Origin: Lagopus muta
Taxonomy: Eukaryota > Chordata > Aves > Galliformes > Phasianidae
Assembly (NCBI RefSeq): GCF_023343835.1
Contig: NC_064448.1
Span: 14,601,531 to 14,665,530 of the forward strand
Direction: 5' to 3'
Length of the DNA stretch: 64,000 nucleotides
A program made the translations under genes and the position numbers. The notes under the pieces were generated by a model. That model saw only the letters and a program-made list of their open reading frames with translations, was not told the DNA's origin and ran no database searches. Below are positions 1-64,000 of the stretch, one piece after another. Position 1 is the stretch's first letter; each line of letters begins with the position of its first letter.

Positions 1-242
1 TTGCTCACATTTAGGACATGTGGGGACGTTATTTGGAGACTTTTGAGGCATTTGGGGACATTTCTTGGGGACAGTGGGGGAATTGGGGGCCATTTGGGGC
101 CCTGTAGGAGGGTGTATGGGGATGTGTGTGGCAGGAGGGGATGTGGGAATGTGGGATTTGGGAGGGGATTGGATTGGAGACAGGAATTGGACATGAGATT
201 GGGATTGGGATTGGGGTTGGGATGGAAGGGGATTGGTGATCC
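1..242. repeat. G-rich minisatellite
   Basis: Degenerate tandem units of the form TTTGGGGACA / GTGGGGAC, later GGGATTGGGATTGG. Many G runs lie on the + strand. It stops exactly where the left inverted-repeat arm begins. Similar G/C-run tracts occur at about 37020-37120 and 42690-43080. No gene is seen. Confidence 0.7.
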
Positions 243-775
243 AGGGGTCCTGGTAGATGGAAAAGATAACCTGAGCCAGCAATTCGTACTTAAGGCCTGG
301 AAGGCCAACAGTATCCTGGGCTGCATCAAAAGAGAGATGGCCAGCAGTGCAAGGAAGGTGATTGTTCCCCCCATTTTGTCCTTGTGAGGTCCCATCTGGA
401 GTATTGTCTTCAGGCCTGAGACCCTCCACAAAGAGAAGATGTAGAGCTTTTGAAATGGGTCCAGAGGAGGGCCAGGAAGGCAATCAGAGGGATGGAGCAC
501 CACTCCTACAAAGAAAGGCTGAGGGAGCTTGGCTTGTTCAACCCGAGGAAGAAAAGGCTGAGGGCAGACTTCGTTGTGGCCTTCCAATACTTACATGGAG
601 CTTATTAGCAGGAGTGGAAGTCAAATTTCACATGGATGAACAGTGACAGAGCAATGGGGAACCGTTTTAAACTAAAAGAAGGGAGATTCATAGTAGATGT
701 CAGGCAACTATTTCATTGAGAGAGTGGTGAGCTGCTGGAACAGGCTGCCGAGAAAAGTTGTAATTCATATCACTT
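243..775 (+). mobile_element. CR1 LINE fragment, 3' part of ORF2, truncated
   Basis: Translated pieces resemble the region after the CR1 reverse transcriptase: a VLVDGK-like motif, SILGCIKR, and the usual [14 protein letters not shown] stretch, broken by frameshifts. The element starts abruptly at 243, whereas its mirror copy in the right arm continues for another ~470 bp. The left copy is therefore cut by the duplication breakpoint. The 3' end is interrupted near the solo LTR at 790. Confidence 0.8.
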
Positions 776-789
776 TTTTGGTTGTACAT

Positions 790-1113
790 TGTATGGGAAC
801 TGCTGAATCGTAGCCTGAACCTCTGGTTGATCATCTGAGGTGAGCAATGAGTCAGCCACGGGAACACAGGTGAAGGCAATTCAGCTGTGCTGCCGGAAGG
901 GATGGAGCCTGGCTCCACCTCTCCTAGGCCCATTTCAGAGCTGACTGCAAGTGGGGAAGGATCTCTTCTGGAGATCCATTCCACTGGAGTTTCATAAGCA
1001 AGCCCAGGATATAGGTAAGACTTCTATCTTTTCTGCTTTGGTGTAATAACTGCGTAGCCAAGCCCTTTGGTACATTTCATAGCTATAGCATCTGTACTTT
1101 CATTGATTGTACA
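790..1113 (+). mobile_element. solo LTR (ERV-L-like family, old copy)
   Basis: It begins TGTATGGGAACTGCTGA and ends GATTGTACA, about 324 bp. It aligns through its whole length with the LTRs at 8004-8364 and 10742-11102 but is clearly more diverged. Flanks read TACAT (785-789) and TACGT (1114-1118), consistent with a 5-bp target-site duplication carrying one mutation. No internal retroviral sequence is present, so this is a recombined solo LTR. Confidence 0.8.
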
Positions 1114-1119
1114 TACGTA

Positions 1120-1412
1120 CATTTGTGAAAAGTTATTGTCAAAGGTGAAGCACCAGAAGAGTAATATTTCATCAAAAATTGCTGATGAACACCTTGAGAA
1201 CTCACTAGGAGTGGCAACCGCTGCTTTTGAACAAACCTGATGTATCAATTTCACAAAAGCAAGGTCTAACATCCCACTAGTTTTTGTTGTTCCCTGTTTT
1301 TCATGTTTTTACAAAAATATGTAAAACATGCATTTTATTATAGATTTATATGCAGCCCATGACAATTTCCGTTACTCTGTGCAGCCCAGGTAAGCCAAAA
1401 TGTTGGACAACC
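1120..1412 (-). mobile_element. possible old DNA-transposon remnant
   Basis: On the minus strand the segment starts with a GGTTGTCCAACATTTTGGCT-like end followed by a 'gggctgca' motif and a short decayed frame. This opening resembles the ends of old hAT-type elements of amniote genomes. I could not find a matching terminal repeat or a transposase motif, so the class is a guess. Confidence 0.3.
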
Positions 1413-4400
1413 ATGCTCTAGGTTAATAAAGGACAATGAGAAAACCCTGATCTTAGAATGATCAAATATTGTTGTAAACTATGGAAACTGTACATGTTTT
1501 GTTTTTTTTTTTCTTTGGTTTTTTGTTGTTTTTTTTTTTTTTTTTTTTTTCTTTTACATATACTGTAAAAAAGCAGTTTACATTGTGTATCTAATTACTG
1601 GCCAAAGGGAATAGAACCTTGTATGTACCACGTGGGAACTCATCTAAAAAAAAAATAAAAAAAATTATCTTTTGCAAAGGGAAAAAAGCATGAAAAGTCT
1701 CTGTCCTACATATAGTAAATATGCTGCCCACCTGTGTCACAGTTTTTGCACATAAGATAACCTCTAGCTTTAACTTTGAATCCTGTGTATCCTGAACTAC
1801 AGTCAAAGTTTCAACCAGTTGTAGAGCAAAGGAAAGTAATGACAGAGCCTTTATTTGAGAAATAGGTGCCCTAGGAAAAGATATCCAAGAGGAATTAACT
1901 CACCCCTCCTGGTAACAGTTTAGAGAAAAGGTTGAGCAGAGGAATGTGACCCTATCCTGTTTGTACCATCGGGCTGCAGCAGAGAATGGCAGGGGAACAG
2001 GGACCTGTGCAGACTCAGACGGGACCTGAAATATCATGGAGACAGAGGGGTGGCTCTAAACCCCCTGTGCTCACTCCAGACACTCATGTACTCGTGAAGC
2101 TCACCCACTGGTTCAGGCTGAGACCTTGAAATTCCACTACAACAGTTAAATATGAAAACACTGGCAGTGTTCTTGAACAGAAAAATTAGAAAGATTTCTT
2201 TATTTAATTTCAGTACAGGAACTGTTCTTCTAGTTCAAAGGCATGATCCTTTGTCATTTGCTTGTGGCAGAACAGAACTCCTGGGAGAACCAACTCAATA
2301 GCAAGAAGCAGATCAGATGAGGGAGAATCAATGACAAGCACCACTGGTCCTGCAAATTCCATTTTGTTAAGAGAAAGGAAAATTGGCTGTGACAAAACAA
2401 AAACAACAAATGTTTTAAGGAAAAGAGAATTTGTGAAAATACGGATACCGATCTCTTTGATTGGAACTAGATGTCAGCATACTGTAAACAATTATGAGTC
2501 AAGTCATGCTGATTATCTCAAAATGTAAAAAAGGGAGGTTGAATGAATATAGAATTATCCTCCATTGCTCAGTTCTAACAAGAAGTTAGAAGGGCTTTGA
2601 AAATATGGTGTGATTAAAGCCTACTTCCTGTCTCAGAATCCATACCAGTGCACCAGAAATGTCAGCACCGTTTCAATAATTGTAGAATTACTTCCTCTTC
2701 ACATAATTAGAGCATAACTATCTGTGCATAAATGATTCTGTGACCTGAGCTACTTCTTTGAGTCTAGCACTTCTCCACGGCTAGAACAGTGTGTGCTGTT
2801 TTTTATATAGTGTTGAATTAAATTGAAACTCCTAAGTTGCAAGTCCTTTTTTCTTGCTACTTTTTGTAGACTGATGTTTCTGATCAGTAAGAGTTACTTG
2901 CATATTGTAATTAAGTCATTGGAACTTACCTCTTACATTTGAAACTGAAAAAACAAAATGCTAAGAACAATATATCTAAAACAAAGCTATTTCTACTCTT
3001 GGATTTTAAACACTTGTGATCTGTGAGTCCATTTTGGACTTTGTTTTGTTGTCAAAGGGGCTTATTTAGCACTGTGATCCTATCAAGGCACTTCCAGCTC
3101 AGATAACGAGACCTTCCTCCAGTGCTTCTATCCTTTGATGTAATAAATACACACTCTGTTACTCTGTTTGACAGAGGAGCCCGGGAAGACGTTGAAGAAG
3201 TTGAAGTAGCTTTGGAGATGGAGTGCCTTAACTTCTTTCATGTTACATTGACCAATTTTTTTCAGAGACTGTGGGTAGTATTTGTGAAAATTTTTCAAAA
3301 TAAAATGAAGTCCGAAAATAAATCCAGAGGTATTATTTAGTGAAATACAAGTTTAAATTAACATCTCTATATCTTTCTACCTCTATCATCATTCCACTGG
3401 TATTTATTTGTAATATGGTACCCTTGTCTCCCTAATACGAGAGGGAGAGAAGATTCTTTTAATATACGTATACCTGATGGCGAGATTAGGGGACGATGGG
3501 TGAAATGTTAGCCCAAGCAGATTACTACAAATCCTAGTTGTTGAAGGAGATGGGGAAGGGAAGGTGTGTGATAAAGACAGGAAATAAAAGCAAGGAGTCT
3601 TTGCAGAAAGCAAGAGAGAGATAGTCACCACTATGTTTGGTTCATAGTTCAGACACTGATCTTCAGAAGTGGTGGGTTGTCAAGGGTGGTTGTTTGGTTG
3701 ATGATGACAACAGTGGCAACAGTACCAACTTCTATAAATAAGTCCAAAGTGATCGAGTCAGCTCTCTTTTGAGTGGCAGCTTCTGGCTTTGGGATCTCAG
3801 CAGAAACTCCTTTGTTCCCATCTTCCACACCTTGTCAGCAAAGAAGAGGGAGCTGGGAGGTGCTCACCTGCATCCTGTTTTTCACAGTATGTGATGGTAT
3901 AATTCCCCAGTCTCCCACACGAAGCCGGAGTTATTTGCTCACAGGCCAGATCTTCTGCTAGTAAAAGCTCCTGAGAACTCTCTTCTGAAGGCAAAGAGTT
4001 CCAAAGGAAATGCTTTCAAATGTCCACAAAGTTATGTTGATTGCCACACAGTGACTCATCAGTCACCTCCTGGGTAAGTCAGTTAGAGTCTTATCCCCCA
4101 AAATACCTCAAAAAGCAAGCCTGGAGCCAAGAAAAAAAAGAAGGGTTCAGACCCTTGTGTATTGCCATACTTAACAAGAATACTCCTGCATGATTGTCAG
4201 TCCCTGATAGTATTCCTGTTTTATGTACTAACTAGATAACAGAACTCTTGCATAGAAATAGGAGTATTAAATTGCAAAGTCAGACACATAAATATTTGCA
4301 AATGCTAGATTTAATATTTCCCAATGAAATGTTATTCATGTGCTATTGAGGATCCATTACTGTACAGCCTTGAATCATATGGTCACTTGCTATTTTTCGT

Positions 4401-4540
4401 CAAGTCTTCATCTTAGGTACGGAATATGTCGCTTACTTTAGTCAGCAACTTTTCAATCTTTTACATTTTTCTGTTCTGTGAACAGCCCGATACCTTATTT
4501 ACCGCATAGTATTCCAACTGTGCTTTGAAAACAGAATAGT
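1413..4540. other. unique-looking AT-rich arm interior, no gene seen
   Basis: No open frame here is longer than about 90 codons and none shows a recognisable domain. A T-rich tract (about 1501-1552) holds the one arm-to-arm difference. The stretch has no obvious repeat content, so it is the best part of the arm for measuring true divergence from 17484-20610. Confidence 0.6.
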
Positions 4541-4542
4541 TA

Positions 4543-5895
4543 GAATCAAAGAATCATAGAATCACCAAGGTTGGAAAAGACCTAAAAGATCATCCAGTCC
4601 AACCGTTCACCTATTACCAATAGCTCCCACTAAATCTTGTCCCTCAACACAATATCCAGTCTTTCCTTGAACACCCCCAGGGTCAGTGACTACACCACCT
4701 CCCTGGGCAGTCCATTCCAGTGCCTGACCACCCTTTCCGAAAAGTAATACTTCCTCATGTCCAGCCTGAATCTCCCGTCGTAGCTTGAAACCATTCCCTC
4801 TGCTCCTATCACTAATGACACGAGAGAAGAGGCCGACCCCCAGCCCACTACAACCTCCCTTCAGGAAGTTATAGAGAGCAATGAGGTCTCCCCTGAGCTC
4901 CTCTTCTCCAAGCTGAACATTCCCAGCTCCTTCAACCTCTCCTCATATGGCCTGTGTTCCTCATATGACCTCACAGCTGGTGAGCTGTGTTCCTCACCAG
5001 CTTTGTTGCCCTCCTCTGAACACGTTCCAGGGCCTCCATGTCTTTCTTGCAGTGAGGGGCCCAAAACTGGACACAGTACTCGAGGTCGAGTACAGGGGAA
5101 CTCTCTGTTCCTGCTTGCAACGCTGTTTCTGATGCAAGCCAGGATGCCATTGGCCTTCTTGGCCTCCTGGGCACACTGTCAGCTCATGTTCAGCCGAGCA
5201 TCAATCAATACCCCCAGGTCCATTTCCTCTACACAGTCCTCCAGCCACACCGCCCCAAGCCTGTAGCGTCGCCTGGGATTGTTGTAGCCGAAGTGCAGGA
5301 CACGGCATTTGGCCTTGTTGAAACTCATCCCATTGGCTTCAACCCAGCTCTCCCACCGGTCCAGATCCCTCTGGAGGGCCTCGCTACCCCCAGGCAGATC
5401 CACACTTCCAGCCAATTTGGTGCCATCTGCGAATTTACTGAGGGTGCACTCGATGCCCTCATCCAGGTCATCAATAAAGATATTGAAGAGGACTGGCCCC
5501 AGCACTGACCCCTGGGGAACACCACTCAGGAACGGTTGCCAGCTGGATTTAACTCCACTCTCTGATTCACCACCACTCTCTGAGCTCGGCCCTCCAGCCA
5601 GCTCCTCACCCAGCCAAGAGTGTACCCATCCAAGCCTCGGGCTGCCAGCTTCTGCAGGAGAATACTGCGGGAGACAGTGTCAAAGGCTTTGCTGAAGTCT
5701 AGGTAGACCACATCAACAGCCTTTCCCTCATCCACCAGATGGGTCACTAGATCATAGAAGGAGATCAGGTTGGTCAAACAGGACCTGCCCTTCACGAACC
5801 CATGCTGGCTAGGCCTGATCCCCCCCCCCAGTCACCCCGCACATGCCGCATGGTCTCCCTCAAGACGATCTGCTCCATAACCTTCCCTGGAGTAG
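4543..5895 (-). mobile_element. CR1 LINE, 3' ~1.35 kb, decayed ORF2
   Basis: The 3' end, on the left, carries the CR1 terminal repeat (agaatcaaagaatcatag) followed by 'tcaccaaggttgg'. Reading leftward from 5795, reverse-transcriptase pieces show [11 protein letters not shown] (RT motif A region), then [18 protein letters not shown] and FADGTKL, where the family has FADD. The second catalytic Asp of that motif is thus replaced by Gly, and frames are broken between 5505 and 5526. A C10 run lies near 5820. The copy straddles the inner end of the left arm: only its 3' part, to about 4960, is duplicated in the right arm. Around 4961-5005 it holds a ~27-bp insertion relative to the right copy. Confidence 0.9.
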
Positions 5896-7998
5896 GGGAA
5901 AAATGCTTACCTGCTTAGGTACCTATTTTGTTCCCCATATCTGCCCATTTATATCTTACTAATAGTGATAGATGCTAAAAATGTCTCTGTGTGAGATCTG
6001 AGAAGTGAAGAAAGAGGATGAATTTATCTTTAGGGAAGAAAAGAAAAAAGACATCATGCATGAAATAAGGTATCAGACCTGCATTGTGTATTATCTTTTG
6101 AGACTGTGTCTTTCTAATGAAGGATCCTAGCAGAGACTGCAGAAATACAAGAAAGACTACTCAGAGTAGCAGCTGTTTCATCTGCAGGAGATGGATTGGG
6201 TTCTCTCTCTGGGTCCATGGGCCTGGGATCTAGTGGGTTGTCTGACCCATCCCAGTGATTATTTAAGGTTGCACCAGAATGTTTTTAACTCAGGACACTT
6301 GAGTCAGATGTCTCTCACTCAGAGCAGGGGAAAAATGGTGCAGAGTGAAAGCATGAAGGAAATGAAAGAGCAGCTACAGGTGTGCAACGGCTCCTTTGTG
6401 TATTTGTCCATATCATATTCATACGAAGGCTGCATCTTTTCTTTCACTCATACTGCCTTGTAACAGTTTTCTGATGCTAATCCTAAAAGCATTCTCATCT
6501 TCTATTGATCATCTGACACCTATAGCTCATCTCATTACTCTTCAAAAATCCTGCTATCAACTTAGCCTATTTCAGTAAAAATGCACAAGTATTTCACAAC
6601 TGTCACCAGCACACACTCCTTTTGTTGATTCACTTTGAAATGCTTTTTTTCCATGTCTGTTCTTTTGACCTTTTAAAGACCTGCAATAACATTGGTAATT
6701 TCAAAATTTAGTAAGATTTATTTTTCCTTACTGATCCCTGATTTGACAAAACAATGGCTTAAAGGACCTTCCATAATTTCACAGGCAAATATCGGCAACT
6801 CAGTGTGGAAAGGCAGTTTGGACAACCATGTAGCTCTCAGCTATCTTTGGGAATCTTTCAGACTTTGGAGGTAAGAGAGATGTCCTCCTTGGAGACATTT
6901 TGTTTGTTTCTCATTTGGTTTCTAGTGAAGAAGCAATGGAAATGGTCTTTTTATCACATCTTCAAGCATAGCAAGGATTATGATTTTTTTCTGTCAACCT
7001 GGATGGCAATCTTTTACTCTTTACTATGGGTGTAGATAAAATGTCTTGAATGGGAGGCCTTAATCATTTACAGAAGAATGCTTTCTTATGAGCACAGTGG
7101 ATAGAAGCACCTTGGCTTTGGTGCCCACTTTTATGCAATTTTCCCTCTACAACAACAAAATTTGCTCCCTGCTAAAACATTCTATGTTGGTTTTCCTTGT
7201 ATTCTTTTTCATTTAGCTCTCCCACTGTTACTTCAGTGCTTCCTTCCCTTCCCTTCGTTTCCCTTCCCTTCTCTTTCTCCTTACCACCACCACCACCACC
7301 AAAAACCCCTTTTTATTGAAGTCTGACACTATTCCATGTGGAGGAATCACTGGACTGGAAGGAATCTGAGCACTGCCAGATTCACTCTCCCTGGCCAGCA
7401 GCAGCACACATGCTGTCACTCTCACAACACATCAATATTCCAATTTCTCTTCTCTTGGAAAAGAAACAGGAAGTGGATAACAATCTGTACCTATGCACAT
7501 TTTCTGCCACAGACATGAGTTCAACTTAGCCCTCCATCTTTTATCTCTTAAATTTTCAGTTACATTTATTTGCATTTGCAGTGTATGACAATTTAAGCAA
7601 CAATAGAGTCATCTATTTGGAGGACAAACGATCTTACACCTTGTATTTAGATTCTGTGACTAACGAAAAATGGAGCCAAGATCTACAGGAGCCATTGTAA
7701 AGAAATAGGCCGGATAACTAAGCAACAGGTGAAACTCATTGTAAGTCAAACTGAAGTAAGGCAAAGGGAGACAGCCTGTCTTGGCATGAATTATAAAGGA
7801 CCAAACGCTAAGTATGACTACTGGGAAATGTGGTCTTGGCTTACTTTAGGTAATTCCATGAAAATATCCACTCTGTGCTCTATTACGTCAGAAACGTAAT
7901 TGAATTATTCTGAATAATTAGTAGAGTAATAAGGATAAAAACATCTTTGGGTGACTTAACTAACGCAAGATGGATCCCATCCCTTTTGAATACAATGC
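5896..7998. other. gene-free spacer with small simple repeats
   Basis: No frame above 90 codons and no recognised domain. A polypyrimidine tract (about 7238-7282) is followed by a short CCA/CAC triplet run (about 7285-7303). The rest is AT-rich with no visible repeat structure. Confidence 0.6.
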
Positions 7999-8003
7999 CT
8001 GGA
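7999..8003. other. ERV target-site duplication, left copy (CTGGA)
   Basis: CTGGA immediately precedes the 5' LTR and is repeated at 11103-11107 just after the 3' LTR. A 5-bp duplication is expected for ERV-L-type integration and shows the insertion is still at its original site. Confidence 0.9.
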
Positions 8004-8364
8004 TGTATGGGAACTGCTGAGTCACGGCCTGAACGTCTGATTAATCACCTGAGGTGAGCCATGAGTCAGCCAGAGGAGCACAGGTGAAGGCAATTCACCT
8101 GTGCTGCTGGAAGGGGTGGAGCCAGGCTCCACCCCTCCTAGACCTATTTAAGAGCTGGCTACCACAGGGGAAGGATCTCTTCTGGAGATCCCCTCTTTTG
8201 GTGTCTTTTGGTGAGCTCAACTGAAGGGTTAGCTCTTCCACTTATTCTCTTTTTGTTTTCATTGTCTGCTTTGCCTTACTCTCTTGATTATATTGCGATT
8301 ATAACATCTTGATATCTATTGATTATACACAATTATATTGTGATTATAACATCTTGGTTATACA
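8004..8364 (+). mobile_element. 5' LTR
   Basis: 361 bp, TGTATGGG...TTATACA. U3 contains a palindrome TCACCTGAGGTGA (8045-8057), an AP-1-type TGAGTCA (8063-8069), a 10-bp inverted repeat CACAGGTGAA (8079-8088) / TTCACCTGTG (8094-8103), an 11-bp-stem inverted repeat GGGGTGGAGCC / GGCTCCACCCC (about 8113-8135), and a TATA-like CTATTTAAG (8144-8152). The end is rich in TTATAT/GATTATA repeats. Confidence 0.93.
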
Positions 8365-8405
8365 CTTGGTGAGCCAGGCAGGCCGAATATACTGAAATTA
8401 ACATC
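8365..8405 (+). promoter_or_regulatory. leader with candidate primer-binding site
   Basis: Just inside the 5' LTR the sequence reads CTTGGTGAGCCAGGCAGG. A TGG trinucleotide 2 bp inside the LTR is where a tRNA-primer site should begin. I cannot assign it confidently to a particular tRNA. It lies 41 bp upstream of the gag start. Confidence 0.5.
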
Positions 8406-8993
8406 ATGTCTTTTCTATGGAATTTCTATAAATGGGTCAAGGGGGAGAACAATACTCCTCTAGAGAAAATGATTCCAGGGCAGATCCCAGGATTTGAGGG
8501 ATCGCCCTATTATGAGTTAGCTACTATCATTGAAAAATGGGGTCCCTTACGCGTTAAGGGCAATCTCTCCCCATATCGCATGGTGGGCTATTTTCAAGGA
8601 CTTGTCAAGGATGTCCTCACTACTAAAGAAAGACAACTGGCTGCCTCCTTGGTGGCATGGCCATTATTAACTGCCTTAAATCATGCGGACTTAAGAAATA
8701 ATACTTTAGAAACTGAAAATCAGCTTTTGAAAGACTGCATTGAAAAGCTGGAGCACGAACTTGGCGTTTTAACAGGGAAGAAGCCAATTCTACATCTTCC
8801 TGTAGGCCAAATTCGTAACATTTCAATAAATGATGACCAGACTCCTGAATCAACAGACTTCGTTGATCAGGAGAACAAGAAATCCAAATCAGATCTTGAA
8901 TGTCCAACTCTAACTGATCCACTGGAAGTCCGTCCTGTTGTAACCCAAAAAAACAAAAAAAGTACAGGACAGACCGTCAGGGGTGCCGCCTGA
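8406..8993 (+). pseudogene. gag-like N-terminal frame of the ERV (195 codons)
   Basis: ATG at 8406 opens directly after the LTR/leader, and the frame stays open to TGA at 8993. The start MSFLWNFYKWVKGENN and the following GxIPG and PYRMVG-like wording suit a matrix-type Gag N-terminus. A leucine-rich heptad stretch around residues 100-122 predicts a coiled coil, followed by a charged Lys/Asp/Ser-rich tail. In full-length relatives Gag continues into capsid. Here the capsid start is found one frame over (8998-9140), so a frameshift near 8985 separates them. As a short coiled-coil protein it could still be translated from the LTR promoter; whether it is made is unknown. Confidence 0.75.
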
Positions 8994-8997
8994 TCAA

Positions 8998-9140
8998 TGG
9001 CCCCCTGCCCAGACTCATTTACATGTTACAGCTCGGCCATACACGGCAACAGAATTAATGGACTTAGTACAAAGATTTCGGCAGAAGCCTAGAGAAAGTG
9101 TGCCGGCTTGGTTATTGAGACTGTGGGATTCTGGGGCAAA
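8998..9140 (+). pseudogene. gag capsid-start fragment of the ERV
   Basis: In the frame read from about 8986, a ~48-residue stretch includes PPDQWPPAQTH, TATELMDLVQRFRQKP and WLLRLWDSGA, which resembles the start of a retroviral capsid domain. It breaks off near 9136-9150, where the sequence passes directly into the C-terminal end of RNase H in a different frame. That is the internal deletion junction. Confidence 0.7.
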
Positions 9141-10325
9141 GACATGTGGTTAGATATATGGAATACGGTCAAACACAGGACTGTACGTGTCTACCATGTT
9201 TCTGGTCATCAGCCCCTACAGTCACCAGGAAACGATGAAGCCGACACACTGGCCCGAGTTCGATGGATTGAGAATTCACCATCTGAGAACATCGCCCGCT
9301 GGTTACATCAGAAGCTACGGCATGCTGGACAAAAGACAATGTGGGCAGCTGCTAAAGCATGGGGACTGCCCATACAACTATCTGATATCGTCCAGGCATG
9401 CCAGGATTGCGACGCTTGCTCCAAGATGAGACTGAGATCGTTGCCCGAAACAACAGCCCATCTTGCTAGGGGACACAATCCTCTCCAGCGATGGCAGGTC
9501 GATTACATCGGGCCCCTTCCTCGCTCCGAAGGGGCAAGATACGCCCTGACCTGTGTCGACACTGCAAGTGGGCTACTGCAGGCCTATCCAGTACCGAAAG
9601 CAAACCAGGCATATACCATCAAGGCACTCACTAAACTGATGTCTGCCTACGGGACACCTCAAGTCATCGAGAGCAACCAAGGGACTCATTTTACTGGTGC
9701 AACGATACAGCGCTGGGCAGAAGAAAATAACATCGAATGGCGATTCCACCTGCCATATAATCCAATGGGGGCAGGCCTCATCGAACGTTATAATGGTATT
9801 CTTAAGGCTGCCCTGAAGACAGACTCCCAGTCCTTGCAGGGGTGGACAAAAAGACTGTATGAAACCCTGCGGGACCTGAATGAAAGACCTCGAGATGGCA
9901 GACCCAGTGCCCTGAGAATGTTGCAGATGACATGGGCCACCCCGCTTAGGATCCAAATTACGGGCACTGATCATCAGGTAAGACCCCAGATTGGTAATGA
10001 AAATAATCTTCTGCTCCCTGCCCCTGAAAACTTAGAGCCAGGTACCCATAAAATAAAATGGAAGGTGCAGGTAGGACCCAAGTGGTGTGGCCTACTTGCA
10101 CCTTGGGGGAGACTATTGGAGGTGGGAGGCTCAGTAGTCCTACATGGCCTACTGATATTGTGGTCAACACTCCGATCTTTATTGCTAAAGGGACCCCCAT
10201 CGTGTCCATGTGGCAGATCAGGACACCTCCTTTGGTGCCTGATATCGTTATGCAGCCGCAGATATCCGGCCAAAAGGTGTGGTACAGGCGGCCAGGACGT
10301 GCCCCAGTACAAGCGGAAGTGTTGA
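9108..10325 (+). pseudogene. pol remnant: RNase H end and integrase of the ERV
   Basis: The single frame of ~405 codons has no conventional start. The first ~12 residues belong to the deletion junction. Residues ~12-50 are an RNase H C-terminus (YHVSGHQPLQSPGNDEADTLA). Residues ~66-104 hold the integrase HHCC zinc-binding region (HQKLRHAG ... CQDCDAC). The catalytic core follows: D132 in RWQVDYIGPL and E226 in GLIERYNG are present, but position 190 is Asn (VIESNQGTHF) where the family has the second catalytic Asp. The DDE triad is therefore broken. After about residue 345 the frame departs from the expected C-terminal sequence, which continues in the frame at 10058-10414. Product: non-functional integrase remnant. 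Confidence 0.88.
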
Positions 10326-10414
10326 CCCAAGACAGAAATACGGCCTGTATCTTGCCCTGGAGAGCAGACCTTCCCCTCCTGGTACCTGTAAAACATCTGT
10401 ATTACTCCCCGTGA
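10058..10414 (+). pseudogene. displaced C-terminal pol frame of the ERV
   Basis: Downstream of the integrase core the likely continuation lies in another frame and ends at a TGA just after ...HLYYSP near 10414. It shows a Gly/Trp-rich beta-type wording (IFIAKGTPIVSMWQIRTPP) followed by a basic, proline-rich tail. It could be the integrase C-terminal region or a following domain; no dUTPase motif was recognised. Confidence 0.5.
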
Positions 10415-10728
10415 GTCTGTGAGCCTTCAGGACCACCGGAAGGAACAAAATGCCATCAAGCGTTCCAGTGTTGCTGTCAGATCACGTACAACAACCGGTG
10501 ATGGTCTGCATGGGACTGATGGAACATAGAATGGACTTGCACCTCAGGACCTCATGCCTCCAGTCATATCATCGAGCACTGGCCCATAGAAGAATATAGA
10601 CTAATCATCACTTGTCTTGAACTGTACCAACACACGTCGCGATAAAATTGTATAAGCGTCGCGATATACCAGATCTCTGTATTAGGGAAAGCTTACCCTT
10701 TTGTTAACCCGATCATTGGTTCATGCCG
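10415..10728 (+). other. 3' non-coding part of the ERV
   Basis: No frame of note between the pol end and the polypurine tract. No env-like segment is present. Two CGTCGCGATA-like motifs occur close together near 10637 and 10658. Confidence 0.55.
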
Positions 10729-10741
10729 TGAAGGGGTGGAG
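10729..10741 (+). promoter_or_regulatory. polypurine tract of the ERV
   Basis: GAAGGGGTGGAG directly abuts the TG of the 3' LTR, the position and composition of a plus-strand priming site. Confidence 0.85.
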
Positions 10742-11102
10742 TGTATGGGAACTGCTGAGTCACGGCCTGAACCTCTGATTAATCACCTGAGGTGAGCCAT
10801 GAGTCAGCCAGAGGAGCACAGGTGAAGGCAATTCACCTGTGCTGCTGGTAGGGGTGGAGCCTGGCTCCACCCCTCCTAGACCTATTTAAGAGCTGGCTAC
10901 CACAGGGGAAGGATCTCTTCTGGAGATCCCCTCTTTTGGTGTCTTTTGGTGAGCTCAACCGAAGGGTTAGCTCTTCCACTTATTCTCTTTTTGTTTTCGT
11001 TGTCTGCTTTGCCTTACTCTCTTGATTATATTGCGATTATAACATCTTGATATCTATTGATTATACACAATTATATTGTGATTATAACAACTTGGTTATA
11101 CA
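10742..11102 (+). mobile_element. 3' LTR
   Basis: 361 bp, the same length as the 5' LTR, with six substitutions between them by eye (no indels). One falls at the central base of the 11-bp-stem palindrome. It is followed by CTGGA (11103-11107), the right target-site duplication. Confidence 0.93.
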
Positions 11103-11107
11103 CTGGA

Positions 11108-12395
11108 TTTCTTATCTCCACTCCAGAAGGACATAATAGAACTGGAAATAATACCGATAAAAACAAACAAACAAACAAAAAAATAGTTTTGAAGGTTCTG
11201 AAGGCATATATTTTACATCACTTGATTTCTTTTCACACTCAGGATATTGCACAAGTTGTATTTAGTAGACTGAATTTTAGTGAAATTGGAATGTAAACCA
11301 AAGTATTTCAGGTTTACAAAGCAAAATGGAAAAGGGGAGAGAGCTAGGAAAGAAAACATTTTCCTCTCCTTGGCAACAACATCCAGAAATTTGAAGACAA
11401 TTCTTACGCTTGATTTGAAAACATTTCAGAACAATTCTTTCAACATACTCCTTTCTTCCTAACAACAATAGTTCAGACTCTACTGAGCAGTAAGTGGTCA
11501 GTAACTCTGGTTTCAGAGGACAAAGCCAGAAAAAAGGCTTCATATTTCATCTGCTACTGCTTGGCATGGCGGAGCTTGGCCTGATACGGTGAAGTGAAAC
11601 ATACTCATCAGGTACTCATCTTCCACTTCAGAATCTTCAATTTAGCCTTGTGGATACCCCTTCTGGCTGAAGTTTCAGTAACGCTATTTAATAAGTTTTT
11701 TAAATCTCCATTTTCATTATGAAGGGATGATTCAAAACTATTTTTTAAAAACTCCCTAAAGCCATGAAGAGTAGCGATCTCAAGATTATAGAGACAATAT
11801 AGCTGAGAAATGAGTGTGATCCGGAGGATATAAAGGAAAACAAGTTCCCTACTTTTGCTTACCTTTACTTTCCCAACACGTGTTTTTTTTCCTATGCACT
11901 TCAGGTGCAAGCGTAAACACTCAAAACTACAGATAAACCACGATGAAACAGAAACACAATCATGATGTATGTTCCCCTGCCAAATGCTCTAGGAGTCTTA
12001 ACCAAGGTTTACGGAACCAAAATCAGATTGCTAGTTTCCGAAAGAGATTTGGTGATGGCAATGGCTTTGAGGTTTTCAAAGGAATAAGCCACTGTGAGCA
12101 TAAAATACAGCCAAGGACTAGGTAACATTATTGAAACTGGTAGTTATGAGTTTGCTTCTCATCCAACATAAATGGCAGAGAGGTGTATCTATCAGTGGTA
12201 GAAAAAGAGAGACCACATTCTACATCACAAATATAGGTGGCAACACTAAATAAAATGCAGGTCACATGAGCAGATGATTTACAAAAGAAAAAGAAAACAA
12301 ATGAAATCAGAGTCAGCCTGAAGATATTTCTACCAGAAACACCTAAGAGCCATCACCTCCTTTCCTATCACTGCTTTATCACTGTTCCTGGGAGA
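11108..12395. other. gene-free spacer
   Basis: Includes a short (AAAC)n tract near 11160-11180. The longest frame (11608-11910, minus, 100 codons) has no recognised motif, codon bias or splice context. No repeat family was recognised. Confidence 0.5.
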
Positions 12396-12399
12396 AGAA

Positions 12400-12640
12400 C
12401 ATGTTTCAGGGAGTTACAGGGAGTGATAAGGTCTCCCTTGGAGCCTTACCTTCTCCAGACTAAACAATCCTAGCTCCCTCAGCCACTCCCCAAAAGACTT
12501 GGATTTCAGACCATTCTCCAGCTTCGTTGCCCCTCTCCGGACACATGCCATGGCCTCAAGGTCTTTCTTGTAGTGAGTGGCCCAAAACTGAACACACAGC
12601 TCATGTTGTGGCCTCACGAGGCAGACAATCACCTCTTTAG
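12400..12640 (-). mobile_element. short CR1 fragment
   Basis: Contains the CR1 ORF2 C-terminal wording in decayed form (a VQFWATHYKKDLEAM-like stretch, then [11 protein letters not shown]). It lacks the 3' terminal repeat, so both ends are truncated. Confidence 0.8.
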
Positions 12641-12889
12641 TCCCTCCTGAATGATCTTTGAACTCTCTAATATGTACTATCTTTGTGTCTTTATATACTT
12701 GACTGTGAATTATTCAGGCCCCTCGATGAATTCTGTGAAAAGCATCATCATAGACTGCCAGCAAAGAAATCAGTACAGCATAAAACTGCACTGTGATTAA
12801 ACTAGAAACCTGGAATCAGATACATGGATCATCTAAAAGTAATGGTTCCTATTTATTTATTTCCATGGAAACGAAAACTGATACAAAGG

Positions 12890-13290
12890 GCACAATAACA
12901 CAGTTTGATAGAGAAAATTCTCAGCTACAAAGCCTTTTTTTTTCAACATAATCCCTGTCATCAGCCAATCGGTGCAGACGAGCTGCTTGAGACACTCTTT
13001 ATTTCACGGTGTGACAGCTGCGCATGGCCACCCAGAAGGTGGCTTGCTTTTCACATTGCTGTTGCCACTGTTGAAATGCACTCCGTGTGCTCACATCCAC
13101 TGTTTGGTCTCCATAAACATTCAGCAAGTGTTGATGAATGTTAATGGATGCCATTTTTTCCATGCTGTGGAATTCAAATCCAAACCCTTGCTTCATCGAT
13201 ACTTCCCCGTCATGCACCATTTTGTCAGACTTGCACCTCTGCTGCCATCAAGTTGGCAACAAAATGTAATGAAATAGTGACAGAAAGGTT
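12890..13290 (-). mobile_element. mariner-like transposon remnant (transposase N-terminus)
   Basis: On the minus strand a short frame (about 13220-12999) reads IHQHLLNVYGDQTVDVST, the helix-turn-helix wording at the start of mariner transposases (family form ...RRLLNVYGDQTVDVSTVRRW). It then decays, with a break right after that motif. The terminal part near 12930-12950 has the T-run followed by CAACATAATCCCTGTCATCAG typical of mariner sub-terminal sequence. Catalytic residues are absent. Confidence 0.65.
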
Positions 13291-14324
13291 CCACTTCTAC
13301 CGCCGAACCAGAAACACCCACTTCTGATACCATGAGCAAACACAATAGAACAGGAGGCATTAATTTCAGTTCAGCTCTTGTACAACGTATGAATAAATAT
13401 AAAATTTTGGTATTCCTGAATTATTTTGATAAAACATAATGCTCATCAGTTATGAATTTTGTCCAAATTAAAAAAGACACTGGACTACAAATTGCCATTA
13501 TGCCTCTCATTAGTGCCACATAGCTTACAAGTGTGTCATTGGTGCCACATAGCTTACAAGACGCCTGCCTTCTGCATGGTCTCGAACAGGGGTGATGGCA
13601 GTGACCACACCATTTCATCTCATCTCTACTGCGATGAAAGAACAACCTGGGCTATCCTATTGGTTGGTTTCACCCCAGGAAATTCAGCAAAATCTCATCT
13701 TTGTCTTTTGTAGTGAATTTCACCAGAGTGGGACTCATGGTGGCTATACAAGCCAGTAAACAAGGCCAGTAACTAGTTTCTTGTCACAGGCTACAGCTTT
13801 CTAATATGCCAGCAACACATGGCTCTGAGCTTGCTTAGGCCTGCCTGGAGACTTATTTGTGCTTCTTTAGCTGTTGACAGCAATTGTCTAATCACCAAGC
13901 CAATACTGCTTACTTTTTCTTTACCTGGCTTGAAACAATCTCATGCTCCGACACCTAATGTATAATTGCAGCTATTGGATACTGTCCTGCTATGTGTACC
14001 TGCTGAGGTGCATTTAGAAAGACTACAGCACAAACAGCAGAATCTGCCCAGGCAGAATATGAAAGACAGGAGGTGCTTCTAGAAATACATATGCAGTAAA
14101 AGGAAGGCTAGGGTGAATGTGCACCCTCAGTAGAATGGGGCAGGCATGGAGGGCATGGAGGGCATGGAGCCTCCTGTGCTGCATGTGATCATCCAAAACA
14201 AGATTGGAGAAAATCATGAAGAGCTCAGAACCACAGTGTGACTCCATCAGTGCCAAGACAGAGATGTCATGGACAGCTCTGGGCAAGAAATTGTGGGGGG
14301 GACCAGGCACTGTGCAAGACACCA
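13291..14324. other. spacer with two small local duplications
   Basis: A 23-bp unit (TTAGTGCCACATAGCTTACA-like) occurs twice, near 13508 and 13538. A GGGCATGGAG 10-mer is tandemly tripled near 14143-14168. No gene is seen. Confidence 0.55.
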
Positions 14325-16905
14325 ATGAAAGAAAGTGCCACGCATTTGTGAGAAAACTGGTGTTTCATGAGGGAAAGTGCCACATATTTCGGGTACAAAT
14401 GGTATTTCTGTGATAAAATGCCAAAAGTCTGGGAGTGAGTGTCATGATGAGGAGTGTAATGCAGTCTGTTTGGGAGGAAATGGGAGGTATTTCTAAGAGT
14501 ACTCTATTTTTCTGGGAGAGAATGTCCTATTCAGGGAAGAAAAGTGGTATTTCTTACCAAAAACGCCGTCCAGTTCGGAGACAATCTCCTATATGTGGGA
14601 GAAGAGTAGTATTTCTGTGAGAAAATGTCCTATTCTTGGTTGCAAGTGTCATATTTGGTATTGTCCTCTGATATTTTGGGGAGAAAACCTGTGGTAGTTG
14701 TAAGAAAATGGGTATTTCTGGGATAAAATATCCTATTTTTGGAAGAAAAGGTCAGCTTTCCAACTGAAACGTGGTATTTCTGTGAGAAAATGACCTACTT
14801 GTTGGAGAAAAGGGGGAAATTCTGGGCAGGAATGTCTTCTATTTGAGAGCAACTGTCTTCTTTTTGGAGTGCAAACCGGTCCTTTGGGGAGCAAATAGGG
14901 TCTATATGGGAGAAAATGTCGTCTTCAGGAGTGTAAAGTAGTACTTTTGAGAGAAAATGGAAGGTATTTCTCAGAAAACTGCCATTTCTGGGAGAAGACA
15001 GCATGCTTTGTTGGAAAATGACATCTATTTGTGAGCAAGCTGGGATTTGGGGGAGAAAATGCCGCATTTTAAAGAATAAGCTGGTATTTCCGGGGGAATA
15101 TGTCCCATCTTTGTTAGACAACTGGAGTATCTGATGTGAAATGTCATTTTGATGGGAGTAAACATGATCTTGAGGAGTGTAAAGTAGCAATCTTGGGATG
15201 AAATGTGAGGTATTTCTAAGGGTACAGGTATTCCTGGGAGAAAATGTCTTGTTTCTGAGAGAAAATGTCGTCGTACTTTGGGGGGAGAAACTGATATTTC
15301 TGTGATACAATGCCCTATTTCTGGGAATGTGTCATATTGAGGAGTGTGAAGTTGTATTTTTGGTAGAAAATGGGAGGCGTTTCTAAGAGAACTGGTATTT
15401 CTGGGAGAAAATGTCTTATCTTGGGGGGGAAAGTTCCTATGCCTGTGAGAGAGCTGTGTTTCCTGGAGAAACTGTCTTCTTTAGGCAGAAAAGATCACAT
15501 ATTTGCGAGAAAGCTGGTATTTCTGGGAGGAAATATCATATTTTGTTGGAAAATGTCACATTTGCTATTTGTGCTATTTGCACAATATGTGCTATTTGCA
15601 CATTTGCTACTGTCACGTAGTATTTTGTGGATGAAACATGAAGTATACCTAAGCAAACCTGTATTTCTGGTAGAAAACGTCATCTCTTTGGGGAGAAGAC
15701 TGGTATTTCAGGGAGAAAATATCCTTGTTTGGAAGAAAGTGTCCTCTTTCAGATTGAAATGTGATACTTGTGGTCGAAACTGTCCTACGTTTGGGCGAAA
15801 ACTGGTATTTCTGGGAGATAATGTCATTTTATTGGAGCAAGCCATCGTTTCGGGGAGAGAATGTCTTATTTTTGAAGAAAATGCCGTACCGGGGGGAGAC
15901 GGGACTGGCATTTCTGGGAGGAAATGTCATTTTCTGGGGAGAAGATGTCACCTTGAGGATTGTAATGTCGTATTGTTTGGAGAAGGCCTGAGGTATTTCT
16001 AAGAGAAGTGGTATTCCCAGGAGACAGTATCATATTTTGGGGGAGTGGGGGAGGGGTGATCATCTATTTGGGAGAAAGCTGGTATTTCTGGGAGAAAACA
16101 CCCTCTGTTGAAGAGCCAAGTGGTATTTCTGGCAGGAAATGTCCCACATTTGGGAGTCAAGTGGCATTTCTGTGATAAATGCCGTATTGTTTGGAGTAAG
16201 TGTCATACTAAGGTGTGCAAAGTAGTCTACTAGGGAGGAAATTGGAGGTATTGCTTTGAAAGCTGGTATTTCAGGGAGAAAACGTCTTCTTTCTGGGGGA
16301 AAATGTCATCTGTTTGAGAGAATGCCGATAAGTCTGGAAGAAGATCTATTTTTGGAGGAAACTGTAATATTAGGGAGAGAAAAGTGGTATTTCTGGTCCA
16401 AGATGTCATCGAGTTGGGATAACGCTGGTGTTTCTGGGAGAAAACATCCAAAATATTTTGGATGAAAATGTGGTCTTTAGGGTTGAAATGTGGTATTTCT
16501 GGGAGGAAATGGAATATGCATGAGAGAAAACTGCTCCTTTGGGGAGAATGTATCCTATTTTTGGCAGGAAATGTCCTGTTGAACAGTTTAAGTCTGCATT
16601 TTTTGGAGAAAATGTAAGCTATTATCAAGAAAACTGGTATTTCTTGGAGATTATCACATATTTGGTTGGAAAACGTGGTATATTTGAGAGAATGCTACTA
16701 TTTCTGGAAAAGCATAGCATATATTTTTAAGAGAACACGGAGTACTGAGAGGAAATGTCATCGTTTTTTGGTGAAAAAATCATATTTAGGGGAATAGAAT
16801 CGTGTTTCTGGAAGAAAAAGTGAGAAAACTGGTATTTCTGGGGGAAAATGTCATACATGAGGGAGAAAACTGGTATTTCTGTGAATGAATGCCATCGAGA
16901 ATTAC
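14325..16905. repeat. 2.6-kb degenerate 20-21-bp (41-bp dimer) minisatellite
   Basis: The stretch is built from ~20-21-bp modules with an approximate form (N)TATTTCTGGGAGAAAATG(T/C). Modules alternate, so the clearest period is ~41 bp, with T-runs and A-runs regularly spaced and G-rich links between. This architecture matches published descriptions of galliform XhoI-family (~21 bp) and CNM/PO41 (41-42 bp) satellites, but I could not compare consensus sequences. The unit is not a multiple of three, so long frames on both strands here (for example 15370-16002) are by-products. Confidence 0.85.
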
Positions 16906-16912
16906 TGCATTT

Positions 16913-16968
16913 TCTCCTTCTCCTTCTCCTTCTCCTTCTCCTTCTCCTTTTCCTTTTCCTTTTCCTTT
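16913..16968. repeat. polypyrimidine microsatellite (TTCTCC / TTTTCC)n
   Basis: About nine hexamer-like units, first CTTCTC then CTTTTC. It lies between the minisatellite and the truncated CR1 that opens the right arm. A purine version of the same kind of repeat abuts another CR1 5' end at 26766-26812. Confidence 0.85.
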
Positions 16969-16989
16969 CCATGCATGATTTGGATCATG

Positions 16990-17482
16990 GGCCCTCACTG
17001 CAAGAAAGACATGGAGGCCCTGGAACGTGTTCAGAGGAGGGCAACAAAGCTGGTGAGGGGTCTGGAACACAGGCCATATGAGGAGAGGCTGAAGGAGCTG
17101 GGAATGTTCAGCTTGGAGAAGAGGAGCTCAGGGGAGACCTCATTGCTCTCTATAACTTCCTGAAGGGAGGTTGTAGTGGGCTGGGGGTCGGCCTCTTCTC
17201 TCGTGTCATTAGTGATAGGAGCAGAGGGAATGGTTTCAAGCTACGACGGGAGATTCAGGCTGGACATGAGGAAGTATTACTTTTCGGAAAGGGTGGTCAG
17301 GCACTGGAATGGACTGCCCAGGGAGGTGGTGTAGTCACTGACCCTGGGGGTGTTCAAGGAAAGACTGGATATTGTGTTGAGGGACAAGATTTAGTGGGAG
17401 CTATTGGTAATAGGTGAACGGTTGGACTGGATGATCTTTTAGGTCTTTTCCAACCTTGGTGATTCTATGATTCTTTGATTCT
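16990..17482 (+). mobile_element. CR1 3' end, 5'-truncated (right-arm copy)
   Basis: Starts within the CR1 sequence for [20 protein letters not shown], followed by [17 protein letters not shown], and runs to the 3' repeat GATTCTATGATTCTTTGATT. From 17064 onward it is the exact reverse complement of the left-arm CR1. From 16993 to 17063 the two copies are only ordinary CR1 homologues. Confidence 0.9.
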
Positions 17483-17483
17483 A

Positions 17484-20400
17484 ACTATTCTGTTTTCAAA
17501 GCACAGTTGGAATACTATGCGGTAAATAAGGTATCGGGCTGTTCACAGAACAGAAAAATGTAAAAGATTGAAAAGTTGCTGACTAAAGTAAGCGACATAT
17601 TCCGTACCTAAGATGAAGACTTGACGAAAAATAGCAAGTGACCATATGATTCAAGGCTGTACAGTAATGGATCCTCAATAGCACATGAATAACATTTCAT
17701 TGGGAAATATTAAATCTAGCATTTGCAAATATTTATGTGTCTGACTTTGCAATTTAATACTCCTATTTCTATGCAAGAGTTCTGTTATCTAGTTAGTACA
17801 TAAAACAGGAATACTATCAGGGACTGACAATCATGCAGGAGTATTCTTGTTAAGTATGGCAATACACAAGGGTCTGAACCCTTCTTTTTTTTCTTGGCTC
17901 CAGGCTTGCTTTTTGAGGTATTTTGGGGGATAAGACTCTAACTGACTTACCCAGGAGGTGACTGATGAGTCACTGTGTGGCAATCAACATAACTTTGTGG
18001 ACATTTGAAAGCATTTCCTTTGGAACTCTTTGCCTTCAGAAGAGAGTTCTCAGGAGCTTTTACTAGCAGAAGATCTGGCCTGTGAGCAAATAACTCCGGC
18101 TTCGTGTGGGAGACTGGGGAATTATACCATCACATACTGTGAAAAACAGGATGCAGGTGAGCACCTCCCAGCTCCCTCTTCTTTGCTGACAAGGTGTGGA
18201 AGATGGGAACAAAGGAGTTTCTGCTGAGATCCCAAAGCCAGAAGCTGCCACTCAAAAGAGAGCTGACTCGATCACTTTGGACTTATTTATAGAAGTTGGT
18301 ACTGTTGCCACTGTTGTCATCATCAACCAAACAACCACCCTTGACAACCCACCACTTCTGAAGATCAGTGTCTGAACTATGAACCAAACATAGTGGTGAC
18401 TATCTCTCTCTTGCTTTCTGCAAAGACTCCTTGCTTTTATTTCCTGTCTTTATCACACACCTTCCCTTCCCCATCTCCTTCAACAACTAGGATTTGTAGT
18501 AATCTGCTTGGGCTAACATTTCACCCATCGTCCCCTAATCTCGCCATCAGGTATACGTATATTAAAAGAATCTTCTCTCCCTCTCGTATTAGGGAGACAA
18601 GGGTACCATATTACAAATAAATACCAGTGGAATGATGATAGAGGTAGAAAGATATAGAGATGTTAATTTAAACTTGTATTTCACTAAATAATACCTCTGG
18701 ATTTATTTTCGGACTTCATTTTATTTTGAAAAATTTTCACAAATACTACCCACAGTCTCTGAAAAAAATTGGTCAATGTAACATGAAAGAAGTTAAGGCA
18801 CTCCATCTCCAAAGCTACTTCAACTTCTTCAACGTCTTCCCGGGCTCCTCTGTCAAACAGAGTAACAGAGTGTGTATTTATTACATCAAAGGATAGAAGC
18901 ACTGGAGGAAGGTCTCGTTATCTGAGCTGGAAGTGCCTTGATAGGATCACAGTGCTAAATAAGCCCCTTTGACAACAAAACAAAGTCCAAAATGGACTCA
19001 CAGATCACAAGTGTTTAAAATCCAAGAGTAGAAATAGCTTTGTTTTAGATATATTGTTCTTAGCATTTTGTTTTTTCAGTTTCAAATGTAAGAGGTAAGT
19101 TCCAATGACTTAATTACAATATGCAAGTAACTCTTACTGATCAGAAACATCAGTCTACAAAAAGTAGCAAGAAAAAAGGACTTGCAACTTAGGAGTTTCA
19201 ATTTAATTCAACACTATATAAAAAACAGCACACACTGTTCTAGCCGTGGAGAAGTGCTAGACTCAAAGAAGTAGCTCAGGTCACAGAATCATTTATGCAC
19301 AGATAGTTATGCTCTAATTATGTGAAGAGGAAGTAATTCTACAATTATTGAAACGGTGCTGACATTTCTGGTGCACTGGTATGGATTCTGAGACAGGAAG
19401 TAGGCTTTAATCACACCATATTTTCAAAGCCCTTCTAACTTCTTGTTAGAACTGAGCAATGGAGGATAATTCTATATTCATTCAACCTCCCTTTTTTACA
19501 TTTTGAGATAATCAGCATGACTTGACTCATAATTGTTTACAGTATGCTGACATCTAGTTCCAATCAAAGAGATCGGTATCCGTATTTTCACAAATTCTCT
19601 TTTCCTTAAAACATTTGTTGTTTTTGTTTTGTCACAGCCAATTTTCCTTTCTCTTAACAAAATGGAATTTGCAGGACCAGTGGTGCTTGTCATTGATTCT
19701 CCCTCATCTGATCTGCTTCTTGCTATTGAGTTGGTTCTCCCAGGAGTTCTGTTCTGCCACAAGCAAATGACAAAGGATCATGCCTTTGAACTAGAAGAAC
19801 AGTTCCTGTACTGAAATTAAATAAAGAAATCTTTCTAATTTTTCTGTTCAAGAACACTGCCAGTGTTTTCATATTTAACTGTTGTAGTGGAATTTCAAGG
19901 TCTCAGCCTGAACCAGTGGGTGAGCTTCACGAGTACATGAGTGTCTGGAGTGAGCACAGGGGGTTTAGAGCCACCCCTCTGTCTCCATGATATTTCAGGT
20001 CCCGTCTGAGTCTGCACAGGTCCCTGTTCCCCTGCCATTCTCTGCTGCAGCCCGATGGTACAAACAGGATAGGGTCACATTCCTCTGCTCAACCTTTTCT
20101 CTAAACTGTTACCAGGAGGGGTGAGTTAATTCCTCTTGGATATCTTTTCCTAGGGCACCTATTTCTCAAATAAAGGCTCTGTCATTACTTTCCTTTGCTC
20201 TACAACTGGTTGAAACTTTGACTGTAGTTCAGGATACACAGGATTCAAAGTTAAAGCTAGAGGTTATCTTATGTGCAAAAACTGTGACACAGGTGGGCAG
20301 CATATTTACTATATGTAGGACAGAGACTTTTCATGCTTTTTTCCCTTTGCAAAAGATAATTTTTTTTATTTTTTTTTTAGATGAGTTCCCACGTGGTACA

Positions 20401-20610
20401 TACAAGGTTCTATTCCCTTTGGCCAGTAATTAGATACACAATGTAAACTGCTTTTTTACAGTATATGTAAAAGAAAAAAAAAAAAAAAAAAAACCAACAA
20501 AAAACCAAAGAAAAAAAAAAACAAAACATGTACAGTTTCCATAGTTTACAACAATATTTGATCATTCTAAGATCAGGGTTTTCTCATTGTCCTTTATTAA
20601 CCTAGAGCAT
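17484..20610. other. unique-looking right-arm interior, no gene seen
   Basis: Mirror of 1413-4540. No recognised coding sequence. The A20/A11 runs at 20474-20521 correspond to the left-arm T tract, with one base less and a T-to-G-type difference at the edge. Confidence 0.6.
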
Positions 20611-20903
20611 GGTTGTCCAACATTTTGGCTTACCTGGGCTGCACAGAGTAACGGAAATTGTCATGGGCTGCATATAAATCTATAATAAAATGCATGTTTT
20701 ACATATTTTTGTAAAAACATGAAAAACAGGGAACAACAAAAACTAGTGGGATGTTAGACCTTGCTTTTGTGAAATTGATACATCAGGTTTGTTCAAAAGC
20801 AGCGGTTGCCACTCCTAGTGAGTTCTCAAGGTGTTCATCAGCAATTTTTGATGAAATATTACTCTTCTGGTGCTTCACCTTTGACAATAACTTTTCACAA
20901 ATG
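20611..20903 (+). mobile_element. possible old DNA-transposon remnant, mirror copy
   Basis: Reverse-complement partner of 1120-1412, with the GGTTGTCCAACATTTTGGCT-like end at about 20611. Same uncertainty about class. Confidence 0.3.
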
Positions 20904-20909
20904 TACGTA

Positions 20910-21233
20910 TGTACAATCAATGAAAGTACAGATGCTATAGCTATGAAATGTACCAAAGGGCTTGGCTACGCAGTTATTACACCAAAGCAGAAAAGATAGA
21001 AGTCTTACCTATATCCTGGGCTTGCTTATGAAACTCCAGTGGAATGGATCTCCAGAAGAGATCCTTCCCCACTTGCAGTCAGCTCTGAAATGGGCCTAGG
21101 AGAGGTGGAGCCAGGCTCCATCCCTTCCGGCAGCACAGCTGAATTGCCTTCACCTGTGTTCCCGTGGCTGACTCATTGCTCACCTCAGATGATCAACCAG
21201 AGGTTCAGGCTGCGATTCAGCAGTTCCCATACA
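20910..21233 (-). mobile_element. solo LTR, mirror copy
   Basis: Reverse complement of the left-arm solo LTR, including its imperfect 5-bp flanking duplication. It was duplicated with the arm, not independently inserted. Confidence 0.8.
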
Positions 21234-21247
21234 ATGTACAACCAAAA

Positions 21248-22250
21248 AAGTGATATGAATTACAACTTTTCTCGGCAGCCTGTTCCAGCAGCTCACCACT
21301 CTCTCAATGAAATAGTTGCCTGACATCTACTATGAATCTCCCTTCTTTTAGTTTAAAACGGTTCCCCATTGCTCTGTCACTGTTCATCCATGTGAAATTT
21401 GACTTCCACTCCTGCTAATAAGCTCCATGTAAGTATTGGAAGGCCACAACGAAGTCTGCCCTCAGCCTTTTCTTCCTCGGGTTGAACAAGCCAAGCTCCC
21501 TCAGCCTTTCTTTGTAGGAGTGGTGCTCCATCCCTCTGATTGCCTTCCTGGCCCTCCTCTGGACCCATTTCAAAAGCTCTACATCTTCTCTTTGTGGAGG
21601 GTCTCAGGCCTGAAGACAATACTCCAGATGGGACCTCACAAGGACAAAATGGGGGGAACAATCACCTTCCTTGCACTGCTGGCCATCTCTCTTTTGATGC
21701 AGCCCAGGATACTGTTGGCCTTCCAGGCCTTAAGTACGAATTGCTGGCTCAGGTTATCTTTTCCATCTACCAGGACCCCTAAGTCCTTCTCAGTAGAGTT
21801 GCTCTCAAGGAGATCTCCCAGTCTGTATGTGCGTCTGGGACTGCAACAGACCAAGTGCAGCACTTTGCACTTGATCTTGCTGAACATCATTACTTTCTTG
21901 CGGGAAAAATTTTCAATCCTGTTCGAATCCTTCCAGGTGGCATCCCTTTCTTCTGTTATATCACCTGTACCACTTAACTTGATGTTGCCTGCAAACTTGC
22001 TGAGGGTGCACTTGATCCCATCATCTATGTCTATTAATAAAGTTGTTAAAGAGCACTACTCCCAAGAGATACTACTGGAAGTCGCTACTCCTCACCAGCC
22101 TCCACCTGTTGACCACAACCCACAGGCTGTGACTTTTGAATCAATTCCTTATCCACCAAATAGTTCACCCTTTGAATCCATAACTCTCCAGTGTAGAGAT
22201 AAGGTTGTGAAATGAGACCACATCAAAGGCCTTGCAGATGTTCAGATCAG
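21248..22250 (-). mobile_element. CR1 LINE fragment, ~1 kb
   Basis: The part to 21780 is shared with the left arm. Beyond it the CR1 continues with sequence for the end of the reverse transcriptase (VLHLVCCSPRRTYRLGDL-like, then VLVDGKDNLSQQF) and earlier RT pieces near 21990-22060. Several frameshifts are present. This is an older subfamily than the copy at 52541-53875, judged by divergence. Confidence 0.82.
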
Positions 22251-22763
22251 ACAACCCTTCGCTGACTTGTTTGAACTCAATCATTTTATCACTTCATAGT
22301 TATGCTGTGTATTGCTACAGTTGTTGAACAAAAGGACTGATTACTAAGGAATACTCCAAAATATTCCAGCACTTAAAGTATGAGACTTCACCAAGCACTG
22401 CGAAAAAACTGGGCTTTGTAATTCTCTGGTTCATCCAATTTGCATGTGTAGGACAGATTTGGGTTTTGCTAAACTGCATGAATGAGGGAATATTTTACTC
22501 CATACACAATTGTATGTTTCACAGTTTAGATTCTTGCAAGGCTTTCTACAGGTCTCCTTTGAGACTCTGAATTAACAGGCTAAATGAAAGGTTTTGCTTC
22601 ATGAAATATATTAATATCTTACAAGTAGGTATTTCTATTCTTTCACAGTTCCCTGAATGAGTACGTTCTGGTACACAGTCATTGTTCTTTGTTTCTTCGG
22701 AATTATGGGAGGAAATGTACCACACAATGGGATGTGCCTGTGGAGAACACACAACTAAAATGA
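22251..22763. other. gene-free spacer
   Basis: AT-rich and non-repetitive, with no frame above 70 codons. Nothing recognised. Confidence 0.5.
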
Positions 22764-23176
22764 GTGGTGGTGAATGGAGCTAAATCCAGCTGGCGACCTG
22801 TCACGAGTGCTATTCCCCAGGGGTCGGTGCTGGGGCCTGTCCTCTTCTATATCCTTATTGATGACCTGGATGAGGGCATTGAGTGCACACTCAGGTTTGT
22901 GAATGGCACCAAGTTGGCTGGAAGTGTCGATCTGCCTGGGGGTAGCGAGGCCCTCCAGAGGGATCTGGACAGGCTGGAGAGCTGGGCTGAACCCAATTGG
23001 ATGAGGTTCAACAAGACCAAATGCCAGAATCACCGACCCTGGAGGTGTTCAAGGAACGGTTGGATTTTGTGTTGAGGAACATGGCTTAGTGAGTACTATT
23101 GGTGATAGGTGGACGGTTGGATTGGATGATCTTGAAGGTCTTTTCCAACCTTGGTGATTCTGTGATTCTGTGATTC
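22764..23176 (+). mobile_element. CR1 with internal deletion
   Basis: RT wording ([22 protein letters not shown]) runs to about 23023. It then jumps directly to the CR1 3' tail ([13 protein letters not shown], then 'ggtcttttccaaccttggtgattctgtgattctg'). About 0.6 kb of the family sequence is missing between the two parts. The 3' end has the ATTCTGTG repeat. Confidence 0.85.
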
Positions 23177-23735
23177 CTGCACTTCAGCCACAAAAGCCCC
23201 AGGCTTGGAGTGGAGTGGCTGGAAGACTGTGTAGAGGAAAAAAACCTGGGAAAAGACATTGAAGCTCTGGAGCAGGTTCAAGGAAGGGCAACAAAGAAAG
23301 TGAGGGGTCTGGAGCACACGCCTGATGAGGAGTGGCTGAAGGAGCTGGGATTGTTCAGTCTGGAGAAGAGGCGGCTCAGGAGAGACCTCATTGCTCTCTA
23401 TAGCTACCTGAAGGGAGGTTGCAGTTAGCTGGGGGTCAGCTTTTTCTTTTGTGTAACTGGTGATAGAACTAGAGGGAATGGCTTCAAGCTGCACCAGAGA
23501 TTCAGGCTGGATGTTAGGAAATACTGCTTCTCTGTAAGAGTGGTCAGGCACTGGAATGGGCTGTTCGGAAAGGTGATGGTGTCACTGACCCTGGAGGTGT
23601 TCAAGGAATGTTTCAAGGATTTTGTGTTGAGGGACATGGTTTAGTGAGAACTATTGGTGATAGGTGGATGGTTGGATTGGATGATCTTGTAGGTCTTTTC
23701 CAACTTTCGTGTTTGTGTGCTTCTGTGATACTGTG
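23177..23735 (+). mobile_element. second CR1 3' end in tandem
   Basis: Starts with CTGCACTTCAGCCACAAAAG and encodes in pieces the [22 protein letters not shown] and [22 protein letters not shown] stretches of ORF2, ending in a mutated 3' tail. It follows head-to-tail on the preceding CR1, and may represent the missing inner part of the same insertion after rearrangement. Confidence 0.82.
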
Positions 23736-26700
23736 AAAGCAGTTCTGTGAGCAAGATTTATTGATGTCAGATTTGAATTTGCAGCTCACCTTTGTATTGG
23801 TCTTTTGGTGTTTCCAGACCTGCTTAAATTTGATTGCAGTTATGTGTTTATTTTCCAGGGTTTTTTTTTTGGTGTTTTTTGTTTGTTTGTTTGTTTGTTT
23901 GTTCATTTATTTCCTGTGGCATGGTCATCTTTTCAGTGTAGTTTGTAATTTGTTGTGCAACATTTCACTTTATTCTATTCTTAAATCCTCATCACTACAT
24001 TGCTGTTATTAGAATGCTGACTACACTCTTTTTCACTGAAAGAAAAGCTCTGGATTTTAGTAACATTTTCTCCTTTTTTTTTTTTTCTTTTTCTTTTTTT
24101 TAACGTGTATGATAGTCTATCTAGAAAGCTGCTAAATCTAAGAACTTTTTGCATAACAAATTCAGTATATTGTTCAGTAATATGTTCTTGAAAGTGCAGC
24201 TGAAACATAATTCATATTCTTTGTTTCAGCAAGTTTTCAAAAGAATGTTTTGAGTTCAAGATAAACGAGTGTACAGCAAGGTAAAGGTGATTTTCATACT
24301 GCTTTCTCGTGCACATAGCTAATTTGGAAGTATGCAAAATTGTTTTAGAGGCAGAATGTTCTTGTTTCACAGTATTGCATATATGCAATCCTGCATTCAA
24401 GATGGAGGAAACCTGCCTAGGTATTTTTATTACTTGAAGAACTGTAGGAAATAAACATTGTAAGTTCTGTCTCCATTCCAAATCCTGTTATTTCAGTCTG
24501 ATTTTACTCACTTTATAGTAGGCCGCTTCATTAGTACTTGGCGAATTAAAACATTGGATAGACTGAAATTGCTATCCATATTTCTGCCATTAATAATAAT
24601 AATAATTGAAATTGTGAAACTCTGATTATTTTATTTTCTGTTCAAGTGAAACCCCCGTTGAAATCAAAGATTTGACTAAGGTTTCAATTTTTTTCTATTT
24701 TAATCATCCACTCCTGCACTCTTTCTTACCACACCTTCCATTTTTTCGACTTCATAACCTTCATTATTTTAATATTAAGCTTTAACATGTACGCTTTTTT
24801 CTAACTCTTAGCTTGCTTAGTTTATAATTAGGAAAAAAATCATGCTGAACAATAGAAAATGTGTTTATATTGTCGTTTGGAGAAACTGATAGATCCTAAG
24901 CCTTTTCACATGTACTGTTCTCATTAATTCTTACAATTTTGGAAAAAAAAAATATAGAAGCCTTGTAATGACAACATATTCTCACGGCAACTGGGCTTAT
25001 TAGCATCTTAGTGGATATTCTTTTTCATGTATTTTATTATTTTATTTGCCTGAAGTATGCCAGCCATTTGGATCTCAGAGGCCATGCATTAACCTACAGC
25101 TACCATCTAAACTATCACAAACTACTGTTCTGAATACTGATTGTTCAACAGTGTTAAGCTCAAGGAGCAGATCAATGCAAAGAATAGATTACTTTGTATT
25201 ATACTTAGTTATGTCAATATGTTATATCTAGCATGCACTGTGCACTGCTGTAACTTTCTGAAATATCTGTAACATTCCAGTTATTTACAGTGACTTTGGA
25301 GTCTTATTACATATAGTGAGTAAATATTATCATGAAAATTCCCCAAATATCTCTTCTGCATTCATCTGTCATGCTTTTGCTTGCTATCAAAAAATCACAT
25401 GGAATGTTTATAAAGGATGTTATGTGCTGAAGACACATAAATTATTTCCTTCCATGTAACAGACATGCACACTGACAATTGATTCCTGAGAAGACTATTG
25501 ACAATAAAATACGTATTTCACTAAAATAAAACCCAATGCATGTTCAAGGTTTATAGACATTCTATTAGATATAATTCCATATAAAAATGAATTCACACTG
25601 TTAAATTTTCAGATGCAGGAAAAAAATAACTGAATGTTTGTGGAGATTTTAACTGGTAGCAAAATACAGGTAGAAGCCCAAAAATTACTTCCTAAGCAAT
25701 TCCACATTATCTTCAAATCCCTTACAATCTTTCATTCTTATTCTTTAAAAGACAAGTAGTACATTTTTCAGTCAAATTAACTTAATTGGTTAGGTATTGT
25801 TAAACTCATATTCAGTGCACTGAAATGTTACAGTCTGCAATAACTTAAAACAGAATACTGTTTTAACCGTATCTAAATGACATTATTGTAAGAAAAAAAA
25901 AAATTAGTCAAATTGTTGCTCCACCATCAGGGTTTAGGTAATAACACATGACTATTTATAATAACAATAGTTGTAAAAAAATTCTACAATCTGCACTACT
26001 TCTGGGCAATGAAGGCAATCTCTGTATCCAGTACAAGAATTTAGGATCAGCCTATTATTTTTATACCATGATTTATAGTACCGTCATTCAAATCCTGAGC
26101 AAAATAAAACTTAACTTCTTACTTTGGCCTCTACCATCTGAAGAAAATAATTTATTTTGCTCTCAGTCATGGTATATGCACTGGCACCGAGCACATTACT
26201 GCTGTTCTTTGCTCAGTTCATACACACAAACAGAAATAGCTTACAGTACATTTTAGACATAATGGCAGCGTAACACCAGCAGGGACTGAACTTGTTATAC
26301 CTAACAAAATCATTCACTTAAATTAAAATATTTAGCTCTTTTATCCAAGACTGGAGCAGACCATACCATATGAATTATACAGTTACTAGTAGTGCTGTAA
26401 AAATACTACACTGGGAATGATCTTTGCGTAGATAAATTTCTATAGGACTTTGGTTTACAACCTCATTCATGTAGGAGACTAAGACACTATGCTGCTGTTA
26501 GAGAAAATAGATTTATTGTTCACAAAGAGCTTCTGCTGAGGAATGTTAAAGTCACCTTTAAATCAGTAGTATTAGAGAAATGTAAATTAAAATCTTGTGG
26601 CAAAAGTTATTCCAGGTAATCATAATAAAATAAATTAGCTATCAATTCCAAATAATGTGCTCTATCTTTTCACTAGTAAAACATTTCTGATTGCTTACAC

Positions 26701-26765
26701 ACTGAATAGAAATATCATCCTTAAAAAAAAAAAACAACAACAATCTTTCCAATAATGACCTGGTT
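23736..26765. other. 3-kb AT-rich gene-free region
   Basis: No recognised gene or element. It holds a (GTTT)n run near 23880-23903, T-rich tracts near 24071-24100 and an (AAT)n run near 24590-24605. Frames are short and random in composition. Confidence 0.55.
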
Positions 26766-26812
26766 CAAGGAAAAGGAAAAAGAAAAGGAAAAGGAAGAGG
26801 AAGAGGAAAAAG
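26766..26812. repeat. polypurine microsatellite (GGAAAA)n
   Basis: Units of GGAAAA/GGAAGA immediately upstream of a 5'-truncated CR1. Confidence 0.85.
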
Positions 26813-26825
26813 CTGGACACTGCTC

Positions 26826-27782
26826 TGAAACGTGGACACTCACAACTCCTTGGTGCCAGATGGATTGCATCCTGGAGTGCTAAGGGAGTTGGTGGATGTG
26901 GTTGCCAAACCACACTCTATCATCCTTCAACAGTCCTGGCTAACTGGGAATGTCCGGGTGGACTGGAGACTGGCAGATATGAAGACCATCTTCAGAAAGG
27001 GCCAGGAAGATGATTCTGGTAGCTACAGACCTATCAGTCTCACCTTGGTGCCATGGAAGGTCATGAAACGGATAATCTTGGGAGCCACCATGGATCAATT
27101 AAAGGTTAGCCATGGGATCAGGCCCAGGCAGTATGGGTCTATGAATGGAAGATCCTGTCTGACAAACCTGATTTCGTTCTATGACAGGATGACCTGCTTA
27201 GTGGATGAAGGTAAGGCTGTTGATGTGGTCTTCAGTAAAGTCTTTGACACTGCCCGCCACAGCATCCTCGTGGAGAAGCTGGCTGCCCATGGTTTGGATG
27301 GGCATTCGCTCTGCTGGATGAAACATTGGCTGGATGGCCGAACTCAAAGAGTTGTGGTCAGTGGAGTTAAATCCAGTTGGAGGCCAGTCACAAGCATTGT
27401 CCCCCAGGGCTCTGTTCTAGGGCCGCTTCTATTTAACATCCTTATTAATGATCTTGATGAGGGGATGAGATGACTTACCCTCAGTAAGTTTGCCGATAAC
27501 ACCAAGTTGGTAGGGAGTGTTGTTCTGTCAGAGGGAGGAAAGGCATTACAGAGGGACCTGAATCGATGAGCCAAGGTAAACTGTATGAGTTTCAATAGAA
27601 TCAAGTGTCAGGTCCAGCATTTTGGTCACAGCAACCCCAGGCAACCCCAGGCTTAGGGAGGAGTGGCTGGAAAGCCGCCTGACAGAAAGGGACCTTGGTG
27701 TGCTGATGGACAGTTGGCTGAATATGAGCCAGCAGTGTGCCCAGGTAGCCAAGAAAGCCAATGGCTTGTATCAGGAATGGTG
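26826..27782 (+). mobile_element. CR1 LINE, RT-containing fragment
   Basis: Contains the largest RT stretch of the 22-36 kb region (26832-27473, ~213 codons): [32 protein letters not shown], a motif-A region shortened to VFSKVFDTA (family [11 protein letters not shown]), [21 protein letters not shown], then a stop. The following FADDTKL region appears at about 27490 in another frame with Asp residues preserved. It ends without the usual 3' repeat, so both ends are truncated. Confidence 0.88.
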
Positions 27783-29165
27783 AGCATTTTAAATCTGTAA
27801 GTAAACCAGGAGATGATTATACAAGCTGTCTGGAATTTGAGGACAGTCAGTTACTGATAAACCATGATGACAGATAGCCAACAATGCTTTCAAAATATCA
27901 GTGTGCTTTCAGAACTGTTTTCAGGCACAATATTTCTAAAGACCTATTCTTATGTTTCTTATCTGTCACAGTGGTACTTGTAAAATGCTATTGAGATTGT
28001 GGTTTGCAGCCTTTAACACATCAGCTAACATAATTTCATACTATATAACTAATATGCATTTAATTTCTGGTTAATGCCTTTGAATTACAGTAATAGCACT
28101 GAGGACCATTACTGCTGATGGGCACAGAGGCTGGACACATGGGCAGCATGAAAGAAATATAACAGATGTATGGGCTTACTTAGCTACTGTCAAGTGCAGA
28201 GACACTACGATAAACATTAAACTTTACATGAGTACCAATCTAATGTTTTAGTCCATGTTATTGTAAATACTGCAAAGTAGGTTATGTAGAAGATCTGTGC
28301 TTCAGCTTTTTCACATTTCTCTAGCTGCATGGATAATTAGACTTCATGCAGGTTGAACACTGGATGGTAGAATGATCTTGGTAGAACTTAAGTGGCCATT
28401 TGTCCCCTGAATAATGGAAGTAGGCTTTTAAAACAGTTCAATGAAAGGTATGAACTCATATTTCTACATCCACTAATACGGCATAATAGACAATTTCTAT
28501 TTATTTTTTTAAATTGCTGTGATACAAAATGTGCCTCAAAGTACAGTTAGTAAATCTTCAGGCTAGCTTGGAGAAATTTAATACATATATAATACATGAT
28601 GCATACAAAACAACACAACGTCTTGTGAAGCGTTAAAACTGGACTTTGACTTTCATTCATTTTAATACTGTTTAAAGAAACATTAAAAAACAAAGAGTGA
28701 CAGTAAACATGAAAATGAGGGGATGACTTCAGGAATGTAAGCAAGTATTTTTCTAATCACAGCTAGATAATTCTGATGACTTCTTCATGCTCTCTTTTTT
28801 CCTGTGATCTCAGTTCTGTTTAAGCTAGCTAAATATCAAGTAATCATTGAATCTGAGCAAGCTCTACTAATTCAAGTGAAGAGTTATACAACGACTACTG
28901 TACCTGTTACACTGAGTAATGCATTCTTATATGTCAGTATATGGAAAGTTTCTGTGAAGAAGAAACCAAATTCAGCACTTGTATTAAGTAGCTTCAATTT
29001 TCAGCAAAGACTCAGTATAAGAACATTTGCATATACATTTACCATTCCTTTAAACAGAGAAAAGTAATATTAGGAAAATGATGTTCTCAACCTCCCTTTA
29101 TTTTTGTATTTGATCTTAAGAAAACTAACACTAACTCTTTCTGTTATCATAACTCCAACTCACGT
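27783..29165. other. gene-free AT-rich region
   Basis: No recognised gene or repeat; frames below 90 codons without motif. Confidence 0.5.
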
Positions 29166-29167
29166 AT

Positions 29168-29640
29168 TTCACAGAGTCACAGAACTGTAGGGTCTGGAAG
29201 GAACCTCTAGAGATCATGTAGTCCAACTTCCCTACGAAAGCATGCTCCCTTGACCAGGTTGCACAGCTAGGCATCAAGGTGTGTCTTGACATTTCCAGAG
29301 AAGGAGACTCCACAGACTCTCTGGGCAGCCTGTTCCAGTGCTCCATTACCCTTACTGTCAAGAAGTTCTTATGCACATGTGTGTGGAACATCCTGTGCTT
29401 CAGTTTGTGGCCATCTCCCCTTGTTTTACCACCAAGCACTGTTGAAAAGAGCCTAGCCTTGTCTGTTTGCTTTCCTCACCTTAGATATTTATAGGCACTG
29501 ACCAGATCCCCTCTGAGTCTTTTTTTCTCAAGGCTGAACAGCCCTAGGTCGCTCAACCTTTCCTCATAAGGAAGGTGCTTCAAGCCTTTTATCACCTTTA
29601 TGGCCCTCCACTGGACTCCTTCCAGGAGATCCCTGTCTTA
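29168..29640 (-). mobile_element. CR1 3' end, older subfamily
   Basis: The minus strand gives SVESPSLEMSRHTLM, NRLPRESV and KRLERPRA-type wording near the ORF2 end, then a tail ending 'ccctacagttctgtgactctgtg'. Sequence differs throughout from the young copy at 52541, indicating another CR1 subfamily. Confidence 0.85.
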
Positions 29641-32605
29641 CTTACCTGTTTCACTTTATGTCTTTGCTAAAACAAGCAACCTAACAATAATAACAGTAAC
29701 AATGACAACAACAACAACTACAGTAATTATAATAATAGTAACAATAATAATTCAACATAGCAAATGTTGCACTTACCATATATAAGGCTGGGATGCAGTT
29801 CTGCATATACTGCAAATCTCACTTGCATCTTGCCTTCACAAGATTTCCAGAATTTTAGAATAAATATGGCAGCATAAACTCAGTTGAAGAATTCAGGAGG
29901 AATTTCTGATGCTACAGTAATATTCCCACAAGACAGTCAGGATATCATCATTATTTTTAATGAATATTCATATTGAACTTCCAGCTCACAAAAGATACTA
30001 TCATCATTACTTGAAAGGTGGTGGGTTTTTAAATATATTATGACACTTTTTTCCTTTCAAAAGATGTACTTATAAAAATATCTGCATTATTCAGTTCTGA
30101 TCAGATCCATATGAATACTGTATGCATAATTCCACTCTAAAATAGAAGTTTTCCAGTAGTGTAAACATATCATTCTGAAGAGTAATTAGATACAGAAAAT
30201 GAAATACAATCAATGTTGAGAACTTACAGAAGTGCAGATAAACAAGTGCTCATGATGTTTTTCAACAGATGGTTAGAAAAAATCAGAATAGCCTTCTAGA
30301 TTTTCTCTTCTAGGTTCAGAATATACAATTACAGTTTTTATAATTCAAACTGAGAAAAATGTAGAATCAAGAAGGCTTCAGCAGATCAACAATCATCCTT
30401 TAGAATAATTCTGTAAACACATAAAAGCATTTTATTCAAACTTAGACACAGTTCCAAAAATCCATTTTTTTCCCTCTCTGTAATCATATATACTTGTTTA
30501 TTTGCTAAAAATCTAACAGTGGATTATTATTTTTTTTTTTTCCCCAGTGAATGACATAATATTATTGTTTCTTCTTTGGCTTTGAACTACTATTCAGAAT
30601 TGTAGCCAGTGTCAACAGCTCCTCTAATTTCAGGTCGGAGGTTTCTTATTCTCTGGTCATCACTCACAGCTATAATTTGAAAATACTTCCCTGTCCTTCA
30701 TTGAGTCCTTTTAGAGCACTTCAGGTAAGTGCAATAAAGGAAGACAGAGTTAGTACAGTTCAACCATAAATAGTTTCTCATTCTTGTAATACACTTGGGA
30801 TGAGAGAGCAGAAGATGATAGTGACCCAAGTAGCAATCACTAACAAGCATTAATTTACAGAGGAAAAAAAAAAAATAATAATAATAATAATAACAAAAAA
30901 GAGAGAGATCAGTACAGGAGCTTAACCAGAAAGGTATCTTACGCAGACCTTCGAAGTTGGAAATCAATAAATAACAAGAAATCCAGTAAACTTGAGAGTA
31001 GGAAGAGAGTTGCAGGGATGGTGGTGATACAACTGGATATCTTATATTGTGATGAAGGCTGAGCCTCGGGAAAATCTAAAATAATTCCTTCTTTTATCCA
31101 TAGGACTTCAGGTTGATTCAGTGATATCAGAATGGATATAAAAGGCAGCAGGACTAAGATTCCATCGGGAACAATAAATCTTGTACGTACTGCTTTTCCA
31201 GTTCAAGTATCTTCAATTAATAGAGTGTAAGGAGAGGAGAGTCAGTTAATTCATTTTTATGTCATTATCCTGAAAAACAACTGAAAATAGTGTGTAAGCA
31301 GCCTTACCTTCATTGTGTCTTCAGATTACAGAAACCAGATTCAGTAACTAAGACAAGGAACATTTATATGACCTCTAATGCTTCTGCTTAGGTCAGCGTA
31401 GGATAGATTTGTACAGGCAGGTTCTGTCCTTCCATCTGCAATATAAAGGAGTTCATTCTTCTCTCAAACAAATTCCATTGTATGTACTTTGATGAAGCAG
31501 GTAAAATAAAATTTGTCTATTTTTTCTTCCAGCTCTCTGAGGTAGTGTATTAAAAGGTGTTGCTTCTCCTCACAGATACTGAATCGATTACATGGATTTC
31601 TCTATTTTGCTGCTGAGAGGTTACAGATCAGTAGCACTATGCTGTTTACTGATGTCGGAGTATCAAACCCTCATTTCAGAAGTTTTCTGACGACACAGCA
31701 TTAGTATACAGCTCCCAGAAAGCTGAAATAACTCAGTAAAGTATCACACATGCTTGTGTTTCCAAGTCAAAGAAATAATGTGTGTGCATCTTAAAGCCAA
31801 GCAGAAGCTTAGTTACATATGTTTTCTTGGGACAAATCAAATTTCAGTTATTTTAACATGCTTAATAGAATGGTTTCATGTAAAATTCATTTATCATAAA
31901 TACTACATTTCAAAACAGTGTGCAAACAGTACAGTGGATATTATTTTTGTAGTGTTTTGATACAGTTACATAGTGAAAAAAGTTAGTTACAAAAAAGTAG
32001 GCAAAATATCAAGAAGGAGAATTTTTTTATATATATATTTCAGTGTCTGCTGAAGTGAAACAGGGAATTTCTTTCCACTTTTATTGTTTTTGGATTAAGG
32101 TTCTGCAAAAAGAAGCTCATTAGCCAAGCGGAATGTGTGATACTGATATACTGATTCAGGTAGGTGCTATAAAACTATTACAGAATTGCTGTTAATAGAA
32201 CAGAGAGAAAGTCGTGATCCTGTTTTAACTTTGGTTAAGGACATGTGTACCTTGGAATCAGCTACCTATTAGTGTCTACAAAGATGAAAACATCTCTGTA
32301 TGTTTATAAATAATATATAAATTAAACACTTTTTTTTTTTTTTAGAGAGAGAAAGTGTATGGCAACTGGAGAGAGGAAGATATTATCAGAAAAAAAACAC
32401 CCGAACATTTATCCCTGATTCTAAGTATAGATATAGATCCTTAAATTTATACTTTAAGAACTGTGACCAATGTTTCAAAGTGCCTAAACTCTAGAAATAT
32501 TTCAGTGATCTTCGGTTAGCTCAGTGTTAACTGGTTCATACCAAAATTAAATGCAAGAAATGAATATCTTTGCTGGGTAACTTATATTACTTGAGTTTAG
32601 TATTA
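29641..32605. other. 3-kb AT-rich gene-free region
   Basis: Contains an (AAC/AAT)n tract near 29690-29755 and an (ATA)n tract near 30871-30893. No gene or mobile element recognised. Confidence 0.55.
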
Positions 32606-32606
32606 T

Positions 32607-33760
32607 CATAAAATTACAGAATCTTCTGAGTTAGAAAGTCATCTAATCCAACTCCCTTGAAAGGAATATGAACAAGTTGCTCAGAGCCTGGGCAAGCCTG
32701 ATCTTGAATGTCTCCAAGGACAGGTGATCCATCCACCACCTCTCTGGGTGATTTCTTTCAGTGCCTCACCACCTTCATAGTAAAAAAAAAACTTCTTTGT
32801 ATCTAATGTGAATTTATCCTTTTATATTTTAAAACCATTTACATTTGTCCTATCGCAACAGACCTTGCTGAAGAGTCTGTCCTCTTCTCCTTATAGCCCT
32901 CCTTCAGATACTGAAAGGCTACTATCACATCTCCCCAGAGCCTTCTCTTTTCCAGTCTGAACAGTCCCAGCTCTTTCAGCCTGTCCTCACAGGGGAGGTA
33001 TTCCATTTCTGCTCATGCTCTAACAGATCCATGCCTCTTCTGTACTCGAGAACTCCACGTCAGGATGGAGTACTCCAGATGTGGTCTCACCAATGCAGAG
33101 CAGAGGGGCAGGATCATCTACCTTGACCTGCTGACCACCATTCTTTTGGTGCAGTCCAGGACAGGAGAGGTTTTCTGGGCTGTGAGGGTACACACTGCTA
33201 GTTCATGTCCACTTGCTATTGACTAGTATCCCTATGCCCACTGTGGCAGGGCTGTTCTCTGTCCTTACATCCTTCAACTTGTATTGATACAAGGGGTTGG
33301 TTGCCATTACCCATGTGCAGTACCTTGCACTTGGATTTTTTGAACCTCATGAGGTTCTCCTTGTCCCACTGACAAAGGCTGTCTAAGTCTCTCTGAGTGG
33401 CATCCCATCCCTCAGTCATCTTGACCTTATCACATAGCTTGTTGTCATCCACAAACTTGATGAGAATGTACTTGATCCCACTGTCAATGTCACTGCTGAA
33501 GATATTAAAGAGCATTGGTCCCAGTACTGATCCCTGAGGAGCACCACTTGTTACCTTCTCTAGCCAGATATTGAGCCAATGACCACCACTCTCAAGGTAT
33601 GACTAGACTAAACTTTGTTCATCAGTCCACCTTTCAAATCCACACATTCTGAATTTGAAAAGAAGGATATGATGGGGACTATGTCCAAGTCTCTACTGGC
33701 ATTAAGATAGATGACATCAAGCATTTTCCTCATCCGCTCAAGTAGTTATGCCATCATTAA
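32607..33760 (-). mobile_element. CR1 LINE, ~1.15 kb, old
   Basis: The 3' end is at 32607 (aaaattacagaatcttctga). Decayed RT pieces between 33515 and 33216 include LFNIFSSDIDSG and FVDDNKL in place of FADDTKL, so the DD pair is kept. It extends to a KMLDVIYLN-like motif-A piece near 33710. Confidence 0.85.
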
Positions 33761-36350
33761 ATCCACTAATTAGCTTTTCAAAATTAGTTCTTATTTGTAA
33801 CACTGAACATTATAAATTGTATTTTCTTTACATAGCAGTATCTAATAGCTTTTCCCTGAAATGAGCTTGTTTCTGAAGAAACAAAAATTGGATTCGCTAC
33901 TTTTGAACATTTTATATTTTTTCTTTGTCAAATCCTAATCATTTTAAATGCATAGGTTTTCTTCAGTTTTGTTTGTTTTGTGGGGTAATTTGATAAATTA
34001 ATGCATATTTTGTAAAGCAAACAAGTGTCTGGCAGTTAGTACATAGCATGGTAACAGAATTGCTCTTTGATTTGCGTAGTAGTGTTCCTGTTAAAAATTC
34101 TGCTTGCCAGTCTTTGAGATTAAATTCTTTTATATAGAATGAGTGTGTTAAGTCAAATTATGTGAATCTGCCTAAACCACTTTCTTCTTGTATCAAGCAG
34201 TCTCAGAATTCTATAATAATCCTTCCTTCCTAAAACTTTGGAATTGTTTTTTAGACACAGTCTTTGTTTCTGTGTTTAATTGTTACAATATCAATATGTC
34301 TTATGTACTTTGATACATTCAATAAAGTGCACTAGCACAGCAAAATATCATGGCTCAGTATTAACTGATTCATAGCAAGCAAGAAATATATTTCCAAGAA
34401 TAAATAAGAATTGTAATTTTTTTTTTTTTAAATTGTAAGCAATACCTGTAGACAGTATCTTCTAGAACTAACAGTGCAAAGGCAGATATACATATGCAAT
34501 AATAACACCAAAAACAAGACCACTACTGTATTGTAATTAATAAGTCATTCTCTTCTAGGAGGCAGTTCTTTTGTTTATTACATAATCCTAGAATGCAATG
34601 AAATAGCAAGTATCAACTAGTAACGGTGTTACACTATCTCCAGCTCTACAATTAGACTCCTTATCTGGTTTGGACTAACGGGCTTACAGCAGGTCAGAAA
34701 AAGACTCGTGTAAATACTAAGGACAGAGAACTGTCTAAAAAGTAAGCAGCTAATCAGCAGTATTTAACCTGCAGGAAAAAAAAAATCACTGTGCTTTGAC
34801 TAACTATAGAAATATTTATAAGGCCCCATCCATACAGAATTCAGAGATTTACAGTGCTTTCCTTCACACACACAACAGTCTGGCTGAAGTTCTGGCCCTG
34901 AAAGCATTGCCCCAGCAATCTTTACATTAAGATCTGCAGCAGTGAACTATGGCATCAAGTTAATTACAGGTGACAGAATTTATTGTGCTATCGTGTACCA
35001 ATAAAAAATCTCAGTTATATTCTTCCAGATAAAGATTTTTCGCATGCTTTGAACCATTAGGACAAGGCGATCCAGTGGTCCTGAGGACAATAATAGCATG
35101 CATTACTGAGGGATATTTAAAAAGGTGTACGTCATTAAAACTTGCTTACAACGTGCAATTGAACTTAAGTGCTATTTTCTACTCGGAACTTCACAGTCTG
35201 ATGAAAAACTACCTACCAAATGGGATTATTATGTTTCTAACATTTCTAATGAATAAACAGCTTTCTTTCAAACAACCAACACAGAAGATTGTTTTTATGT
35301 GTTATTACTCTGAGTTACATTACCCAGTTAAAAATACCCCATATGTAAGGGAATCTACTCCTCTGAACACAGAAAATAGGCAGTTATAGAAATTCAAACA
35401 ACAGAATGTTCCCTCGTGTTACATAAGAAGACTAGAGAAACCAGCAGACCATCTAGCAAAAATAAAAGTGTACTCACTGTACTGAATGTGAACTTGTGGA
35501 GGCTTTTTTCTGAGCGTAAAACCAGCCAGCATTCCTTCACCCATCAACTATTTTGAACATGCACTGGAAATCAAGGGTTGGCAATGAAGATAAACACGTC
35601 ACTTTTCTACAAGGGAGGCATTACAAAGAAGTTGTTCTTACATGGTAAATAATAGAAACTCACTGAAGAGTGGGATGAAATAATGCAGTTCTTCCAGTAC
35701 TTTGCTGCGTGGGTGAATACGGACATGACTCTGCCAATCTTATTTCTAACTTCTGAAGAAAACACAATGGCTCAGCTGTGAAAAATTTCCTGGACTGTCA
35801 AGTAACTGGAAGGAAAGAAAAAGAAAACAACAATGAAGACTGATAATGCTCTGCTTTACCTAACATAGTAATTATAACCTCATGTGCTGTTTTATCCCCT
35901 CACAATTACTTGATCCTGTGCAAATGTTTCAATATATTGATATTACAATGAAAAACAAGTAGACAAAAGTGTGGTTTTACCAACACGCCTCTTTCAGAAG
36001 CCCTATTTATTAGTATGCCAGTTTCAAATTTAGCGTTAACATATATTAAGCTAGGAAGAGAGTCACTATCATGTTAACATCTAGTAGTCATTGTAATTAT
36101 GAAAAAACGATTAGATATGTATTGCATCACCTTGATTGAATATCCCTGTGATGCATCTCTAGTTTACATCTACTGATTGCCTGATCCTCCGGGAGATTAG
36201 CAAAAATGAACCAAATAAAACAAGACTTCTCACCTGGAGTTTGGTTTCCAAATGGTATTCAACACCCAGCATGTACATCTTCTGTCATCCTGGTCTATAT
36301 TTGTGCTGTCTATTTTCATGTCACATCACCAAAATCTTTTCTCCTTAGGC
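33761..36350. other. gene-free AT-rich region
   Basis: The longest frame (35075-35389, 104 codons) shows no recognised motif. No repeat family recognised. Confidence 0.5.
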
Positions 36351-38740
36351 TTGTTTTGAAGTGTTAAAGATGATGTCTCAGCCAGATGGAGAGCCAGCTC
36401 CAGGTACAAGAGGTGTACCAGCAGAACCAGGAGTTACTAGGGTAGGAAAGTACAGGATGGCATCCCTTTTTGGTGCTGTCTGCCACACTGTGGGGTCAGC
36501 TTACAGCTCCCCAGGGAGAAATGCATGTCATCTCCTTGCACAGCAATTAAAGACCGCTGTGACATTATTTTAGGATTTGGCGTCCTCAGTGGGTGAACCC
36601 AGCACCTGCCTGTATGGCAGCATGAGGCCTTTTGGCTCAAACATCAATCCCAAACCCCACAGAAACAGGGAGGCTGCAGCGTGTGTCCTTCGTGCAGCCC
36701 CTGTGCTTGAGTCAGAGATCGCTGACGTACGGCAGTGCCCCATTTCTGCTGCGGTATGACGTGGGATTGCTGAAGTCGCTGCAGATTTGGAGAAAAGACA
36801 GATCATCTCCAGAAAGCACTCCCCATACAACTTGCCCACATGCGTGGGGCACAAGCCCCATTTTGGGGGCAATGACTCACACCCCCCTGTCACAGCCGTG
36901 CGCCAAGGGCACCATCACCCCCCTGTGCACAGCCATCAACCTGTCCCAGGACTCCAAGCACCCCACAGGCATCCCTGCCCCCGTCCTCAATTCCATAGTG
37001 ACATCAGCATGGACTGAATTGGGGCAGGGGATGTGGGGGGACTTGAGACATGAGGGGATGTGTGGGGACACAGGGACATGTGAGGACATGGGGGGACATG
37101 GGGTGCAGGTGTGGGGTCAGAACTGCAGAGGTGAGATGAGGTGACATGTAGAGGTGACACAGGGAGGTGGCAGGCCGTGCCAGGAGGTGCCGGTGCCATT
37201 TGAGCAGCACTGCAGGGCAGATGAGCAGCACCAGCCCAACCTGGGGGTGATGGTGACGCTCCAGGATGTGGAGATGCTATTGGTTTTCAAGTAAGAGTTC
37301 GTTATCTATACATAATACTGCACTTGTTTGTTTGTGTTTTAGGTTTTTTTTTTTGTTTTTTTTTTAAGTCAGTGATAGTATGCAGCCTGATCCCATGTCT
37401 TTGAAAAGTGCAGTTTAAGGATTGTCAGCTGAGAACAGCAGCAGAACATGGGGTCATCGCAGGCGGAAGGCACAGGGAAGGAAGCGAGGAAAGAAAGGAG
37501 AAAGCCTGGAAAAGGAATGGGGAAGGCACAGGGTGAAGAAAAGGGCAAGACATAGGGGAATGAGGGGGAAAAGGACAGAACAGCTGTAGAGCAGCCTAAA
37601 AAGCAGCAAGAAGCTCTGGGAGGACTGTCAAGTGCCAGATTCTGTATCAGCTGTGTATCTGTGTGCATATGTTGCCATTACTTGCTTTGGTCAGGGTTCT
37701 TGTCAGTTCTGAGCTCCTGCAGTGGGAAGAGCTCGAGCAACTGGTGCAGTCGCTGCAGACCTGTGCGATGGGGGAGTGCTTGATAAGGACAGTCCTGCAG
37801 CCCTCAGCTGGACAAATTTGCTCCGTGTGCCCAGACTGGGAGCTGTACAGTGCCCGGCCACACTGCTCCAGCTCAGAGCCCGCTGCCTGCAGCTGCATCT
37901 TTGCTTCCTTCCCTCCTGCCCAGAGCCTTGAGGGTGCTCCCACAGTCCCCTTCCCACCCCCAAAATGTCACAGAAGACAGCTGGCAGCGAGCTGCAGGAA
38001 TCCCAGCACCTTGTTTTCCTTCTGCCTGCAGCTCTCTCCTCCTCTGCCACACAGGGCTCCAGCCTGCAAAATGCAAATGGTCGGGGGGAAAGGGAGTGCT
38101 GGCAGGAGCAACTGCTGCAGCTGGCCGGGGAGGGTCTGCGCACCCTGTGCCCTTCTGGCCTATCCGTCCAGCTGCAGGAAGACCAGGGTAGGGCAGCTGA
38201 GAAGCTGCCCCCATCAGAGGGGGGAACAAGCTGTCCTTCCACAGAGACATTCCTCTCATAGCCAGATGCACCCACACAACTCTCGGGCCATCTTGCCAAT
38301 GGCAGCTGTGACACATCAATTCTTTCTAGGCAGGTGAATTAATTTTTTTCCATCTGTAAACTTAGGGGGAGAACTGCAGTTTTTGGTAATCTTTGTAGGA
38401 ACACTGTCATGGTCCACACAGAACTCAAAATTGCAGCTTTGTGCTAGATCTGGCTGCTTAGACTTGCTAGGACCTAGAACTTCCCATTTTATGGCATGAG
38501 AAGAACAAAAAGCCAAAAATGAAACCCGCAGGGAAAGAAAGGCTTTTGAAGAAAAATACGTGGAAGTATAAACAAGACAGAGGCTGAGTGAACATTCATA
38601 TGGCCCTGCACTTTCTGCCAATGGGCTCTAATCCCATTATCGTTAAATTTGCTGGGTAGTTGCATTTTGGTATTTCAATATTTAGAAACAATGCAGCAGA
38701 TGCTGGCAAAAAGAAAGAAGAAAAAAAGAAAAAAAACCTC
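36351..38740. other. GC-richer region without an identified gene
   Basis: Base composition shifts upward relative to the left. Several overlapping frames on both strands (for example 37663-38337 + and 37703-38314 -) arise from low stop density. None has a domain or consistent splice sites that I recognise. A G-run tract (GGGGACAT-like) lies at about 37020-37120 and a T-rich run at 37340-37368. Short stretches such as 36360-36450 could be exon-like, but I cannot support a call. Confidence 0.4.
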
Positions 38741-38744
38741 TTTT

Positions 38745-39015
38745 TTTAAAGCTATTTATATGCACTTGGCACAGCTCTCCTGGGTTTGGAGTAGTTTCCC
38801 TCTTTCTTCTTCGTCTTTCCCCCCACAACCCCTCCACTTCTAACTTCGAGCTCCTCTCCCGTCCTCACAGCACACAGACCGGATCGCCAGGCACTGCGCC
38901 GCCGCTCCCCCAGTCCCGTCGGAAAAGTTCTTTCCGTGGTCTCTGCTGCCACCTCCTGGCCAATGCGCGGAACGGCCGCTGCGTCCCGCAAGCACCACAA
39001 CGCATGCGCGTACAA
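38745..39015 (-). pseudogene. first-exon-like sequence, minus-strand partner
   Basis: Read on the minus strand it aligns with 39400-39676 (+). Shared landmarks, in order, are CGCATGCG, CATTGGCC, a 'gcagagaccacgg' / 'ccggagaccgcgg' block, AAGACGAAGAAG, and a block ending 'aaaccCAGnanag'. The coding-equivalent stretch reads EELEVRSGGVVGG-KTKKKEGNYSKP, against EEKRSSMGVEGGENYV and KKTKKTKENFSTPSKP on the other side. The minus copy has GTG where the plus copy has ATG, and lacks six codons. It therefore looks like a decayed or untranslated paralogue. Confidence 0.5.
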
Positions 39016-39556
39016 AATGCGGAAGTGCCGTTCTAACCGCTCTACTCAGCTAATCCGCCGCCTCTCTATGGTCATCAGTCCTCCAGGTAATAGCGAACAT
39101 AGCGGCGAACAGCCCCGGCCCGGCAGGTTATTTCGCTTGATTAGTTTCAAGTACTCACCTACGCGTGCGTTGTTTTCGACTCCTCATTACGCGTGCGAGG
39201 GGCGCAGGGGCCGCTGGAAGCCACAATAGTCTGTTCCCGAGGCAGGCTCCAGGAATCGACTGCTCGCCTGCACCTCGAGGCTTTGTAGATTTGAATGCTA
39301 GTTATGAGTGTCCTGGCGCATGCGCTCTGTTGCCTCGAGGATTAACCATAACAAAGCTCGGCGTTTTCGCTGCGCAGAGCGAGGAGCACCAGCGCCGCGT
39401 CCCTGTGCGCATGCGCCCTGGTGCCTGCGGCGCCAAACAAACACGGCCGCAATTCCACCTATTGGCCACGAGGGGGCACCGGAGACCGCGGAAACAACAA
39501 CGACTGGCTCGACGCGCAGCCACGCCGCAGCTTCCGGCGCTCTTCTCCCTGCCGTG
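39016..39556. promoter_or_regulatory. CpG-rich bidirectional promoter-like region
   Basis: CpG dinucleotides are dense here and scarce elsewhere in the window. NRF1-type GCGCATGCG elements occur near 39320 and 39410, with a GCATGCGCG near 39002. Inverted CCAAT boxes (ATTGGCC) occur at about 39458 on + and in the mirrored position near 38958. No TATA box is apparent, in keeping with a CpG-island promoter of a broadly expressed gene. Confidence 0.6.
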
Positions 39557-39676
39557 ATGGCAGAGGAAAAACGCAGTTCGATGGGGGTTGAGGGAGGAGA
39601 AAATTACGTCAATTGGAAAAAGACGAAGAAAACCAAGGAAAACTTCTCTACACCCAGCAAACCTCTGCTAAGCACG
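39557..39676 (+). CDS. candidate first coding exon of an unidentified gene
   Basis: ATG in good context (gccgtgATGG) opens a 40-codon basic frame that begins MAEEKRSSMGVEGGENY, continues with a Lys-rich segment (KKTKKTKENF) and ends SKPLLS with a split codon at a strong donor AGCAC|GTAAGA. It lies just downstream of the CpG promoter with NRF1 and CCAAT motifs, as a real first exon would. I do not recognise the protein and saw no convincing second exon in the window, so the gene may be truncated or its intron may run through the repeats to the right. Confidence 0.45.
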
Positions 39677-41545
39677 TAAGAATATTATATCTTAATTTTA
39701 TAAGTCTCACTTTCTTTTTTTTAAACCAACTGTCACTGGAGCACTGTCAGTAGATGTACCAGAAATATTGACAAGGGTTAAAGAAAATTGTTCTAATGTT
39801 GTTTTGGTTTTTTTCTACTTCACATAAATCAGGAGAATTATTTGTTTTTCAGTGCCACCAGAGGAGCCATTTCTTCACTGATATTGAAATTCATTATGAA
39901 TGCCTCTAACAAAAATGATTAGTTGAGCCATTGTATTTAACATGAGCATTTTCACCCACAGCCAAAGCACAGGAATTGATATTAGCAGTTTAACTCTCCA
40001 AATTTTGTTCAAAAGACTTTCATATTTCTCCAGTTCAGCTGGCTACAGTCTTGTGAGACAAACTCACAATCAGAAAATGGTTTTGATTTTTTTGCCATCA
40101 GATTTGCTGCCACATTATCAAGTCTTATTAAGGATTCCCTTTGAGTTTTAACTTGGTTCAAAGTTATTTGTTAAGGTGACAGGCTATTTCCAGTTGTGCT
40201 GTTTTGTTTTTACAAAGCATTTCTTGATGTGCAGCACATTTTGCAATGTGTTTCTGCCTATAATATTGTTTCAGGATATGTTTGCATTGGAGAGACAGGG
40301 TGTCTCAGGAGCAGAGGCAAGCAAACTACACAGAGCAGCTCAGAGTTATGAGTTTTATTTGGCATGTGCACACACACAGGTATCCATTTTTGATAGCCCC
40401 AGAAGATGGCAAGCAGAAACTCCCTAAGCAAGTGCAGTAGGAGCACTAGTAAGCTAAACCAGAATCTCTCTAAGCAAGCACAATATTACTTACTGACCTT
40501 GAGAGAGGGATGAAATTTTGGGAAGGAGTCTGCCTGCAGTGCTTTCAAAACATGTCAGCACGGCATTCCCTGCTTCAAAGTGCATCTTTCTTCTCTCCTC
40601 CACTGCAGCCTCTCTCCTGCTTCTACTCTCTTCAGAGTCTGCAGCATTTTTTTCCACCTGCATGCTGTATCCATGCAGCCAACACATGATACAGAGCCCA
40701 AATGGAACACCTGCTTGCAAAACAAATCCTTGTAAAACAAGATAAGTTAGCAAGGTTTCTCCCTAATTAAAAAAATCAATAAAAGAAGATGAAAGGAACA
40801 TATATTTGCATCTACAGCCTTTAAAACTGTCAGAATACTTTGTTCCATCCCAGGATCATTCTCCTGGTGGGCCTCTAGACCCTTTCCAAATTCATCTATT
40901 TTCAAATTGTAATCTTTGAAAGCTGACATCATTTTCTTGCAAAGCATTAAGCATGGGGCCATGCTATTTGTCTGCACTGCACTATGCCCTCCCTGTGCCC
41001 CTTGGCCAGGCTGGGCTGCTCCAGGAGGCAGATGACGTGGCAGGGTGAGCAGGCAGAAGTGTGAGCTGAGCTGGGCTGTGTGTGTCCTGTGGGTTTCAGG
41101 TAGGACAAGCCTAGAATCTTAGTAGAATTGGTTTTTAGCCTTACCAAATAAAAACCAAAACAAACAAAAGAAAAAAACAACTTGTTATGTTATGTTTATG
41201 GTAGTTATAAAAAGTTAAAAGCCTTGTGATACAGAAATGCACAACATACTGTGAACAGGAAAAGAATGAGATACAGTTCAATCAGAGAAGGACATTAAAA
41301 TAGCAGAAATAGGGAAAGAAACCACCTCCTTCCCTACCTTCGTCTATAGAAAAATTAGACTGCCTTGAGGAAGGTACAAAACAGATCATCTTGCTCCTTA
41401 CAACTTTTAGTAACAAATAGTGCAATTTGCAGTTGCCTTTTCATACTTCTCCAATTTACATGCAACCCTAGCATACTGCTGACTGTCATGCCCTGACACA
41501 CATAACAGATACTGCTCTAATCCAGTTCAGGATATGCAAAAAATG
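39677..41545. other. no gene seen
   Basis: Intron-like or intergenic sequence after the candidate exon. Frames are short. Nothing recognised as a known repeat. Confidence 0.45.
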
Positions 41546-41680
41546 GCAGAGCTCACAGCCCTGAAATTAAGAAGAAATCACTCACTCCTTCCTGAGGGCC
41601 AATACTCACCCACACTCTCTGGAAGGCATTCTGCAGGTAGAGGTGGCTGCCAGCCTTTAAACGTGGCCAGGACCCCCTCC

Positions 41681-41730
<50 letters not shown>

Positions 41731-42490
41731 TTCACAGCCCTGAAATAAAGAAGGTACCACTCATTCCATTTCAAAGACAAACACTCACCCCACACGATAA
41801 AGAAAATAACCACCAGGTAGAGATGCTGCCCTTATGGCTGCCAGACCTTAAATGTGGTCACAAACTCCCCTCCCCCCAAAAAAGGTGATCTTACAGCTGT
41901 GAAATAAAGAAGGAATCAGTTACCCCCATTCCAAGGGCCAGAACTCACCGCACACACCACAGGAGTCAGGTTCTGAGAAGAAATACTGCCCTTATGGCTG
42001 CTAGACCTTAAAACCTTAGATGTGGTCAGAATCCCCCCCAAAAAGGAGAGAGATCACAGCCCCAAAATAAATTAAGAAAATCACTCACCCCAATTCCAAG
42101 GACTAGAGCTCATCCCACACTCCTAAGGAAGCAGTCTGCAAGTAAAGATGTTGCCCTTACAACTGCCAGCCCTTCAATGTGGGCAGGATATCCCCCCCCC
42201 CAAAAAAGTGCATTGCTGCCCTGAGATAAGGAAGTAATCCCTCACCCCATTCCAAGGACCAGTACTCACTCATGCTCCAAAGAAAACAGCCTCCAGGTTG
42301 TTTTCACCCCTCCAAGCCCTTCTACATGGTCAGGATCTCCCCCTCCTCAAAAAACAAAAAAAAAAACCAACCAACCAACCAAAGAGAAGCTCACAGCCCT
42401 AACATAAAGAAAGGATCCTCCACCCCAAAAGAGGCAGTCTCCAAGAAGAGATGCTGCCACAATGCTTTCCAGCCCTTAAGTGTGGTCAGG
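41546..42490. repeat. ~160-bp tandem repeat, about six units
   Basis: Units start with a GAGCTCACAGCCCTGAAATAAAG-like block (about 41549, 41728, 41886, 42049, 42208, 42386) and end with 'GGTCAGGA-CCCCC' followed by an A run. Each includes 'ATTCCAAGGrCcAgnACTCA' and 'gATGCTGCCCTTAtggCTGCCAGaCCTTaAATGTGGTCA'. Spacing is about 158-179 bp, the excess being A-run length; the first A run is 46 bases (41682-41727). Units are diverged from each other, so the array is not young. Confidence 0.85.
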
Positions 42491-42617
42491 GAGGGGTGGA
42501 GCCAGGCTGAGCCCCATCCCATCCCAGGTGAACTGCTCCCACCAGTGCTTGCAGGGCTACACCCCTCACCAAGTGCTCAATCACTGTTTTAGGTTATGAC
42601 CTCACAGTTCCCATACA
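42489..42617 (-). mobile_element. LTR 5' fragment, same family group
   Basis: On the minus strand it begins TGTATGGGAACTGTGAGG at 42617 and ~110 bp later has CTGGCTCCACCCCTCC, both landmarks of the 8004 LTR. The intervening U3 is diverged, and the fragment stops where the tandem repeat begins. Confidence 0.6.
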
Positions 42618-42619
42618 GC

Positions 42620-43090
42620 CATGAAACAACAGAAAAAAGAACACATCACCCCATGGTCACTGTGCATCACCCCATGTTGCATTGTGGGTGCTTTCAGTGT
42701 CCCCCCACCCACCCCAATGTCCCAATGCTCCATCTCCACTCCCACCCCCACGTCCCCATGCCCACCTCTGTTGTCCCAGTGTCCCCATTCCCTCCATCCC
42801 ATCCCCAGTGACCCTACAGTCACCTCCCCAGTGTCCCCAAACCCACACCGTGACCTCATGCCCTCCTCCCAGTGCCTCCCAGTGTTCATCCACCCACCCC
42901 CCACTTCCCCATGGTCCTTTCTGTGCCCCCAATGTCCCTACGCCTTCCTCGCCATCCCTAGTGCCCCCCCATCCACACTATCCCCATGTCCATTCCCAAT
43001 ATCCCCATGGTCCTCTTTGTGTTCCCAGTGTCCCCACACCCACCTCTACCCCCTTCCTGTCCCCATTGCCCCCTGCCCACCCCTACCCCT
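42620..43090. repeat. C-rich minisatellite (CCCCAnTGTCC)n
   Basis: Loose tandem units such as GTCCCCA, CCCCATGTCC and CCCACCC. The strand complement is G-run rich and of the same type as 1-242. Proline-rich frames across it are artefacts of the repeat. Confidence 0.75.
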
Positions 43091-45484
43091 CAAGGGCAGG
43101 GGGGTGTGGCAGGGAGTACATCTTCAGGGCAGAGAATGATTCCCATCCTGAAACACGCTGCATCCTCATCATCGTCACTGACTGCGATGCCACCCACAGC
43201 ACCACCGTGCTCACAGTTGAGGAGTGTGGCATCATGCGCTACATCACTGGGGTACAGCCCACACTGCACCATGGGGCCATGCAGGGACCACCGTGTCTTG
43301 AGAGATTGCCATCCAAGAGCATTAAAGAGGTTTAAATCCCTTAATGTTCAGTGCTTTAAGAAGTATTTTATGGTAAGGCAATTAAAAATGACCTGCTGCA
43401 GAAAGTAACAGGATCCCAGAGTGTGTTACAGGTATGGCTCAGCAGAAAATGAGCACTATGTCCAATTTCCCCCCTTGGCCTCTGCTTATCTCATAAAAAC
43501 TGTAACTTTCAAAAAATAAAGGAAGCAACCCAGATCTCTGCTGGGTTGAAGGATGATGTTTTGTTGCAGGGTGGAAAGTTGCAAGTTCTGAGAAAACAAT
43601 GACTGTTGAAAGGGGTCTGTTCATGGTGCAGGAAATCTGATTTCTGGAGCTGTGTGTGCATGTGTGCTCTCACTTCACAACTGCTTCCAGATAATGGGGC
43701 TACCAACTCAGGCAGGAATGGTAGGGCTGTCATCCTTAGTCTAAAGTTCAGATCTTCTTTCTGCCTTGTTACAGTTCATTTGAGGTGTTTGTAGCAATGC
43801 TCGTGGTGTTCTCAGTTTGGCTGCAACTCTGACTAAATGGAATAGAATGATGAAGGAAAATACAGAAGCTGGTATTCTCTGGGCAAATTTGTGTGCCAAA
43901 TCCACCTTTAGCAGAAGAAAGATGTGGTTTTTCAGAACTCAGGAGAGCTGTACCCGCACATACTACAGGCATATTTGATGAGCTTGCATTCCCCTTCTGT
44001 TGAATCAAAAACCTGGGCTAAGAAGGAATGTTCCATGTAGGGAGAAGAAGATGATAGAACGTGTTCCTTTCAAGGCTCGTGTGGGAAATGTCAGGTCTTT
44101 CTGAAGGCACCATTCAGCCACGGGCCTTTTTTGCCAAAAAAGTAACAAGACAGGCAGCGCTGCAGAACTGAGTATTCTCCACGGATTTACTCATCGCCTG
44201 AACTAGACTGTGGCAATTGTCTTTATGATCATCAGCATATAGTTAAAAGGGAGCAGCTGACCAAGGTAAGGGCATACCAGTGAGTCTTTCCGTTTTGAAA
44301 GATTTTCATGTAGTCCTTGCTCATCTCTAAGTACTGAAGATTTATCACAGTCACAGATTCCATCTGTCTTTCATCATCACCATGGAATATTATTCCAAAA
44401 GCTGTTAAGCTATTGCAAATGACCTTATCTGAGCCATGCTCTTTTTTCTTTTTTAACTTGAAATGCTTGTTATGTATTCATTTCATGTATCTCTTATTTT
44501 TGCCTTGCCTCAAGCTGGAAGTCACTTTAAGAAAGCCATCTAAAAAATTCTCTATTTAGTATGTGTGTACATCTCAGTGTGAATTGTAGTGTATGCTATC
44601 TGTGGTTCATCCTGTACTGTAATGTGGCAGTATGGCTGTACTCTTTCCAAAGCAGCATGCCTTTTCAGAAAGCACTTCACTGACAGCTGAAGTTGTTCCT
44701 GTTTTATTGAACTGTAAGGGAGATAAGAAATGCCATGTGGAAGAAGCAGCTGTGCTGGCTGCTTCTCCTCTGTTGTCTGGGGGAACATCTGATAAGGTGC
44801 CCATCTTGTACCTATCTGTGGCTCCAGTGGAATGTGTGGCAAGGCAGAAGCGAAAGACTTGAACTTTGCAGCTGGGAAAAAGCCTACAAAATAAGACAGT
44901 TACGCACAGATTGAGATAAAAGTGACAGATGTGGATGATGAAGAAGTCCGTGTAATATCTGACCTTCTTCCTCAGAGCAGAGATTCACTGTCAGACAGGC
45001 TGCTTCAGACATTGATCTCATCACACAACTGAAGCAATGACAGCGTTTGCTTACTGCTTAAAGGGAGACCTCCAGGGTAAATGCACAAACAGGTGTACAA
45101 GAAGAGTTAGCAGTTGTCACTCTTCCCAAATGCAGTGTGATATGGGATGTGTTCAAGGTAGCAGACTTGCTGGAGGGGCAGATTTACTTGCAGCTTTATA
45201 GGAGACCTGAGATATCAGTGCAGAACTTCATGATAAAACACCGTTAGTAAAATCTATTGAAGTGGTGAATCCTCCTAGTTTCTGATTTCCATGAAGTTTG
45301 TGACTCCCTAATAATGAAATTAAAATTTGTATTATTGAAAATCATATGTTTGGTTATTTTGATCCAGCTGGACTTTCGTTTTAATATTTACCTTCCTGCC
45401 TATTGGGGAACTTGAGTAATTTTAACCTGCTATGATATTGTGCAGCTCCTCCCTTTGACAGAGTGTTGTAGGCTGTTATCAGCT
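43091..45484. other. no gene identified
   Basis: A 60-residue stretch near 43110-43290 (REYIFRAEND, then CILIIVTDCD) is open but unrecognised. A 44632-44862 frame is also open but has no known motif. No element recognised. Confidence 0.4.
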
Positions 45485-45868
45485 TGGCTGAGGGAGCTGG
45501 GATTGTTCGATCTGCTGAAGAGGAGGCTCAGGGGAGACCTTACAGCTAACTACCTGAACTAACTACCTAACTACCTGAAGGGAAGTTGCAGTGAGCTGGA
45601 CTCGGCCTCTTCTCCCATGTAACCAGTGAGACGACGAGAGGAAATGGCCTCAAGCTGCACCAGGGGAGATTCACGTTGGACGTTAGGAAATACTGCTGCT
45701 CTGAAAGAGTGGTCAGGCACTGGAATGGGCTTCCCAGGAGGTGGTGGAGTCACCGACCCTGGAGGCATTCAAGGAGTGTTTCAAGGATTTTGTGTTGAGG
45801 GACGTGGTTTAGTGAGAACTGTTGGTGATGATCTTGCAGGTCTTTTCCAACCTCGGTGATTCTCTGAC
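45485..45868 (+). mobile_element. CR1 3' end
   Basis: Starts in the [18 protein letters not shown] region and ends 'ggtcttttccaacctcggtgattctctga', the CR1 tail. Internal sequence carries several indels. Confidence 0.85.
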
Positions 45869-48800
45869 AGCAGGAGAAGCAGTTATTGCATATACTTTTT
45901 TCTATTCTACGTCACTTTGTATTTGGGCTGCTGCGTGGGATCTGCTCAGGAACACAGATTATCTTAGATACCTTTGATCAGTAAAGATGAAAATGAGAAT
46001 GAAGATGGGGTGGATTTTAATATCAGCTATTGGGTGAATACCAAGGATGCAAAAAGGGATTTGAAATATTGGATGGATTGAGATAAAAAACACCTAGTGG
46101 AGATTGTAGTGATTGAACTGTCTTTCCTTCTTCATGTATCAAATTGGAAAGTGCTCTTCAATATCAGGCGAAGGTGACAAATTTCAATTAAATCATATCT
46201 TTACAGATTTTTTTTCTGTTCTCATAAAAACGTTGTACAGAAGACTGCAGTATTGAAGAGGAAGAGTGAGATTCAATTTCCAGTCAACTACTTTCCTGAA
46301 CATAGGTGTCCTTCTGTCGGTGTCCACATGGGAGCTAGGAACTTGACTCAGGTCCCCACATAAAGGCACCTGATGAAAGTTGAGGTGCTGCAGGGTGCTC
46401 CTTGCTTCCTGCTGCTGGTACGGACAAGTCTGGGTGTCTGGAGCTGCCTGTCACATTCAGCAGTCCTGTATGTCCTGAACTGCTGCACAGTTCTGTGCAC
46501 TTTTAAGGCTGTGCTGTTGGATAAGGTGATGAGAGCACTTGACCAGTATAGGACAATACAGGAACACGGGATTCAGTCTTGTCTTGAGACTTTGGAGAGA
46601 AGAAATAAAAGTCAGCTTCAAATAGGCCCAGAACTGGGAAAGGGTCTTCCATCCCAGGCAGACCCTGCTGATGAACTGCTCAGCGTAGAGTTGTCTCACG
46701 CTCATAGTGAGGAAACATCAAGAGGAGCAAAGCTGAAAGCCTCATGGTCAGGGGCTTTGCCTGAAAGGGAGTTAAATGTTAATCTGCTTAGTTTTACACA
46801 AATTACTTTGCTCTGAGTCCCCAGAGAATGCAAGATCCTGGCCAAAATGCAGTGCAAGGAACAGCTGTGCACTGCAGTAGAACCTATTTGACGGTAAATC
46901 TGGATTTCTCACCTGTAAGATGAAACAGACAAATGCTCATAAAAGAAAGCACTTCAGAAATGTTTAAAATGTGTATATCGTGGATGTGAAGTCAGAGAGC
47001 CCCATGACATCCAATTCTCCAAGTTTAACATTTGCGTAATTAGTCTCTAGACTAATGTTACTAGATTGCCAACGATAATAATGACAGATCTGTACTAGTA
47101 CCAATGAGGCAACCAGGTGATTCAGTTCATCAGCTGGAAGCTACTCTTCTGTCAGAGGTGGGTTGTATGCTGCCTATAAGAAAAGAATGTATATTAAGCT
47201 GGCTAGTTTACCCAGAATATCAGTGATTAAACAGATGCTCTTCAAGGTTTCTTTGAGTAGATGTGTGCGTGGGAGATACACATGAACACAGAAATCTTTT
47301 AAGGATACGAAGAATATATTAAAATTCCACATGTACAAAGCTAAGTATAACTGAATTGTTGTATCTAGTATTTTCTGTTCTCACCTCAGGACCAACTGCA
47401 AGTAGAGTTCAGTATTTCACTGCTAACTGTAATGTCAGAACCTTGAGAAACTCAACAAATCAATCAACAGAATTATGCTCTCTTTTTAATATAGCTGTCC
47501 CTCCTTGATGATAGCAGAGAAGGGACAGTTTGCATTAGTGTTTAATCAGTAGGTTCCCTGACTTGGTCTTGAAATGTCAGTTCTTAGTCCCCCTTGCCTT
47601 GAAAAATGAAGATACTGGAATTTGGTGTAACTCCTTTGTGTGAGAGGTACAGTCCTCCTCCCAGTATTTGCCTCATGGAAGAGCTTGCTCATAACCCATA
47701 GTGTAGTGCTCATAACCTCACATAGCGCAGTGAGTCTTGACAGAAGACTCAGTGGTAAACTCAGAAGTTTTCTCTGTTTATTTTCTTCAACCTTAAACAC
47801 ATTAATTTTTAGTCATTTTATTTAAACCTTGGTTTCGAGAAAATGTTACCAGTAAAACCTGGTCAGGAAAGAAGCATGATAAAATTATTCACTCTGCTAC
47901 AAGTTTTCAAATTATGAAGGTGAATGAAATCCCATCTATTTGAAGTTTCATTAGAAATACCCAAGCATTTTCCTTCCTACCCCGATATACCTTAACCTAG
48001 AGGTGGCAATTAAGTCTTTGTTATCCTACAAAAGGAGGTTGAGTATGAACTGAGAAATCTGTCAATTTCTAATGGCATTTCTGTACGCCTTGTGGTGAAA
48101 GTGGTGAAGACAGATGAAAGGCAAGTAGGTTGGTCTATTAAATGATCATTCTTCACCCTGAATAGCAATTTCATGCACTTTGAATCCAAGAATTAGAGCC
48201 TCTTGTTTTGTAACTTGATCACAGCACAGTAACTCCTAAGCTAATTTCTTAAAGGCTCATCTGTAGTCTTAGCTGATTATCCTCCCACAGTGAAATGTTT
48301 GGGATGGAAGACAGCAGCAAGTAGAGATCGCTGATTTATTTGATTGCAGCCATTATGGCTACCCTAGGAGGACTTGTGAGCAAATTATGTTTTCCATGTA
48401 TTCAAGCTAGAGTGAACCTTTGCCCCAACTGTACTAAATGTAACTATGTGAGATGCTTGTTAGTGTCTCAGTAGTAAGGGTGAGCACTCTATTCAGAGTC
48501 ACTGCAGTCAAAGACTTGCAGGTAGTTTTCAGAGTTCAAGACAAGTGGCTCTGTGGGCATGTTGCACAGCCACGGTCCCTCATGCATCCCTACTGGGGGA
48601 CTGCCAGAGTGCCCTGTGCTTCCCTTTCAGCCTCTGCACCTTTGTTTCCTTCTCAGGGAATCGGGGTAAGAGATGAAAGGCAGAGATAACATGCAGAGTG
48701 CTTTGCCCACCTGTATTTTCTGGAGAAGTGCCTTCAGATGTCTTGGCACAAGTTTTCCCTAATGATTTCATTGTGCTTTGCATATGGCTGCAGACTAGCA

Positions 48801-49430
48801 CTGTAGGCCAACTTTGAACACACAACATAAAGTGAATGTAGGTGCCCTGCTCACAAAGAAGCAAAACTGCTTCTGACAGATTCTTGGAGATAGCAGGCAA
48901 AGTATTCACAGGTAGACCAGTAATCATAGAAAGAAAAATTGTGCTCACCCAACTAGTGAAGGGGCTCTATGGCTACACAGCACTCCGTCACAGGACGCAG
49001 CCTCGGTTCAAGAGACACTCTCTTGTCTTGGTTTTATGTTTTTTGGTCAGTATTCCACACCATCACATCTCGCAGTGCACTGGAGTTAAAAGGTTAGTAC
49101 TGCCGTTCTGTGGCTTGTCAACATTTCTGGTTTCCTGGTCTCAGAAGACAAGAGGACTTTGTTGTTCCATTTCCATTCGAACAAACAGATAAGACCTTCC
49201 CTCTGCATCTTTATTCTAGGCACATCCTATGTGGCTCTAGAATGGTTGCGTTTGTTGTACTGTTTGGCCCAGACTATAAGGTCCCTCTGTTGTGCTGCTT
49301 TCTCACAGCATCACCGGCTGGCTGCCCAGGGCCCCTCTCTGGGTGGCCACCAGTGAGTCACATCCTGCCCTCAGGCACAGCCCCTGTCCCTGCCACAGAG
49401 CTGGGGGCTTTGGGGCACAGGCAAGCAGGC
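45869..49430. other. gene-free region before the TRGV-like segment
   Basis: Frames such as 46373-46816 (147 codons) have no recognised domain and start without a plausible context. No repeat family recognised. Confidence 0.45.
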
Positions 49431-49442
49431 ACCACGAGAAGA

Positions 49443-49950
49443 ATGCTGCTGCTGCTGCTGCCACTTCTGGCCCTGGCTGAAGCCTGGTTGCATCCATTCC
49501 CCTCCCCATGGGAAGCAGCAGCAGGAGGCTGTCCTGCATGCACCTGCAGGCAGCAGGCTGGCAGTGCTTGCTGCCTTTTCTCTCCTTCTGATACACGTAC
49601 ATGCACAAGTGCTGCTGCAACAGAGTCCACCATCTGTTACCAGAACGAGATCCAGAACTGTGAATATTGAGTACAAAGCCGAGGGCATAGATGACTTTCA
49701 GAATGCCTACATCTACTGGTACTGACAGCTGCCTGCCAGAGCTCCTGAACGGCTCCTTTCTGTGACAGCAGAATTACAAGTTTCCTATGATTTTGAATCC
49801 GATAGGAGCAGATATTTGTCTTATAAAAGTGAGAATAAAATCTGCACTCTCTCAGTTCACAGCACACAGGACGGAGATGAAGGTACCTACTGCTGTGCCT
49901 ACTGGGAGTCTCATAGCGGGAGCAGCCTGCAGGCAGCCCTTACAGAAAGC
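49443..49950 (+). pseudogene. T-cell receptor gamma V-like pseudogene
   Basis: Leader exon: ATG at 49443 with MLLLLLPLLALAEAW, a typical V-gene signal peptide. A short ~125-bp intron follows, with the acceptor near CTGCAACAG (about 49613). The V exon (about 49614-49911) encodes a V-set domain: FQNAYIYWY, then QLPARAPERLL, a YLSY strand, ICTLSVHSTQDGDEGTYCC and AYWES at the CDR3 start. Faults: a TGA stop directly after IYWY in FR2, and Tyr where the first conserved Cys should be (VNIEYKAEG). CAYW plus a 23-spacer signal favours gamma V over lambda V. It cannot make a functional receptor chain. No J or C segment was seen nearby. Confidence 0.75.
49912..49950 (+). promoter_or_regulatory. recombination signal sequence, 23-bp spacer (degenerate)
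   Basis: Directly after the V-domain end: heptamer CATAGCG (consensus CACAGTG, 5 of 7), exactly 23 bp of spacer, nonamer ACAGAAAGC (consensus ACAAAAACC, 7 of 9). Position and spacer length fit a V-gene signal. Confidence 0.65.
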
Positions 49951-50744
49951 TGGCTGCAGCCTGAGCGGCACACTTTGATACAAGTGCCAAGAAACACAGC
50001 AGCCTTCCTGCCCCCATCTCTCAGCCTTCAAGGCGTCCCCACAGGCTTAAGCAGAGGAAGGAATTCCAAGACGAAAGCCAAGACACTTACGTGGCACTGT
50101 CTGTGTCACTATTCTGTGCAGTCTGAATCCATCGTTTCCTCTCCCTGCCAGCAGCCGTCCTGCCCCTAATGTTCACTTTTTCAATGCTGGAATGGCGGCA
50201 CTAAAGGACTTGATGCAAAATGATGGATCCGCCACAAGGAAACTGGCAGTAGGAGTTTACAGAACATGTCCTGATGTGAGCTCTGTAGTGCATGCTGCAG
50301 TCGACAAAGACCTGGAGAAGATCCAGAGCAGATTCACTCTCTTAGTCAGAGATGGGGGAGCATAACTCTGGAAAGAACATGCGGTGGTAGGGATGCTGTT
50401 TGTGGAGACAAACAACATCCAGGGTTGGTGCAGATGGCTGAGGAGGCCCATGGAGTTGTTCCAGGCATGAGGAAGTCAGGAGTTCACCATCAACTAGTCA
50501 ATTTGTGCTACAAAAGCAGGCAGCACTTTCTAGGCAGGGCTGATGAAAGATGCTTCTGGGACAGACCTGGGGGTCTGAGGAGAGCAGAGTGACCTGGGGA
50601 AGGGCACAGCTGAACAACCCTGCTTTCTACGTGTGTGCTTAACAAGATTTATGGGTAAGATGAAATGGGATGTAGCAGATAGATAGACAGATAGGTGCAC
50701 ACAAAACAGTTGCTGGATTGAATATTTTAGGTCTTCTCTACAGT
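49951..50744. other. no gene seen downstream of the V segment
   Basis: Open stretches here have no recognised motif. A short GATA-type run lies at about 50678-50692. Confidence 0.45.
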
Positions 50745-50990
50745 GAGAGAATTGAGTCAGATGGGGGCCCGCATTTTGAAAGTTCCCTTGCAAATACTTG
50801 GGCCAAAGATCTTGGCATCGAGTGGACTTATCTCACATTCCCTTGCATGCACCAGCTGCTGGTAAAATCCAACAGGACAGCGGGTTGTTGAAAATGAAGT
50901 TGAAGGCAATGGGGGAAGGAAGATTAAAGCAGTGGGAGAAGCATTTGGCAGAAGCCACCTGCTTGGCCAGTGCTCAAGATCTATGAGCCT
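50745..50990 (+). pseudogene. retroviral integrase remnant
   Basis: One frame gives SDGGPHFES and NTWAKDLGIEW, the second-Asp region of a retroviral integrase core. After a frameshift the next frame gives AAGKIQQDSGLLKMKLKAM, the region of the catalytic Glu, here Gln. It then runs into KQWEKHLAEAT. The wording differs from the 9108 integrase, so it comes from a different retroviral lineage. Not functional. Confidence 0.7.
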
Positions 50991-51042
50991 AGGACCGGCG
51001 CAGTGGAAATGCTGATACCACGAGGTATCTTACTGTGAAGAC

Positions 51043-51365
51043 TGTATGGGAGCTGCTGAATCACAGCCTGAACCTCTGGTTGATCACCTGAGGTGAGCGC
51101 TGATCAGCCCTGGGAACACAGTGAAGGCAATGCGCTGTGCTGCTGGAAGGGATGGAGCCTGGCTGCGCCTCTCTCCTGGACCCCATTGAAGAACTGACTG
51201 CCAGTGGGGAAGGGTCTCTTTTGGAGATCCCTCCTTTGGAGCTTTCCAGTGAGCCCAGGATAAGGGTAAGCCCTTTATCTATTCTTTTTGGTGTAATAAC
51301 CTGCTTAGCCAAACTCTCTTGTATGTTTCTTACTTATAACACCTGGATCATCACTGATTATACAA
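51043..51365 (+). mobile_element. solo LTR (same family, old copy)
   Basis: About 322 bp, TGTATGGGAGCTGCTGA to GATTATACA. AAGAC at 51038-51042 recurs at 51366-51370 as a target-site duplication with one extra A at the junction. The 11-bp-stem palindrome of the young LTR is broken here. Confidence 0.82.
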
Positions 51366-51478
51366 AAGACTAAAGAAATTAAATGAGAACTTAAGTCACA
51401 GAAAAGCATTCCAACTCACTGCTCCATCACAACATTGTTTATTGGAAGAGTCACAGAACAACTTTTATTTATATATTT

Positions 51479-51622
51479 TGTAAATAATATAATAAAATAT
51501 ATTTATTTCTATTTAACTAAGACATATGTAAATAATATAGTATATTTATTTCTATTTAATTGAGGCCTATGTAAATAATATAATGTAATGCATTAATTTA
51601 TATTTAATTAAGGCATATAACT
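51479..51622. repeat. AT-rich triplicate repeat, ~45-bp units
   Basis: TGTAAATAATAT starts three successive units at about 51479, 51527 and 51570. Each continues with TATTTATTTCTATTTAA-like sequence and a short 'aggcatat' block. Confidence 0.75.
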
Positions 51623-51644
51623 TCAGAATTAACTTAAATCCTTA

Positions 51645-52040
51645 TCATACAAAAGGTCTGCTGGTGGTGGCTTCAGAAGGACCTTTCCTAGCTTGAACTT
51701 CTTGGCTCTGAACTGCTCCAGCTCTCCGGCTGTTAGTTCCATCTTCGGTGTGTGTAACTGCCCTGCTCTGATGCCGTGTGGATGCAGGAGGCGCAGACGC
51801 GGCGCTGTGTGCAGAGGCACTGGCAGTCGGTGCGGCCAAAGCACTGCTTGCACCCAGGTGAGAAGGTTCTGTAGCTGCCTTGGGAGCAGCGACAGCAAGC
51901 GGAGCGGTGCTGGAAGGATTTGCCGCAGCAGGGCTCGCAGGGCCCGGAAGCCCAGAAGTCCATGGCCAGCGGCCGTTCCAGGAGCGTTAAGTGAGGAGCA
52001 GGCTGCGGATGGAGCTGCAGAATCCCCAGTCCCAACAGGA
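51645..52040 (-). other. Cys-rich open stretch, function unknown
   Basis: The minus strand from about 51960 encodes a cysteine-rich run (CEPCC, SACCRCSQ, CKQCF, CQCLCTQRRVCASC spaced over ~50 residues). The frame then leaves the Cys pattern. Another frame to the left reads MELTAGELEQFRAKKF and PPPADLLYDKDLS before a stop. Either could be part of a decayed coding exon. The Cys spacing suggests metal binding, but I could not match a family and the frame is not continuous. Confidence 0.3.
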
Positions 52041-52540
52041 TGGGGACAGCTGTGGGAGGACGTCACCCCGAGGGCAGGAGGACTGGAGGCAGCAGCAGAG
52101 CTCCCCACAGCTGGAGCGCTTCCAGATGAGACGCTGGGATTTGCAAGGACAAGCGGGCAGCACCGCTGCTGCTGTTGGCTGGAGAGCCTGCAGTGAGGAA
52201 ATGGATAGGAAGGCTGAGGATGGGTGCACCTGCCATACTGAAACACAGTTGCGTTTCAGTGCTGCAGAAGAACACTTATCAGCGCCTGTTTAATTGCTGG
52301 TTCCTTATGCAGAAACTTACTTGGGAACCCAGTGCTTGGGGCTTACTGTCCTCCCAGTCCAAGAGAAGGTAATGGTGGAGTGACCACTTTCCAAAGTGGC
52401 TGAAAAACTTCCAAATACATCCGTGAAAACTACATTCCAACACAGGCAAGTGTCTTTCAATCCACGCTTAAAGCAAAAACCCACGTGTGCCGACCAACCG
52501 AACGTAACTGAGAAACTGATCCAAACGCTGGCCACGAGCA

Positions 52541-53875
52541 ATCACAGAATCACAGAATCACAGAATCACAGAATCACCCGGGTTGGAAGGGACCTCAAGG
52601 ATCATGTAGTTCCAACCCCCCTGCCTAGCAGGGCCACCAAACATACACATTCAGATCAGGTTGCCCAGGACCCCGTCCAACCTGGCCTTAAACACGTCCA
52701 AGGACGGGGCATCCACAACCTCCCTGGGCAGCCCGTTCCAGGGCCTAACCACTCTCCTTGTAAAGAACTTTCCCCTAACATCCAACCTAAATCTTCCCTC
52801 CTTCAACTTGGATCCATTTCCCCTAGTCCTGCTGTTGTCAGCCCTTTTGAAGAGTTTACTCCCCTCCTGGGTGTAGGTTCCCTTCAGGTATTGATAGGCT
52901 GCAATGAGGTCACCCCGCAGCCTTCTCTTCTCCAGGCTGAACAAGCCCAACTCTCTCAGCCTGTCCTCGTAGGGGAGGTGCTCCAGCCCCCTGATCATCT
53001 TAGTCGCTCTCCTCTGGACCCTTTCCAAAATCTCAATGTCTTTCTTGTACTGAGGGCTCCACACCCGGACACAGTACTCCAGATGGGGCCTCACAAGAGC
53101 CGAGTAGAGAGGGACAATCACCTCCCTGTCCCTGCTGACCACCCCTCTCCTGATGGAGCCCAGGATCCCATTTGCCTTTCGAGCTGCCAGAGCGCACTGC
53201 TGGCTCATGTTCAGTCTCTCATCCATCAGGACCCCCAGGTCCTTCTCTGCCGAGCTGCTCTCAAGGACCACTCCTCCCAGCCTGTATAGGTGCCTGGGGT
53301 TCTTCCGGCCCAAATGCAAAACCCTGCACTTTGCCGTGTTGAACCTCATTAGGTTCACCCGAGCCCAGCCCTCCAGCCTGTCGAGGTCCCTCTGAATGGC
53401 ATCCCTTCCTTCCACCGTATCAACTGCACCATTCAGCTTGGTGTCGTCAGCAAACTTGCTGAGGGTGCACTCAATTCCCTCATCGATGTCATTAATAAAG
53501 ATGTTAAAGAGCACCGGTCCCAAGACAGACCCTTGGGGGACACCACTTGTTACCGGCCTCCACCTGGACATAGAGCCATTGACCACCACCCTCTGTCTGC
53601 GGCCTTTCAACCAATTGCTCATCCATCGGGTCGTCCACCCATCAAATCCACTTCCTTCCAATTTGGAGATGAGGATGTGGTGGGGGACCATGTCAAAGGC
53701 CTTGCTCAGGTCCAGGTAAATGACATCGGTCGCCTTCCCTTCGTCCACCAATGCCGTCACTCTATCATAGAAGGCCACAAGATTAGTTAGGCATGACCTT
53801 CCTTTGGTGAAGCCGTGCTGGCTGTCTCGGATCACATGCTCATTCTTTATGTGACCGAGCATGTTGAGCAATGGC
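52541..53875 (-). mobile_element. young CR1 LINE, 5'-truncated
   Basis: The 3' end carries at least four perfect copies of the CAGAATCA-type octamer repeat (52541-52577). The body is one uninterrupted ORF2 frame. It is the most intact CR1 in the window and so among the most recent insertions. Confidence 0.93.
52651..53871 (-). CDS. CR1 ORF2 C-terminal half (reverse transcriptase), 406 codons
   Basis: The frame covers the palm and thumb of the non-LTR reverse transcriptase and the C-terminal region. Motifs in order: [14 protein letters not shown] (residues ~24-37), [11 protein letters not shown] (motif A, ~53-63), [21 protein letters not shown] (~114-133, split here for length), and FADDTKL (motif C with both catalytic Asp, ~143-149). 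The thumb-type LYRLGGVVL and the CR1 end [12 protein letters not shown] follow. The family's ORF2 also has an N-terminal AP endonuclease domain and finger regions, absent here through 5' truncation, so the copy is not autonomous. No stops or shifts interrupt the frame. Upstream start context is arbitrary, as expected for a truncated element. Confidence 0.9.
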
Positions 53876-54193
53876 TACTTTAAACAAAACGCTCTCAGGC
53901 TACTGTCTGCAAACACCCTAGAAGCAGGAATCTGTTGACTGACAGGCAAAAAGTAATTGCAATCACCAAAACCCCTGGAGCTCTCATTCTCCTCTCCCTT
54001 GTTCTAGTTTGCTTCATGACTCTATCTGTATCTGCTTTGGCTCAGTCTGCTCTCTGAGTGCAGAACAGTCATCTGTGCTGAAGTCTGAACCCTGAGCTCT
54101 GCCTAAATGGGAATCCTAAGAAAACCTTCACTCGATATTTAAGAGAAAAGCAATATCAGGAACAGAAGTACTTTACCTTTCCTTAACACTTAC

Positions 54194-54280
54194 CATCGAT
54201 GCTGTTCTCCAGGCATTTAAAGCCTTCAGCTCCTGCAGCCTGTTTCTCCATTGTTGCACATACTGATGGACAGCGTTTAT
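54194..54280 (-). CDS. exon-like segment of an unidentified gene
   Basis: 87 bp, phase 0-0, bounded by a CCCACGTTTAG acceptor and a GATG|GTAAGTG donor on the minus strand. It encodes 29 residues including INAVHQYVQQWRNRLQELKA, which looks helical. It follows, in the transcript direction, the segment at 54817-54892, whose donor is also phase 0, so the two join in frame. Gene not recognised. Confidence 0.4.
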
Positions 54281-54544
54281 CTAAACGTGGGAAAACACAA
54301 ACATGCTTTTGTTAAGCATGGCTTTTGTTTTTTTCTTATTTGGGTCCCTTTCCCCCCCTTCCCCCCCCTTTGCCTTCTTTAAAAGGGGGAACAAGAGTGA
54401 TCTGAGCTACTGCAAGGAAATTTCAGACTGGGCAATTCAGGTTTTGCCCCACTTTATGAGCAGAAACTCCTGCTTTGGATAATACGTTTTGTAGCTGCAT
54501 CATTGGTGAGGCCTGTGCCACGCAGTTATCAGAAAGGGGCAGGG

Positions 54545-54650
54545 AGAATCATAGACCTGTTTGAGTCAGAAGGGACCTTTAAAGCCATCTGACCCAATTC
54601 CCCTGCACTGAACAGGGTCACCTATGGCCACATCAGGTTGCTCAGTTATG
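54545..54650 (-). mobile_element. short CR1 3' fragment
   Basis: Reads like the CR1 3' end on the minus strand (AATCATAGACCTGTTTGAGT, then 'agggacctttaaagccatctgacccaattcccc'). It lies in the intron between the two exon-like segments. Confidence 0.6.
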
Positions 54651-54816
54651 GCAAAGCCTTCAGGCCAGCAGCTCCTGCTGTTTTCTACTCCCTGCACAGA
54701 AAAGTGAACGTATGAGGGCATTGGTATTCAATGAGTCAAGAGCAGCCACCTGAAGAACAGGAACCACTGCTACCCTGAGCGTGTCCACAGAAAGCTCAGT
54801 TGTTCTGAATACTTAC

Positions 54817-54892
54817 ATAGTATCCTGTGCTCTCCATTGCACTGCAGTTATAATACGCCAGGTGCAGCTCCTCAGGGGAGATCTCTGGAAAG
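54817..54892 (-). CDS. exon-like segment of an unidentified gene (upstream partner)
   Basis: 76 bp with a pyrimidine-rich acceptor (GCCTCCCTGCAAG) and a strong donor (TACTAT|GTAAGT). Encodes FPEISPEELHLAYYNCSAME followed by STGYY, open throughout. Joined with 54194-54280 it gives a continuous ~54-residue stretch. Upstream and downstream exons were not found. Confidence 0.4.
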
Positions 54893-57800
54893 CTTGCAGG
54901 GAGGCAAACAATCAGCATGCTCCAAAGGGAATACAACAAAAATACAAAATTGCCCTCTGGAGTTACACAAGAAACGGCCAATGCGACCACTTTCCTGAAA
55001 AAATGAAAATGTAAACGAATGGCAAAGCCGACTGCGTTCCAAATGCCTGCAGGAGCCGAGTGCTGGGCATTTGCATTTCTGCTTCCTTAATTTTCCTGAG
55101 AGGAGCTTGCTCCACAAACATCACTCAGCTGATCTCCAAATGTCATCTCCTCAGGAGGCTTTGGGTAACTAACAGAACTGCACCCACAGCACTGCTGCTG
55201 CTGCTGCTGCTGCCGTGGGCTGTAACTGTCCTTTGCTGGGTTTTTCCTTGTCACCTGGACTTGAAGCACTGAAGATGACTCATTAGTCCTTAATAAAATA
55301 CAGCCATTACCAAAATCAACATGTAGAACAATATTAACAGATAATTATCACCCAGCTACTTATCTGGAACTTGTTTTAGTTTCTCACTTCAGAGAAATCA
55401 CAAGTACAGATTCATCAGTTTTACAAGTACTTTAAATATCAAAGTGACAATGAGCACTGGAAGTGAATTGCAGAGAGTCAATTAGCTTCTAATTCAGCTT
55501 CTAATTACTGGAGGTGGGCTTGGCAGCCAAAGAGCCAATCCAGTTCCTAGCTATACTAGAAAACTTGCACTTAGCCAGCTGGGCCTTGCCTGGAACTTGC
55601 CACTCATTTGTTCCTAAGACACAGAAACATCGTGTTGAATGCTGAACTTGAGTAGAGTTTATTCCAGCTATCCCCAGAGGCTTTTTTTTTTTTTTTTTTT
55701 TTTTTCCAGAATCCTTCCTGCAGTAAAGACTTGGGAGAAGTTGCAGCTGTGCTGCACAGCTCTCTGATCAATGGAAAGAAGATGCCTGCATGTTTTATGT
55801 TCCTGATTTCCTAGAACTTCTCAAAAATATAATTAACATACGGTAATGAAACACTGCTTGGTAACTGGGTGTCTGTGCTCTACATTCGTGTTCCTGTGGC
55901 TCCTGACAAGTGTCTGTCAAAATGAGGAAGGAAGAAGAGCATCTTGTACAGATGCTATTTATGATTTAATATTTACTACTGCCACAGGCACATTGAAATC
56001 TGCTGGAGAATGCAAAAGCAGCTGCATTCCACTATGTCAGAAGCGGATTGTTTATCAGACACCTGGTTTGAAGCCCAGTAACTCTGCAAATCATCTGTGT
56101 GTGTCTTGGAAAACAGGGAATGAGATAGATGACACCAAGCTTTTCTCTGCAGGTTAGAGCAACTGTGAGGTTTAACAAAACTGCTCACTTTGTATTCACA
56201 GAGTAAATGAGAATCAATTCACCAAGAGCAAAAATGAGCTCAGGGAGTAAGGACAGCAATATTAATATTTATTCAGTGCATCCTGTGGAGCTGTGTTGCA
56301 TTTTCTGGACTGGGAGCAAATAAGAAAATTCATGGCATGGTTGCATTAGATGCCTGGAGCAGAAGCAATCATTTTCCATCCCAGTGCTGCCCAGAAGACG
56401 AATTCAGTAAGTGGAAAGCTGCAGGAGACTTCCTTAGAGTAACTCCCCCAGGCTGAGACATGAGTCAGGACAAGGCATGCAGTGATGTCACTGCCTGCAT
56501 TGCCTCATGGCAGCACGTGGCAGCCACCTTTGGTACCCATTGCCATCCCTGGCCATTTAATGCCGCCTTGTGAAAACCGAAATTCTCCTTGGAACTCGTG
56601 CATCCAAGGTGAGACATAGTGCCTTAGATCGCAATAAATCACTCGGGCACTGATGTGATACAATTCCAGTTTTACTGTGCTATCAGTTCTTGCCTAGGAT
56701 AAAGCATGGCAAGGTGGCTTTTTTCCTATCACACAGGACAAGCTGCAACCCTGAGAATTTGGCAATGAAGAGGAGCTGTCTGGGTCTCATCGGTGTATCA
56801 GTCACTGCAACACTCTCAAGTCAGAGAAAGCATTTTTAATTTCTGCTTAGTGGAGCCACACCACATTTTCAGTATAGGCTGGGATTCCTTTATAAAGAAT
56901 TTAAGCCTTTCCATAAACAATCTTTTCCTGCTTAATAGTCTTTAGCCCACAAATGGCCCTGCCTGTAAAGCACAGAGAAAAACAGGCTCCAGCAAGGTGC
57001 TGGAGACTACAGCTGTGCATCCAAACAGCACCTGTGCAATAACAAGGGTTGTAAGAAGCTAGAGTCTGCGACCAAGTTAGGAAGACCTGCATCTGATCAG
57101 AGCTGGGTTTCACTGCAAGAGGAGCGAGCTCTGAATATTTCTCCCATCAAAGCACTTCCCCACCAACCTCCTCCCACCTGCTTGCCTCTGTCTAACAAGC
57201 TGGAACTAAGAATTTTCAAGTAAGATGTCGCTTTCTTCAAGTGATTTCTGCACCTGTTGACATTACACTAATAACTTCTGCAGAAGCAATAGCTACTTCA
57301 TAGTAGTGCACAACCAAAGCACATTAACTCTCATCAATAGTTTTGACAAAGCAAAAAATAGAGATAACATCACACTTCTCTAACAAGGAAAATCTTTGGC
57401 CTACAAACAAGAAGCACAAACCATTTTTTAAATTACGCGTTATGTATTTAAAAACATGATGAACAAACTTCTTCAGAGAGGCCGTAGTATCATCAACTTC
57501 TATTTAATATATAAAACAGACGTATAGATATAAAAAACACATATGCAGAGAAAGGGCCATAAGCTTTATTGCTTTGCACCCTGGTCGGCAGTTTTAGACT
57601 AAATAGTCTACATGTTTCTGACCACTAACAGCCAAGGAGGAGGCTACTAGCATTCTACTCTTGTTATGCTCAAATTCAAAGCCAGACTTCATCATCAAGT
57701 TAAGCTTAAAAAAATGGGAAGATCTCATTAGTTCACAACTCATCCTGGAATTATTTCATTTTTATGCCTCTAATCTGTGTTCATAGATTACACATAAATA

Positions 57801-58118
57801 AGTACAGGCTTCCTATCAGCACTTACCAGAGTACAAGCACAAAAAGCTCAATAGGCAGCTTCAACTGGAAATGAATCAGAACAGACCAGAAGACAACAGT
57901 GTGGAAGCAGGAAGTATGTGAGAAATTCTTCAGAACCTGGCATGACGACACTGCCTCGTAGCTGCAGCTGCAAGTGAAACTTCTTGCAAAGCACCCTCTC
58001 ATTAGGGGAATGATGAAGAGCTATGACAGACACTTGTCTTTTGTTGCAAATGAAGCACTTGGAGAAGAACCTCTAATACAGAGTCATGTGTATGCAGAGT
58101 TTAAGTAGCATCTCTTAC
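54893..58118. other. mostly non-coding, no gene identified
   Basis: Contains a (CTG)n run near 55189-55212 and a T24 run at 55682-55705. The frame 55846-56157 starts with a hydrophobic segment (TFVFLWLLTSVC) resembling a signal peptide, but the rest matches nothing I recognise. A possible splice donor near 57831 has no supported exon. Confidence 0.4.
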
Positions 58119-60889
58119 CAATATCGTATTTACTCCGTTCTCCTTGCTCTGGTGCCTGTGGACTGACATCTCCCACATCAACTGCGCCGAGAAAAGATCT
58201 CTTTAGAAGCTCCACTCCCAAAGAGGCTTTCAAACAATGTAAATAAACCACTTTTGTTTGCAAAAGATTCCACAATTTATTTCAAGAAGTCCTCCTTGCC
58301 GTGCCTTAAGTTCAGCAACATATGACCTAGAAAAACATAATGTCACATAAGAACACTCAACTTAAACAAGGACAACAATATTTGATGCAGTGGGTTGTTC
58401 CTGCTGCTTCAGACTGGGAATCAAGATTTCCCTTTATGATATTTACAAATTTCTAATTTACACTCTCCCTATAATTCACTCTTTTAGCATATGACCTGAC
58501 AGCAGTCCCAAGGCATTTTTCAATCCAGTTCTCCACAGTTACTGTGTATTTTTATTATAAGGGCGCTGCAATTGTCTTCAAAATAAGTAGCTGTCAGTCT
58601 CATCTATTCAGGAACAATTCAGCCCGATGCCCAGTGTTTTCTTTGTTTTCATCTCCAGCCCATAGGATAGTGAAGACTGAAAATGACTACCTCAGCTTTA
58701 CCAAAAAAAAAAAAAAAAAAGCAGAAAACCTGTTGGAACAAAGAAGGGAACAAAAGTGACAGGAAAGAGCAATATTTTCTTTTACACTTGGGACTAGCAA
58801 AGCTTACAAGTAGTGTATTAGTAGGCAGAAACCAGCAGACTAGGAGACACTGAAAGTTAAATTCTATTTTAACGTCCTGGAGACAAAAAGAAAAAGCCCA
58901 GTACGTGTCAGGATCAAACCACTGTTCTGCATTTCATACGCAGCCAAAACGCAGAACATTTTATGGTGTGTTCCAAGACACCAAACGTGCTCTTTAACAA
59001 GCCTTTAGCTCTGACATTAGCAGCTCATAAGATTAAAATGGAACTATGGAACATTTGTAATTATTATTTTTTATTACCAGACTGGCTTTTTTGGTCGCAG
59101 GCCAACGTTTCCAGCGTATCTTGCCCAGCACGATCTCCTCTCGTTAGTTTTGACTTTGGTTTAGGAATCTGGTGAAGAAAGAAAAGAATTGCTACAGCTT
59201 CTTGACAATAAAAAGCAAATCACTTCATTTAGTCTTAAAAGTTAGGAAACAAGCTTGTTTCTTTTCAGGAAAGGACACGAGGTGAGTAACTGAACAATTG
59301 CAAACAGCTGTAAGAGTGCACAAGAGAAAGCGATGTTTTGAACGCAAGCACTTGTGCAAAAGGAAAACTGATTGTATTCCATAAAGCAAAGAATTAAGCT
59401 TGATCAAGCTCTGCTGTCTGTGCAATAAGTATGTGAGAGCTACTCAGGTCATTCCCCTCCCTCCCGTTTCAATAACCTTAATATTAGTTAATTTAGCTGC
59501 ATTACAGAGAAGGGAACAGCTGTACTGCAGAAAATACACTTGTTAGCCCTTAGGAGTCATTTACTTCTGATAAGTGAAACGGATGGGATTTTCTTCACAC
59601 CCGTTGAAATCTTTTAAACAAGTATGGAAGAGTAAGATTTGGCGAGGAGACGGCCTTAAACAGCAGCTAGTTTTTGGAATATGGGTGTTCAGTGTGTGTA
59701 CAGCGAGAGCATTCAATTGCAATCACTAAATGCACAAATTGAACAGGGACTTACATGGAAACTTTTCAGGTAACACAAGGCTGCAAGTTCACACGCATCT
59801 CTCCATCGTGCCTCGCTGTTCTGTGCCATTTTCAGCAGGAAAGTTCCAGCATGTATGTAGAAATGTCCTTTCATTTCAAGGAAGGTACAAGACAGCTCAT
59901 CAGGTCCATTCGCACACGGTCTCACAGAGTGAAGCACACGATCAAAACTGGAACATAGGAAAGATTCCTTTTCAACCAAGTCCTGGCCTCCCACTTATAC
60001 TAGACCCCTATCACTGAGTCTTCTCTGAGGCCTGTAGCTCAGACACACAGCTTGGGGATCACGCCTTAGCAACATTTTTTCTTTGCAGTTATTACAGAGG
60101 AACTCCTCTCCCATCCACAAAATGGCTAATCACTGAACATGATGCCTGCTAGAAGTTCTGTGACCCAGAAAAAATATTCCATTTCTTTTTTTTTTTTTAA
60201 GCAGAACAGTTAAAACAATACCTTTCAAGGGCCACTCTGCTTTCTCGAACATCTCTAGAAGCAAGTGTATTTTTAACCAAGCTAGAATAGGCCAGCAGAT
60301 GATCCTTCTTGACAGCTCTCCAATTATTTTTATCAGACTCCAAGTCTCGTACTGATTCAAGGTATTCCTAAAGAACAAAGTTCATTAGAGAATGAGAAAC
60401 CACCATCCTTACATGAAGGCAAGAGGTTCTCCAGAACACCTTGCTACATAATCCAGTTCCCCAGGTGAGACATTAACATATTTTTCAACTCTGGAAGGCT
60501 TAAGAAAATCCTAAGCAAATCATGGGTTTCAGCAGACGCTGCATTTGAAGGAGTTAAGCCACTTGAGAATTAGCTGTATCACTGTAACGATACTAAGAGA
60601 ATAACACTAGTTTCAAGGACATGGCAGATTACGACAGGACCAAAACATGATTAAATACCTAGAACGTCTTTATGACGCACTAACACCATTCCAAGCTGGA
60701 GCCTACAGGTATTTTCTTCTCCGCCTCCTGACAGTGAAGCGCAGCATCTCTTAATCTGTTATTTGAACAGTAGAGAGCAACCAGTCTGATGTTAAGGTAG
60801 GGATCGTCTGGTCTCACACAGAGCTCGGTCTGAATCATATCACAGAGCTGATTCCAGCCATCTTCGCCTTGACGCTCCAGTAACTGCTC
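58119..60889 (-). pseudogene. RANBP2-like unprocessed pseudogene, five consecutive exons
   Basis: Five minus-strand exons, each with consensus splice sites, match the N-terminal TPR region of RANBP2 (Nup358), the cytoplasmic-filament SUMO E3 nucleoporin. They are 60659-60889 (GEDGWNQLCDMIQTEL, VRPDDPYLNIRLV), 60222-60367 (EYLESVRDLESDKNNWRA), 59755-59947 (DELSCTFLEMKGHFYIHAG), 59078-59168 (GQDTLETLACDQKSQSG) and 58119-58326 (HMLLNL ... SFANKSG). Exon phases agree. Disabling changes: two in-frame TAG codons at the end of the first exon, TAA in the last exon just before IVESFANKSG, and a frameshift further on before SFLGAVDVG. Exons for the first ~130 residues and for everything after this region were not found. 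Retained introns show it arose by genomic duplication, not retroposition. Confidence 0.88.
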
Positions 60890-61410
60890 CTATCAAATAC
60901 AAAGGCAACATGTTAAAATTGCATTCTCCACGAAAGCCTCTTCAGCAACTACATTACCTGACTGCTTTCTCACTGCCACTACTGACTACATTACTCAAAC
61001 TGCTCTGCAAAGCTCAAAGGTGCTACAGAGAGTTTGGAAAGCATTTTAGAAGTGAGAAAAGAAAAAAAAAAAACCAAAACTTTAGAGTTTGCATCTTGTA
61101 GATGCTAAGTTAGATGCTAAGTTGTCAAATTTGAACCAGATGATTTGACACACTTCAATACAGAGCAGCTTGACTGGAAAAAAAAAAAAAAAAAAAAAAA
61201 AAAAAAGCCACACAAAAAACCTCGAAGCACAAGCCTCTCAAGACTTCAATTTCATTGCTGTTGTGCTCCAGAAAACTAACGCCTGTGCAAAAGTGAGATC
61301 ATATGACTGAAAGCACTTTCACAGCATTAGGGAATAAGAGCATCTCCTACACTTGACAGTTTTTAACTCAAATAAAAAAACCTAGAAAGCGGAGTAGTCA
61401 TGTAACAGAG
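60890..61410. other. no gene seen; A-rich run
   Basis: Would be expected to hold upstream RANBP2 exons but none was recognised. Contains a long A run at about 61181-61206. Confidence 0.5.
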
Positions 61411-61524
61411 TGTATGGGAACTGCTGAATCACGGCCTGAACCTCTGATTAATCACCTGAGGCGAGCCATGAGTCAGCCAGAGGAGCACAGGTGAAGGCAA
61501 TTCAAACTCCTAGACCTATTTAAT
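61411..61524 (+). mobile_element. truncated LTR (same family)
   Basis: Begins TGTATGGGAACTGCTGAATC and is close in sequence to the 8004 LTR for ~90 bp. It then has a ~45-bp deletion removing half of one inverted repeat and the whole 11-bp-stem palindrome, and ends at the TATA-like CTATTTAA. Confidence 0.82.
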
Positions 61525-61900
61525 AAGGTATAAGGTTAACAGTGCATACAGACACAATCTCCTGTTTGCCCTTAGACGCAAACAGAGCCCATTTGCTCTC
61601 AGTCTTACACTCCAGACTCCCAAGGTTTCACAGTGATAGGCTCTATCAAGGAGTCTGATAGACTCTTGGCTGACTTGCTCACAGTTACATCTTTCCCCAC
61701 ATCTCCCCCTTCCTTATTAACAAAGAAGGCACGGTTCATAGCATCCTGTATCATTTTTGTATACACTGCAACAAGTGTGAAACACAAATCGAAACACACA
61801 AAAAGGCAATGAGCCAAACTAGTCCTAATTTTAACAAATTCTGTATCTACCCTGCAAAAACCCCTCAAGAGACCCCTGAATACATTCCATCCACCTTGGA
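61525..61900 (-). mobile_element. retroviral env end, polypurine tract and partial LTR of another family
   Basis: On the minus strand a hydrophobic C-terminal env-like tail (VCFDLCFTLVAVYTKM, then NRAFFVNKEGG) is followed by a polypurine tract AAGGAAGGGGGAGA and an LTR-like start TGTGGGGAAAGATG at 61701. The LTR runs ~175 bp and stops where the other LTR's TATA region begins. This order (env tail, PPT, U3) is diagnostic of a provirus 3' end. The lineage is not identified, and no intact frame remains. Confidence 0.65.
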
Positions 61901-64000
61901 GCTGTTCCTTATCCAGAGAAAAGCAGGACTCCGCACGGGGTTGCTTCTTTCAGCGCAGCACTTCTTGCAGCCTGAACTTCCTTGCAGCTTCTGTGCAGCA
62001 CGAGCTTCCTTCCAGCACTCTCGGTCCGACTGGGTCCTTGTATGGACTCAGATATGAGCAATCCACATTGTTTATTACAGGTTCTCACAAAGCTGATATA
62101 CCTTCACAAGTTTCCTTTTGTAGTGTTCTGTTCTATCCTACTTTAAAGTCCCCACCCCCCTCCCTTTTTTTTTTTTTTTAGTAAGAATCTGTTAATGAAA
62201 ACTGCTAGGATTTTGCTGTTTTCCTATGACGTTTTGTGGTGTCATGAAAGCATAAGATCCTAACAACCGTAAAACCTTCCTGTATTTATGTACCAGAGTT
62301 TGAACTAAAATAAGTTCTATTTTTGTGTGTGCTTCTGCTTATGTGACTTTCTTAGGGAGTTCAACCCATATGGATCTAATGCTCGCAATATCCAGGACTA
62401 TGAAGCCCTATTTTGTAAGCCCGTTTCTATAGCAGTGCGCCTGATTGCCATTGAAACAATTCATAGTTGGATGTCTGGGTGACTTGTAGAACAGGGACCT
62501 TCGCTCACTGATGCTTTCCATGTAAATCTTGTAAAATTCTTGGTCTGTGGGAGACAGATCATTCTGTGTCATAGGACAGGATCTTTTTGTTTTGTTTTCT
62601 GTGAAATATAGCTGTAAAGAAAAAAAAGACGAGCATATGGAAAATACACGAATCTCGGAGGCAGAGATCTGGAGTGGAATTTTATTTTAGACAATCCTCT
62701 CTTTCCTCTCTTTCTAAAGCAATGTGCTGAGCAGCTGTAGTGCACAGTGCCCTGTGTGCACCTGTCCCTTCCCAAAGGTAAAGTGTTCCAGAAAAGTTAA
62801 GGTTGTCCATCTGCTTCACGACAGATCCTACAGAATCCATTTGCTGATCTAACAATGAAGTGCTCTGGCATGACGCAAAAAAAAAAAAAAAAAAAAGGCA
62901 GACAAAGTGCCAACATTGTAGCTCTCAGAACAGCTAGGGCCAAAGATGAGGGTGGGAGCTGGGCACAGCCCCTCCTCCCAGCACTGTGGCTGCTCACAGC
63001 CCCTCTCAGCCCTGCAGACCATCTGGGTGCAGGGCAGGAGCTGTGGCTGGGCAGCACTTTGAGCAGGCAATCAGCTGCAGCTCTGCTAGTGCACTGCTTT
63101 CACACTGTGCTCTGCAGCTGTGTGTTTTCTGCTTAAGACTGGAGCAGAACGCAAAATGCAAGAGATGAAACAAATCCCACTGGAAAACCTTTGAGAGGGA
63201 AATCTGTTCAGTTCTCCTGTTACAGCTCTACAGACTTTTTTAAGTGACAGAAGTGATGTTTTTCCTTTTTTCTTTTTTCTTTTTCTTTTTTTTTTTTTTT
63301 TTCCCCTCCCTCTTTCTTCTTCTGGCTCAATGGAAGAGGGAAGCCTTGTTATGGTGGGTGAGCATTTTATATATTTATTGAATTTCTTACATTTCTGTGC
63401 TCAGGTCACGACCCCTGAGATGAATCAGGCAAGGTGCTATCAGAATGGGCTGAGAGGCTCCAGCCTCACCTCAGAGCTCTCCAGCTTAAACAATGAAGGG
63501 CTGAGACAACCTCATGCCACACAGCATCAACCTCTGAAGATGCAGCACTTACCAGGGAGCAGGAGATCAGATCCTTGACAGTTCAAATGCAAAGTGTTGC
63601 AGCTGCAAGGGGCATTAGGTGTAACTTGCTTTTGTTAACAAATCTCTTCCTAAGCATTCTTCCTCACCGCCACACTACCCCATACTCACAGAGAGCTGGA
63701 CTGAGGGCTGCAAGGGGATTGTGTGGAGTGGGGCACCTGCTAGAACACTGGGGAGCATGCAGGAAGGAGAACTTGGCTTATCCAACGTATTCATTCATCC
63801 ACAGCAGCAGTGGTCTCAGGCTCCCAGAAAACCCTGTTCCTCCCACGGGGGTGAGGAGCTGAATGGAGAACTGAGTGGAGGACAAATGCTGTGGAGAGAT
63901 GAGTCGATGGCAGTGCTGGGTGCCCCCGCTTCCCTTCTTGCTTCACTTGCATGCAGAAGAGAGTGTGGCCTATGAGGTCATGCATTTTTGTGTTTGGTGG
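61901..64000. other. no gene identified
   Basis: A minus-strand stretch at about 62571-62410 reads DQEFYKIYMESISERRSLFY before a stop; it may be a decayed exon or retroviral piece, not assigned. Simple runs: T14 near 62167-62180, A18 near 62879-62896, and a polypyrimidine tract at about 63257-63315. The rest has only short, unsupported frames. Confidence 0.4.

Follow-up and report, generated by a model that had tools for sequence, protein, structure and literature searches.

A near-identical inverted repeat in Lagopus muta, probably the arms of an old palindromic segmental duplication homogenised by gene conversion

Near the left-hand end of the window, the 64,000-nucleotide stretch of Lagopus muta contig NC_064448.1 (C19) analysed here, two inverted arms of almost identical sequence flank a non-palindromic spacer, raising the question of how they came to be so alike. 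An earlier note on this DNA had listed recent duplication, palindrome gene conversion as on sex chromosomes, and an assembly artefact as the options. The explanation favoured here, with good though incomplete confidence, is that the repeat is the surviving arm pair of an old palindromic segmental duplication found on several autosomes, and that its arms were recently homogenised by arm-to-arm gene conversion.

Structure of the inverted repeat and its surroundings

BLAST of the window against itself aligns positions 243-4960 with 21780-17064 over 4,718 columns at 99.915% identity, with three mismatches and one gap opening (E = 0), which bears out the inverted repeat at 243..21780 described in the earlier note, as well as its paired coordinate sums of 22023/22024 with one net indel in a poly-T tract. 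Global alignment places the differences between the arms at 811 (T/C), in the poly-T tract at 1529-1530, where the gap opens, and at 4935 (A/G). The coordinates given previously for the arm ends are correct, but the arms do not stop at 4960/17064. Beyond a swap of 31 bp in arm 1 (4961-4991) for 5 bp in arm 2, the match picks up again between 4992-5063 and 17058-16988 (98.6%, one gap, no mismatches). With this extension, self BLAST and alignment delimit arm 1 (A') at 243..5063 on the reverse strand and arm 2 (A) at 16988..21780 on the forward strand, giving two inverted arms of approximately 4.8 kb, more than 99% alike, around a spacer proper of 11.9 kb (5064-16987).

The 31-bp insertion (4961..4991, forward strand) is absent from arm 2 and from the seven other copies compared (C14, C11, C8L, C8R, C7, C1 and C19L). 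It contains local partial copies, with TCATATG(A/G)CC repeated and a CACAGCT-GGTG-AGCTGTG stretch that can form a CACAGCT/AGCTGTG hairpin, and looks like a templated repair scar. A mobile element with fixed ends was considered and rejected, as the end of the match at 4960 is an artefact of this insertion private to arm 1, while position 243 lies within CR1-like sequence that is unbroken at C14, C21, C8 and C1. The solo LTR with a mutated target duplication that had been noted earlier is located at 790..1113 on the forward strand of arm 1, with flanks TACAT/TACGT, and its mirror image occupies 20910-21233 in arm 2. No ORF of at least 130 aa lies wholly inside the shared arms in the ORF listing, the scope of which is unspliced frames; the ORF at 21436-22215 starts in the CR1-like sequence of arm 2 and continues into its right outer flank, Y. 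No gene function is implied by the repeat, and arm identity is proposed to arise incidentally when homologous blocks in inverted orientation take part in repair.

The remaining segments are named in arm-2 orientation, with primes marking the inverse. R is the reverse of 5064-8003 plus 11103-11183, X is 11191-16987, Y lies beyond 21780 and G is 1-242. G, the left outer flank of arm 1, is a GGGATT-like degenerate repeat (1..242, forward strand) and forms the end of a block of approximately 1.5 kb that extends at least 1.24 kb to the left of the window. The first part of R' (5064..8003, forward strand), which is spacer in the window and palindrome arm on C8, is continuous with arm 1, as it is at C14, C11, C7 and C8, with its first part also at C1. 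It is interrupted by an internally deleted insertion resembling an endogenous retrovirus (8004..11102, forward strand), with LTRs 98.1% alike, an integrase-core domain in one ORF and the 5-bp target duplication CTGGA at 7999-8003 and 11103-11107. Copies on C11, C14 and C22 and the left copy on C8 match across its empty site. It may be akin to ENS-1/ERNI, which is offered as a lead only, and the divergence of its LTRs suggests that the insertion is older than the arm identity. The second part of R' (11103..11183, forward strand) is joined to X at approximately 11183-11191, a junction not seen at the copies read. X (11191..16987, forward strand) combines a diverged satellite-like stretch with a TTCTCC microsatellite. 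The satellite-like stretch, at about 14360-16900, is built of degenerate GGTATTTCTGGGAGAAAATGTC-type units of approximately 21 bp and resembles the TTTTC/GAAAA satellites of galliform centromeres or W. Y, the right outer flank of arm 2, was compared as far as 24500 (21781..24500, forward strand).

Other repeats occur nearby. A second inverted repeat, IR2, pairs 49303-56994 with 66938-74629 (C19:14668468-14676159, just right of the window) over 7,692 bp with three mismatches and no gap, around a spacer of 9.9 kb, and most of its block occurs as single copies on C21 and C7 at 95-99% identity among the best 40 of 13616 candidates. Within IR2, open frames at approximately 49357-49900 (...YIYWY..., ...YCCAYW, broken by a stop) read like a T-cell-receptor-type V segment; no Pfam domain was found in these two frames. 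A 406-aa ORF for a CR1-type reverse transcriptase at 52651-53871 on the reverse strand has many copies of approximately 98% identity across the genome, and on C21 and C7 the IR2 block matches across its empty site, suggesting a young LINE insertion. A third near-perfect inverted repeat, of at least 1,172 bp with one mismatch, lies near the C11 duplicon copy (C11:36625001-36626172 versus 36631391-36632562). A 1.1-kb block to the left of arm 1 (-1277..-193) is duplicated in direct orientation inside the window at 42207-43297, with 95% identity.

A dispersed duplicon with old edges and a palindromic ancestor

Copies of the arm, whole or in part, occur on C14 (94%, nearly full length), C11, C21, C7, C8 (two regions), C22 and C1 among the best 40 of 17349 candidates scored, so that copy numbers are lower bounds. 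X is additionally found on C10, C17 and C25 among the best 39-40 candidates, again as lower bounds. Segmental duplications are defined by a length of at least 1 kb and at least 90% identity (PMC2640414); the C14 copy lies above both values, as do partial copies of at least 1 kb at 91-98% on C11, C21, C7, C8 and C22. On this comparison the window arms belong to a segmental duplicon that is dispersed over the genome. Many of the copies are near contig ends, including those on C14 (0.15-0.19 of 19.8 Mb), C11 (approximately 0.1 Mb from the end), C21 (0.12 Mb), C22 (4-10 kb) and C17 (0.08 Mb), while those on C8 (29.5 and 30.9 Mb), C1 (75.3 Mb) and C7 (0.93 Mb) are less close.

The window itself lies 17.7 kb from the end of C19; no telomere array was seen by eye in the last 4.2 kb of the contig, or by TRF in the last 7.7 kb. 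Exons of HINT1 map to C59, C58 carries a HINT1W-like array, and C19 has neither. Thirty-eight autosomes and 18 unlocalised pieces make 56 entries before W and Z, which fits the contig numbers and would place W and Z among C57-C59. HINT1 placement and contig numbering together indicate that C19 is most likely an autosome, and a W-linked palindrome is rejected on the same evidence. Of the options in the earlier note, gene conversion is the best supported, most likely on an autosome and not on a sex chromosome. The HINT1W-like exons on C58, a probable W-linked contig, form a tandem array with a period of approximately 5.7 kb for much of its length.

Three of the four arm edges are common to diverged loci. 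The edge between arm 1 and R' is continuous at five other contigs (C14, C11, C7, C8 and C1) and that between arm 2 and Y at four (C14, C21, C8 and C1), while the outer flank of arm 1 (-1239..241) matches C8:29.52 Mb (L008) at 91.96% over 1,504 columns, directly beside arm sequence, the equivalent of approximately 243-830 being missing there at a TGATC microhomology. These three edges are, by this measure, older than the 3-8% divergence between the loci. The fourth, between X and A (16987/16988), did not turn up at the copies read. With edges this old, neither arm can be a simple recent transplant, which makes homologous overwriting, that is gene conversion, the best explanation. The simple recent inverted duplication envisaged in the earlier note is contradicted by the same age.

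The ancestral arrangement is best preserved at C8:30.88-30.92 Mb, where the order is A'R'X' - centre - X R A Y. Its arms match in stretches of 99.986% (7,306 columns), 99.48% (4,978 columns; 15 mismatches, 11 gaps) and 98.75% (1,204 columns; six mismatches, nine gaps) around a spacer of 1.55 kb, a reading that covers all but 4.9 kb on the left and 0.8 kb within the spacer. The order is X' (part) - centre - X R A Y on C14 and Y'A'R'X' (part) - centre - X on C11. X is therefore present, whole or partly, on both sides of a centre at all three loci, and what separates X' from X on C14 is homologous to its C11 counterpart (92% over 1.8 kb), both centres also matching the right-hand 0.4 kb of the C8 spacer into its inner right arm at 90-91%. 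The common X' - centre - X indicates that the palindrome formed before these copies parted, and the ancestral unit is best explained as roughly Y'A'R'X' - centre - X R A Y. The window order, G A'R'[ERV] X A Y, keeps the segment order and orientation of the palindrome, with X', the centre and the right-hand copy of R missing, a layout that two internal deletions would yield. The absence of the centre does count against the favoured reading, since the descent of the window copy from the palindrome rests on segment order.

A recent common source of the arms

The two window arms share 48 states that are absent from the other loci counted, at 4,257 sites where those loci agree, yet differ from one another at three of 4,717 sites. 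The count draws on the copies on C14, C11, C21, C7, C8, C22 and C1 as far as they extend, exclusive of that at C8:29.52 Mb, and each private site is covered by three to five contigs. The single-copy R' of the spacer has 39 private changes in 2,701 sites. Per lineage, the arms differ by 0.03% as against a private branch of approximately 1.1%, so their last common source would be about 3% as old as that branch, a rough figure that ignores exchange. Arm 1 is the one that changed at 4935 and gained the 31-bp insertion, and it is probably also the one that changed at 811. Against the favoured reading, the C8:29.52 Mb copy shares the flank of arm 1, yet is barely closer to the window inside the arm. 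It covers 13 of the 48 private sites, with the window state at five and that of the other loci at seven, and shares five states with the window compared to 0-3 for other loci over 1,184 sites, which is not decisive on the direction of conversion. Such weak kinship is expected if arm 1 was overwritten, in which case it lends no independent support.

Base composition lends the favoured reading no support. The GC content is 0.411 in the arm, 0.408 in X and 0.439 in R'. GC-biased conversion was looked for in the window arms and not seen, the shared private states including 21 W>S and 22 S>W changes, a comparison of low power. The corresponding counts for the C8 arms are mixed (29:12 in A, 76:38 in X and 18:25 in R), and the ratio varies widely among single-copy loci too. 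GC bias is a common signature of conversion and no strict requirement, and this test decides nothing on conversion.

The related palindromes serve as internal controls. The C8 arms differ at none of 5,707 X sites, one of 2,372 R sites and one of 1,198 A sites, despite 135 private X states, while the X arms differ at 51 of 2,080 sites on C14 and 18 of 1,304 on C11. Four-way site patterns group the arms by locus at 80:0:0 (C8 and C14), 64:0:0 (C8 and C11) and 55:0:0 (window and C8), and weakly at 4:0:0 (C14 and C11). In the trees the two C8 arms pair with zero branch length, and a clade of the left C8 and left C14 copies is rejected (AU p = 1.3e-6). The shorter alignment joins the left X of C14 to the right X of the same contig (support 62), the longer one to the right X of C11 (support 82). 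The latter grouping tells against the favoured reading in so far as it makes exchange between chromosomes possible as well. Had the C8 palindrome formed anew on its own, its arms would likewise show zero differences, but the shared centre would not be accounted for. Across these four loci the pattern suggests that homogenisation is strong with long arms (C8 and the window) and weak or absent in remnants of 1.3-2.2 kb (C11 and C14). For a fuller history the chances appear evenly balanced: one palindrome would have arisen once and reached four or more autosomes, in many cases close to a contig end, each well-preserved copy homogenising its own arms independently, with long arms staying identical (C8 and the window) and arms shortened by deletions losing their identity (C14 and C11).

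Under homogenisation by gene conversion, the window copy would have lost the centre, X' and the right-hand R, and an endogenous retrovirus would have entered R', with A' and A left approximately 12 kb apart in inverted orientation. Both arms would long have been in place when, recently, one was overwritten with the sequence of the other across essentially the whole shared 4.8 kb, perhaps through ectopic gene conversion inside one chromatid or from one sister chromatid to the other. Seamless placing of a copy in an old context calls for homologous recombination, which points to gene conversion in one long tract or several.

The most serious rival, although an unlikely one, is that a larger block (for example R A Y) was recently duplicated in place in inverted orientation and that immediate deletions then cut the common part down to A. 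It would account for identity that ends sharply at 243 and close to 5063, the stretch from 243 to 811 showing no unconverted fringe, and IR2, on the same contig end and with single copies on C7 and C21 among those best 40 candidates, suggests that young inverted duplications may form here. The outer flanks of the arms are, however, shared with different loci at 3-8% divergence, so that the new copy must have landed seamlessly in old context, and the retroviral insertion in R' seems to go back much further than the arm identity. An assembly artefact, in the form of a contig that is collapsed, chimeric or folded back, is far less probable. The locus does lie near a contig end within duplicated sequence, with its X|A junction not seen at other copies read, but the window contains no N, arm 1 has private changes, and both outer edges and the inner edge of arm 1 recur elsewhere, which also makes the mis-join suggested earlier improbable. 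Fold-back reads are not known to produce a 12-kb non-palindromic spacer, and the usual HiFi reads are longer than these arms. Selective or functional maintenance, as proposed for the ampliconic gene palindromes of sex chromosomes, is the least credible account, having in its favour a near-identity like that of Y, X and W palindromes and against it the lack of any unspliced ORF of 130 aa or more wholly within the arms and the probable autosomal location.

Comparison with known palindromes and duplications

Arm-to-arm conversion is known on the mammalian X and Y (PMC8981503) and has been reported for avian W palindromes (PMC7787181). The mammalian X/Y palindromes resemble the window repeat in their inverted arms of more than 99.9% identity and their unstable spacers, and in primate X palindromes the arm sequence of one copy can be found in the spacer of another (PMC8981503). 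The window differs in being most likely autosomal, in its 4.8-kb arms, which contain no long ORF (simulations of primate X palindromes used median arms of 37 kb; PMC8981503), in the lack of a detected GC bias and in its paralogous copies on many other contigs. The duck W carries 38 palindromes of 15.2-345.5 kb formed of nested repeats (PMC7787181). These share with the window a bird host, construction from repeats and the lack of evident functional genes, whereas the window is probably not on W or Z and its arms belong to a dispersed segmental duplicon. Human segmental duplications are likewise subject to interlocus gene conversion, an exchange between duplicated blocks (PMC3790853); in the window the pair is inverted and on one chromosome, with related palindromes on other contigs as internal controls.

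What is unusual here is an autosomal bird palindrome family with both converted and drifting members in one genome. No report of this family was seen among the literature listed, which leaves out most subscription journals. Conversion between arms is mostly treated as a means by which sex chromosomes are rescued from the effects of not recombining. If the favoured reading is true, an autosomal family with some members homogenised and others drifting would suggest that inverted homology suffices, and arm length, spacer and location could be compared within one genome. It would also serve as a warning against dating duplications by the identity of duplicons near chromosome ends. Under the fuller history outlined above, the family would represent an autosomal counterpart of the sex-chromosome palindromes, without obvious genes, and a natural experiment on the control of conversion by arm length and spacer.
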